A stretch of DNA of 64,000 bases from Loxodes magnus (Eukaryota; Ciliophora; Karyorelictea; Loxodida; Loxodidae). Positions within the stretch are counted from its first letter, which is position 1; each line of letters begins with the position of its first letter. Under the pieces are notes generated by a model that worked only from the letters and a program-made list of their open reading frames with translations, had not been told where the DNA came from and did no database searches. A program made the position numbers and the translations under genes. The stretch is taken from contig CAMPDV010000004.1 of NCBI GenBank assembly GCA_946699065.1, forward strand, positions 434,001-498,000, read 5' to 3'. Of this stretch, positions 1 to 64,000 are shown piece after piece.

Positions 1-1871
1 AGGACCTCTACTTTACAAATGCTTGAGAGTTATTTTAACTGCTTTTCTTTATTCAGGCAATAAAAATTGCTAGGCAGATGTTCTTATCTCAATTTTGATA
101 TCGGGAATGATTAGCTCAACGAGTTAATTGTATGAACCTTTTATTTACGCCTATTTTGTTAGTCTAAATGTTATGTCTCCTCATCTATGCCAGATCTATC
201 TTGCTCTTGGAATAATGTGCTTCGCACTTGCTTGGTTTGATTTGAAAGTAATAGTTTTAATGAGCATCATTTGCAATTTCTTGTATATGAGAAACTTGAA
301 AAAGTGAAATAAGAAAAAGGAAATAAGTGAAAATATCCAGACAGCTAAAAATCCAGAGGAAAAGTAGTACAAGGATACATTGAAGGATAAAAAGACTATA
401 GCTATCTTTAACAAAGTTAAGCAGTTTACTCATGAAATGAAACGATAAAGAACTATGATGGAAATGTCTGAAGATAATACTCACCAACAATAACCTTTCA
501 GTCTAGAACATTTCAGAAAAAATAATGTGGATTAGTCAATGAGTGAAGATTAGGGTTCATCAGTTAGTAGAGATATAATGACAAGCGTTTTTGGAGATAA
601 AGGATATAGTAATAACTTTAGTGACGATAGTAGCATGAATGAAGAAGATTTGGAATCTGTATTGGATAAAATGATCTTGAAATTTAGGGAAAAGAAATAA
701 TCATCAAGGAAAGGAAGAAAAAAATAAGACACTGCTTCACACTGAAAAAGCAATTTAGTTTAAGCAATTCCTGAAGTTAAGAGAGGAATTCAACATCAAA
801 AAATAGTAACAACTCCTCAGATTCATCCTATTTAAGAACTAGCTGAGGACTAAAATATAAAATCAGAATTAAAATAAATAGGACAATGAAATTTTAATAC
901 AATTAAGCTGGAAAAAATAACAGGTTATAAAGCACTCGAGCAACTTTGTTATCACATATTTTAATAGTAGGAATATATTTAGACATATTAAATGGATCAA
1001 GTATAACTAACAAAATTTCTACGTAAAGTATAAGGAACTTACATAAAAGAAAACATGTACCATAATGCAACACATGGTGCAGATGTTACAAACTCTGTTT
1101 TTAATTTGGTAAATAATGTCCTCATTCCAAAATAAGGATTCGACCCTTTAGAACTTTTTACTCTAATTTTTGCTGCTATGATTCATGATTTAGGACACAA
1201 AGGAGTCAATAATGCTTTTCTGGTTTAAACGAAGGATAAATTGGCTCTAATTTATAATGATTAAAGTGTACTTGAAAATATGCATGTAGCTAAAACATTC
1301 GATTTACTTGGGGATAACAACATTGTTTCTAACTTAACCAATGATGATTTCAAGATATTCAGAAAGCTTCTTATAAGATTTGTTCTTGACACTGATCTCT
1401 AACGACATTTCGATATCATGAAGTAATATGAAAAAAAAATTATGCCTGACGAAGATTTTCAAGATGAAGAAAAAAGAACTTCAACATTAAGTATGTGTCT
1501 CAAAGCAGCCGATATTGCTCATGGAGCAAAAGAACTAGAATTACACAAACTATGAACACGTAGAATCACCTTAGAGTTCTACAACCAAGGGTAACTTGAA
1601 GATCAAAGAGGGCTTCCAATCACCTAACTTTGCAACAAAGAAACTGATCTCCCTAAAAGTCAGCATGGCTTTTTAAATTTTCTTGTAAAGCCAATTTACT
1701 TAATATTGTATAACACTGTAAAACTGTAATCTTTTATACAGAGAAATTGTCTAAGAAGAGTATCTTTCCCTAATAGAAAAAAATATCATATTTTGGTAAG
1801 AAGAAACTGAGCGTAAGCAAATTGGAGATATTTCATTTGATGTTTATGCAGAAGAACCTAATTATTAATGA
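1..1871 (+). CDS. 3',5'-cyclic-nucleotide phosphodiesterase with membrane segments (5' partial)
   Basis: Hydrolyses cAMP and/or cGMP. The frame is already open at base 2, so the N-terminus lies outside the window; about 617 residues are visible. The first ~95 hold several hydrophobic membrane segments, followed by a charged linker and a complete class I PDE domain. Metal-site motifs are HNATHGADV (~res 354), HDLGHKGVNN (~395) and AADIAHG (~502), then the LHKLW motif whose Trp is TGA (1553-1555) and the helix LIEKNIIFWQEE near the end. A 16-nt intron (1726-1741) is required: reading through it loses the conserved C-terminal helix, removing it restores it. TAA/TAG are read as Gln throughout and the stop is TGA (1869-1871). 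Substrate preference cannot be read from the sequence. The domain call is firm; the missing N-terminus could carry more membrane segments or a fused channel or other module. Confidence 0.93.
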
Positions 1872-3138
1872 GAACTATATTTTATACTTGATTATAATCT
1901 TTAATAAATCTTTAATCATTATAATCCAATAGTTTCCTTCTCTCTTTTAAACATCTTTTTTTTCTTTCACTTATTAGTTATTCACTTTTGTGAGTTTAGA
2001 CAATTCTAGGTTAATAGTATTTAAGAACAATTAAATTAAAAAAATAAATCTTAAAAATATTAATTTGACATAGTTTAATCATCTAGTAGTAAAAGCATTT
2101 CTAGCCAAAGTTCTTAATCAATTCATACCAATATATTAATACTTCAAATAAGATCCTATTTACTTATCTTGATCTTTACTCATATATAACTCAGAATTTT
2201 TAATTTTCTATCAGAATACTATTCTAAACATTTTTCACTATATTTCTCATCTAAGTTTAATAATCTAAATAAACCAATCTAGAAAATTAGTTTCAACATT
2301 GCATATTTCTAATTATAGATACGCTTTAATTAATTACTATAAAAATACTTTCCATTAATGTAGTGGGAGTTTAAAAGATTATTAAGAATTTCTTTATGAA
2401 TTATATTGCATTAAAAAGATATATGCTGAATGTTATTTGACTATACATGCATTATATATCTAAAAATTACGACTGTAGGATTATTTTAGCTTTTACTATT
2501 TGTATACTTTATTGAAATAGAAGTTATATTAATATAGTTTATTATTTCATCTGCTATACTTTTCCAACACTTTTTTAAGTTTTTTAGATGATAAATGCTT
2601 GATTTCTAATTTATTAACTTTTAGTCAAAAGATATTGGATTAGAAAAGATATGCTGATCACATTTCTATCTATTGAAATTATTCCTTTATTTTTACCTAA
2701 CAAACCTTTAGTTTAAGCTTGTTAATTGGAATAAAAAAGATCTTAATGATATATAAACTAACTATTAACTAAGACTTTACTAAACTAGATAAATTAATAT
2801 CTTTGATTACTGCTTATTATACTAAAATTAATTAGATAAGTACTAAATATTCCATTGTATAAAATTCAACTATCACATTCGTTAGAGGAGATTAAGTAAT
2901 GAGACTATAATATGTTACCTTTTAGCCTTATTAGTTATCTTATACTTTATGAGTCTGAAAGTAGTTTCTTGTTACTTTGTGATTTAAATGATAGCGTAAT
3001 AGGCAGATAATCTGGAGATTTAAGGAAAGACATAAATAAATTTAAACAAAATAGTTAGGTAAAAGAGCTGTTTATAATGAGTTTAAATAAGGTAGTTAAG
3101 AGTTATAAATAAATTTAACTTATAAAGCAGATCGAAAT
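1872..3138. other. AT-rich intergenic block
   Basis: About 1.27 kb of very AT-rich DNA between the phosphodiesterase stop and the sortilin start. I see no conserved protein motif in any frame, no tRNA-like arms and no long repeat. Because only TGA stops, open frames here mean little. Confidence 0.6.
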
Positions 3139-5670
3139 ATGCTGCTATTATATACTGTATTGCTTGCTATTATTTTATAAACTATTTGTGATGAAAGATC
3201 TGACAGGGTTAATTTCCAGGTCATTGAACTAGACAGCGAAATATAGGATATTTAGTGGTGTGGCCCTAATGATGAGGTTATGATTGCTCTAACTACTAAA
3301 AATAATGTTTATAAAAGTGATGATAATGGCTTCGTCTGAAAAAAACTCACTGACATCCTGAAGCGTGAAGGAACTAATCAAAGAATTAATAAAAATGAAG
3401 ATATTGGAAAAGTTATGTAGTTAGTTAAATCTCCAGCAGATAAGTCGTTAATTGCTATGGTTGGGTCATAAGGAATATGTTGGTATTCAGAGGACTGTGG
3501 CAGAAATATTTATGCTTTAAATCATGGAAGACCTATCAACGAATTTTAATTCCATCCCACATAAAAATCATGGGGTTTAGCAGCTGCATGGACCAAATGC
3601 GATGATTTTGTCAAGGCACCTTGTGAAATATACAAGGAACTGTTTCTCACAAAAGATATTGGATAAAACTGGACAGTTATTCAAAATTATGTAGTTTAAT
3701 TTAGTTGGGGGTGGAGTAATTTAGATCCAGTATTTAGAAACTTTATGCCAGAAAATAGAATTTATCTAACTCATATTCCAGAAGGAAAAGGAAACTAATA
3801 AATTTAAGGATGGACTAGCAAAATTGATTTTGTTTTCTCAGACGATTTTTTCAAGAGTAAAATGACTCCTGTCCCTAGAGGAAATAAGTTTATTATAGCA
3901 AATCAATACATTTTTGTTGCTTAAGTTTTAGATGAAGAAACGTAAGATGTTGGGCTGTTAGTTTCAAATGAACTTATGCTTTTTAAAAAGTTTTAGCCTT
4001 CAGAATTACCATTTAAAAAGCTAAGAGAGCACTCTTATACATTGCTTGATGCATCAGAAGGCAGCATTTTCCTGCATGTAAATCATTATGGAGACGATAG
4101 TAAATTTGGAAACATTTATATCAGTGATTTCTCAGGCACTCGCTTTTCCACATCTTTAATACATAATGTTAGAGATAGTGATGGACAAACTGACTTTGAT
4201 AAAGTTCATGGGTTGGATGGAATTTACTTAGCTAATGTTTATGACATCGAATTCACGAACTAATATCTGAAAACAAAAGGTCAATCCATCAAAAAGTATA
4301 AAAGCAAAAAGGATTCTCGTGTTGATTAAAGTTTCAAGAAAACTCTAATCACTTTCGATAAAGGAGGATTATGGAAACCATTAAATCCACCTCTTTTAGA
4401 TAGTTCAGGTGCTAAAGTTCAGTGTGAGGAAGAAGAATGTTTCCTTCATTTACACTCTATTACAAGTTAAACTTTTGGACCATTTTATAGTACTTAGTCT
4501 TCAGCTGGCTTAATTATTGGAGTTGGAAATGTTGGAAAGCACTTAAGTAATGATGAAGATGATATAAACACTTATTTAAGTAGAGATGGAGGTTTAAATT
4601 GGGAAGAAATAAAAAAAGGTAGCTATATTTATGAGATAGGAGACCATGGTGCACTTATTGTTATGGCTTAAGATTAAAGAGCTACTAATTAAGTTATTTT
4701 TAGTTGGAACGAAGGACTAAGTTGGGAAACCTTAAAATTCTCAGAAGAAAAAATTCATGTAACTAACATCATTGTTGATCCACAATCAATTAGCTAAAAT
4801 TTCCTCCTATACGGGAGAAGAGGAGAAAAAGGAATAGTTGTTGGACTAGATTTTTCTTCTTTGCATGAGCCTTAGTGTAAAGGAATTGAAACACCTGGAG
4901 TTGAAGGCAGTGATTATGAGTTATGGACTGCTAATGATGGTAGAACTTCCTAAAAATGTTTACTGGGAAAATCAATTTAGTTTACACGAAGAAAAAGAGA
5001 TGCTGAATGCTATAATGGTGAAGCTTTTGAAAGAAAGTAATTTATTACTACCTGCGAGTGCTAAGAAGCAGATTGGGAATGCGATATAGGCTACTTTAGA
5101 TAGGATAATACTGGACCTTGTGAAAAAATACCAGAGTCAAAATTGACGTCAATTCCAGATAACGTTGAAGAATACTGTAAAAGTAGTAAAACAAGTTACT
5201 ATATAGTTAGTTAAGGATATAGAAAAATTCCAGGAGATTTATGCAGTGGCGGTGTATCACATGAAGCTCTTATGATTCCTTGTCCAGGATAATCTGCATG
5301 AACAACCATAGGATCTTCTGTCCTTATTTTGTTCTTATTTATCTTCATACTTTATTGCATTGCTAATAATTTTGAAAAAATAGCTAGATACTATGAAAAC
5401 TTTGTAGGCTCAAAAGGTAGATGACTAGATAGCACAAAAATTATACGATCTACTTACTCTTAAGATTTTAATGCTGTTCCCGAAACTGCAGATTAAGGAT
5501 AGATAAATCCTCATGAATAAGAAAATTTATTAGATGACAATATTGATGTCGAAGCTAGTTCTGAAGAAAGTTAAAAGCTAAATATATAGAAAGGAGCAAA
5601 AAACATTCCAAAAATTGCTAGTCCAAACTAACCAAAGAGAGAAGAGCTAATTTTAGAAGATTAATCTTGA
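3139..5670 (+). CDS. Sortilin/VPS10-domain sorting receptor
   Basis: Type I membrane receptor of 843 residues, expected to sort cargo between Golgi/endosome and lysosome-like compartments or secretory organelles. It starts at ATG 3139 with a signal peptide (MLLLYTVLLAIILQ). A ten-bladed VPS10 propeller (~20-570) shows Asp-box repeats such as SDDNGFVW, TKDIGQNW and SRDGGLNW. A Cys-rich 10CC module follows (~575-720), with Cys spacing typical of VPS10 proteins. One transmembrane helix (~723-741, SSVLILFLFIFILYC) precedes a ~100-residue cytosolic tail containing an acidic dileucine-type signal (ENLLDDN, ~795) and a second acidic-leucine patch before the stop. Stop is TGA 5668-5670; internal TGAs, for example in SDDNGFVW, are Trp. 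No intron is needed. In ciliates such receptors act in secretory-granule biogenesis; the role here is inferred. Confidence 0.93.
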
Positions 5671-6998
5671 GAGCAAAAACAGAAGATTTTAATAACTTTT
5701 TAAATAATAAGTGAAATATATAAGAATGAATAACTTCCTTTAACTTATTTCCCCATTCATCTGTATATTTATATACTTCAATCAATTTATTAAAATAATT
5801 TAGTCTATCAAGTAAAGATATCTGCTTTTAACTAGAGTTAAATGCTAGAAATTAAGAAAATCGTTAAAGCAAAAGCTTTCATCCTATAATATTAATTATA
5901 AAAAAGGCATTACTTAGAAGAAAAACGCTAAGCAAAAAATAATATTGCTTTTAATCTGATAATTCTCAATTTTTCAATTCAATTATATTATTGCTTTTCT
6001 CATCTATTATTTCTATTTATCTTTGAGAAACTGAAACAGTACTAAATTTCTATCTATTAAATATTTACATTTACATAGGTTTGAAAGATTAAATTATTTG
6101 AAGACTTAAAATAAAAGAAAGGGTAGGATCTTAAAATTAAATATAGACATTAGCAAAAAAGTTCTTAAAAGAGAAAATTAGCTAAATAAGTTATCTCAGT
6201 CATATTTTTAGCATCTTACTATATTCAATTAATTTAAGATTAGGGAACTTATATAATTTCAACCATAAAATACCTTTCAGCTTTTCTTTAAAACTTGATT
6301 ACATAATTCATATATTCTGGAAAATAAACATTTAAAGGCCATTAAGTTTTATTCTAAATAAGAATGAAATTTTATATTTATAGATATAGAATAATTTATA
6401 GATAGCTAATAATTATTTATATTTAATCCCTGCTTTAAATATACCTTATTAATTTGCTTATTTATCTTTAACCTATTTTTATTATGAAAAAAATGAATAA
6501 ATGTACCTTTTAGCTAGTTTAAATGAGTTTTATGTCCAGATATTATCTAGACAAATAGAGACTTTTCATACTTGAAATAGCTAGAAAACAAATAATTTTA
6601 GTTAGATATTTGAATTAAAGAATGCTAAATATTTAGATTGAATGTCTTACTTAAGCTATTATTGGTTTTGCTAATTTATTTAATTATATTTTTATAGTTT
6701 AGTTTGTAGCTTTTAAGGTTTTCTCTCTTTGGTTGCTTTATCGCAGCTTTTTATCTCGACTATGTAAACTAGATTTTTTGTATAAATGTATTGCTAAAAC
6801 TATGAGTTTAAATTATAGAAATAGAAAATAATGGATGATTTGTCGATGAGTTGCTTAATTTAACATTCTTAATAAGAAAGTTTTTAAATCGTGATTGATA
6901 GTTTAGAAGAAATGAAATGCTTATTGATTATTTCCAATTAATTTGATAAAAAATTAATCTTTAAGTAATTCTTATTAGTTATAGTTTTAAGTTTTAAG
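5671..6998. other. AT-rich intergenic block between convergent genes
   Basis: About 1.3 kb of AT-rich DNA separating the ends of the sortilin gene (+) and the RGG-protein gene (-). No recognisable coding, RNA gene or repeat was seen. Confidence 0.6.
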
Positions 6999-8153
6999 TC
7001 AAGATTTATTCTCACTTGAAATATCTGGAAATGCACTTGAATCAAATTCAGGTTCCTATTGTCCTTAGTTTTTGTTGTATCTTCCTCCTCTTCCTCCTCT
7101 TCCTCCTCGTCCCCCTCTCCTTTCGCCTCTTCAATTGCCTCTTCTTCTTCTTCCATATTCTCCTTCATTTTATTCTTCCTCATTTTGTTAAATCTAAAAT
7201 GAAACTAACTAAGATTTTTAGAGTAGAGTTTCAGGGCGGTACATATATTCAATATTAGTAGAACTTTGTGCTACTTCTCTCTTATCTCACTCACCCTTAT
7301 TAGCAATTTACATGTTGCTGAATTATGATGCATCTACTTTCCTACCTTCTTTTACTTGAATCTTTATAGCTTTTTCCTTTTTAACATCTTCAAGAGTTTT
7401 TGCAGATTCAGCATATTTTAATATTTCTTCTTCAAGCTCTTTTGATCTAATTTGTTCTTTTGTCAGTTTTATTTCAGGCTTTTTTGCCTTTTCATCCTTT
7501 TTGTCTTTTCTTTCTTTATTTTCTTTCTAATTACTTTTCTTTTCCTTTGGTTGTTCTTCAGGCTTATCCCATTCTTAGTCATAGTAAGGTCCATTAAATT
7601 AAACTCTATTGCCGCGTCCTCTTCCTCCTCTTCCTCCTCGTCCTCCTCTTCCTCTGAATCTTCCTCTTTCGTTGAAGCGTCCACGTTAAGTTCCGCTTTC
7701 TTGGTCATAATGTTATTCTTGATCTTAATGATCTTAATGATCTTCATGATCTTAATAATCTTACTCAAATTAGTTTTATCCCTAATTGAATCTTTCGAAT
7801 CGTCTTTCTTACTACTATTATCTCTTGGATTCTTCGTTCCTTTTAATTTATTCTAGTTGAGTTTCTTTTTCCCTTTATTTTTCTTCTTCAGTTGCATTTT
7901 TTTTGACATACAAAAATCCTCCTTACTAACCTCTTCCTCTGAAATTGCCTCCTCTTCTGTTGAAAGAGCCAGTTTATTGCTGCTAAGCTTCTTAATCTTT
8001 TTACTTTTCCTCTTCAGTGGCATTCTTTTTCACATAAGCGAATCTGCCCTATTAGCCTCTGCCTCTGAAATTTCCTCTTCTAGCACTGGGTTATTCGGTC
8101 TGAGATACTTAGAAATCAGCTTACTCAGACTAAACCACTTCTTACTATGACAT
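6999..8153 (-). CDS. RGG-box RNA-binding protein, HABP4/SERBP1 (Stm1-like) family
   Basis: A 384-residue basic, low-complexity protein. Three Arg/Gly-rich clusters (~res 28, ~70 and ~190) flank a central conserved segment, KTLEDVKKEK...GRKVDASQFSNMQ. This resembles the TLEEYE...RKV...F..MQ core of the hyaluronan/mRNA-binding (HABP4_PAI-RBP1) family. A fourth RGG cluster and the end AFPDIS, like the DFPSL-type end of plant relatives, close the protein. Family members bind ribosomes and mRNA and act in ribosome dormancy and stress granules. The N-terminal part contains a tandem duplication of 42 residues (see repeat). Start ATG at 8153-8151, stop TGA at 7001-6999, no intron needed. The Ser/Leu-rich open frames on the opposite strand are its shadows. 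The RGG character is certain; the family call rests on one short conserved block. Confidence 0.8.
7881..8083 (-). repeat. Tandem 126-bp (42-aa) duplication inside the RGG gene
   Basis: Two in-frame copies, about 7881-7957 and 8007-8083, lie 126 nt apart. Each encodes an FRGRGQQG box followed by YVKKNATEEEKQ and a charged Gln-rich spacer. The copies differ at scattered third positions and by a few residues, so the duplication is not recent. Confidence 0.85.
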
Positions 8154-9863
8154 TTTATTTATTTAATTAATAAAGTTTTTCTGTTTAATTAACTTATTCT
8201 TATCTAATATGCATCTAACGTTTATATTTATTCATTTAATATAAACTCTTCATTATCTTCCTCCCTCTATTCCATACTTTACACTTATTATCTCCTTATT
8301 TCTCATTCCTTTATTCTTGCTCATTAATTTTATGATTACTTTATTTTAATAAATATACAACCTACCAAACCAGTGCGAACCATCACCAGCACGATGGTAT
8401 ATTAAATTATCTACAACTACAACATTCAAAAAACGGGTTAAATTTAACTATAGCAGTATTTTAATACCTTAACTAATATTTCTTAAGTTAAATAGACAGT
8501 TATATAGATACTCTTTAAGTCTCCTAATAGCTTAATAAGGTATTAATATGCTTATGTAGACAACTCTACCTGTAACTTATAAATAGATATCTAACTATAT
8601 CATTAGAGAAATTAAATAGGCTCTTATTCCTTATAGTTTAGTGCTTTTAATACTCTCCATAAAAAGGATTATGCTATTAGATTACTTAAGCTAATCTGAT
8701 TCTATTTAGTTGTAGTAGAGATATTAATTGAGAGCTAGTTGATCTACTTTACTCTATTACTATAATGATATTTAGATATCTTATATAAAGCCACTGCTTT
8801 CTAAAATTATAAGCTTGTAAACTACTAATGTCTAACTAATTATTAGGATTAATAGATCTTTATCTATTTTTCTAATTTGGCTAAATATCAAACATCAGTT
8901 TACTTGGGTTATCCTTTGAAGTATCTAAATATCAATACTTAATACATAAAAGGATATTAATATGCGATATTTAAATAAGCTCTATTTTTTGACTTGGTAA
9001 GCATATGATATAGATAGATATCTACTAAGGATAATACAATTAAGAGTAGCAATTTCATTTAAGAAGTATAGCTTTGGATAAATAAAGGTTAAATTATAGG
9101 GAATTTAGTGTCTTACTATTAACTAAGTTATAAAGATACTTAAAATTAAAAGAATTTAATATAAAATATCTCTATTTTGAGATTAAAGCTACGTAAGAAA
9201 AGTACCTCATTACTTTAAATTTAATAGCTTTAGTAGATATTTTGGTATAAGTAACAGATAATTCTAGTTCTAATCATAAGCAAGTTTTGCCTATATTTGC
9301 TCTTATTATAAAGATGAATATACCTTCGTAGCCAAATGATTAATATTTACTTACTAGAAAGATATGAAGCTAAAGAAGCTATTTAAATAGCTTAAAATAA
9401 TTTTTTTATCTCCAAAGATAAATAAGAAACTTATGGTACATAATTATTAGGATTAAGTTGAAAGTACTCCTTTAATCTAAACTAGTCTGCTAAGATTTTA
9501 CAATAATATGTTTATTGTAATATTATAATATAACTCTTAAAAAACTAATAAACACAGTAATAAAACAAAGTAAAGTAGTTTAATACAAGTTAGAAGGATA
9601 AATATCTATAAAGGAATAGAGCATATTTAATTTAGTTTAAGAATTAGATTAATAGAACTTGCTGAGTTTCTATTTATGGTTTGGCTATTTAATAATATAA
9701 ATAAAGTTGTAAATTATATAAATATAGAGCTATAATATCTAAGTGCAGATAAGCTGCTTAAGATATATGTAAAGCTTGTTTCCTCATTTTTTGATTAAAT
9801 AAAAGAACGTCATTTACACTAAATCTATTTAAAAACAAATTAAGTAATCTATCTATCAAAATT
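8154..9863. other. AT-rich upstream/intergenic block with one GC-rich islet
   Basis: About 1.7 kb between the start of the RGG gene and the end of the next minus-strand gene. It is mostly A/T with no coding that I can support. The exception is a GC-rich islet at 8361-8398, about 210 bp upstream of the RGG start codon. It contains a perfect 6-bp hairpin (ACCATC 8379-8384 with GATGGT 8393-8398). Confidence 0.55.
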
Positions 9864-12755
9864 TCATGAATCCTTAAAGTTCCCATCATTCTCATCCTCT
9901 TTAATAATATCCTAATTATCAAAATTTATAAGTTGGTATGATTTATGTTTTGCATCTCCTCTTTAGTACTATGAAAATGACTCCATTGTTTAGACACTTG
10001 CAAGAGATAACCTTGATATTTCATTCGTATCCAAAGATTTACTTTTATCAATATTAATTCCTCTTCTTCTATTGTGTAAAAAACTCAATTCATATTTAAG
10101 CTCTCCAATACTTTTAAAATGATTGACTTACGCTTCATTTGAGATTTTTTTCTTCTTAAAGAGATAGTTACTATATTGCTTTTGATTCACTTATATTTTA
10201 GGCGACTCTATTGGTGTAAATAAAGGAGAAGTCATATTCTCTCTAATGTCTACTATATTACTTTATTATGTGCAACAAATTCCCATTTTTACTATTTAAT
10301 TAATAAGAGCCTTCAATTATTTAATTTAGTCTTATACTTACTTATTTGGCTTTTGACACTTTATTCATATTCTTCCATCATTTTTCCTTTTGCTTCCTTC
10401 CAACTAAGTATAACATTAATCATAAGCATCTGCTATTGTACTCCTTTATATATTTAACAGTTCCTTATTATTATCTTCAATAATTAGATATAAGGGATTA
10501 TAAAAGATTTATTAGTATGAAAATAAGCAAAGAGCTAAATATAAGAATTGATGATTTAAAAGATAAGATTATATGCAGGAGAAAAACACTTAAGATTCCA
10601 TATTTTTGGCGAATTTCTTTGTAATAATACTTTCAACAAGCTAAAACCCTGAATTGCATATTTTATTTTTAATAGCGTCACATGCTTGGCTTAAAATAGT
10701 AACAATATTTGTAAACGAGGCAAATGAATATAATTTGTCGGAAATTCCATCAAAGTTTTTCTGAAATAGATTCTTACACTGGAATGGTTCAAGTACTTAT
10801 CTGTCTTGAGATCTCATGAAATAATTATATAATCATTTTCATCTCTTCCATAAAAGGCATAGCATTACAAGATTAAGCATTAGAGAAAACTTCCAAAGAG
10901 CTTTAAATTTGTTTTTCAGCCTTCTGTTAACTCAATATTTAGCTTTTGGAATTTCTTTTTGATGAAGCTCTTATCTATGCAAATATTTTTGATAAATGCT
11001 CTAGTAAAGAGAAAAAAATGACATAGAAAAGAGGCTATTTAACTAAAAGATTAAAGCTTACATATGCTCATTATGGTTTTTACCTCGGAAGTTTTTCAAT
11101 CTATTGATCTCAAACTTGCTCAAATATTAATCTGGAAGTGTCTATAGTCTTTAGATAAAGCTAAAGAATAAAAAATATTAGATACATAATGGTATTAGCT
11201 GTAAGTTCTCTTCATATTTTTGAAGGAAAATCTAAGTTATTTAAATCAACTTTTTCACTGAGTCATTTTACTTAACTTAATTCACAAATTTATCATTCAA
11301 AAAGTCTTCAGGTTTAGATCTTTCTTCTTAAAGAATATTTTTCTTCTCTAGATAAATAAATTCACTAACTAGCTTTTTTATAAGGTCAAATTATATTTCG
11401 AATATTCATTTTCTTGCTATTTTTTAATGATACTCTATTGCATATTCTCATCTGTTAGAATCACACAAATTTATTGAGTTCTTTAGTGTACAATTTTAAA
11501 GCTAAGGCACTTTTATCTTGACAGTATTTTCATATTATGCTTCTTACTATGGTTAAGTTATATTAGTATCATCTTCTTTATTACTTTCTACGCTTTATTG
11601 AAGTTACTTCAATACAATAACTTTGGCTATTCTTTTAGATCAGTTCTTTATATTCATTTTTTTTTGCTCTTCTTCAATTCTGTCTGGGTTGTATGCTTCC
11701 TGATCTCTTTCTATATGTATCTTTATTTTTCTAAATTCTTTCTTAGGAATATACACTTTTGCTCTCTTTCTTTCTGAACTTTTAACCAAATCTAATAAAT
11801 ACTATTTCCTAAACTTAGATTCCAAACTATCAATTTCAATATCCCCTAAGTCGATAGAAGAATTATGCTTCTTATTTAGAGCAGCTAATTCAGTGCTTAT
11901 CAAATCTTTTTTTTTACTTTAAGAACTTCCTGCTGAGGTATTTTTACCTATTGCTTTAAGTCTTGACTTTTTTATTATATGTTTCTTATGCTTTTTGTTT
12001 ATAAAGAACATTTTAGGAGTTTCAACTATATAATTATTTCCTCTTCTCATTAATTCGCCTAAGCTTTAGTGATTGTCATTGCGCTTTTTGTTATGCTGTA
12101 GAACAAAATATAAGCTTTTTAATGCGCTTTCTGAATTTTCATCCTCTATTTAATTGTTTAAAACTACTTGATAACTCTTATTCCATTACTGAGAAGCCTC
12201 TATTTATTGTCTCACCTTTCTTATATGCTTGTTTGTACTACATTTCTTTTAAATGCCAACTGTAGAACTGTTCAAATCAGGCTATGATGCACTTCTTATT
12301 TTTTTCCCTTAGTTACTAAATACAATAGATTAAGAAGATGAGTTTTAAGACTAATTAATAGAAGTATTAATACTCTAAAGGAATTTCTGACTCTTAGATT
12401 CATTATTTTCTATTCATTTTTTCTACTGTCACTTATTCTAATTAATCTAGCTGATAATTTTATGTGAGTTTAATTTAACTTCCCTCTAATTATTAAGCTC
12501 TATTCTCCTGAATTTTGTCTATAGTCTTTGATTTGTAGATTTAGCTTAAGAAGATTGCTTTTGCTTCTTGACTATTGAGTTCTATTTTATAATTGGATTC
12601 GCTTGAAAATCAATTGATTAAGCTTTTGATTTAATGGATCTAGGAACATTTTTCTTCTATGGCTCTTCAAAGACTTATTCTTGCTAAAAAGAAACTCTTC
12701 GCTATTTTAAAGCATTAGCAATCTTCTAATTTTTAAAAGGAATTAACTGCTTCAT
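9864..12755 (-). CDS. Large unrecognised protein, basic disordered N-terminus and helical C-terminal part
   Basis: I do not recognise this 951-residue protein. From ATG 12755 the first ~400 residues are Lys/Arg/Ser/Gln-rich and look disordered. A structured region follows (SNRWEYAIEYHQKIARKW onward, ~440-800), rich in Leu, Ile and Phe, then a polar tail ending ENDGNFKDS and TGA (9866-9864). Two short introns are needed: 19 nt at 11043-11061 (gtaagctttaatcttttag) and 17 nt at 10761-10777 (gtaagaatctatttcag). Each moves the reading from a frame losing protein-like character to one gaining it. They are less certain than introns in conserved genes because no homologous alignment anchors them. No catalytic motif, signal peptide or clear membrane helix was seen. 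It shares a ~310-bp upstream region with the divergent MDR gene. Confidence 0.6.
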
Positions 12756-13065
12756 TCTTAATAGTGCTATTTGCTTATTTTTCTATTTAAAACTATTTAA
12801 TTTCTAGTTACTTACACTACCTAGTCCTATCTTCTTATCTATTTGGATTAAACCGCTTTATTTATATACCAAGCTTGCTCTTGTTTGGTAAATGGATAAG
12901 CTTATTAGCTTTTGTTGAGTAAGTTATTTGATTGTAAGAAAGTTAGTTGAAGTAGTTAAATAGTAGTTAGTAGGAAGAAATGTAAAGGAACTAGAGGTAG
13001 TTGTAAGGATAGTTTGGATTTCTTAGAAAAAAGAGATGATTTTAATAATTAAAATGATGAAATAA
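12756..13065. promoter_or_regulatory. Shared divergent upstream region
   Basis: About 310 bp between the start codons of the minus-strand unknown protein and the plus-strand MDR gene. It must hold both promoters, but I can point to no specific motif. In-frame ATGs at 13036, 13054 and 13057 make the MDR start uncertain by up to 10 codons. Confidence 0.35.
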
Positions 13066-14046
13066 ATGTCTGGTATTGTTTTGACTGAGTAGGGATTAAC
13101 TTATCAAATCAATTTACCTATTCCAGTTCCTTTAAAAGATTTCGTTTTAATTGAAGTTAGCTATTCTCCTATTAACCCCTATGATTTAAATATAATTCGT
13201 ATGGCTGGATAGATAAGAGATTTGCCTTTTATTCCAGGTTTTGAAGGATCAGGAACTGTTGTTAGTTCAGGAGGAGGTTTTGTTGCATGAACTTTGCTAG
13301 GTAAAAAAGTAGCTTTCTCAGTGCCTGATGCAAAGTTTTATGGAGCTTGAGGCTAATTTGTTGCTATCCCTGCATACGCTTGTATTAAACTACCAGCAAA
13401 CGTTAGTTTAATGGAAGGTGCATGTAGTATTGTTAATCCTCTAATGAGTATGTGTATGCTAGACTGTACCTAAAGTTAAGAAGCAACTTGTGTAATTAGT
13501 ACAGCAGCTTGTGGCTAACTAGGTAGAATGGTATTACGATTATTTAGCTAGCATGGAATACAAGTTATTAACATTGTTCGTAGAAAATAGCAAGTAGAGA
13601 TATTGTAAAATGAAGAACAAGCATAATATGTTTTAAACTCTTCTGATTCAAATTTCTAGAATGACTTAAATGATCTATGCTAAAAATTGAAACCTACTGT
13701 AGCTTTTGACTGCGTTTCTGGAGATATGACACGATAATTAGTAGCAGCAATGCCACCTTAGTCAGTTATTTATTTGTTTGGTAACTTATCCTAGGTAGCA
13801 GCATAAATAGATACTTCTGATTTTGTATAAAAAGATGTAAGTTTAGAAGGATTTACTCTGTTCAACTGATTAGAACAGAAAAAAGGATGATAAAAATGAT
13901 AAATGACAACAAAGCTAAATAAATTTTTGCCAACTCTGCTTAAAACTAATATAAGCAAAGCATTTGATGCATAGTATTTTTCTTAGGCTATTGATTATTA
14001 TCTTACAAATGCAAGTTAGGGAAAAGTCCTCTTAAAGTTTAAATGA
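13066..14046 (+). CDS. Zinc-independent MDR oxidoreductase (quinone oxidoreductase / enoyl-thioester reductase type)
   Basis: A 326-residue medium-chain dehydrogenase/reductase, expected to use NADPH to reduce quinones, enones or enoyl thioesters. The GroES-like domain includes SPINPYDLNIIRMAG and PFIPGFEGSGTVV, the usual start of this subgroup. The Rossmann domain has the nucleotide-binding turn STAACGQLGRM and then DCVSG. The structural-zinc Cys cluster of alcohol dehydrogenases is absent, which favours the quinone oxidoreductase or mitochondrial enoyl-reductase branch. Several Trp are TGA, for example FVAWTLLG and FNWLEQ. Stop is TGA 14044-14046. In-frame ATGs at 13036-13057 could extend the N-terminus; 13066 gives the usual family start. 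No intron. The exact substrate is not predictable. Confidence 0.87.
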
Positions 14047-14181
14047 ATATTTGTTTTTAAATGCTATCTTTTTCCTTCACCCATTTATATATCTTTCATT
14101 AAAAGTAATACCTTTTTGGTTTATGGGATTGAATGGCTAATTAAATAATTATTGATCTTTTCTCTTTTATTAATATATTAT

Positions 14182-14910
14182 ATGAGCACAGGCTAAATAT
14201 TAGGATACGCTGGTACTGGCCTTTCATGAATTATGAGTGTTAGTCCTATAAAACATTTTATTTATTGAGCATTCACTTAGAAATAACCCTTTAAACTGAC
14301 TCTATATCTATATATACTTATGATTTCTAATGGAGGTGGTTGAGCAGTTTATGGGATTATTGCAAAGTAGCTTCCTGTTATAATGGGTAACGGGATTTAC
14401 ATCATTTTGGGTTCTTTTTTTTATATAAGTTACTGCTTCCTATGCTATAGTAAAGTGAAGGCATTTCTGATAATACTATTGGCCTTGGTAGTCTATTTAT
14501 CATGATGAGCAGCTATGTATCTTTTTATACCAAACAACATTAACGGAATTATTTGCCTTGTGATTAACATTCTAATGTATGGCTCACCACTAGAAAAAGC
14601 TTATTTAGTTATTAAAACCAAAAACCATAGAATAATACCAGTCCACTATACTCTCTTGCTTGGCATCTCTAGCACATTTTGACTGCTTTATGCTATTATG
14701 GAGAGTCAGTTTTCAATTATTCTTTCAAGTATTGGAGGATTAATCTGCTTTGCAATGCAAATAACTCTGTGAAGCGTTTACTTTTGCTATAATAAACTAA
14801 AAGCACAAGACAATATTATTCCTTATAAGCTGCTAGACACTTCTAACATAGAAGAGATGAACAAAAGTGAGATAAACCATAATATAAATGCGAGTGGCAT
14901 AGATAAGTGA
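14182..14910 (+). CDS. SWEET-family sugar transporter (MtN3/saliva)
   Basis: A 242-residue membrane protein with seven predicted helices arranged as two MtN3 repeats. The first repeat carries MSVSPIKHF and the second MYGSPLEKAYLVIKTKN, the conserved S-P-x turn of SWEET uniporters. Family members move mono- or disaccharides down their gradient across plasma or vesicle membranes. The start ATG lies about 135 bp after the MDR stop on the same strand. The end is ambiguous in this code: TGA 14908-14910 is followed in frame by another TGA at 14941-14943, and either could be the stop. I chose the first because the protein already has family length and a polar tail. Internal TGAs (GWAVYG, LSWWAAM, TLWSVYF) are Trp. 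Confidence 0.88.
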
Positions 14911-15371
14911 TCTGCCAATAAAGCAGAAATGATAATAATATGATATCTTTATTAAAAAGCTTCCAAATACTTCCTTATCAATAACAACATAAGTAATAAT
15001 TCTTATTAATACTCCAAAACTTATTATACTCTACAGTACAAATCTATCATTATTACCTTCTTTTTTTATTTAATTCAAGCAATAAAATAAAACATCACTT
15101 GTTTAATGGATTAAGTATTTTTACTTCAGATCGTTTTCGCTTCCTATTAGTAGAACTTGAGATATAGTAACGTTTTACTATTATAGTTGATTAAGCCCAT
15201 AAGTATTAGCTTTTATTGCTAGATAACTTGATGAATATTTGGTCTAGACTTGCAGCAAAGCCTAGTTTAAGATTGGTATAAATATAGGTTTTAGTTACTG
15301 AAAAACGTATGGTGTTTTATTTAAACTTAGACGTAAGTTGTTTACTGCTTGATCTATTCTTAATTAATAAA
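14911..15371. other. Intergenic spacer
   Basis: About 460 bp of AT-rich DNA after the SWEET stop, including the short alternative tail to the second TGA at 14943. Nothing else was recognised. Confidence 0.55.
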
Positions 15372-15815
15372 ATGGGCATTTGCTGCTCTGAACAATTCTA
15401 CGGAACTACTTCTTCATCAGATGCTGAGTTAATAAAATAAATTGAAAAACCTAAAAATCAAAAAACAATTGCTGACCCTATAAGTAAGATTAATGCTATT
15501 GCTAAAACTGCTCCTAAGCTAGATATTAGCAAAAATTGCTTGCTAACAAAGCGAAAAGAACATACTCTTACTAGAAGTCTCAGTAATCTTTCAACTGATG
15601 GAAGTCCTGAAGATTAATAACAAAACAATAATAGGAAAAATAAAAAAAAGGATGTATAGAGAAATAGGAGCTTAGGTCCTGTTGCCTTCAAAAGGGAAAT
15701 GGATTCTTTTAATGCAACCAACTAAAATTAACTAACTAAAAGCAAAGATTTACATAAGTAAAAAAGCAATAAAAATTAGAATTGTAATATAAAAGAGAAA
15801 TCAGGAATTCAATGA
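15372..15815 (+). CDS. Small unrecognised protein with N-terminal lipidation signal (MGICC)
   Basis: A 147-residue hydrophilic protein with no family I recognise. It begins MGICCSEQFYG: Gly2 with Cys4 and Cys5 is a classic context for N-myristoylation plus palmitoylation, suggesting anchoring to the cytosolic face of a membrane or the ciliary membrane. The rest is Lys/Asn/Ser/Gln-rich with no hydrophobic helix. An RSLSNLSTDGSPED stretch looks like a phosphorylation-prone linker. Stop is TGA 15813-15815. It sits in tandem after the SWEET gene, but there is no sign of a shared function. Support is the lipidation motif, protein-like composition and clean TGA end; there is no homology call. Confidence 0.55.
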
Positions 15816-17279
15816 AACACGCTTAATTTAACTTATACTAGTTAATTTTCTTAACACTCAACTTGTTCCATCTCACATTTTTATAAGCTTACAGCTTTTT
15901 TTAAAAGGAAGTATATTAATAAATTTAAACTATTCATGTCAAAACTTAAAGAACTCTTAGTTTATAATAAGTAAATAAACTCAAAATTAAACTACATAAT
16001 CATGCTGCTTTTTAAGATAAAGTTTAATACTAAAATAATATAATTTTTATCTTATAACTAGCAATAACTCCAATTATTAAGACAAGCTACCTTAATTAAT
16101 GGCATCTTACTTTTAATTCTGTAATCATAGATCAATAATTTATATTTGTAGTATGAAAAGCATTAAAATTATCTTCCAGTATTAAAACCCTCTAAGATAG
16201 TCAGCAAAAGATATAGTAGGTAATATTTTTAAGGTATAGTAGAGCTATTTTCATTAGACAAAAGATTTCAATATATACGTTTATTTAACAGAGCTGATTT
16301 CTTTAAAAAGGATTATTTATTTTAAACATTAATGATTTACTTGCTATTTCAACTATAATAAGCATTGCGCTTAAGAAGCATATTCTTAGTATCATTTTTT
16401 AAGCTAATTAAACCAATTTTCTGTCTATAGTACTTATTAATCTGATTGATATGTAGTAGCTTCTTATGTAAAGAGCTGACTTTTAGAATAATTCTACCAT
16501 AACATACTTATGTAAATTTTCTGATTCTCTAGGAAGTGATTATGATAATTAGACTTAGATTATAGTGCTTAGCTGTATTTATAGTAGACATAAAAGCTTT
16601 TTTGAAATAGATGGCTATTGCTTACTCCTTTAAATAATTCTACTCTTTACTAATTATCAATACTTCTAATTTTAGTTTAGATTAATTACTATTTACGGAA
16701 ATACTTTCAAAATACTTTAGATATTAAAACAGAGTTAGAAGGTTAAAGAAGTCATATTCCTTGACTAAAAGGACTAAGTAAAAGAATTAGAGTAGCAAGG
16801 GATATGAAATAGTAGATAAGTTATAGTATTTAAGGTTAAATATTGGTCTAAAATTATAGCTCTGAATATTGATTATCTTCCATTTAAATTCTGCTAATTA
16901 TTGCTTATAAAAATGAAGAAATAAGTCCGACTATAGAAATCGCTTCACTTTAGCTTAAAATAGGTTGCTTAGAAGTATTGACTTGAAAATAATCAATTCC
17001 TACTTTGCTCTGAGGCCATTATTAACTGAGAAATACTGACAAATATAATAGATTTGGTTATTTTCTTAGCTTTGTGTCTAGATGGTTAGTATATGCTTGG
17101 ACTTTTTATAGTTACAGTGGCTTCTTGATAACTCATTAAAAAATTTAAAATGATAAAAACGAAAACTGCTGATGCTTTGAGAGTCTTAATAATAAGCTTA
17201 GGGTTTCAAGACTTGAATATAGCTGTTATCATTTTCCTTCAAATATGAGTAGGATTTAAAGGTAATTCTTAATACAGAT
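15816..17279. other. AT-rich intergenic block upstream of the histidine kinase
   Basis: About 1.46 kb. The first ~1.1 kb is featureless AT-rich sequence. From about 16980 it becomes less biased and could hold an N-terminal exon (extra membrane segments) of the histidine kinase, with in-frame ATGs at 17082 and 17280, but I cannot fix the frame there. Confidence 0.45.
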
Positions 17280-19364
17280 ATGTACAATGGGGTTCACTTA
17301 AAGTACCAAGCTGTTTATCACTTAGTATCTTATGTCATATAGTATTAGAATACTAAGCATTTGATACTTGCCTACTTCCTCCTTAATTTCTTACTGATCT
17401 CTTTAATCCAACTACTGATCTTTCATCTGTGAAGTGTAATTTGTAAAATTTATCAGGAATACATTACAATGAACCAAATTTACAAATCTGCTCCTCCTCA
17501 CTTAATAATAGATTAGAGTGGTAATATAATGCAGTGCAACTAGGGAGCTAAGATATTTATAGAGGATTGCAAGAAAATCACTAAGATAGCTGTAAATGAG
17601 CAGGAGATGTTAAGTATTCTTAACGAGTTGAAGGGAAACTGCTAGAGAATAGTTAAGGAACTAGAACTTAACGCTAAAGATTCTTCACTTCAGCAAAACT
17701 ACTTTGTCAAGCTTGATTTTCAAAAGTTCCATTATCAGAACACAAATTGTATTTAAGTAAATATTGAAAATATCACTGAGGATAATGCAGATAAAGATTT
17801 CAATTAAAAATATGTCTAGAACATCATTTAAAAAGCTTTACCTTAACTCAATAGTCTTAACACGCTTCTGTAGAAATCTTAAATTGAGACTCCTCTCGAA
17901 CTTTCTCAGTTAATGACCACATTGTTTGAATTATAGCTTTTAAGATATAGAAGCGATAAGAAATGCTTTAGTACTTATACAAGAGTGAATATAGATGAGC
18001 TAATAACACAGCAGATAGATCTTATTTACCCTCAGCTAACTTTAAATTAAATAGGTGTAAATGCTGTGATAGATTGCCAAGATGCAGTGGATTGTAATAA
18101 AGAAGCATTTCGTCTTATTCTGTTCATATTCTTAACTTCAATTAACGAGCATACATAAGAGAACAAAGATAAATTAAGAAACTAGAAAATTAGTTTTCAT
18201 GCCAAACAAGAGGATGATGATAACTTAGATAACTGTATAATATTCGAACTGCAATTCTCTACTCTTTACACCTAATAGGATTTCTAAAATATTTTCAAAG
18301 AAAAACTAAGCGTCAAAGAATAATATGATCTAGTTATGCTTTATGGACTTCAGCTTTCACTTTTGAATCGCATAATTATTACTTAGAACGGAAAAGTCAC
18401 TAAAATAGAATTTTAGGACTAGAAGGTTACAATTGAGGTAAAATTTATATTAGAATAAAGAATCAAAAAAATATAAAAAAAACATACAATAGAGTTATAA
18501 CTTAGTTCACCTGCTCTTATTAAGAAGAACAACTGCTTCACATGGATACCTAACTCTCCTTTATTAAATAAAACCGATTAAACTAAAAATGAAAAAGCTA
18601 AAGAGCAAAAAATCCAAAACTTTAAGATTGTTCAAAAAAATAACAATAAAAAGCAAGTTTCTATGGTAGAAAAGTAAAAAGCAAATACTTCATCGAATCA
18701 TTAGGATAATTAGTAAAATATTATTGATCAAATTCATGATTAGCTTTAAAAGCAAAAAAGTTAATCGAATATAAATTAGATATTTGATTCAGAAGGATCT
18801 TCTCCAATATCTTCTATAAATAGATTAAGCTCAATGAATAAAGCAATCAGATCAGCTTCTAGAAGATCTATAACTTATTCATATACACCTAAGAACTTTG
18901 AGAGTTTATTTAAAGAAAATGACATTTAAAAGCTTTAATTCTCTAATCTATTCACTATTTTGAATTCTTCTGTTATATAATTTTCCTAAGATCTAATTGT
19001 TCTGACTTTGACTTCGAACGCTAAACTAATTCATAGACTTTAAAGAATAGTAAATCAAAAAAAATAAAGCCAAATGATAATAGCTGACACTATTGATAAT
19101 CTTAAGTAATCTCTTATTAGCTTATCAGAATAAACCTTTTTACCTAATTGCATTATATTTGACTGAAAAACAGATCCTGATATTCTGGATTTTATTTAAG
19201 AACTGTTAGAGATTGAAACGTAAATAGGATTAAGAAGTATGAAGATTGCTTTATTAGATACCGATTAAGAAGACGAGTAATAACTATTTTCTAAAGGCAT
19301 TGACGAGATTTTGTCAATAGAGTTTGATGTGTTTAAGTTACTTACTCTATTGGAAATTAACTGA
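17280..19364 (+). CDS. Degenerate hybrid histidine kinase (TM - PAS-like - HK-like - receiver)
   Basis: About 694 residues from ATG 17280. In order: a transmembrane segment (~25-60, LILAYFLLNFLLISLIQLL), a PAS-like opening (SAPPHLIIDQSGNIMQCNQGA), a dimerisation/ATPase-like region, a long Ser/Lys/Gln-rich linker and a C-terminal receiver domain (~555-694) ending LEIN and TGA 19362-19364. The receiver keeps a likely phospho-acceptor Asp in CIIFDWKTD but lacks the acidic pair after strand 1 (LTLTSNAK). The kinase part lacks an H-box His: the expected SHExRTP position reads QKALPQLNSLN. The N-box-like segment (EAFRLILFIFLTSINEHT) has lost its key Asn. It is therefore probably a pseudokinase or phosphotransfer scaffold. 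The start is uncertain (17082, 17280 or 17469). Confidence 0.7.
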
Positions 19365-21537
19365 CAAATTATCTTTCGAATATTTAATTTAACATTACAT
19401 AAAGTTAAATATACCATTGTTGATCTAAGGCTTCTAAATATTATAATTGTGAGTTTTATTAACTTCTTAAATATAACAACATTCTATTAAAAAGCTAAAA
19501 TTTAATTATATAGTTTAAAATGCTTTTCTTAATATGTGAAGCTTAATTTTCTATATTTGCGTGTGATGTTTAGCTATTATTTAAGATTTTATTTAAATAT
19601 CAACTTATTTTATTGAAATTAGATTGTTTTATTTACACTTCCTTATCTCATTATTTCAACCTGCAATCCTATTATTCTCTAACAAGATTTAACTGATAAT
19701 TGATAAATGATTCCATTAAAATTTAACTAGCTTTCTTATAAGTTATTGTATGAATTATATTACTTAAAAAGCGGCTTGCTAAATCCTAGCTTTTTAGCTT
19801 AAGTTAAACAAAAGCAATAAAGCAAAATAGTGTGTTTACTAATGATTACCAAATATTCTAATATAATACTTTCTTTTAAATTATTCAATTAATTTACTTA
19901 TATTTAACCACTTTTATTATTTCTTAACTGTTATGCAATTAAGTTAGAAAACAACTAATTGACAAAGCAAAATTTCAGCTAATAATAAGAAATGTAAATT
20001 AAGACTTTATCTAAAGTTAATTGTGAAATTAAGCTAACTTTAATATCTTTAACTCTATACTTTAGTATCATTTTCCTTTATTCCTACGTATTAAACAAGT
20101 ACATCCCATTTCTATTACTAAGCTTTATAAATTTTAGTTATAATATAAACTTTCTTAGTTCTTATTTCAACTTAAAAATATCAACAAAAGAAATAAATAA
20201 AACCTTACTCGACATTACCGGATGATGATTGCTCTAAATTTATTGATATTGTCAGCATTTTAAATGAGATATTCTTGATTCTGATTAAGGTTATAGCTAG
20301 ATAATTTAGCTTTAGTATAATTATTCTATTATTTGCTTTTTTAATTATTAGCAAATGCTATCTAGGCAACTCTTTCATAAGAATAATTCTATTTAAATAT
20401 CCTTTGTATTATTTAAAAAATCTCCTATATACTTTTATATAAATTTCCTTATAAAAATACGTTTATTTTGGTATTTAAAGTATATGTCAACAATTAATTT
20501 AATTAAGGTCTTAAAATTAAAGAAGTGATTTTTAACATTCTTACTATATTTATTTATAAGAGAAGCTAATGGATTTTCAAACTTGATTGGCAAATAAAGA
20601 CAATTACCCTCATTCTATATTTACTTTTATAAAGATACTTCTAATTTAATTCTGGTATGTTAACCCTTAAATAAATCTTGTATATTATAAAGAACTCTAG
20701 ATAATATAGGTTTTATATGGAAGTTGGCTTGTCTGAATATTTTAGTGTTCTAGACTAGTAATAATTTAAAATAATTTTAGTTGAGATATATCTGCAAAGC
20801 AACATTTAATAGATATTTTAGAATTAATAATTAATCAATGCCTATTAGTATAGTTAAGCATTATTAAAACCTTTTCCCTATTTTATTAATTGAGTTACAT
20901 ATGGATATTTAAGATTATGAGCATTTTATACTAAAAGTATTGTAATATAAGGAACTCTTATTCACTAGGAAACACTATTAGTGGCAATTCATTATTTTAT
21001 TTCCTTTTTCTATCAAATTTTAACCTTTAGGGATTTAATTTTTGAGAGTGAAAGAAATTTTAAACCAATAAATGATAAGACTTCTATAATTTATCTTTTA
21101 TTGAACTTTGATATTTAAAGTATTTAATCTTTGTACTTGTATTTAAGATGTATGCAATAGCTTTGAAGCCCTTCTTTATTTCTCTTTAGCATTTGATAGC
21201 ATAACTAAAAAAGAATTCAACTCTTAGCTTATAATTTAGTTGTATAGAATAGATTAACCAGTTTTTAATTTGTAATCTGATCCTATTGGTTATTTTAATC
21301 AAGTAGGTAAAGCATCTATTCTATAATATTCTTCTATCATAATCTAATCAAATTATTTATATTAAAAGCAAAATTTAAAGGGTAAACTTATAGCGTAAGA
21401 TAACAGATTATCTGAAACCTATTATTTTTCCTTTAACTAATATTTTCAACCAAAGCATTACTTAAAGATATTTGAATTGAACTAAGTTTAAAAAATATTA
21501 TACTAAATTTATTCGAAATACTCTCAATTACAACCTA
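19365..21537. other. AT-rich block between convergent genes
   Basis: About 2.2 kb of strongly AT-rich DNA between the ends of the histidine-kinase-like gene and the PH-domain gene. No motif, RNA gene or repeat that I can support. Confidence 0.6.
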
Positions 21538-23166
21538 TCAGGCTAGTTTAATTTTAGTTTTGTATCTAAAGAGATAAAATGATTACCTTATTGACTTTAA
21601 CTATAAATCCTTTTTCCCAATTAATGTCAGTTAATATAAGAGCAATATAAATTAACTAGAAACTACTACTAAAATATATAATAAAGTGCTTTATAAGAGT
21701 TAACTATTACACTTTTCGAAGGCTGTCATCCAATCTGTATAAATGTTTTCTGATTTAGTTCCAAATATAAGTCTTGCCTCGTTTTCATACCATTCTTTCT
21801 CCTTATTTGTTCAGCAATATTTTGAACTTCTTGGCTAGCTTTTCTTAACTTTTAAAGGCGATTAAAGTTAAAGTTAGCTAGGATAAGCTTTCTTTGTAGT
21901 TTTTTAATGAGGTTTTTTCATTAAATGAGGTTTAGGACTGTTAGTTAATAACTTGATCTCAAAAGTAAACAATAATCCTTCCTCTGTTTAAAGTTTAGCT
22001 TGATCTATTGAAGCTATTTAATTAATAGGAATAATAGCTAGAGGCTTACAGTTATAAAACTGAGCACCCTATTTATCTTTATAGTATCTAAATTCTTCAT
22101 CTTATAGTTAGCATCACCTTACTATTCAATTAGGCTTTTTTGCCATTCCAGGCTTATATTTCATTAGTTCGCTTTAATAAATCATATTCTAGCTTATTTG
22201 CGATGTACTATTAAATTCGGCTCTTAGATTAAATTCCGATGAATCTTTTATAGGACTTTATTCATATTATACAATAGAGGAATGCTAACTATACTAGATA
22301 ATATAATTTAGTTGGTCTTCAAATTTTTATAACTTAGCTGAAGAGTTATTACTAGAGCTAAATTTGATCTTTCTACTTTCATTTATTACTTCTTCAATAT
22401 TTACTTGCTAGTTTTAATTCAAATCAGTCTCTTACTTGTTTTCTTTAGAGTCTGTAGCTTCTTTAAGAGTTTCAGCCTAGACTTCGTTTTTTTCATTTTA
22501 AGTTTCATAGTTTTACTCTTTTAAAATTTCTTGACTATACTGGCTTTTAATTTATTGTTCTTAATCTCTTTAAATTTAGATTTCTTCTTCAATAGCATTT
22601 TCTTCTTAATCTTAAATTTATTCTTATTTAAGACTCTAATCTTTAGTATTTAGCTCTTGATTAGAATCATTTTCTTAAGCATCTTAAATTAATTCTTGCT
22701 TAAAGCTCTAATTTTTATTATTAATATCTTCAATTTAATCTAGCTATTTTTCTTCGTTAGCACTTTTCTCTGAAATTTAGATGTCAGAATTTATTTGCTC
22801 TTCTTTTTCTTAAGCAGCTTCTTCAGAAGTATTGATTTTATTTCGTTCTTTTAAAAATATTTATTCTGTTTTGCTCTTTTTTATATTTTAAGTATATGCT
22901 TAGTCTGTATTTTCAATAGCAATCAAATCCTTATACATGTATTTTTGAACTAATTCAGGCTAAAATGATTCTTAGCTTTATGTAAATTAATTCTACTCCT
23001 TGGTCTTTATCTCTTTATAGTTTTCTTAAGTTAATTAAATTTCATCAAGAAGTTAAGCATCTTTAGCCACATTTGTGTTTACTACTTTTTCTACTTTCGC
23101 CTATTCTTAGGTAGTATCATGCTTATCTACCTCCTTTCTTTCACAAGAGCAAGACACATTTCCCAT
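21538..23166 (-). CDS. Lipid-anchored PH-domain protein
   Basis: 542 residues in the longest reading. It begins MGNVSCSCERK (ATG 23166), a strong myristoylation plus palmitoylation context. Residues ~20-330 are a Gln/Glu/Lys/Asn-rich, probably coiled or disordered linker. A pleckstrin-homology domain follows (~338-487): GMAKKPNWIVRWCQL, FRYYKDKQGAQF, TFEIKLL, then the C-terminal helix TDWMTAFEKC with its conserved Trp. PH domains bind phosphoinositides or proteins, so the protein is probably doubly membrane-targeted. The end is unclear. Straight after the PH helix the frame meets TAA (read as Gln), and the first TGA is ~54 codons on at 21540-21538. That tail contains a possible short intron (21 nt, starting gtaatc). 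N-terminus and domain are firm, C-terminus is not. Confidence 0.75.
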
Positions 23167-26091
23167 TTAAAAAGATTGAAATATTACTGCTTAAATAATG
23201 AAAAGTCTTATAGGTTTCTTAAATAGGTTTATTAATATACTACTATAATGATACTCTGCATTGCTTTTATATAAAATGGTATTTACTAATTAGTTTTATT
23301 ATCTTTCACTGCTAAGGATTATAGTATATTATATGAATAGTCCAATGCTTCAACTAATCTTTATAATACTTCCTACAATAAATTTCTATACTTACTATTA
23401 TATATCTATTGCGTTTTTATATTAATAGGGACAATTTAAGTCAACGCTCCCTTTATTCCTTTTTCCACTGTAACTAAATATTTAGGAATTAAAGACAATA
23501 AAAGAAAGAACATAAGTATAATTAATTTAAACTACTAAGCTATTTCTATCAACAACTCATTTATATTATCTCTTCTCAGCTAATTTTTAAAAGCATGTAG
23601 GAATGTCTCTTATAATAATCTTGCAAGAATTATATAAATAGCACTTCTTACCCTTTTTATTTGTAGTTTATGCATACATTTCTTAAAATTAGGTTATTGC
23701 TAAATAAAAATAGTATGAAATAAAATAGATTTGTTAATAAGCATTGGTATAATAATAACTATAACTAATCTAAATTAAACTATTTATTAATAGCCAATAT
23801 TTATAGCGTTTATAAGAGAAAAGGTATAATCTCACTAAGATTATATAATAAGCTATACAAACTAAGTGTCATAGATATAAGAATACCATGCTGATTATTA
23901 AAAAAGACCTATAGATATAATCTTAATACTAATAAATTTAGAGGCATAGAATAAGCAAAGCTATTTCAGTCTCTTTAATCGAAAAAGGTGTTTTCGTGAT
24001 TTAATCAGAAGAGTTAATTTTAAAGAGTATGCATAGGAATGTATTTAAATGGCTAGGCTATTATATTTAGTTCTTTGGAGGATTTTTAAAAAGAGTTTCA
24101 GTTTAGTTTGATAAGATAAAAATGATTAAATTTCCTTTATGAGTATGAACTTTGAAACAGCCTAACATTATAAATAAAATTGATATTTATAGTTATATAA
24201 AGCCAGTCAAAAGATCTACTAGCTATTAGCCGAGTAAATAAAATCTATTATCTTTTTAAAGTCTCACATTACTTTCTCTTTCCCAATTTAAGTACATCCA
24301 GTTAATTCTAAAGTTTCTTTTTTATAGAAATTCAAAATTTTAATTTACTCACAGCATAGTTAAAGACTAGCACTTATGTATAGTTAGACGTTAGAGAGAT
24401 AGATATAATAGCATAAAGATTGATTTGCTTATTAATAAGCTTAATTTAATATTATTAAATAAATATAATTATTATTGCTTATGTCCCTTTATTTCTATAC
24501 TAAAGAGATTCTTCTTTGTATCTAAAGTAATTATAGTATTCTATTAAAGCTTTATTTATTATACAATTATATTTGTCTCTAGTTAATTAAGGTAAATTAA
24601 TTTAAGTTCTAATATTCACTCTTACTCTCAAATAAGCATTCTTTTGATTATCAAGTGCTCTGTATTATAATTTAAAAGATTGAAAAAGAGTAAATTATCA
24701 TAGTTTAGAATAATTAGTAATATACAGGTATTTAATATTTAGTAGCAGTTATTATTTAATTAATAGCATAGCATTCCATAATGCTTCTACTTTAAAGCTA
24801 ATATCTTCTAATCTAATTATTGCAGAATATAAGTAAACAGTATAATAATTATAATGTAGACATAGTAATGTCTGTCTATGCAAGTATTATATAATATTAG
24901 TATATCATATAATTGAATAATGCCTTATAAAATTAGCAACTATTATCAAGTTAAAATAAGCAACACAACATTAATTACACTATTTTAAATAACTAAACAC
25001 TAATTATTCAAGCTTAAAGAATTGAATTACACTGGTTAAATAATTCTCTTTTAAGTTTTAATCATAAAGCATTATCTAATATATTCCCAACTATTTAACA
25101 AGAATCAGGAAGCAGTAATTTGCTTATGTATGAACTACATAAAACTAAACTTTTGTATAGAAGTTAAATTAACAGAAAAATAACTATTTAAACTCATAAA
25201 ATGCCAAAATAACAAGTTAAACAAATTAGGATTTCAATAAAACAAATCAGTCTATGAGGTAAAATAGATATAAAATAACGTATAGAATAGCTCTAATTTA
25301 CATAATAAGAATATTTTACTATAATTCATAATACATTTCTAGTTATTTAAGCAAACATTAATTTAAGAAGGCTAAACTATAATCTCTTATTATTAAATCG
25401 CTAAGGGCTATATTAAACATCTCTAAATTGAAGTAAGGTATGCTTATGCAAGTATCTAAACCTTTTTTATTATTAATTACTAACTCTTAATTTTAATAAA
25501 GCTAAGATTAAATTATCTACTCATACAATATAATCCTCCCTCTTTTTAAATAAACGAGATTAAAAAAAATTTATAGAGATTATCTCTAAATAAATTTTAT
25601 AGATTTTACACCTAAAGTTAAAAAAATGTAGAATAAACGTATCTCCAAATAATAAAAAGGCAAACAGAAAGTAGAAATTTAAAGTACTTGAACAATAAAT
25701 TGATTTGATATATTAAAAATTATATAATAAATAATATATAATAACATATCTGTATAACCTAGTGCTCGCTAAAGATAATTAATATAAGATATTACTAATT
25801 AAAAACAAAGTTATCTCTTTAACATAATAAATCTCAAATATAGTATTTAATAGCTCTAATACAAAGTTCATTGCTTTTTTTTAATTTTAAACAAAAGTTA
25901 TTAGAAAGTTAGATAAATTAAAGTTATAATGTATGTTTATATAATTGTAGATATCTCTAAGTTTTTATTATAGTAGCTAATAAATTGTCAAAGGCGATGA
26001 GATAGTAGCAAATATTGATATTATTGAAATTAATGAATTAAACAATATTTAAAATCAACTACAAATTTAAATTCTCGAGACTATAAAAGTA
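23167..26091. other. Long AT-rich gene-free block
   Basis: About 2.9 kb between the PH-protein start and the USP stop. It is very low in G+C and CpG. I translated it by eye in both directions and saw no conserved motif, no tRNA arms and no long repeat. Confidence 0.6.
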
Positions 26092-28307
26092 TCAATGCCA
26101 TGAAGTTCTCTGATAAATCAACAAGTAAGCTTCTTCTTTGCTAAGAGACGATTGGCTAACACTGTATTATATACTTACGTGAAAACATTATGATCATCGC
26201 ATTTAATTCATAAACCATTTCTCTGTGTATAAGCTATATAGTGACCCGAGTTCATTCGACCTATATGCACCGCAACTGAAATAAGTTCATAAAGCATTGC
26301 TTATTTATCAGATCCTTCAGTTTTAATTTATGTACAAAACTCATTTATATCAAGCAAAAAATCAAAAGGGATTTGACCTGCTATTTTTCTTTGCTTAGGA
26401 AACTATTCAAAGCGCTTTAAATGAATAATAAGTATCTATGGAGGATGGCAAACCCAAAATTATTTCGTAATTTTGCTTTTCTATTAGCAATTTTCACAAA
26501 AATAATCCTTTTATTATAATAGCTCTACTCCAAAAAAGTTAATTAAGCACTATCTAACTGAATTTTTAGATGAAATAGGAAGTCCAATATCAAGAAATGG
26601 ATCAAATGTATCTGAATTCTAATGGCAATTAAGGCAATTTACTCTTGACATCATAAGGCCACTAAAGGCCGTATCAACAATGCTGTTATTTCAAGTGCTG
26701 TAAAATTTTCACATTTCATTGAAATCTTTGATATTCTCATTAATATTCTTAAATTATGCTACTATCTAGCTGGGTTTAGGTGGATTAAGTTCTTCTTTCA
26801 ATTTGCAAAGTACAAACATCAGATATTCATGAATATCTTACTAATTATTTGGATTGAATTTAGATGAAGCTATCCTATGGATATACTTTCCTTAAATTTT
26901 AGTCTAATCTTTTGAAAATCATATTTCGCTAAAAAGCTTAGAAAGAGCCTCACATAAAATTGCTTATTTGTTTTTCGTATCTTTTTTATACCTTTTATAA
27001 AGAAAATAATCTCTAAAATCGATTAAGGAAGCTAAGCATTATAAACAAGAATTAATATAGCAAAAAAACTGAGGATTAGAGATACCAACCTGTCCATTTC
27101 CAATGCTTAGCAAACTACTAGAACGCTTTTTACTGATTGTAGTAGTCTAGCTGTTAGTGTTACTCTCTACAGAATTTTTCGCTATTGTCTGCGCACTATG
27201 AGTCTCAGATTTTACATTTCTTTAATCTGAGCTTTCACTACTAAAATTCTACGTATTTTGATTTTTTTCTAAGCATAGATATTCAAAATCATTTTCAGAA
27301 TCTCCTGTGGATTATCTTAATTTATTAAAGTCAGATAATTTAGTCTAGGGAGGATTTCTTAAAAGGTTATTGTTACATTTATGTGGTCATTACTTTAATC
27401 ATTTGAGATCTTCTACTGGCTATTTGGAGAATGATACAGGCAATACTGGAGAATCGCAGTTATTGTTTTAAGCCTTATCTATCATTTGTAAATTGATGTT
27501 TTATTGTGATTGAATCTAGTCTATTGAATTTAAATTTCCTATATTTGCGTCTCCTGCTGACATTTATTATGATTGAAAGTTTTTTTAGCTATTAGAAGTA
27601 ATTTTCTATTATTCTTTCTCAATTTTTAAGGGCATATCTAAATTTTTTTATTCTTTTTGCTATTGAGAATCTGGGTTTTACTGTTGATCTTTCTCTATAA
27701 ATGATTTGCTTTCAGCTTAATCTTCTTCGTTAAAATTTTGTATTTATATCTATTGATTTAAAGAATCATAATCAAAACTTCCTTAAACAGGTTCTGAATA
27801 AATATCAGGCTATTTTCGAATAATGACAGGACCTCCTTCATAAATTTCATAAAGATACTTTCAAAGTTATTCATTTATTACTCGATAGTGCTATCGAAGC
27901 TTTAATTTCTTTTTTATTTTAGTTTTTCTTAGTAATCGAGTATTATCAATAGGACCAGGCAGTTCTTTTCCTTCTAAGAACTTAAATCAATTCTTTAGTC
28001 ATTTTATATCCACTATGTACAAGTTTTGCGATAATTGATCTTTCAAATCTATAAGAACTGTCTTTTCTCTCTCTCTCTTATTTTAAATAGAAACTGCTGG
28101 ATTTTTTTATTCTATAGAACTAAGGCTATTTGATTTATTGTGAAATTGCTTTTACTAATTAACCTTATTCTTCTTACATTCATGTACAGCTTCCTCATCA
28201 ATAAACATTCCACATTCTTCGCAAAACTATATTTTTTCTTAATTACAGGAAGGAAATTCCTTCTTTTCATTCTTTTTAAAGCAGGAAAATTTGGAAAAAA
28301 TTCACAT
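26092..28307 (-). CDS. Ubiquitin-specific protease (USP, C19) with DUSP domain and N-terminal Cys/His motif
   Basis: A 732-residue deubiquitinase. The N-terminus has a small Cys/His cluster (CEECGMF...HEC). A DUSP domain follows (~90-165: YIVDIKWLKNWF, GPIDN, LWKYLYEIYEGGPVI), then a linker and the C19 catalytic domain. The nucleophile is Cys416 in FFCYINSCLQCL. The QQDIHEYL box, zinc pairs CLNC and CENC, LIIHLKRF, catalytic His689 in GRMNSGHYIAY and the CDDHNV box are all present. A 17-nt intron (26162-26178, gtaagtatataatacag) is needed to reach the conserved end SKEEAYLLIYQR before TGA 26094-26092. Odd: the usual Gly-Asn-x before the Cys is replaced, removing the oxyanion-hole Asn. The start could instead be ATG 28345 with a 20-nt intron (gtaattaag...tatag) before CEECG. 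Confidence 0.92.
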
Positions 28308-28345
28308 TTTATTAAAATAATGTAACAATTTAAAATTACACTCAT

Positions 28346-31243
28346 CTCTTTATTTACAACCTTTTAACTCTCATTTCTATCTAGCCCTTTTACTGTTACA
28401 CTCACTTTGCCTAATTTTACACTTTACTCCTTCTATCTTTTTGTATTTTAGTTATGAAAAGGGAAATAAATAAGAATTGAAGGCTAACTTTTACATATAC
28501 TAAGATTTAGAAAACTGAAATGATAACTAATTATTATAAGATTAATAGGGAAGCATTTGATCGATTATAATTCAATTAAGTTTTTACTAAGAAGCATGAT
28601 TTAAGTTATTAAAAGCAAAATTAGCATTTTTATATTTTTACTAAGCTTAGTCTAATATCTAAAGGTTCATTTATTTTACAAAATCTTAAATTTCAAAATA
28701 AACTCTTTCTTTTTATGCATCTTTTATAACCACTGCATCTCTTAGTATTAGCCTCATTTTACTTAAATGCAATTTTTAATCTATAGACTAAAACTATTCT
28801 TTTAGTAATCATTTCTGCTAATTATTTGTTAGTATTACTAAAACTTAATGTGCTAATAAATGATTTTAAAGATAATACTCTATAAGCTAAATTAATTAGA
28901 TAAGGATGCTATTTCTTTAGTTAATCATTTCTTACTATATTTACATAGTAAATGAGATATTTTATGATTATTACTATATTTTATTATTATCCTTTCTCTT
29001 AATGATTCTCACTCTTTAAGCAAGATTTTATTTCCTTTGTAATTAAAGGAATTTAATTTGGTTAACTAGCTATATATCAAAGCAAGTCTATTTAGTTCTT
29101 TTTAATATTAATGCTGAATTATCTCTTTAATTCCACTTTTACCTTCTAATAACAGCAAACCTAATTCTTAGTTCTAATATTAACACTCAAGTTAAAATAA
29201 TTGCTTCTAATCTCTAACTTCAAGCATTTCTGATTAAGCTTAGAAGCGATAATAAGCGAATTGCTAAAAATGAAATAAGATATTAATAAAGAAGATTAGC
29301 TAGTCTTAAGTGACTATCTATATTTACTTATTTTTCTACATTTAGGAAATCTTAATTTCCATATCTATAAGAGCATTTCTTATTAGTTTAAATAAGATTA
29401 AACTAATATTTTTACTCATTAAATTGCTAAAATATCATACTTTATTAGCAATCTAAAAGTATGAATTTAAATAGAGACTCATTTATATTAATCAAGCTGA
29501 CTAAAATAGATACTTGAATTCTAGATAATTAATAAAAAGGAAGTTATGCTAAGATTTTGTAACTTATCATTAATTATAGTTAATCTATTTAAATACTTCA
29601 ACAGTAAAGTTTCGTTGCTTTAATAAAATAGGAACATGGCTCTTTTTAATAAAATCTGCTGTTTTAAATTCTTATTTAATACAGTAAAAGCATAATTTTC
29701 GTAATCTAACTATTTTTGCATTAGACATCAAGAAAAGCATGCATATCTCAGATTCTATCTCAAAAAAATCTCTTTTGGAAAAGAACTGAAAACTCATTAG
29801 AAAAGAAAAATTAGTTGATTTTATAAAGAGTAAAAGCTAAAACATATGGTTAATGGCTTTTAAGGGTAAAGATTCTTTGTTCTGAACTTAAATATAGCTT
29901 GATTGAAATAGTTTAAATATTTGTATTTCATTCATGCTTTTTTACTTTTATAGGAGTTTTAATTTATTTGCATTTATATCAGGATTTTCAATAAATAAAT
30001 ATCAAAGCTTTGAATCTTAATTTCCTTATTCTCACTAGTTTTATAATTAGAGTAGCTTTAAAATTATACAAGCTAATGAGCTATCTCTTTTAGCTTTGTA
30101 AATTAGTTTATAGATAAAGAAAGCATTGGACAATGATTGATTACTCTTTTAGAATATAAATTAATGAATAGAAAGTAGACTTTCAGAACTATGAATTAAT
30201 AAAAGTCCTTAGATTTATATTAATTATATGTATTTCTATTTAAAGTCATCTATTTTTAAAAGTTCATATAATTTGCTAGCTTTTAAAGCAGATGTTTTAA
30301 TTATTAAACTTTATCCAGTCAAAGCTTTAGTAAATTAAAAATTGAAGGCATTAAAGCAATAATGAAATATTCTGCTTATTTGAGTTATTATTATTACCTA
30401 ATTAATTTAGACTCTAAAATAAAGAATTAGAATCAAATATATATAATGTTAGACTTTAATTATAATAAGCAGGCTTTTATTGCTAATTTAACTGATTTTA
30501 GTTATTAAGCTAAATATACTAAATATCTTAAAAATAGGTAGAAATAATATTTTCTTACTGAAGAGATTACCCTTATTAATGCTTTTCTATCATTGCTATA
30601 ATTAAAATTAATGCTACCTAACTTTATATTCTAAACTGCATAAATAAGTTTATTACCTTATTAACTATTTTATGAAAAATGCTATATTTCCTTTTATTTT
30701 AGTATTAAGACTGATGTTAAGTGATAGAAGCCAAAAGTTATATAGTTATAAGATTTAAGGCTATTATTCTGTTACTTTTATAAATATTCCTACTTTCTTT
30801 ATTTATTGTATTCATTATGATTCAATATAAACTGCTACTTGATTGATACAATAAGCTATAAAATTTAAGAGATACTTTTCTAAGAATAGGTATTTTAGTA
30901 GAAAAACAAATAAAAAATGCTATGAAAGGGTTATCACTTAAATATCAACTAAGTATTGAAAAGATATTAAAGCATTAAATTAAAGATGCTACTATTTAAA
31001 GAAGCTTAATAAATAGTAAATGCACTATTAATATCAATCAGCAGAATTTTTCTGTCTTATCATAAGATGAAAACATTTCCATACTTTTATACAGATTTCA
31101 TACATTTGTAACATGTTAAGTTAAGACTTTAAATATAGAACTAGTTATAGTAAACAAATTAAAGTAGATAGGAGTTGCTAATGTAAGTTAAATTAATAAT
31201 AAAAAAGCAATTTCAAATTAAGTTTAGTATAAAAAGTATTTTG
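28346..31243. other. Long AT-rich gene-free block
   Basis: About 2.9 kb upstream of the USP gene and downstream of the next minus-strand gene. No conserved coding, structural RNA or repeat was seen; composition is as in the other gene-free blocks. Confidence 0.6.
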
Positions 31244-32143
31244 TCATTCATTATTCAAAAGAACTTCAAACAATTTATTTAATCCAGGGATGTTGTACAT
31301 TGCCTCTACCGCGACAAATTTCGTAATAAAGTAAAACTAAATTTTTGACTAAAAGTGGTTTTAAAAATTTAAGAGGGTTGTCATAACTTCTTAAAGTTAT
31401 TATGGATATTCATTTTTCTTGGGTAATGGTATAGATGGAACTTTAAACTTGGAATTAAGTTTTTCAGATAATTATTCAGCACTTTCAAAAATAAACTCTA
31501 TATTTTACTGCTTAAAAAGCCACATAGTAATAAATAAAAATTTAACCTGTTGGGGAACAAAATTTATGGCATCCTTAATCAACTTTTATAAGTTCTCTTC
31601 CGGACCTCTAGCTTAAACTTATGCAAGTAATCCTTTTAGAAATTCATTAACATAGGGACCTTTATTCTACATAACTTGTAAAATTTTATCTATTGTAGAA
31701 CAATGATAAACTGCAAAGCTTATTTCGCTGTCTATGTTATCATATTAACTCGTGAAACTTAGAGCATTGCTCATATTTGTCTCAAATTCCTAAATAAATT
31801 CTGGTTTAAAAGTAAGTGTATAATAAATGACATCATTTACAAAGGAAATCTGCTCATTAAAATTTTTTTCAACATTTAACTAAATGCTTTATTTAAATTT
31901 CTGCACCGTCTCTTTGATTTGTTGCTCAATTTAAGAGACATTATTACATTCCACCTTTATTATGATTTTTCATAAATCTGCTTAGTTGTCAGTCGCTTGC
32001 TTTAACTAAGGAAGCATTTTAGTCACAAAATTTGTACCAACATACCATTTTGCTTCCCCGAATGTTTAAGGCGAATCGCCAAGTCTATCTTCGCCAACAG
32101 CAAATTTTATATTTATTTCTTTTTGCTTTTGAGCCTCGACCAT
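31244..32143 (-). CDS. Unrecognised 299-residue protein
   Basis: An intact frame from ATG 32143 to TGA 31246-31244 with protein-like composition and no intron needed. I do not recognise the family. It begins MVEAQKQKEINIKFAVGEDR, followed by FGEAKWYVGTNFVTKML. A Leu/Gln/Phe-rich helical body follows, and a C-terminal half including VPQQVKFLFITMW and ITKFVAVEAMYNIPG. There is no signal peptide and no convincing membrane helix. The alternating amphipathic pattern suggests an all-helical or beta/alpha soluble protein. It has clearly higher G+C than the flanks, which supports it being a gene. A small candidate frame lies just upstream on the same strand (32206-32361). Confidence 0.65.
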
Positions 32144-32205
32144 TATAAGATTTAAACAGAAATTAAATGATAAATCAAAAATCATAACTTAATTAAGAAA
32201 ATATA

Positions 32206-32361
32206 TCACATTCTTTTTCCTTCTACAGCCACTATCTCTTTTATGGTTTTGTCTTCAAGTTTTATAAACGTTTATCTTTGAATTCTTTGACTGAGATGCA
32301 AAATAAACTTAAGCGCTTAATGACTACACAAGCATTAATAATTAAATGTGCTAATTTCCAT
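32206..32361 (-). CDS. Possible small ORF (51 aa)
   Basis: ATG 32361 to TGA 32208-32206, starting MEISTFNYQCLCSHQ and ending IKLEDKTIKEIVAVEGKRM. Its composition is more protein-like than the flanking blocks, but it has no recognised family and could be part of the upstream region of the 31244-32143 gene. Confidence 0.25.
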
Positions 32362-33626
32362 ATTTAAAAAATATTCAATTTGGAATAAAGCAAAATCCCT
32401 CTCTTTTACGTCTTTTTCATTTTGCTCTTATTTCTACAGTCGTTTGGAACATCATTTAGATATATGAACGATTTTAGAGACTCTTTTAAATAAGATCTTT
32501 TTAGAAAAAGGTTAGCCTTTGCATAAGATTTCCAATATTTAAACTATTATTAATAGCACTAATATAAATGAACTAATAGTTAGGCTTTTAGCTTAAGATT
32601 ATAGATGAGCTAGATTTTTTATTATTAGTACTATTATTTATATTAATCTGGCTTTAAAGTCTAATTTATTATATTCAAATAGCTCATCTACTATAACTAA
32701 GTAGCTAAAGCTCTAACAAATCATGTCATAATCTATTCTAATAGCTTGCTATTCTAAGAAGGGGAAATATTTCAGTTATTTATTAAAATAGAAGCCTTTT
32801 GCTAATAGGCTTAAAGGATATTTTAGATAGTAAATGATAGAATGATAACAGTAGAGGTTAACAATAATGAGGACTTAGAATACTATATTTGAATCATAGC
32901 TGAATAATTACTATTATATAATTCTTTGTTATTTGTTTAAGTTGCTATTAAATATGCTAATTTAACCTTTTATTTCCTCTAAAGTTTTATGTTATTTAGC
33001 ATTTTTTAGAATTTGAATGTTTAGCTTTTAATCCTATGTTTATTAATTATTTTTGTTTCCTTTAAGGAAGAAAGATAAAAGGAATAGTTTAAGTAGGGAG
33101 ATAAGAAATTAGTTGATAAGAATAGCTTAGCATCATTAATTATTGCTAGAGCTTTAGTCAATGAGGTAAACATTTTAACCATAACTCTTTGATTGTAAGA
33201 ACCATCTACAAAAGTAGCTCATAGTAGTTAATCCTTTTCAGCTAATATAGAAATTAAATTTCTTAATCTTCTTATTCTTATTTAATAGAAGGAGCATTAG
33301 ACTTTATTTGCAGTAATATTGTGCTATTAGTACTAAGTACTTTAAGATTAAACATTTTAGTTAATAATTAAAATATTTGCATAGAAAAGATTAATAAGCA
33401 TAATAAGTTTTTGCATTAATTAAAAGGAAAGGACTATTAAGCTACTTATAGCAGGCAAAGCTAAGTTATTAATTAATGAAGTAGAGTTTAAGAATATAAA
33501 TAAATTAACTAAAACAATGGGCATAATAGCTAATAGATGGACTAAATGGAACTTTATTTTAATTAAATCTTAGTAAATATATTTATTGGCTTGACTTTAG
33601 GTTATTTATAATAGCTTTTAATCAAT
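32362..33626. other. AT-rich intergenic block upstream of the channel gene
   Basis: About 1.27 kb between divergent genes, with no recognisable coding. It contains an 11-bp inverted repeat (32602-32612 with 32680-32690), which is not more than expected in such AT-rich DNA. Confidence 0.55.
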
Positions 33627-36600
33627 ATGGAAGAATTTTAACAGCCAGAGCATGATGAATAAAAATCAGAATCTTTATTACTTAATGAAAACCTTGATAA
33701 AAGTGGAAATGATTCAAAAAATAAAACGTAGAATTTAGAAACTTTGGAAGATGAGCTCGTTGAGGAGAACTATGTTAAACATCAAATTACTGAAGCTAAA
33801 GATTCAGTTTTATAATAGATAAATGGATTGAAAAATGGATAAACTGTTGGCTAGAGAGGCATTATAAATAACAAGAATCTGTTTAAAAACTTATTACTCA
33901 TCAGTAAGAATTTTAAAGATGTAATCAATCAAAAATCTATTTTGAGAAGAAATTTAGCTGATGCTTTCATTAAAATGAGTTTGAATAAAAGAAATAGAAG
34001 CCGCAAAGAAACAGCAAAAATGACTGATATCTAAAAACTAACATAAGTTAATAATAAACAAGTTGAGGATAAAATAAATTTTGTTTGGAAGTCAATTTAA
34101 AATAAAATAACTTAAAACACAAGTAATACAGTCTTTTAGAAAAAAATTACTTTAAAAAGTTTCAAAACAGTAGCAAATAGTCTTTTAGCTGAGAGATCTA
34201 CCTCAGAAGATTCAGAAATTTTTGAATCAGAAGATTTACCAAATGATCCTATTAATGAAACAAAATTTTTTGATGATTTTCACAAGAGTTCACTTTTAGT
34301 GTCTTTAGCTACTAAAAAAGGTTTGAATCTCTAATAGCTAGACCATAAGATGGTAGAGTAGCATTATGAGTAATACGAAAGTATAGAGTATTTAAATAAT
34401 GTAGAGGAAAATAATAAATTTGAAAAAGCAGCAAGATATATTAAAGACAAAATATATGGAAGAAAAACCATTCATTTTGTATAGGATAATTTCTGGCAGT
34501 ATAGAATTTATTAAATTCAAACTCATCCCCTTTGAAAAAAATGAATGATGCTAATTTGTTGAATTCATTTGCTGCTTGCTTTTTGAGAACCAATTAACAT
34601 GGATGATAAGCCATTTTCTAAGAAAAGCAAAGAGTTTTTAGGTCTTTTTCTAATTGAATTTTTCGTTCTCGTAGTATATATTTTAGATCTAACTTTTAAT
34701 TTATTTTGGAAGCTAGCAGACTAAATTAAAATAAAGTTACTATTAAAGAAGAAGATTATTCTGAAAACAATAGTAGTAATTGCTATCACTGTAGATCTGA
34801 TAATTTATTGAAGTATTTATCCTATCTCATATTTACGGTTTTCTAGATATTTAAGACCTATAGCTTTTATTCTACAGGCTAGGGAGCTTCGCTATACTAT
34901 TAATTCAATAATAAGAACAGCTAAAAGATTATTGGAAATGGGAATTTTGCTGATTTTTGTCCTATTAGTTTATTCTTTCGTTGCAATTAGGATAATCGGA
35001 GCATATTAAGTCGAATATGATGAATATGAATCGAATTATAAGGATATGGGCCATGCTTTTTAGACACTGTTTGTTTTATTAACCTTGGAAGGTTATGCTG
35101 TTGCAGTAGCAGAAGTTCTTGACGACGTTTCTTGATGATTATTACTTTTTTTTATTCCTTTTATGCTTCTAGCTCTTTTAATATTGGTTCCCATTCCTGT
35201 AGCAATAGTCTTCGAAGATTATAAGAATAACAGGGGAAATTTACTCTGAAAAGAGAGATTTAGAGAGAGAGACTCACTTTTTTCAGCATTTTATGCTATT
35301 GACAGAAAAAAAATAGGCTATATTGATTAGCATTCAATGCTTGACATGATGCAAATAGTTTGACCAGCTCTTGACCTAGATATAGCAAGTATTTTAGTAG
35401 ATAAGATATCTGGAGATGATAAAATGATAAATATATTCGAGTTTTTTGAAATAATGGATGGGATTATATTGTGTCCAGACTATATAAATAAAGAAAAGGA
35501 GTATAAATGTAATATCTGATCTAAATTCAGATATTTAGTCAACCGCTTTCTTAAGTTTGATGTCATTGCCAAAAATGCTGTCTTTGATATATTTATTATA
35601 CTATGTGTGTTCGCATCTGTTGTAGCTTTTGCACTTAGTGAAAGTAAAGTAGGAGACATGTATGCTATAGGTACTGTTGACCAAATAATACAGTGAATTT
35701 TCGTTGCAGAAATGTTCATCAAATTAATTGGAATTGGAATCTTAGACTATTTCAAAGACAACTGAAATAAATTCGACTTTATGCTTGTTATGCTTACAAT
35801 TTTTATAAATGCTGGCCTATCTGCACTTAAACTAATTCGAACAGCAAAAGCAGCCAGACTTGCTAAATTTTCAAAGATGGGACGAATTTAAAGGCTAATC
35901 AAAATATTTAAAGGATGCAAATCGCTGAGAACATTTCGTATATTTAGGTTTTGTCATTCAATCTCCTCAATGTTTTAGAGAGTTAATAGCTTGTTCTATA
36001 AAACAATTTGCACGTTTCCTAGTGTGTTCAAGATGATAATGATACTTCTAATTTTGTTTTATATCTATGCCTTAGTAGGTTTGGAGATATTTTATTCAGA
36101 AAACAAGGAATATGAAGATGTTTTCGAAAAATAAGTTTTAGGAGATTTTAACTCATTTCCAATGGCTCTTTTAGCGCTGTTCCAGATTCTTGTTGGTTCA
36201 GAATGAAACTTAACGATGTGAAGATGAGCAAAAGTACACTAAATGTATTATGAGTCAGGATTCTTCTTTATAACCTTCCATGTTATTGCGGTAATAGTTT
36301 GCTTAAATTTACTCACTGCTTTAATATGGGAAGTTTTCACTATCATAGATTAAGCAAGTTAAGATGAAGAGTCAGAAGAAGAAACCTAAAAAGAAAATGA
36401 AAATAATGAATAGATGAGTGCCAAGTAAACAGAGTCAAAACTAAACTAAGCTTCATGAATTAATCACATGCTTGAAGCCGCAGAAAAAGATTATATTTCA
36501 TCCTCCTCAGAATAATCAAACTCATAAAGAACCAACCAAAATGAATGCAGATAATATTCTGGACAATTAGATTTACCAATGAGCAAAACATTCTAAGAAA

Positions 36601-37565
36601 TTGCCAATATAAGTAAAGCAAAACATAAAAATGTAGTAAAACTAAATAATTCAGAAAAGCTGCTTAAATAAGCTATTTTAAATGAATAAACTGCTGAAAC
36701 AAGAGAAAAGGATGTAGATCATTTTATGCAATAATTCGGAAATTTGTATGATTTCAAGTCTTTGGCTAAAAATTCAATTTTAGTTTAACAAGAAGGAAAC
36801 ATAAACTATAAAGACAATATAAGTAAATAAATATCTAAGCTAGTTAGATCGATGAGAAAAAATAAAGTTGATCTTTATCATGAAATAATGAGAATAGAAG
36901 TAGCGATACAAAACTCCATACAAAATGGTAGTCTCATTAAAGTAATGTTCAAAATATCTGACGAATTTTTCATTCCTATTAAATTTCATACTCACTAATT
37001 TATACAGAAGTTACCAGATGGCCCTTGAAGCAACTCAATCTCTACAAATAATTCTGATATTTTTATGAAATCAAGATGCTTTGAACATTTAAGAAACTTA
37101 GAAGAAATGCAAGAGCTATTAAATTCAATTTCAATCATTCAAAACGCTGAATTGCATTTGAAAACTAGCGAAGTTAATACATGAGATTATATTCAGATTT
37201 AAAATGATTGTGAATATGAAACTTAAAGCTTTTCATCAACCTTGAATAAGATTAATCAAGAAATTATTACAAATACTTATAATTTGGAAGACAAAAAACT
37301 GTAAGGTATATATATTTGAGCTTTCATATGCAAACCTAATATTTAAGTTGATATTCAGAGTAGCTTAGGAATAAACTATAATTCAAAATCTGTACATGAT
37401 GAAAACTAGAAAATAATTGTGTTAGAAAATGGGGAAATTTTAAATTTGAAGGAAAGCTGTGGAAGTCTAATGAACATTTAGAACTTGGTAGACTATATGA
37501 GAGATGTTACTTCTTTACTACATACATATATTAATTGCACGAAGCATTTCATACAACAAATTTGA
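33627..37565 (+). CDS. Two-repeat voltage-gated cation channel (two-pore-channel-like)
   Basis: 1312 residues with two six-helix repeats, the architecture of two-pore channels (TPC). The N-terminal ~295 residues are cytosolic, polar and phosphosite-rich. Repeat I (~300-545) has a pore loop with FVLLTLEGYA (Glu488). An EF-hand-like linker (~550-610, AIDRKKIGYIDQ) joins the repeats. Repeat II (~640-905) has a clear S4 (LIRTAKAARLAKFSKMGR, ~735-755) and pore loop LVGSEW (Glu859). Acidic filter residues in both repeats suggest Ca2+/Na+ conduction. A ~400-residue cytosolic C-terminus of no recognised fold follows. Many Trp in the helices are TGA (HPLWKKWMMLICW). The last TGA is the stop at 37563-37565. 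Start ATG 33627, no intron. Location (plasma/ciliary membrane or endolysosome) cannot be told. Confidence 0.88.
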
Positions 37566-37570
37566 TTAAT

Positions 37571-39182
37571 TCAATAAAAGTTTAAGTTTATTTAATTCTT
37601 GCTTACTTGCTTTGCCCTCCCATTAATCTATCTTTTAACAATTTGATTTTAGTCACTTGCATTTAGGTAATTATTTAAGGAGCGTCTCTAGTTTTCCCAC
37701 TTGAATTTAGGTTATGTGTTAGTGACAATATTATAAGAATGCCTCATAGGATTATTATTAATAATTCCTTTATTATTTGCAATTATTTTTTAAGTTTGAA
37801 AAGCATTTTCAATAGGAAACCTAGTTTCTTGTTTTTTTCTTAATGGAGCACTTTTACTAAAAATATCGTAGCTTTTTTAGAAAATGTTAGGTGTTTTTAA
37901 ATTCTGCTTTTCTTTAAAAGAGTTGAAATTAGATTACTTTTCTCTCCAAGAAAAAACATTATTTTTAATAATGTTTTCTGTTTAAGAAATTCTCTTAGCT
38001 AGTATTAATCTTTCAGCTTATCCTTTATCTCCTTTTTACTATCTATCTTTTATACTTGTCTAATATTTTAAAGGCCCTTTTGAAATTTGACTTCCTTTTA
38101 ACTTCAACTAAGAAAATTATTATTTGTTCTTGAAGAGCTTATTTTACATTTACTGCATTAATTTTCTTACTAGCAAGAATTATTGTTGAGGACCAAGAAC
38201 ACTTCCAGGACGACAAATACGAACCCATGCAATAAACTCAGCAGCTTTTATTTAATAGTTTTTCATAGCGTAGCACCCTATTAAGGTACCAGTTCTTCCT
38301 AGACCTGCTTTACAGTGAACAGCAATTGCTCCTTTTTTTTAAATTTCACTTTCACAAGCTTCGATGAAGCTATTCATAATATTTTCATCAGGAGTTGATC
38401 CATCTACAAAAAACAGATCTTTGTGTTTGATTCCGCATCGAATAAATCTCTATAATAGAGGGAATACCTCTTCATCATATGTTCTTTTGCTTAGTCTTAT
38501 GACAAGAGTTACTTTCAGCTCCTTGAAAATTCTTGAGTATTCTTCTGGTGTGAATGTTTTGAACTAAAATAATAAAAAATACTCCTGAACTATCCCAAGC
38601 TTTGCTATAAGGACTAGAAAAAGCCAAAACTTTACCGGGAATGATTCAATTTAAGTCTCCATTATCCATCGATTCATAGAAAGAGTATTACAAATAATCA
38701 AAAGTTTCATAGTTGAACCATCCAAGATCTATTGCTCTTTCTAACCCCTGCAAGCAGTGCAAAACTGTGCAGTCATAATCAGAAACTCCATTTGAAGCAT
38801 CCCTGAATGGAAGTAACTTCAACTAACTAAAAGGCTTGAAGCTCTCTTCAGCTGTCTTACCTAATTTTACAATTTAATAGGCACAGATTAGATAGACAGC
38901 ATTAGATCTCTTTTGTAAATCTATAAAGCTTTAGTGAATAACTACTTTATGCTTAGTCAGCTTTTTTTCTATCTTTCTTATGAATTAATAGGTCATTCCA
39001 AGATTTAAAGGACCAAAATCTTCGTTATAAGGCTTATAAACAAACTTCTGTATTAAAGGTTACTTTATCGATATTTACTACCTTAGCTTATTGATACTCA
39101 GGGATTATTTATTTAGTTCAAGTAAAATACAGCCTGTCTGAAGTGAAGACTCACCTTATAATATTAAAATAAGCTCGTTCAT
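37571..39182 (-). CDS. CDC14: Cdc14 dual-specificity phosphatase
   Basis: 519 residues. Cdc14 removes CDK-type phosphates in mitotic exit, cytokinesis and, in several protists, basal-body function. The N-domain shows DRLYFTW, NEDFGPLNLGM and PFRDASNG. NGDLNWIIPGK follows, with its invariant Trp written TGA (38648-38646). The catalytic domain has KDLFFVDGSTPDENI and the P-loop AVHCKAGLGRTGTLI (Cys273), then ICRPGSVLGPQQQF. The C-terminal ~180 residues are basic and Asn/Lys-rich. Three introns are needed and each is fixed by conserved protein: 17 nt (39138-39154), 16 nt (39048-39063) and 19 nt (38564-38582). The start lies 13 bp from the divergent next gene and the stop (TGA 37573-37571) 5 bp from the channel stop. 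Confidence 0.95.
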
Positions 39183-39195
39183 TTTAATCGAAATA
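39183..39195. promoter_or_regulatory. 13-bp divergent start-to-start spacer
   Basis: Only 13 bp separate the start codons of CDC14 (-) and the CEP104-like gene (+). Core promoter elements or transcript leaders of each gene must overlap the other's coding region, or the 5' UTRs are nearly absent. Confidence 0.6.
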
Positions 39196-40668
39196 ATGGA
39201 CAAAATTAACAATTATTTAAGCTAAAATTTAGGAGCTAAAATAATAGAATGCTCTACTTTTGAAGAGGGATTTACTCCCTTAAGTGTTATTTAAGACAAT
39301 TAGAATGTAAGTTCCTTTTAATTGCATATGCTATAGGAGTGGAAAAGCCATAGTACTGTTTTTCCACATTATATTACAGTTCAATTGTCAAAAACAAAAC
39401 CTAGGTTTTTAAAATACTTCGGTTGGTACTGTAAGAATATAAGTCTCTAGAATCCTTAAAATATAGAACTATATACTTCAACAAATGGATGAAGATATGG
39501 ATTTTGGGGTAGCTTCAAGGCAAGTAACTAAAGATCAGGATATTAAGTATTTAAAATAGATCCACTAGGTTGAAACTATAACTTCATAAAGTTTGTAATA
39601 ACCTAAACATTTGAATCATTCATAAATAATAGCAGCTTAGAGCAAGAATACGTTACTAATGTTGGCTAAATATTGCTACTAGAATCAGTTCCTTAAAAAT
39701 TACTTGATGATATGAAAGATTTATCATTTTAAGGATTACTTGACTTTTCCGATAATCAAGAACTTAAAAAGAGTTAGTAATCGAGATAAGAAATTGAGGA
39801 ATAAGATTAAGATATTAGAACTCCTTAGAGTATACTGATTTAAAATGAAGATATTGACTAGGAAGTTTAATATTTTTCTTTAAATCAAGTTTCTGGATAA
39901 TCAAGCATACATAAAAATAGTGAGTAAGTCCAAAAAACGCCTCCTTAGATAAATGTTACTGAAAAAGAACAGTAGAATATGATCACTCAAAATTGGAACC
40001 AAGAGATAAACGAAATGTAAAGAGCAATTAAAATGCTTTAGGAATAAATAGCTACTTTGAATGTCGCCTTTCATGATCAGACTCCTAAATTCCATTAAAA
40101 AGAATTTAAGCAAGAAGTATTATTTGAGCAAGCTGTGGATGATTCTAAGTAAGAGTTAGTCACACTTAATCCTTTGAATCAAAACTTTTTCAATTAATCC
40201 TAGGAAAAAAACTCAGATTGGTATGGAACTTTCTCAAAGAATAATTAGGAGGTATTTGGTAAGAAGATAAAAGAAGATTTATCAGATTATCTAAAAGACT
40301 TCGTATAAACTAAGATGAAATTTATAGTTAAAGAGTTAGAAGATTACATGTTATAATAAGTTAAAGTTTAAAAATAGCAGATTAATGAATACATTTTAAA
40401 TGCAGCCAACGATAAATTTATATAGTTTGAAGAATAACTACAAAAAATAGGAACTTTATATTCGAAAAGCAATTAAAATTAAAGTATTCAAAATTAAAGG
40501 GATTAGCAAACATTATAAAATCAGAAAACTTCTACTGAAAGTAAATAAGAAAAGACTAATGTGGACCCTAAGAAAACTAAATTACTTGCAAGGCGATTTT
40601 AAGATATATTACAATAGAAAAGTTGGACTGAAGAAAGTGAAGATTTATTCACAGAATCATCTTTTTGA
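39196..40668 (+). CDS. CEP104-like centriole/ciliary-tip protein (N-terminal jelly-roll domain)
   Basis: 490 residues from ATG 39196 to TGA 40666-40668. The N-terminal ~175 residues have the layout of the galactose-binding-like jelly-roll at the start of CEP104/FAP256: ECSTFEEGFTPLSVI, a W-x-S then FPHYITVQL strand, NIELYTSTNG and a closing YNFIKFVITQTF. The rest is Gln/Glu/Lys-rich and probably coiled-coil (EINEMQRAIKMLQEQIATL), ending in a short acidic tail. CEP104 binds microtubule plus ends at ciliary tips, which would suit a densely ciliated cell. The TOG and zinc-finger parts of animal CEP104 are not seen, so this may be a shorter relative or another jelly-roll coiled-coil protein. It is head-to-head with CDC14. 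Confidence 0.6.
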
Positions 40669-40848
40669 ATCGCTATTTATTTGATTTATTTACATTTAAA
40701 TATTAATATAGACTAGATAAATTATATACAAGGAATCTAAAATATAATTATTAATTAATACTTTAGCATTTATTGGTTAAGTTAAAATTTTAAAGGAGGA
40801 TAAAAATTAAAATTTACGACAAAAGAATAAAAATTAATTTCAGGGATT

Positions 40849-43800
40849 TCAAATGTTAAACGATATTAGTATAAATTCTATAATCTACATAATCTTACTG
40901 CAAACTAGCATTTTTTAAATATTAAAGGTAATACAGTTCATAAAATATTATCGGTTAAAGAAATAAATTAGTAAATTACATAAAAATTAAAGTTAAATAT
41001 CAGGCAACTTATTTCCTATAAAAGTGAACGAGCGATTAACGATATTTAAATTATTAGAACTTTCTATTTATCTCAGGGTTGCTCTTTTGAATAAAGGAAC
41101 TTATTGGTACAAAACTTTATTATTTTGTTTTAAAGCTCCATTTTTTAGGCAGAAGTTTCCTATCTTAAAGAAATTAGACATTGATTGCAATAATAATTAC
41201 TCCTATTTCAGTTTATGCTCTTCCATTTTCTAATTAAACTTTACTCTTGCTTAAGAAGAAACTTCTTTCAGATTATCGAATTTCTATAAAATAACTTGCA
41301 TACTTCCATAATCTCCAAACTATTAATCTTCTTTATCTTTAAGATTTTAACTTGTCTTTATCATATTTTGAAATATTTAGTTTGAAGCTTGCTTTTGCTT
41401 ATTAACCAGTTTAAATTGATTTTTAAATCACTTATGTAGAATTTTATTATCTTGGAACATTGACTATCTTATAGATGAATTTAAAGCTTTAAAAACCCAC
41501 TTATTTTTTTCTCCTATATCTTAATTCTTTTTAGTAGGCTCTTAAATGAACTTTTTAAAATCTTTATAATGAAAGTTATTCAATTTACTTAAAAGCTAAT
41601 TGCTTTATAAGAGACTTTTCTCACTTTTGCTATTTTTTAATTTTTTTAATTTGCCACCCTTTTGCTAACTTTCGTTTTTACAAACTTTCTCTACTTTAGG
41701 TAGAAGTGAAATGGGAACAGTTGATTGAAAACTTCTATTAAGCGTTTATGATTGAATGGAAAAGGAACAATTATTCTAACTTTCTTTTGAGGTATCTTTA
41801 TTTTAAATAACTGATAGCAATGATTTTTATATATTTTTGACAAGCTCAGGAAACAGCTTTTATTTCTTTTTTACTTCGGTAATCATTTTGCTTTACTTCT
41901 TTTTAGTTTTAATAAAGATTTTATGGTTTTCTTAATCTTTGTATACTTTAAAGCATATAGCACAAACGGGAACTAACTCTCACAATCTGATTAAATTTTA
42001 TTTCTTATCAATGACTTTTTATTCAAAAAGTTGAATCAATGTTTAGTTCTCTATTTAATTAAAAAATCTATCTAAGTTTTAAGCTCTCGATTAATTGGGC
42101 TTATACATTAAAGAAAACTATCGAATTGTTTCTTAGTCCATTAGCTTTAGTTTAGCATAAAAGCAGTTTGTATTTTTTCTATCCTCTACTATCACTTTTC
42201 TCATTATTTTATATTAAAATCCATTTTCAAAAGGTGGTTCATTAGAAAGTTAACCATTTGCTACTTTGCTAAACATTTTATGTATATTGTTTTTTCATTT
42301 TTCTGTGTAGTTGAGAAGATCAATTACTGACTACTTAATTATTGTATCACTCATCATTAGAATTTAAGTCTTATAGTCTGTGGGTTCTTCAATGTCTTCT
42401 AAGATTTTGCAATAATCTCCACAACATATAACTTCTCTTTTTTTCTCTCCTCCTGCACCTCCCTCCACACTTGCATTTAAATTTATTTTATGATGCTTCA
42501 TTAGACTTTGATTGTCCTTTTTACGAGATTCTAGATGTTCACTTAAGTCAACTTTCTTGACACCAATTAAAAATCAATAATTATCATAGTCTTATATGAA
42601 GTCACATACTATCTTTCTTATTCTTTTGCTTTTTAGTATTTTAGTTTCGATTTAATTTATCAAATACTTTACAATCTTTATTAAGTCTTTGTACTGTTCT
42701 TGATTCCTTCCTTCAAATATATTAGATGTCTTTGAATCAGTTTTTGCAAGATACTATTTTCGGAATTCGTGTCTCAGAAACTAGCAATACTAACTGAAAT
42801 TTCAATTATTATTACTTTAATCTAAAAAAGAAAGATCTGAAAAATTAAGATCTACCATGGAATGATTGGCTTAGAATTTCCTCAAAGCTTCTGAAACAAT
42901 AGTATGCTCATTATTTTGATTGCAGCTTGCAGAGGGAATTTTAATATCTTATTATTCAGGTAATTGTATATAACTGCTATCTTTCTATCTTGAATTAGTA
43001 ATCTATAACTCTAAAGCCTTTTCCTTTTGTAATTTTTCTGAAATAGAATTTTGAGTTTAATTTAATTATAGTTTGGATGAATTAAGTGAATTAGGTGAGT
43101 TTAAATCAGATAGAGGGATACTCATAGGTTTGAAATTGATTTTGGTTAATAAATTCTAACTAGTGTTAATTTCTTACTTCCCATCTATTCTTGCTTTGCT
43201 ATAAATCAAATATAACTGAAATTTTTCCTCTTTATACACTACTCTCACTTTATTGCTTTTAATTCCTTTAGGATATATAAACTTTTAAAGAACTAGATGG
43301 TTTATCACTGGAAATTGATTTAAGGATACTAGGAATACTTCAAGTGCATCTTGATTATTTTCAAAAATTTCAGAACTTTAAATTATTTAAACTCCAACTT
43401 CAAACTTAGATTTGCTATCACCAGTTTCTACTAAATTTTCTCCTTTAATAATGGCCTAAGGATGCTTTCAAAATGTGGAATGAAAGTCAGGAGGCTTTTA
43501 ATTAATTATCTTTTCTCTGTATATTTTTTGAATATTTTCTAGATCTAAATTTCCTTAAAATTCCAATCCATTTTCCGTATTTAGCATTAAAAAGGGAGAG
43601 GAAAAGCCATATCCAATAATTAATGAATCTGGAACTTTCAAATTTAATCCTGATCCTGATTTCTTCAATTTAGAGTAAAGTTTATAAAGTGTAAACAGGA
43701 AAAAGTTATTAAATCTGATTTCTGGATAAACTTAGCGATAATAGAACTACATATTTCTAGGATCTAGATAAAGGATCCTTTTCTAATTATTTATCAATTT

Positions 43801-44310
43801 AAGTATCTTTTCGAAATCTTTCTGCTATAACACTTCTTTATTCTCTTCCTCTTTTGTAAGCTACTAGCATTAGTAGATTTTTTTAACTCGCTAGAGTATT
43901 TTATCATATATTTCTAGCTTCTAATTATTGTATATAATCTTTTGCTTTAGTAGTTTATTCTGGTAAAACTTTATGATAGATTGTACTCTTAAGTCAAACT
44001 TAAGTCAATTTCTTCCATTCTAGTTTACAAATTTTGGAAATTTATCAAAAATCTTACCGGCTTCATAGAGTTCTTTGTATATGTTATATTTACTATCATA
44101 TAAGCTCTATGCTATCTGCTAAATTCTATTTTCAAAATTTTCCATTTCATACTCATCTGCTTCATTTATCGTATCACATTTTGGTTAACTTTAAATATTT
44201 TAATCAAATATAGCGTTTTCGCTCTAATATTTAGCTTTAGAGGCATTGTTAAATCAAAAGGTTTTATTGTCTCTCTAATTAACTGATAGCTCTAATTTTT
44301 GATTTTCCAT
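40849..44310 (-). CDS. Large conserved-looking protein of unknown function with a Cys-rich module
   Basis: 1153 residues from ATG 44310 to TGA 40851-40849 in one uninterrupted frame. I cannot assign a family. The N-terminal ~330 residues are helical then globular (RILYLDPRNMQFYYR, LIIGYGFSSPFLMLNTENG). A long polar linker follows. A compact module (~550-800) contains RKIVCDFIQDYDNYWFLIGVK, VICCGDYCKIL and LWELVPVCAICFKVYK: paired Cys with conserved aromatics, like a zinc-bound fold seen in uncharacterised ciliate proteins (my recollection of the pattern, not a search). The C-terminal third is Lys/Ser-rich, and the last ~50 residues resemble intergenic composition, so the true end could be earlier. 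It converges on the CEP104-like gene 180 bp away. Confidence 0.68.
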
Positions 44311-44530
44311 TATAATAAATATAGTAAAGTACTTAAGCTTTTAGTTTAACTTTTCATAACGTTATTAGATATTAACGTAATCTTAACTCAATACCATAAG
44401 AAAACAATATATCATTATTGTTAGGGTAATAAGAAAATCAATTGCTAAAGAATCACTTTAGCTATTAATTAGCCTGACATTATTTAATTAATTATCTCAA
44501 ACATTTAAATTAAAAAGTATCATTCTGAAT

Positions 44531-45040
44531 TCATTTTTTACTTTCGTTTACTTCTTCCTCTTCGATAGTTCCCATTTCAACTTCTTCTTTCACAGCTTCT
44601 TCCTCTTGCTTATCTGAAGATTTTTCTTCTTTTATTCCTCCCTTATAGAAGTCAAATTCTTAGTCAAGAAGGAAGTCTTTAGGAAGTTCAGTCTAATCCT
44701 TCATTCGTTATTGAATTTCGTGATTTCTAGGGAAAGCATAAACGATCTTTCTTACATAAAACCTTTTTTATTTGCTCATAGGTCTGCAATGTCTTATAAT
44801 AACTTTATCACCTGTAATGCAGAAATTTTCTTCGTCATGAACTCTAATTTTGCTCCTTTTTCTTAAATTTATTTTATATTTCTCATGGTACCATTGACTA
44901 TCCACCATCACTGTTACAGTCTTTGGATTTTTCCCTGCCACTACAACAGTACCAAATAGATCTTTGGAACTAGGAGCTAGCTATGACAAGCTAAAAGCAT
45001 CAGGCATCAATAATTTCCAAAATTACCTAGCTGCCTACAT
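44531..45040 (-). CDS. MRPS17: Mitochondrial ribosomal protein uS17m
   Basis: 169 residues. An S17 OB-fold core is clear: LFGTVVVAGKNPKTVTVMVD, then WYHEKYKINLRKRSKIRVHDE and DKVIIRHCRPMSKQKRFYVRKIV, which are hallmarks of the small-subunit 16S/12S-binding protein uS17. The N-terminal MQAARQFWKLLMPDAFSL is compatible with a mitochondrial presequence. An acidic Glu-rich tail of ~50 residues, absent from bacterial S17, ends at TGA 44533-44531. The bacterial-type core plus presequence point to the mitoribosome, not cytosolic uS17. Start ATG 45040, no intron. The next minus-strand gene begins 220 bp downstream. Confidence 0.88.
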
Positions 45041-45821
45041 TAAAAATTTTGACAAAAGAGAAATTATTTATTTAAATCAAAAAATGGAGGAGTTATCCTC
45101 TTTCCTCTCTATGACTCATTCATCTATTAAATAATAATCTAAATGCTAGTTGATATAAGCTAAAGCTTTCTCATATTTTCTTTCTTATTGCTTTTGCTTA
45201 AAATATATCAAATTATAAGAAATTAGCCTTTATATGCCTATATCTTTATAAACTAGCTACAAGTATTAGTATCATGCCTTATCAAATGCAGTTATAAGAA
45301 ACAATTTTATATAGAAGCATTGTTTCTAGATCTTAGAATGATATATTTAAAGAGAAATAGATAGTAAACATATAATAGTTATTTAGTCTATAAGGATATA
45401 TAGCATCAATACATACTAATTAACTTATATTACTATTTTAAGATATTCATAGATAATTAGATATTTTGAAATAGAATTTTTAATAGTCCATAATGTTTAT
45501 ATTAAGTATAGGTATAAATTATTTTTAATGAGTATATCAATATACTATTTTATACCAACTATAATAGTCTAATTTTATTTATGATAAATTAGTAGATTAT
45601 ATGGAAATAATAAATTTGATAATTAATAAATTTAAATTCCTAATAGCAATCTAAACAATTGATTTTAGTAATTTAGCTTACTCATAAATATATGGTAATT
45701 TATTTATAGATATTCTGGAAGTAGTTTATATAGATAAATTTATGTAAATATGACTAACGTAATAAATAATGATAACTAAATTATGAATAAACTACTTATC
45801 TTTATCAACATTATGGAGAAA
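45041..45821. other. AT-rich spacer
   Basis: About 780 bp of extremely AT-rich DNA upstream of uS17m and downstream of the cNMP-binding gene. No feature recognised. Confidence 0.55.
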
Positions 45822-47708
45822 TCATTTGCCTTCACTTTTTATATTTCTTATTAATCCATGTATATTAACATTAGTTTCTATAAGCTTCTAATTTACTACC
45901 TTGTTTGAATTATCTTCTATTTCTTTATTTTTTCTTATTTGGAAATTCTTTAATCAGTCGTTCAATCTATCATCGATTATAGGACTTTCTCTAAAGGATT
46001 ATCTTTTACGATTGGACATTTTAATAGCCTCTTTGAACTTTTTTTCCATTAGCTTTTTATTATTCTTCTTTTTCAAAAACTAATTTCTTATAATTTCCTT
46101 AGAAGTATCTCTTATTCTAGCTGAAAATATTAGGCTTTGGATATCTTCATTGTTGAAATATTAAAAGAACTTATCTGAATTAAGAACTAATAATTAGCAG
46201 TCTGTTATTGCTAAAGCAAAATGAGTTCTTTTTCTTCTCTCAATTAAATCAAGTTCTCCAAAAAATTCGCCTTCCTTTATCATATCATAAGTAAGCAACA
46301 TCTGACTTAATATATGATTAACCTTCCAATTTTAGGCGCTTACTGGATAAATAGTATTGACATCAAAAGTTATCATTTTTTATAGTTTTATTTGCCCACT
46401 TTTAATAATATAAAACATAGTACTCTCATCTCCCTCTGAAAATATTATGGTACCTTCTACTATGTTTTATATTATTAGATACTTAGTTATTTATATTAGT
46501 TTCTAGGACTAAAATTCACTGAAAAAGGGACATTTCTAAAGAAATTACGCATTCTGCATTTTTTCGTTGTTATTCATACTCATCAGAATTTTTTGATAAT
46601 CAGCGGCTCATAACTATAGAAGTTCACAGTTAGTATGTGATATTATTGTTGCATTCCTAGGATCATTTGTTTCAAGTGCTTTTTCTCCAAATGCAAAACC
46701 AGGCTGAATAATGAAGACTGGCTTATTTAAGTCATCTAAATAAACTCCTAGATTTCCATTAACAGTGATATACATGCAATCTCCAATATCTCCCTTTTTA
46801 ATTACTATATCTCCTTTTTTAAATTTCTTAGTAGTGAATTTGTCCATCACCTCTTTTTAAACCCACTTTGGAAGTTTAGCTATAAAAGGAACTTTTTCTT
46901 GAGCTCATTTTAGTAGACTAATTTTTTCAAAAGGAAGTCTATCTTAAGTAGGTTTTTAACAAATAAGGAAAACATCAATATTAAGTCCTTTCTTTATATT
47001 TTCATAATGACTTCAAAAATCTTCTCGCTTTAAAACCCAATTTGGCCAATATTCTAATTACTCCTCTTTTTCTTTAACTTTTGATTCTTTTACCATTTTA
47101 ATTTTTCCTATTCACACACTTTTTTATTTCATCAGTTAACCCTAATCTGGCTAAACTATTGATTTATTTTTTTTCCTTTCTGTTAAAGACTCAGTTTTCT
47201 ATTGTCTAGCCTATTCTTCTCCAAATTTATTACATTATTTTGACTTTTTAATCTATTTATAGAGATTTGATTACTTCTCATTCTACTGATTCCTTTATTA
47301 CCATCAAGAGGACTTTTTTTCACGCTTTAGTTATTTATACTTTCTTATAATTTGCTAAACTCTTGGCGAAATTTATTTTTGAGGCTAAGTTTTGATAAAC
47401 GATTATGGAAATTAATCTGGTGATTTGTTCTATGAGATTAAATTTTAAGCAGGAGAAGCTGATCTAAAACTAAGTGAGCAATCATTATTAAGTAGGTTGG
47501 ATTAAGACTTTAATTAATGTTCTTCAGTTTTAAAATAGAAAGTGTTATTATCTTCAAGTCATCCTAGCTTTTTGATAGATTAAGGAGTTTTTTTCCATCA
47601 ATCCATTTAATTCAAATGCTACTTTTTCCGCATTTGATTCCTTTTAATGATCTATTCAATTCCTTCTTCTAAATTCTAGATTTTAGGCAAGTTAATATTT
47701 AAAGACAT
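45822..47708 (-). CDS. Tandem cyclic-nucleotide-binding-domain protein (PKA-R/PKG-regulatory-like)
   Basis: 628 residues. The N-terminal ~250 are Lys/Gln/Ser-rich and unstructured. CNB-A (~280-395) reads KKGDIVIKKGDIGDCMYITVNGNLGVYL and has an intact phosphate-binding cassette, FGEKALETNDPRNATI, with Glu and Arg in place. CNB-B (~400-555) starts QKCPFFSEF and contains EGTIIFSEGDESTMFYIIKSG and a cassette variant, FGELDLIERRKRTHFA (KR for PR), with a longer insert before it. The tail (~560-628) is basic. No kinase domain follows, so it is either a PKA regulatory-subunit relative (no clear inhibitory RRxS/A site was seen) or a stand-alone cNMP sensor. The phosphodiesterase at 1-1871 acts on the same second messengers. 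Start ATG 47708, TGA 45824-45822, no intron. Confidence 0.85.
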
Positions 47709-49823
47709 AATCTTATTTGTTAATAGACTGCTTTTAAATAGCGGATAAATTCTTACGTTAATATTAAACTATAAAAGGTAAGAGAAGCCAGCTAGTTTAA
47801 ATACATATCTTAAAACCAATACTTTAATGCTATCATGGTAGATTCAAATATTCCTTGCTACTTTTAATATTTCTTTATAGATTATGTTCTTGTAAGCTGA
47901 ATATTAGAGTATTTAGAAGATATTTAAAAAGTAAGATTTGGTAACTAACTAAAAAATACTGCTTTAAATGCTATATATTAGTTTCTCATATATATTAGCT
48001 ATTTGCTTTGGCTAAATTATAATCATTTGGAATAATAACTTAGCTTTGCCTTTTTCTTATTAGTTCAGATATTTTCTTGGTTTCATGCATAGAGATAGTT
48101 ATTTTATATATAATAGAAGAGCTATAAATCTAGGATTATTTGTCTCTTTTCATTTATAAATGTCTATTTCATCTTAATTAGAAGCATTCCATAATATATA
48201 ATTAGAGCTATTCAATGAAATCCTAAGATATTAGCTTTAAAGGTTTTAATGATTAAATACTTATAATTAGCAACTTATTTTTATTGATTCATAGAGGCTT
48301 TATACTCAGAATGAGAATTCTAGGTAATAAAAAAATAGATAATTCTGCTTCTAGTAGAAGTGAAAGATTAAGAATTTTAAAGTTTGATAATTATAGCACT
48401 CTATAGATTATTCAAATATGGTTTAAATTTAAGAAGCTTAGATAGAACTGATTTACTAAATTGCATTGGTAATTCTATTATCTCTCAAAGATAAACTAAA
48501 CAATTTATCTTTTTTACTCTTAATCTTACGAAAGCATTCCTAAGGAAACCTAGGTTTATTTTACCTTTCAATTTTATTAGCAATTTATTTATCTTTAGCA
48601 GGCTAATAAAAGGATAACCTTTTAGTAAATAAGAATCTTTTATTAAAGTACCTTAACTGTAAAGAAGCCTTACATTTAACTAGATATAGTAGTTAGTATC
48701 TTGCAATTTTAATTATTTTCTATTTATATAGATTCAGATTCTTTCTATAGCATTATTTCAAGAAAGAGCATAAAATATATATTACTTTCTCTGTAACTTA
48801 TATAACTTTCTTATAATATCAGATGATAAACTAAAATAAGGCTATTTCTATTATGAGAAAATATAAATTTGATATAGAAAATTCTAATTCATACCATTTA
48901 CTCTTTTTATACTTCTAAACAGTTTACAAATGTTCAAGATATTATAAGTCTTATTAAGCAAACATATAGCTAATTCATAAGCAATTATGCTTATATTATA
49001 TTTGAATACTTAAGCAAGTTTAGCTTTGTTAATTTAAGTATGATTATTCTTTGATTATCTAATTGAATATAAGAGTATTTTTAATAATAAGGGATTTACA
49101 TTAGAATATCATATTTTTATATAGTAGCATGTAAACTAGTCCAAACTTAGTGTTTAGCATTACTTTCAATTTCAAAGTTTTATTTATAATTATCTTATAA
49201 TCTTTTTCCTATTTGTACTAACTAAGCAAGCTATGAATTTATCTAAGTTGATTGCAATTTTTTAGATTTACTAAAAATATAGAGATAAATAAGAGTTTGC
49301 TATTACCATAAGACTTTAAATAAAAGCTTATAGATAAGATGCAAAAGATTTAAGCTTAATTTATAATTACATAAATAAATGCCTTAACACTAAATTATTT
49401 TAAATCAGGCTTATTTAACTAGTATTTTTCATAGCTTTCATATAAATGAGAAGTAAAAGTATTAAATTTCTAATAATCCAATTATTAATTTAGTAGCTTA
49501 CTTTCTTAATACCTTTTAGAATCAAGTTAATAAGGTAAGTGTATTAATTTATAAATAGAAAGACTGCTAGTAATAGAACTATTATCTAGAATTATAATGC
49601 TAGTATCAATTATTATTATAAACAATTCTATATATGAACAGAAAGTGTATCAGAAATAATCATATTGATACTTATAAATTTCTTTCTCTTATTACTTAAT
49701 TGCAAATGTAGAGTATTTTTAGTTCAGCTAACTTAAGATTTAGGATTTAATTGAATATTATTAAAAGATAGAATCTTGAAATAATCAAGTTGTATTAAGT
49801 TATATTATGTTTGTAACATAGGA
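47709..49823. other. AT-rich gene-free block
   Basis: About 2.1 kb upstream of the cNMP-binding gene and after the receptor stop. I see no motif, RNA gene or notable repeat. Confidence 0.6.
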
Positions 49824-52800
49824 TCAAATTTTATCCTTTTTACCAGACTTCTCAAAAAAGTTTTTTTCGCTTCCCTTGGCGTTAGTAATTACGTTAATAG
49901 GAGAATCTTCGTTTATATCTTAAACATCTAGCATCTCCTAATGTTAAATGAATTATTGCAAATTATCTTGTTAATCAGCATTTATATTATTTTTTGATTA
50001 CTTAAAAAGATTAAGTAGCTTATTGTTAAGAACAAGTTCTTGAGAGCTTCTTGTTTATTATATCTCCTTTTACATAAAAATGTTTTATAATGAAGTGTTT
50101 TATCGCATTTCAATAAGATTATTATTTTCTTAGCTAGGCTCAGGTTGCAGTTTCTTTTTATCTTTTCTAACACTTAAAAACATGGATTTATTAGCAATAT
50201 TAAGGAGAGTCTTTTACTACTTTTGAGAAAGCTAGGTTTTAAAATCTAGAGATTTCCGAATGTTACTAAATAATTAATTTCTAGCAATTTAAACTCTTTT
50301 ATTTTATGCTTGTATATGATCTTATAATATGTCTGTACTTTCTCTTAATCTAAAAGCAAACCTGAAGAGCTTTATTAAATCTGGCTTTACCTGCTTTAGT
50401 AAGGTAGGATACTTTAGCATAATAATGGTACCTATCAATAGAATAATCCCTACACCTACTATAAATATAGCCTAAAAGACATATAAAGAGTCTTCACTAC
50501 TATTATTTGAAATAGCTACTAGAGTTGCAATATATGAGGTAAGTATAAAAATTTAAAATTAGCTTCAATTTACTTTTGCATAGATAATAGGCTTTTTAAA
50601 TAGTACTAATAGAGCAAAAGCAAAAAATAAAATAGAGTAGACGATAGCAAATAGCCTTGGATAAAACTTCTTGATCATTTGGCTTAAAACACTTGCTGTT
50701 ATTTGAAGGGAACTCTTTATTACGATAAATCAAGATTATTATTTTATATGCAGAACATCTCCTTAAAGATCTTATCAGTGTGGCCTTACTAGAATTACTA
50801 GAGGGATATAGATAATTAGCAGTATACTGGTTATTACAATTGACTAAATATGAAAATATGATAAACACTGCTGCTTGCAATCTATATCCATAAAACTTTC
50901 TTATAGCTAGATTTCAAAATCAAGATTATTATCTCTTCCATAGTTGCATTAAAATACTTATATTGTTATGTATACTATAGGCATTAGTGTAACTTCTTAA
51001 ACTATTGACGAAAATTTAAAGGATAGTTTTCCAATTTTTCTTAAAATTCATCTTTTTTTACATTTTATTTCGAATTAGAACAGAAATGCTAGCATGAATA
51101 TAATGGATAATAGAGCACACGAAGAACATATGTAGTAAAAAACTCAGAAAGTGGGTTTATTTATTTTTTCTTTAATAGGTTCTAAAGTAGCAAACGAAAC
51201 TAACTTATCTGGTAATGAAAGAACTAGGTAATCTCAGGTTGGGCCTATTTAAATTGATTGTATCAATTAAACAAATAAAGTAAAGATAAAAATTTGATCT
51301 TCATTACTCATTCACTCTACTTTACCTAGTTAATTATATTTACTAGCTTTTCAGATTCTTAATCCATACATTGATGTTAAAAAGGTTAATAAAAGAATAC
51401 CCATGTATGATAAATAAACTACTAAACGTCCATAGTTAAAATACTTGACTTATCTTTTTGAAATATTACACTCGGAATCAAATATTTCAAATGAATCACT
51501 AGGAGTTGTCGTTCGGTTATCGTTTCAGAAAGGCTATTGTTCTAAAAAAATTCATACTATTGAACATAAAGGGCAGTACTTTAGATAGGGCTCTAAATGT
51601 AAATTTTAATCAGCATCATAAATGTTATTGACGAAATAAAAACTCAAATGCTCTCTGAAATTTAAGTTTTGTTAGAATTTAATAGTACCACTACAGCCTG
51701 TAAACTTTACATTTCTCATATAATATGCTAAAATTTCTGGATTTTAGTAATCTTAGCCTTAGTTTATACTACTTTAAATTGCATGTGCTATTATCAGTGG
51801 ATCTTCAATATAATAGCAAGGTGAAATAGGAATATCAAGGCATTTTTATTAAACTTATTTAAGTTTTTAACCTTCTTCTCCAACATATTCAATAGGATTA
51901 ATAGACATAGAGCCATGAATAATTTATTTAATAAGTTTCATTATTGATAGATCTTCTGATATATGCTCATAAATGTTAGCAGTCTGCATTAATATGAAAT
52001 TAGTATCTCCTTTCTTCCACCCTAGCTTCGTTAGCAACTAAGCAGTTTTCCTAAGCATATTTATAGCAGGAAAAGCTAAGATAATTTTTATTTCTTTTTC
52101 CATAATTTGATATCCAAGGTCATCATAAATAGTTTGATTAATAGACTGTGAGTTTCAAATGAAAGTAGTATCATTAGAGTTTAATATCACTTTGTCATTT
52201 TCATAAGCTCATTACTTTATTTCATTATGGATCTTATAAGTTGCAGGCTCGACTTATTCAGCAATCAAACCAAATTTATTCCATTTATTGATCTCTAAAA
52301 ATTTGATATACATTTACCCAAAAAGCTTTCATGAGATATAGTTGTTAAACACATTAGGATGCTAATTGGTATTTTATAGAGCATCTTCTCTACTAAAAAA
52401 TGTATAAGGGATGTTAATATTCATCTTCCTCATTAAATAGTAAGTTGGTAATCAGCTAATTATTACGATACTTCCTTTATGTGCCACTCCTAGTTTTAAA
52501 TAATTTTCCTTTATCACTTGCAAAGTGAAATTAAGATTCGAAGACAAACCACCATAAGATATGGGATTAGCTTTCAAAATCTTATTTTAAAGCAAAATTT
52601 ATTATTTATTTATCTAATTAACGACACATGGGATATGTTAAGGAGGATAAGTAACAGGTAATCAGGAGATTGTCTGGCTTTAATCTTTATCATTTGTAGA
52701 ATATGATATTTCTATAGTTAGCATGTCTGAAGGAGCAATTATGCTAGGTCCAGGTCAGATGATTTAATTTTTCCATATAACATTCTTATTAATGATCTCA

Positions 52801-53843
52801 TATACTTCAACAGGCTATTTGTTTTATATGTTATAGACTGAGAATTCAGATATTAGCTATCTGCTTTTTTAAAATACCTTATCAGAATATTTTTTGAAAT
52901 ACTACTCAAATGATATACTTCGATCTATTTCTCTTAGATAGTTAATTTAGTCAATGAAGTTAAGAATATTATGGATATAATACAGTGAGAGATCATAGTA
53001 GTTTCTAGGAATGTAGCTTCTAGGAGTGAGAGCTATAAAGCCATTATCCAGTATATTAATACGTAGCTTAGCACTTTTTTAGACTTACTCATATATTTCA
53101 GGATTAACTATATTGGAGGATTCTAATCCTGAAAATCAAGCATATTGATCTCCAGCCATTCTATATAGAGTTGAGAAACTTAAAATAAAAGATAACCAAC
53201 ATGTCTATGCTTATATCAGAATTACGGAAGACCCATATATTCTTATCCCTTTAGTTACTTCCTTTATTAATCTATTCTATAGGTAGCTGTTATTACAATT
53301 TTAAGTTAATCCAAAGTTGGAGCTTTAAGGAATATTAATGGAAGTACATACTTTAATGCCATTTCTTTCTAAGAATTCGATAGGCTAATAAAACCTACTT
53401 TCCTGTTAGTTAATGTACGAAATCTTTTTGAATTTTGAGCTTTTAATTAAATTAAATAAAGCTTGACCTTCTTATTCGTAACTTGGCATTATTCAATAGG
53501 TAGACTTGCTTTGAAAAAATTAGTTTTTCCTATAAGCAACAAAATGAAAGCAGTTTAAATTAAGTGAGCTAATAGAGTAGGTATAGAGCATATTGAAGGT
53601 GATATCTATAATAGCTTATACATTACTGCTTTCTATTTTATTTTCTAGCTCTTTTAAAATAAAGTGCTCGCTTTCAATAACTAATGGAATAGGCAGGTAA
53701 CTTGTGTAATTAAATTTCCAAAAGTGAACTTCTCTAGTAATAAAGTCCATCAGAAGGGGAGCAGTATTAGGAGATCCAATGATAAGTAACTTAAAGAGCT
53801 ATAGCGAATCTACAGCTAAAATAAGCATCATTAACTTAAGCAT
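49824..53843 (-). CDS. Receptor-type membrane protein: periplasmic-binding-like ectodomain plus multi-TM region (class C GPCR-like)
   Basis: 1339 residues from ATG 53843 to TGA 49826-49824. The start is hydrophobic (MLKLMMLILAVDSLQLFKLL), suiting a signal sequence. A ~750-residue ectodomain appears to hold two type-1 periplasmic-binding-like modules; the second ends with KFTGCSGTIKFQQNLNFR, the usual end of the ANF-receptor ligand domain. A Cys-rich stretch (~785-825) leads into at least seven hydrophobic helices (~820-1165), for example VVYLSYMGILLLTFL and YSILFFAFALLVLF. A ~170-residue polar cytosolic tail completes the protein. This layout matches metabotropic-glutamate/GABA-B-type receptors, but the helix region shows no diagnostic GPCR motif to me. 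The ligand is unknown. Many Trp are TGA. No intron needed. Confidence 0.78.
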
Positions 53844-55508
53844 TTTTAATTAATAAATAATATCAGTTATTAGCTATTAAATATATAGTAGCCATAACTA
53901 TTTCAATTTCTTAAACTTAAATTGCATCTTTATTAATATAACCTCTCTTTGAAAAACGTTTAAGAGGCTTAATTTAAAATTCTACTGTTATCAAATAGCT
54001 AAAATAAGAATAAACTAAGACACTCAATATTTATTTACCTAAATAGTTAATTAAGCTAAGATAGATATTTCTATGCTCTTCTTAAATCGTAAATTATAAT
54101 TTTAAGTACTAACGAATGTGAATTTATTTACTTAAGTTTTTCTTTAGAATACGTAAATTAATATAATTAACTATATCAAAAATAAATAGAATTGGTATAG
54201 TTTAATTAAATAAGCCTTTTAATTCTCTTAATATCAAAATATTATGATATGCTAATAGGAGTAAGCACTTAAAACCTCTATATTAACTAATGATAGGCCT
54301 ACTATTGCTTATAAACATAAAGCTTAAGCTCTAAAGAGTGAAAGGTATAGTAGTAATTAGATATAAGACAGCATTTATATTAAACTAGTTGTTGGTACAC
54401 TAATTATGTAAATTTCTCTTAAGTTAGTTATTTAGAAACTGAATAAGAAATATAATTTTAAAACAGAGAAAGAAAGCTTAAGTGATAAATTTAATGACTA
54501 GTTTATTTAAAATAGTTAAGTATGTAACTAATTTATATCTAGCTACTAATCTACCAACTATTTAGACCTTTAATTTAGTTTACTTTTAGAATAAATTAGA
54601 GGTAATAAGCAAATACTAATCAAGCAAACAACATTTTTCATTAAATGAAGAAAGAGAAAGATTTAGAAAGCACTAGCTGTCTCTTTATTAGTACTTCATT
54701 TAAAAGGTAAATTTATAAAGAACTGTAATAGCTAAGCATACACTAATATTATACTTTCTTTACTAGAATTTATAAAAATTATAATAATGAAGATTATATT
54801 GAAAGCATTCAACCTTAATTGTTATAGAGGGACTATTCTCCTGTAAGTTTTTAAGATTAGAATAAGACAACTAAGTTAAAATTAATAGAATTTAGAAAGT
54901 AATTAGATAATTTTAGTTAAAAAGCATGAAGTTAATCAATCAGTAAAAGAATAAATGCTTTAATAGTTAAAAAGCTAAGGTAATAAAGCAAAGAATTATT
55001 TAAGATGAATACTAATTCTACTTTATCAAAATATGTTAAAGATAGTTTATTAAAAATAGAGCCTATTAAAAAGCTGTTTAGTTACATAGAATTTATTATA
55101 TGTTTGTTTTATCTTTAGTTACTTTTTAATTATCTCAATCATAACAATTGATATGATATGGGTAATTAGTAATTATGATCTATTTAGTTTATTTTATCAC
55201 TAAATTGCTTAGCTTAAGTACACTAGCAAAGCCCACTAGTTAACTTTATTAAATTACTAGAGCAATAAGAATTAAACTTTTGTTAATAAGCAAAATTAGA
55301 GTAATTTGTAATAGGAGAATTAAACCTGAAAGTGTTAAATGCTAAGCATTATAACTAATAAGATAGAGAAAAATGATATTACTTACTTCTAGCTAAAGAG
55401 TAGTGAAGAATTAGAAGAATCCTTGAAGGAGACAATTGGAATTAAATAAGAAATGAAGAATTAAATAAAATTAAAGTATTTTAAAATTCTTAGTGTTGTA
55501 ATAAAAAC
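53844..55508. other. AT-rich gene-free block between divergent genes
   Basis: About 1.66 kb between the receptor and VAP starts. A short open stretch at 55339-55593 (SSEELEESLKETIG) runs into the VAP gene in another frame and is not accepted as a gene. Nothing else seen. Confidence 0.55.
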
Positions 55509-56238
55509 ATGGCAAACAGCTTCTTATCTATTAACCCACAAAATTAGATAGAGTTTCAATTTACACCCAATCGTTAAAGTTAGACCTCTTTGACTCTAAA
55601 GAATATAGCTGATAAAAATGTAGCATTTAAAATAAAAACTACAGCTCCAAGATCCTATTTAGTTCGTCCAAACACAGGTATTATCTTTCCTGGTGAACAA
55701 CTCGAAGTTTCAGTTACTTTGAACCCTCTTTAAGAAATACCTTAAGATCCTAACCATAAATTCTAAATTTTGGCGGCAAAGACTAACTTGGTAAAGGATT
55801 AAATAGAAGAAGTAAATTAAATTTGAAATACATTGGATAAGTCTTAATAGTAACAGGAAAGAATAAAAGTTAGTTTTAGAAAGGTAGAAGATAACACTAG
55901 ATTTCTTTCTTCAAGGGTTGAATCTTCATAAATCTAATCGACTGTTGGAAATTGTGTCGAAGCAAGAAAAAGCTTTGGTAATTAAGAAGATCACCCAAAA
56001 AGCTAAAAAGATCAAAATCCATAATTGGTGAGTTTTAATACAGTTTTAAAAAGAAGCTTTAATAAATATTGCTAAAAAAGAGATAGAGTACTTACAAAAA
56101 TAGCTAGAAGCGGCAAAAATAGAAAGGAGTGAAAAATTATAAAAAAGAAAGAGAAAAAATCCATTGATAATCCTTCTCTCGTTTTTTTCTAGCTTTTTGA
56201 TATTCTATTTATTAGCAAGATTCAATTTTATTTAGTGA
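55509..56238 (+). CDS. VAP: VAP-type MSP-domain, tail-anchored ER protein
   Basis: 237 residues after splicing. The N-terminal MSP domain (~1-125) reads [39 protein letters not shown] and [20 protein letters not shown], the conserved VAP surface that binds FFAT motifs of lipid-transfer proteins at ER contact sites. A polar linker leads to a short coiled coil ([23 protein letters not shown]) and a C-terminal membrane anchor ([21 protein letters not shown]), then TGA 56236-56238. A 16-nt intron (56028-56043, gtgagttttaatacag) must be removed, otherwise both coiled coil and anchor are lost. Start ATG 55509 gives the usual VAP N-terminus. It is convergent with, and very close to, the minus-strand lipase gene. 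Confidence 0.92.
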
Positions 56239-56265
56239 CCTTTAATATTTAAATTAAATTTTTGC

Positions 56266-57363
56266 CTAAACGTTTAAAAAATTTGCGATTTCTTTGTATA
56301 CTTGAGTTACTATTTTTGGTATTAAGTCGCTCATAGCTATAAATCCATGTATCATATCTTCATAAATGACATGTCTGCAGAATACGTTATTTTTCTACAG
56401 CATATTTGTAAACTTCCTGGATTCATCTATATACTTATCAAGTCCTGCACTTATTATTAAAGTTTGAGGTAGCTGCTAAATTTCTTCATCAGATAAATAA
56501 ATTGGAGAGACTTTGGACGAACTGGGTGATATTTAATTCTTTAGATATGAGTCCACTGTCTACTTTAATATTTCGTTTTTCTGTAAGAAATAATCGTAAT
56601 TTTTATAAGACTCTGAAGATAGAGTTAGGTCTAGCCAAGGATACATTAGAATCAATCCCTTCAATTTCTTTTAGAATTAAGATTGTAAAGCCATTTAAAT
56701 ACATAAACCACCTCCTGCGCTATCTCCATAAATTCATACTTCTCTTTCTGTAAACTTCTTTAGACATGTCTGAAGTCCTTGAATACAGTCTTAAAAACCA
56801 ATAGGGTAAGGATATTCAGGAGCTAAACGATATTCAATAGCTACAACAATAACTTTACACATAGTGACTAATTAAGTAATTTGCTTGTTATAAAAGGCTA
56901 CATTTAGAAAATGAAAACCTCCACCATGAACGTAAAATACAACAGGAGTTTTCCTCACAACGTTTTGAGGATAAAAAATTTTTAGGTTATTGAGAACTTC
57001 AGTTCTTCCAACAGCTGGGGAATTTTTATTAATTTAGGAACTAAAAATTTTTAAGAAGACTCTTGTTGTTTTTATGTTCAATTTCTTTTGCTTTAATATC
57101 TTAAAATCTTAGTATTTAATCAGTGACTGTAATCCTGGATTTAATCTTTATTTTCAATTAGATTCCATTTCTTTAAATTAAATCAAAAAGCAATTATCCT
57201 AAGCTAGGATATCAATTAATTTTTAAATACAGCTCACTAAGAAATCCCTTAAAGCGCCTGCATCTATAAATTATTAGTATCTTCCTAGAAAGTCAAATTT
57301 ACCTTTTAAGTACATTGACTTTATTAACTTCTTACCTTTAATTCTTCTTTTGATAATGAACAT
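56266..57363 (-). CDS. HSL-family alpha/beta-hydrolase (lipase/esterase), 3' end unresolved
   Basis: About 365 residues. The oxyanion-hole HGGGFHF (~146) and IEYRLAPEYPYPIGFQD are followed by the nucleophile elbow YGDSAGGG (Ser215). MYPWLDLTL, the acid region ISAGLDKYIDES and the catalytic His in EDMIHGF come next, so the Ser/Asp/His triad is complete. It hydrolyses ester bonds of small lipids or acylated substrates; N-terminal to HGGG is a family-specific helical cap. The start is taken as ATG 57363. The domain ends at EIANFLN, after which the frame meets TAG (56268-56266) and no TGA for hundreds of bases. A TGA exists at 56224-56222 in another frame, reachable only by a non-standard 32-nt intron. 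The 3' boundary given is therefore provisional. Confidence 0.85.
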
Positions 57364-57554
57364 TTAAAGGGTTCAATCATAATGCTTAATAGCTTGGATT
57401 TTGCAATATTAAGAAGTTCTATTTGATAAAGTAACTAAACAGAACTAGTGAAGAATTATGTGGCTTTGATGATTACTAATGAATAAGAAGCTTTAATAGA
57501 GATATAAACGAAATAGGATTAGATAGTATTTGTAAAGGAACTATTGCTTTCTTC

Positions 57555-58130
57555 TCAATAGTCTGAAAAAATAATTCTATTAAACTAGGAGATTTCTTCA
57601 AATAATATGGTATTTTATCCATACATTTCTTTTTCTAATTAAATGAGCTATTTGATATAAGGAATGGCAGGACTTATTATTCTTCTAATAGTTTTAACAT
57701 ACATATAACTAGTTTTTAAATCTCATTTCATATGATGCATTAAATAGCCTAGTATAATAGAAGCTGATCTTGACACTCCTCACATGCAATGAACCAATAT
57801 TTAGCAGTTTTCATTTTCTTTTTTTGCTTAATCAATAAAATCAAAAGTAGTTTGAAAGGATAATTCTCCAAAGCCATCTGTAAGTTCTAATCTCAAAGTT
57901 TGAATGGATTATTAAGATTAGCACTCCTTAGCGCAATTTACTATATGTGTGAATTAAATTTATTACTAGCCTGCATTCTTATTTGATCCTAAATAAAGTC
58001 AAGGTAATATTTATGAAGGATGTTCTCCTTTATGATATCTAAACTCTACAGTATTCATTACTCTTTCACAAATTAAGCAACAAATCTCTTATTCTTGCTC
58101 AAACAATTTTTATAATTAAAATAATTCCAT
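57555..58130 (-). CDS. Dual-specificity (DUSP/MKP-type) protein phosphatase
   Basis: A 191-residue phosphatase close to a single DSP domain. It has LPWLYLGSNKNAG near the start, THIVNCA, then the active-site loop LVHCMWGVSRSASI (Cys115, an HCx5R motif whose Trp is TGA) and the general-acid region upstream. The usual C-terminal helix follows (YLMHHMKWDLKTSYMYVKTIRRIISP). It removes phosphate from Tyr/Thr, typically of MAP kinases; the substrate is unknown. A short Cys-containing N-terminus (FEQEQEICCLIC) precedes the domain. Start ATG 58130 and TGA 57557-57555, no intron. The next minus-strand gene (lipase) starts ~190 bp downstream, and the TFIIS gene is divergent ~380 bp upstream. Confidence 0.9.
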
Positions 58131-58507
58131 TTAATCAAATCTAATTATAAGAGATATCTACCTTTATACTTTTAGTCCCTATACTCATAACTATTCCTTC
58201 AAACTATCATATTGCTATCACTTCTTTTACTTTTATTATGCTCCAACTACTATAAATGATTTTGCAAATATAGCAAGAAAAGGATTCTAAAGTATTAATA
58301 AAATAGATCTTTTTAAAGAATGTTGACTTATATTGAACAGATACGTAAATAAAGTTAAAATAAGTGTATTTATGGCTTTAAAGATTATACTGATATAGGC
58401 ATAGAGGTGTGTAAGATTAAGGATATAAGGATAGTTATATTTAGTTGAATTGGCTGTTATTTATTTCAATCATTTCATTTTTTCACCATTTTTTTTTGAT
58501 TTATCAG
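58131..58507. promoter_or_regulatory. Divergent upstream region between DSP and TFIIS genes
   Basis: 377 bp between two divergent start codons. It must carry both promoters; no specific element recognised. Confidence 0.4.
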
Positions 58508-59353
58508 ATGGTTGAAAGTCTCTCTGACTACTGAAGAGATATTAAGAATTAAGTAGAACAAATTTGTGAAGAAAAAGACGCGAATTCGGCAATCATACTA
58601 CTAAAAAGAATAAAAGAGAAGGAAATGACAGTTGATATATTGTAAAGTCTAAAGATCGGAAAGTCAGTTAATCGTATGAGAACATTCTTCAGTAATAATG
58701 TCGAGGTTGTAAATATCGTAAAAACCCTTATTAATAAGTGGAGGCAAATTGCCTTTGATACGAAAAAGAAAAATCCATAAGCAAATAATAAAGCTACTAT
58801 CAAATTAGGAGCTGGAGATGTAAAAAGACAGAAGATGATTGATAATCTTAAAGAGTGTATTGGCAAAAAAAATTATGTGGATTAGAAAGATCCAGCTCAA
58901 TTAGCTTATGAAATAGAGGATGAGTTATGAAATTCTTATGGTAAAGATATTGGTGAATATAACAGAAGAATGAGATAAATTGTATATAATCTTAAAGATC
59001 CTAAAAATCCCGAGCTTAACTCTCGACTTCTAAGTGGTGTAATTCTACCTCGCAAATTAGCTCATATGTAATCTAAGGATATGATGAGTGATTTTCTTAA
59101 AAATAGCATTAATCGCCAAGAGAACGTAAACTTTGAATCGTAAGATTTTAATATTTAGTCTAAGATCAGATTGGAATGCTGCTAATAATAAAAAAGAAAC
59201 AGGAATGTTCACTTGCGAAAAATGTTAAAAGAACCGCACTACATATTCATAATTGCAAATTAGAGGAGCTGATGAGCCAATGACCACGTAAGTTTTTTTT
59301 ATTTCAGCTTTGTCGAATGTCTCGAGTGTGGTAGCAGGTGGAGTTTCAATTGA
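58508..59353 (+). CDS. Transcription elongation factor TFIIS
   Basis: 268 residues after splicing. TFIIS rescues backtracked RNA polymerase II by stimulating transcript cleavage. The N-terminal helical domain I (~1-85) contains LLKRIKEKEMTVDIL and VVNIVKTLINKWRQIA. Central domain II (~105-215) reads KRQKMIDNL, YEIEDELW and YNRRMRQIVYNLKDPKNPELNSRLLSG. The C-terminal zinc ribbon (~225-268) has CEKC...CLEC and the catalytic RGADEPMTT hairpin with its Asp-Glu pair. Two introns are anchored by the ribbon: 19 nt (59140-59158) and 20 nt (59288-59307). Start ATG 58508, TGA 59351-59353, directly after SRWSFN. All four zinc Cys are present, so it should be active. Confidence 0.95.
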
Positions 59354-61106
59354 CAAAAGAATTTTATTAATTGCTTAATAATAAAAATTAATGATAAATG
59401 CTAATTTATAGGCTCTCTTTACAAAGGCTACTAAGATAAGACTTTTCTAAATTATCTTAAGAGAGTTATTATACACTATACTGATTTACTAGGGCAATAT
59501 GCTATTAAGCTATAATAATTGCTAATAGCTAAATTTAATCCTAACTTAATAACATCATTATTATACTCTTGAATCCTTAATTCTTCACTTTGTAACTATT
59601 TTCTATAATTAAACTAGAAAATAACAATATAAAGTAAACAAATATCTGAATTGGCACATCTCTAGAAGTATAAGATCTAAAATACTAGGCTGTGGCTGAT
59701 TATATATTATTAAAAATAAGGCTTTAATAATGCTAGCCAATTTATTAGAATATTAAAGCTATTTGCATTATTAAAATTAATACCCTTCAAATAAGCATAT
59801 TAATATATATCTAATATACTATAAAGCCTATATATTATTTTTATTTAGGAGTACATTAAACAACTTTTTATATAGGTTTATATTAAATAAGGATAAATCA
59901 TGCTTTATATTTACAAAATATGGCTTTCTGTTATATTAATTAACTATTAGCTTTATATAAAAATAAAAGCTAGTGTTATTGTAAATAAATTCAATAAAAG
60001 CTAATCTTTATAAAATTTCCCTCTAAAAGAGGAAAACTTTCCTTAAATACGAAATTTATTTTTAGATTGATAAACATGAACCTGCAAATAAGAATTCATT
60101 AGATGTGAGTTAGGAACTTAATTACTTATAAATTGCTAAAGCTCATTATAGTCATACTTATACTTATCTAACTAAACCTAATATTTCTTAACTTAAAGTC
60201 ACTAATTAGCTTTAATTATAAATGATTGTAATGTTTATTCTGATAATCATACCCTATAATTGAGTCTTCTTCCAAAGTCTATTAAAGTAGCTATCTATTT
60301 ACTATACTTTATTATTATCTTAAAATAAGCCTATTTAATTAGCTTCTAGGAATTTATTTAGCTAAATCTTAGTCCTTTTTTACTTAAATTACCATCTAGC
60401 AATATTTTACCAAATTCTATAAAATCAAGCGATAAATGGGGAGGATTATGAAGCATAAGCAAAGCCTTAACTAAAATAGGAAGTGTATAATAAGTTAGAG
60501 AAATGAATATTAAAAAGTACTAAATTTAACTAAAATATATACTAAGGAATTAGGTTAAAAGCATTTATAAGGGAGAGTTAGCGTTTGCTAATATTCCAGG
60601 AAAGAATGCCTATGGTTATAAATGGTTAAAGCAAAATGAGGTAAATATGCAATATAAATGGCAAAATATAAATAAACTACATTTAGTTATTATAAGAAAC
60701 TTCTACTGTTTAGTTTAAATGACTTTATATATTTGTAATCTAATTAATTCTATAATCCTAATATTTATTATTTAATAAGATGAAACATCCTACATTTCAC
60801 TGCTCTCTAGACTATTAAAATTCAATAAAATATTGATAGATAAGCATTACCATCTCTAAAGTAAAAGTAATAAGGGGTTGTTCTAATTTAGGTAGATTGA
60901 GATATGAGTGCTAAGTTTAGATTTGATGAAGAAGAATAGCAAATTAAGTTGATGGCGATAGGCTAAAAGGAATGAAGTTAGGAGTAATCTATAGTAGCCA
61001 GATAAAGATAAGCTAAGCAATAATTAGTGTAAAATAAGTTAAATTTCAAAGCTAAACAGAAAAAGTTAGTTTAATATTATAACAATAAATTATATATTGC
61101 TTAAAA
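59354..61106. other. AT-rich gene-free block
   Basis: About 1.75 kb of AT-rich DNA. Nothing is recognised except a weak small ORF at its right end (60904-61110, listed separately). Confidence 0.55.
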
Positions 61107-61110
61107 ATGA
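60904..61110 (+). CDS. Possible small ORF (68 aa) overlapping the next start
   Basis: ATG 60904 to TGA 61108-61110, starting MSAKFRFDEEEQQIKLMAIG, then Gln/Lys-rich. Its stop overlaps the ATG of the TPR/RRM gene (AAATGATG). Composition differs from the flanking block, but no family is recognised. It could be an upstream ORF, an unannotated exon or chance. Confidence 0.22.
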
Positions 61111-62034
61111 TGTACCAAAGTTTCCCTCCTGGGTTTGAAGCAGTAAAATCGAACCAAGTACTATAGTAAAGAGATGCTAACGTTTAACAGTTACCATCGA
61201 AAAACTAAGTAAGGTAACTTCCAATTCCAAAAGGATATTCGCCTTATTGTATGGCAAAGAGAGCAGAATATCAAGAGAAAAATTTGTCAAGAGCTTAACA
61301 TTATTACGAACTTTCCATTTAATAGAATGATAGATTACCTTCAGCGGTTAAAGATTTAGCAGGAGTGTTACATTAGTAGGGAAAAACAACTGAAGCTGTT
61401 CTACTTTTGGAGAATCATAAACATGTATTTAAGAACGATATGAAGAAATTGGATAATCTTTTGGGCTCATTGAAAAAATAAGTAGAGCCAACTGGAAATG
61501 CTGCAAACAAATTTGTTAGAATAAGTAACTTTTAATAAACTGAAACTGAATTATTTGACTTATTTCAAAACACCGATAAAATTATTAGTGTTGAAATAAA
61601 CTAAAAGGAATAATTTGCAGTTGTGAAGTTTAATAGCCATTCCTCTGCTAGAAAAGCAATGGACTAATTCAAAGGATGGGAAAACAAACTTTTAAAAGTA
61701 TTTATTTATTATTTAGATTGAATGAATGACTTAGTCAGGAGAAATTACAAGTAATGTAATTCCCCCAAAAAAAGTGAAGCAAAGAGAAATACTAAAGAAG
61801 CAAAAAACTGCTGAGATTAGTGGATAGACTCCTATATTTTCTTACTTGTTTGCTTTCGAAAAGGAAACTTCACCCTATTTGATTCCAGTGGATGAAAGTG
61901 TCAATTTTGATGCTTCAGAAGATCATTAGGAGTTTGAAGAGTTCAAGATACTTGGGTACGACTTGTTAGCTTTCATAAATTCGCCTGAGATTTTAGGTGT
62001 GTCTAAGAAATTTAAGTTTATACCAAACACTTGA
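61107..62034 (+). CDS. TPR and RRM-like domain protein
   Basis: 302 residues after removing a 19-nt intron (61698-61716, gtatttatttattatttag). The N-terminal half has tetratricopeptide-like helices: AKRAEYQEKNLSRAQHYYELSI, LPSAVKDLAGVLHQQGKTTEA, VLLLENHKHVF. An RRM fold follows (~155-220): NKFVRISNFQQTETELFDLF, then FAVVKFNSHSSARKAMDQF, ending at LLKIEW across the intron. The C-terminal ~90 residues are a polar region with LFAFEKETSPYLIPV and LGYDLLAFINSPEIL. The mix suggests an RNA-associated adaptor; I cannot name an orthologue. The intron is supported because the frame beyond it is protein-like and ends at TGA 62032-62034. A second in-frame ATG lies at 61110. Only ~60 bp precede the next gene. 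Confidence 0.72.
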
Positions 62035-62094
62035 AGGGTGTAAACTAAGACTATTTGTTAATTGTTTAAAAGTTTGAAAATTTTTTAATATAAA

Positions 62095-62874
62095 ATGTTG
62101 TGCAAGATGTTTAGTTTTAATTCTCCTTTATTTAGATTTACATCAAATCGATCATAGACTGCTCTTTGGCATGGCAAAGAAATAAGAACAGGCTACTAAT
62201 ATTGCTTCTCAGGAAAGGGAAGCAAGCGAACGTTTAAGCCTAATGCACACTTCAAAAAATTCTATTCGGATATTTTATAGAGATGGCTTAGAATAAATGT
62301 AACCACAACAGCTTTGGATGAAATAAACAAAAAAGGTTCAATCGATAATTATATTATGACCACACCTTCTATCAAAATGAGAAGCAGACTTGGTGATAAT
62401 TTAAAGGAAATAATGTAAAAGAAGCTTGATGATCCAAATTTAATAGTTCCTCATATTACAGGAACTAAATCATACCAAATGACAAAGGCTAAAAGGCACA
62501 GACTAAGAAGATTTCCAAATAAAAACCATTTAGGACCTAATTTAATGTATTATCTACCTCCTGAATTAAGATGGAGAGATAAAGCCGAATGGGAAATTAC
62601 TCCAGAATTTGTAGCAGAGTTTCTTGAAGAAGAAAAAAAATACGAGTAAGAATTACAGTAGTCAGAGGAATCTTTGAAAGAAGAAAAAATTTAAGAAGAG
62701 ACTGAGATCTAGTAAGCAGAAGATATCAAAGCCTGGAGGAAAAAGAAAAAGTAGGAAATGAAAGAAGAAATCACGACGGAAAGAAAGGCAACATTAGCGG
62801 CTAAAAAACTTGAATATGACAAAAAGAAAAGAGAAAAGAGCAAGAAAGTCAAGGAAGAAGAAAAAAAAAAGTGA
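62095..62874 (+). CDS. MRPL28: Mitochondrial ribosomal protein bL28m
   Basis: 259 residues. ALWHGKEIRTGYQYCFSGKGSKRTFKPN, followed by a segment through WLRINVTTTALDEINKKGSIDNYI, matches the bL28 core: the conserved R-R-x-FxPN turn, then L-R-V-x-V-TTxALR-x-IDK-G. The N-terminal MLCKMFSFNSPLFRFTSNR is compatible with a mitochondrial presequence. A ~130-residue extension rich in Lys and Glu, probably a long helix (EDIKAWRKKKK onward), follows the core, as is common for protist mitoribosomal proteins. Start ATG 62095, TGA 62872-62874 straight after a Lys run, no intron. It is tandem to the TPR/RRM gene with a 60-bp gap. Confidence 0.87.
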
Positions 62875-64000
62875 TTAGAGATTTATAATACACATTTATC
62901 AAATAATTTAACATATAAAATTGATATTTAGTCAATTATTCATATCTCTGCTTTGACATATACAATTACATTTCAATTTTCAGACATTGCTAGCATATTG
63001 ATAAATTTAAGTGCTTATTAATTTAAAGTTTAACAAATAATCTCTATATACAGTTTTATTGTGAATTATACATATTCCTCTATCAATGAACCCCAATAGA
63101 TTGAAAAAGTAAAATTTCTATTTAAACTTAACTTAGTATTTAGTAAAGCTATTTAAATAAATAGCTTTTAATTGTAAATACTCACTCTATTACTCAGCTC
63201 TGCACTTATAAAGAAATTTCTTTATTTATTAGTTCAATCTTCCTATTTTCATAAGAACACTAATAAGTTTCCTAGGATTAGATTTTTCCTGTTATCATAA
63301 TTAATTTTCTGCTTCCTAATTTATAAATAAAGATAAAAAGGCGACTAATAAAAAATTAATAAAAGTAGAAAAATTTAAAAAGAGCAAATATTAGATTTCT
63401 ATAAAGCTTAAAACTAGAATAACCTAGTATTTTAAGTGCTGATCTTAATCTATTTATTCCTATTTTATTATAAAGCTGTTTCATATTTTTATTTAGTCAT
63501 TATTTATAAAATATCAATCATCTGAATATGTTAATGATTGAAGTAACTAATTAAGAACTTTTATAATACTGTAAGCAAATTAAGATTTTTATATTAGTGT
63601 GTTTTCTTTAGTTCTGCTAGCTAATTTTGTTTCTTTTGCATTTTTTACTTTTTATTGTCTGTTAACATTTTAGATATAGACCTGTATGCGTTATAAGTTC
63701 TAATCCTTAATTATATTCTTATATTTCTAAAGTCAAATTCTTTCATTAGCAGAAGTAGGAAAGCAAATTTATAAAATATGAGAAATAGAAGATTTAAGCG
63801 ATTGTAAATGGACCATATAATTAAGACAAGTAGAAAGAACAATCAGATATCATAGTAACATTAAGGAGAATAATAAGTAGAAGTAGGAGAAAATATCTAT
63901 TAAATTACTTATATTAGGTGAATATATAAGTTAGTATAAAACCTTTATACAACTATAATTTCTATGCACCATCATTAAATAAGCTAATTATTACTTATCA
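62875..64000. other. AT-rich block to the window edge
   Basis: About 1.1 kb of AT-rich DNA with no recognised gene, RNA or repeat. A gene could begin beyond the window. Confidence 0.55.

What the first reader, a model, noticed from the sequence alone, without database searches (positions are those of the whole stretch)
1..64000. All three stop codons are sense codons; TGA is both Trp and the (near) universal stop
About twenty recognisable genes need TAA and TAG as Gln and internal TGA as Trp. TGA sits at invariant Trp sites (Cdc14 NGDxNW at 38648-38646, PDE LHKxW at 1553-1555). In nearly every gene the natural C-terminus is followed by TGA and not TAA/TAG. This fits the ambiguous karyorelictid code and argues against a Condylostoma-type code, in which TAA and TAG also terminate. 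How the ribosome tells sense TGA from stop TGA must depend on context, such as closeness to the transcript end.
Basis: partly seen in the sequence, partly recalled or inferred. Interest (0 to 1): 0.8.

Follow-up and report, generated by a model that had tools for sequence, protein, structure and literature searches.

The report
Known Loxodes code without dedicated stops
This stretch of a ciliate genome reads all three usual stop signals as amino acids and also uses one of them, TGA, as the real stop; the reading is correct, and it is the already published genetic code of this organism group.

Summary
The window has no standard-code ORF of 150 aa. All 24 Pfam-matched stretches counted (3,302 codons, about 17 genes) hold in-frame TAA (103), TAG (38) or TGA (35). 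Both named Trp sites are exact.

Blind alignments support TAA=Gln (20 of 97) and TGA=Trp (6 of 14); TAG=Gln (4 of 38) rests mainly on invariant sites of paralogues. Outside the window, 22 of 22 genes with family-defined C-termini end in TGA. In the window 3 of 4 do; a hydrolase ends at TAG.

Added: five thioredoxin reductase genes use TGA as Trp, as selenocysteine two codons before the end, and as stop. 114 of 117 tRNA-Trp genes examined have a 4-bp anticodon stem, all with CCA. UGA triality (other species) and the short-stem tRNA in Loxodes are already in print. The finding is correct but known.

The parts
308..1729 (+). cyclic nucleotide phosphodiesterase gene, coding part; Trp-TGA at 887-889 and 1553-1555; ends not established
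   Evidence: PDEase_I 235.1 bits; both TGA align with W of PDE1B when read blind as X
3022..5670 (+). sortilin (VPS10) gene with 21 TAA and 6 TAG inside its two Pfam domains; end not established (TGA at 5668-5670 is one candidate)
   Evidence: Sortilin-Vps10 332.6 bits; codon counts; position
12946..14046 (+). ADH-like oxidoreductase gene; C-terminus GKVLLKFK followed by TGA at 14044-14046
   Evidence: ADH_N and ADH_zinc_N above cut-off; end
14545..14781 (+). SWEET/MtN3-type transporter domain with two in-frame TGA
   Evidence: MtN3_slv 52.4 bits
26092..28430 (-). DUSP-USP ubiquitin hydrolase gene (start not established); Trp-TGA at 26210-26208, 33 codons before the stop; inferred 17-nt intron 26178-26162; family-typical end AYLLIYQRTSWH then TGA at 26094-26092
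   Evidence: UCH 158.6 bits; blind alignment; splice join; distance
33624..36500 (+). voltage-gated channel-like gene; 12 in-frame TGA in its two Ion_trans domains, e.g. 35763, 36204, 36219, 36225
   Evidence: Ion_trans 169.1 bits with TGA=W against 154.8-167.2 for C, R, Y, F, L, G, S, Q and 157.8 for X
37571..38861 (-). Cdc14 phosphatase gene in two frames (an intron is inferred); Trp-TGA at 38648-38646 in NGDLN*IIPGK
   Evidence: DSPc and DSPn hits; position; PDB match to CDC14
44531..45007 (-). ribosomal protein uS17 gene, probably mitochondrial
   Evidence: Ribosomal_S17 76.7 bits; best PDB match 6z1p S17; end
45822..47669 (-). cyclic-nucleotide-binding protein gene, coding part
   Evidence: cNMP_binding 106.3 bits
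55425..56132 (+). MSP/VAP-domain gene
   Evidence: Motile_Sperm 93.3 bits
56266..57018 (-). alpha/beta-hydrolase-3 gene; C-terminus FLNV is followed by TAG at 56268-56266, next in-frame TGA 377 codons on: the one window end that does not fit without an unusual intron
   Evidence: Abhydrolase_3 148.5 bits; sequence
57555..58100 (-). dual-specificity phosphatase gene with two in-frame TGA in the domain
   Evidence: DSPc 94.8 bits
58535..59353 (+). TFIIS gene; inferred 20-nt intron 59288-59307; family-typical end CLECGSRWSFN followed by TGA at 59351-59353
   Evidence: TFIIS_M, Med26, Zn_ribbon_TFIIS; splice join
61720..62874 (+). bL28-type ribosomal protein gene
   Evidence: Ribosomal_L28 52.8 bits

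Best explanation
The window is macronuclear DNA of the karyorelict ciliate Loxodes magnus and uses the ambiguous karyorelict nuclear code (NCBI table 27). TAA and TAG are Gln. TGA is Trp inside genes and is also the stop. [quoted passage not shown] Inferred from published work: translation is the default at TGA, and eRF1 outcompetes tRNA-Trp only where the codon lies close to the poly(A) end of the mRNA. Also inferred, with strong sequence support: a third reading, selenocysteine, directed by a hairpin just after the stop in thioredoxin reductase mRNAs.
For: Assembly size 705,730,643 bp against 706 Mbp in PMC11441545, which states table 27 and a mode intron length of 17 bp (passages); the two window introns inferred here are 17 and 20 nt. 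No long standard ORF; 24 of 24 domain stretches need reassigned codons. Blind alignments of 9 genes, one PDB chain each: TAA to Q 20 of 97 (P 2e-9), TGA to W 6 of 14 (P 2e-8), TAG to Q 4 of 38 (P 0.07). Invariant Gln as TAA or TAG in histone H4 paralogues that otherwise use CAR there (4 of 9 copies have one TAR), in GPx FPCNQF (TAA 3, TAG 1) and in eRF1 GGQ (TAA). GPx WNFGKFL Trp as TGG in 2 and TGA in 2 of 4 paralogues. Stops: 22 of 22 TGA outside the window (9 H4, 4 GPx, 5 TrxR, 2 GR-like, 2 eRF1) and 3 of 4 testable ends in the window. tRNA-Trp: 114 of 117 genes examined (of 131 pattern matches) have positions 27 and 43 unpaired, all CCA. TrxR: 5 of 5 genes over the family cut-off end GC-TGA-G-TGA, with 3 tRNA-Sec genes and a GTGA-bearing hairpin 43-45 nt from the Sec codon.
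Against: TAG=Gln is weak by blind alignment (4 of 38) and rests on a few invariant sites. The abhydrolase gene ends naturally at a TAG, with the next in-frame TGA 377 codons on. UAA is reported depleted near stops in L. magnus (PMC11441545), which could mean some leftover stop recognition. tRNA-Gln(UUA/CUA) genes were not found by two pattern searches; the patterns may not fit, and a DNA query did not complete. No RNA or peptide data were available. Rfam found no SECIS and a joint fold failed. A sixth TrxR-like copy just under the cut-off (L021) lacks the GC-TGA-G end. In one search I used L020, the TrxR copy with most TGA; the channel alignment was not tallied.
Confidence: 0.96

Rival explanations
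1. Condylostoma-type code (NCBI table 28): all three codons are sense and all three also terminate.
For: The abhydrolase gene's natural C-terminus is followed by TAG, with no in-frame TGA for 377 codons; UAA is reported depleted before stops (PMC11441545).
Against: 22 of 22 genes outside the window end in TGA; sense TAA 14 codons (eRF1) and TAG 10 (H4) and 18 (GPx) codons before the stop lie inside conserved sequence.
Confidence: 0.03
2. Blastocrithidia-type code: TAA and TAG as Glu, TGA as Trp.
For: On sortilin alone Q, E and K score alike for TAA.
Against: TrxR and eRF1: mean BLOSUM62 for TAA is Q 1.69 and E 0.75; invariant Gln of H4, GPx and GGQ are TAA or TAG.
Confidence: 0.005
3. A standard-code genome full of pseudogenes or sequencing errors.
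For: None found; only that standard-code ORFs are short.
Against: Reassigned codons occur in essential genes (H4, eRF1, TFIIS, ribosomal proteins), in frame, at conserved Gln and Trp sites; the nine H4 copies are otherwise intact.
Confidence: 0.002

Closest known systems
Karyorelict nuclear code, NCBI table 27 (Parduczia sp., Loxodes; Swart 2016 PMC4967479 and Seah 2024 PMC11441545, passages seen; Seah 2022, not held)
   Same: TAA and TAG Gln, TGA Trp, TGA the only stop, very short introns
   Different: No difference found; this assembly appears to be the published L. magnus macronuclear one. One window gene end (abhydrolase, TAG) is unexplained
Condylostoma magnum code, NCBI table 28
   Same: All three codons sense; tRNA-Trp(CCA) with short anticodon stem; Sec codon at the end of thioredoxin reductase (passages)
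   Different: There UAA and UAG also terminate; here 0 of 22 test genes end so
Blastocrithidia nonstop code (abstract in listing; passages)
   Same: UGA read as Trp, with a 4-bp-stem tRNA-Trp(CCA); an ambiguous stop
   Different: There UAA and UAG are Glu and the stop is UAA; here Gln, and the stop is TGA
UGA triality (Swart 2016, Figure 6 legend, passage)
   Same: One codon read as Trp, Sec and stop, with thioredoxin reductase as the Sec example
   Different: Reported there for Condylostoma and Parduczia; here seen in five L. magnus genes, each holding all three readings

Membership tests
Karyorelict code (NCBI table 27) | TAA encodes Gln | tested here: met
   20 of 97 aligned TAA face Q, P 2e-9; GGQ of eRF1 and GPx FPCNQF
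Karyorelict code (NCBI table 27) | TAG encodes Gln | tested here: met
   Weak in blind alignment (4 of 38, P 0.07); met at invariant Gln of H4 (3 of 9 copies) and GPx (1 of 4)
Karyorelict code (NCBI table 27) | TGA encodes Trp inside genes | tested here: met
   6 of 14 face W, P 2e-8; best of nine amino acids tried on the channel gene; GPx paralogues
Karyorelict code (NCBI table 27) | TGA is the only stop | tested here: met
   22 of 22 outside the window, five families; 3 of 4 in the window, the fourth followed by TAG and unexplained
Karyorelict code (NCBI table 27) | Trp-TGA depleted in the last ~20 codons | tested here: inconclusive
   Nearest Trp-TGA before the stop is 39 codons away among the 22 genes and 33 in the window's USP gene, but the sample is small and H4 has no Trp
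Karyorelict code (NCBI table 27) | Transcript end decides stop or sense | not testable with these tools
   No RNA or ribosome data; published model (PMC4967479, PMC11441545 passages)
Condylostoma code (NCBI table 28) | TAA and TAG also terminate | tested here: not met
   0 of 22; one unexplained TAG end in the window
Short-stem tRNA-Trp(CCA) decoding of UGA | Positions 27 and 43 of tRNA-Trp(CCA) unpaired | tested here: met
   114 of 117 genes examined; 14 of the 131 pattern matches were not examined
Short-stem tRNA-Trp(CCA) decoding of UGA | No cognate tRNA-Trp(UCA) | tested here: inconclusive
   The 100 of 131 pattern matches that were listed are CCA; a dedicated UCA search did not complete
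Selenoprotein thioredoxin reductase | Sec codon TGA in GC-U-G and a tRNA-Sec gene | tested here: met
   5 of 5 genes over the cut-off, two nearly identical; 3 tRNA-Sec genes
Selenoprotein thioredoxin reductase | SECIS element in the 3' UTR | tested here: inconclusive
   GTGA hairpins with z -3.0 to -5.9, but no Rfam SECIS match and no joint fold

The most novel reading that the evidence does not exclude
In Loxodes magnus a single thioredoxin reductase mRNA uses UGA in three ways (Trp at two or more sites, Sec two codons from the end, then stop), with the GTGA of the Sec hairpin within about 40 nt of the stop. A UGA inside the zone where ribosomes should stop is thus overridden, while the UGA two codons later is not. 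Distance to the transcript end therefore cannot be the only signal, and these genes give a natural test of the ranking SECIS, then eRF1, then tRNA-Trp.
Probability: 0.8. Interest if true: 0.4.

Novelty: already known. Interest (0 to 1): 0.18.

Why it matters
Codes without a dedicated stop show that termination can depend on position in the mRNA and not on the codon alone. That is established for this group. The present value is an independent check from raw sequence, a caution to gene finders, and five genes in which one codon appears to have three meanings within one mRNA.

Tried and rejected
Standard code and pseudogenes: rejected. TAR=Glu: rejected. Codon swap on sortilin could not separate Q, E and K. 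My codon-usage coding model gave uncertain strands and was used only to pick stretches for Pfam. RNAalifold on four thioredoxin reductase 3' UTRs gave no common structure, probably because the alignment was poor; the single folds showed a similar architecture. Rfam gave no SECIS. Patterns for tRNA-Gln(UUA/CUA) found nothing; the first was mis-spaced by one base, and I suspect that the second does not fit the Loxodes genes, but this is unproven. All four GPx copies are Cys forms, so GPx gave no Sec evidence. Of ten thioredoxin-reductase-family matches eight were fetched and two were not.
Full report
WHAT THE WINDOW IS. The window is positions 434001-498000 of contig C4 of an assembly of 705,730,643 bp in 7,843 contigs. 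PMC11441545 (passages seen) reports the Loxodes magnus macronuclear assembly at 706 Mbp. [quoted passage not shown] that coding UGA and UAA are depleted for about 20 codons before the stop; and that introns have a mode of 17 bp. The taxonomy tool places L. magnus in Karyorelictea. Seah 2022 is not held; I know it only as a reference.

CHECK OF THE OBSERVATION. No standard-code ORF of 150 aa exists, and ARAGORN found no tRNA gene in the window. I scanned 30 chosen reading-frame stretches, not all six frames, with TAR=Q and TGA=W against Pfam; 18 of 30 had a hit at E<=0.01. They correspond to about 17 genes, two of which (PH, ANF_receptor) are below Pfam's cut-off. In 24 matched domain stretches (3,302 codons) there are 103 TAA, 38 TAG and 35 TGA in frame; every stretch holds at least one and 16 of 24 hold TGA. 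The two named Trp sites are correct to the base.

WHICH AMINO ACIDS. To avoid circularity I read all three codons as X and aligned the proteins to PDB chains, using the best chain of each. Over seven window genes, TGA faces W in 3 of 9, TAA faces Q in 7 of 61 and TAG faces Q in 2 of 29. The channel gene, whose matches were short and repeated, was not tallied. Adding one thioredoxin reductase (L020, the copy with most TGA) and one eRF1 (L001) from the same genome gives TGA 6 of 14 W (one of the other eight is the Sec site), TAA 20 of 97 Q and TAG 4 of 38 Q; binomial P against background is 2e-8, 2e-9 and 0.07. Of nine amino acids tried for TGA on the channel gene, W scores best (169.1 bits; Y 167.2, C 163.0; X 157.8). 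TAA on sortilin alone does not separate K (468.0), Q (467.0) and E (466.9). Paralogues settle the rest. Among nine H4 genes the Gln of NIQGITKP is TAG in two and TAA in one, and the Gln of KRQGRTL is TAG in one. The GPx FPCNQF Gln is TAA in three and TAG in one, and the WNFGKFL Trp is TGG in two and TGA in two. The catalytic Gln of the eRF1 GGQ motif is TAA in both eRF1 copies.

WHERE TRANSLATION STOPS. In the window I could test four family-typical C-termini. TFIIS (...ADEPMTT, 20-nt intron, FVECLECGSRWSFN), USP (17-nt intron...AYLLIYQRTSWH) and the ADH-like gene (...GKVLLKFK) are each followed by TGA. The abhydrolase gene (...KEIANFLNV) is followed by TAG; the next in-frame TGA is 377 codons on, and only an atypical 32-nt GT-AG intron would lead to a near TGA. 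From the rest of the genome, 9 H4, 4 GPx, 5 thioredoxin reductase, 2 glutathione-reductase-like and 2 eRF1 genes all end in TGA, 22 of 22. If non-TGA stops made up 13% or more of genes, 0 of 22 would occur less than 5% of the time, were the genes independent; they come from five families, so the bound is looser. Sense TAA and TAG lie as close as 14 (eRF1), 18 (GPx) and 10 (H4) codons to the stop, whereas the closest Trp-TGA is 39 codons away in these genes and 33 in the window's USP gene. This fits table 27 and not table 28.

DECODING MACHINERY. eRF1 (two copies) reads RAQNIKS where the solved eRF1 of 4d5n has TASNIKS, and FLCENTF where it has YLCDNKF (motif names recalled). A tRNA-Trp pattern with either C or T at the wobble position gave 131 matches; the 100 listed all have CCA. 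In two tandem arrays I counted 48 and 67 genes. Positions 27 and 43 are A.C in 47, U.C in 67, and paired in one. Two further single genes have a normal 5-bp stem. So 114 of 117 examined have the 4-bp stem; 14 matches were not examined. PMC13092985 and PMC12005148 (passages) report that such tRNAs occur in Loxodes, the latter citing Swart 2023, which I did not see.

THIRD MEANING. Three tRNA-Sec genes exist. All five thioredoxin reductase genes above the family cut-off (L016 and L018 nearly identical) end GC-TGA-G-TGA, and each also has TGA 409 and 399 codons before the stop; in L020, the one aligned, these face Trp. A further copy just under the cut-off (L021) lacks this end. In L020 the last sense TGA aligns with a Cys at the same place in a mitochondrial thioredoxin reductase chain (1zdl), the Sec position by recall. 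Each 3' UTR has a stem with GTGA 43-45 nt from the Sec codon (L019 and L020 have one more GTGA each), more stable than shuffles (z -3.5, -4.4, -5.9, -3.0 for the four distinct sequences). Rfam found no SECIS and a joint fold failed, so calling it a SECIS is inference. Swart 2016 already calls UGA a 'codon triality' in Condylostoma and Parduczia and shows this gene (passages). PMC11441545 does not contain the word selenocysteine or tRNA in its main text, and a search for papers with both 'Loxodes' and 'selenocysteine' found one, a 2015 review (listing only), so I saw no report for Loxodes itself.

HOW IT MOST LIKELY WORKS. Shown: the codon assignments, the stops, the short-stem tRNA-Trp genes and the TGA-G-TGA ends. 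Inferred: tRNA-Trp(CCA) reads UGA by default because of its loosened stem; eRF1 wins near the poly(A) tail (published model, PMC4967479); and a Sec hairpin can override both within a few codons of the end.

VERDICT. Observation and interpretation are right; the phenomenon is published for this organism.

Noticed in passing
window 56266-56283, minus strand: Abhydrolase gene: C-terminus FLNV followed by TAG, next in-frame TGA 377 codons on. Either an unusual 32-nt intron or a rare TAG stop.
   Followed up: partly
L016-L020, Sec codon at locus 2950-2952: Five thioredoxin reductase genes use TGA as Trp, Sec (two codons before the end) and stop, with a GTGA hairpin 43-45 nt from the Sec codon.
   Followed up: yes
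L056 (C67:482001-492000) and L057-L058 (C148:155001-175000): Tandem arrays of 48 and 67 tRNA-Trp(CCA) genes, with positions 27.43 as A.C in 47 of one array and U.C in all of the other, giving a 4-bp anticodon stem; one array member and two lone genes on C110 have a 5-bp stem.
   Followed up: yes
L001, L002, L016-L020, just after the stop: Both eRF1 and all five thioredoxin reductase genes have a further in-frame TGA exactly three codons after the stop, although the codons between differ; one of two GR-like genes has one at +5; none of the 13 H4 and GPx genes has one within 10 codons. Possible backup stops.
   Followed up: partly
window Pfam stretches against L001, L002: Trp is written TGA more often than TGG in the window stretches (35 to 22), while neither eRF1 copy has an in-frame TGA before its stop; TGA use for Trp may fall with expression level.
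   Followed up: no
L001, L002 (C196): Two eRF1 genes about 35 kb apart on one contig, with RAQNIKS and FLCENTF in place of TASNIKS and YLCDNKF; the GGQ Gln is itself a TAA codon.
   Followed up: partly
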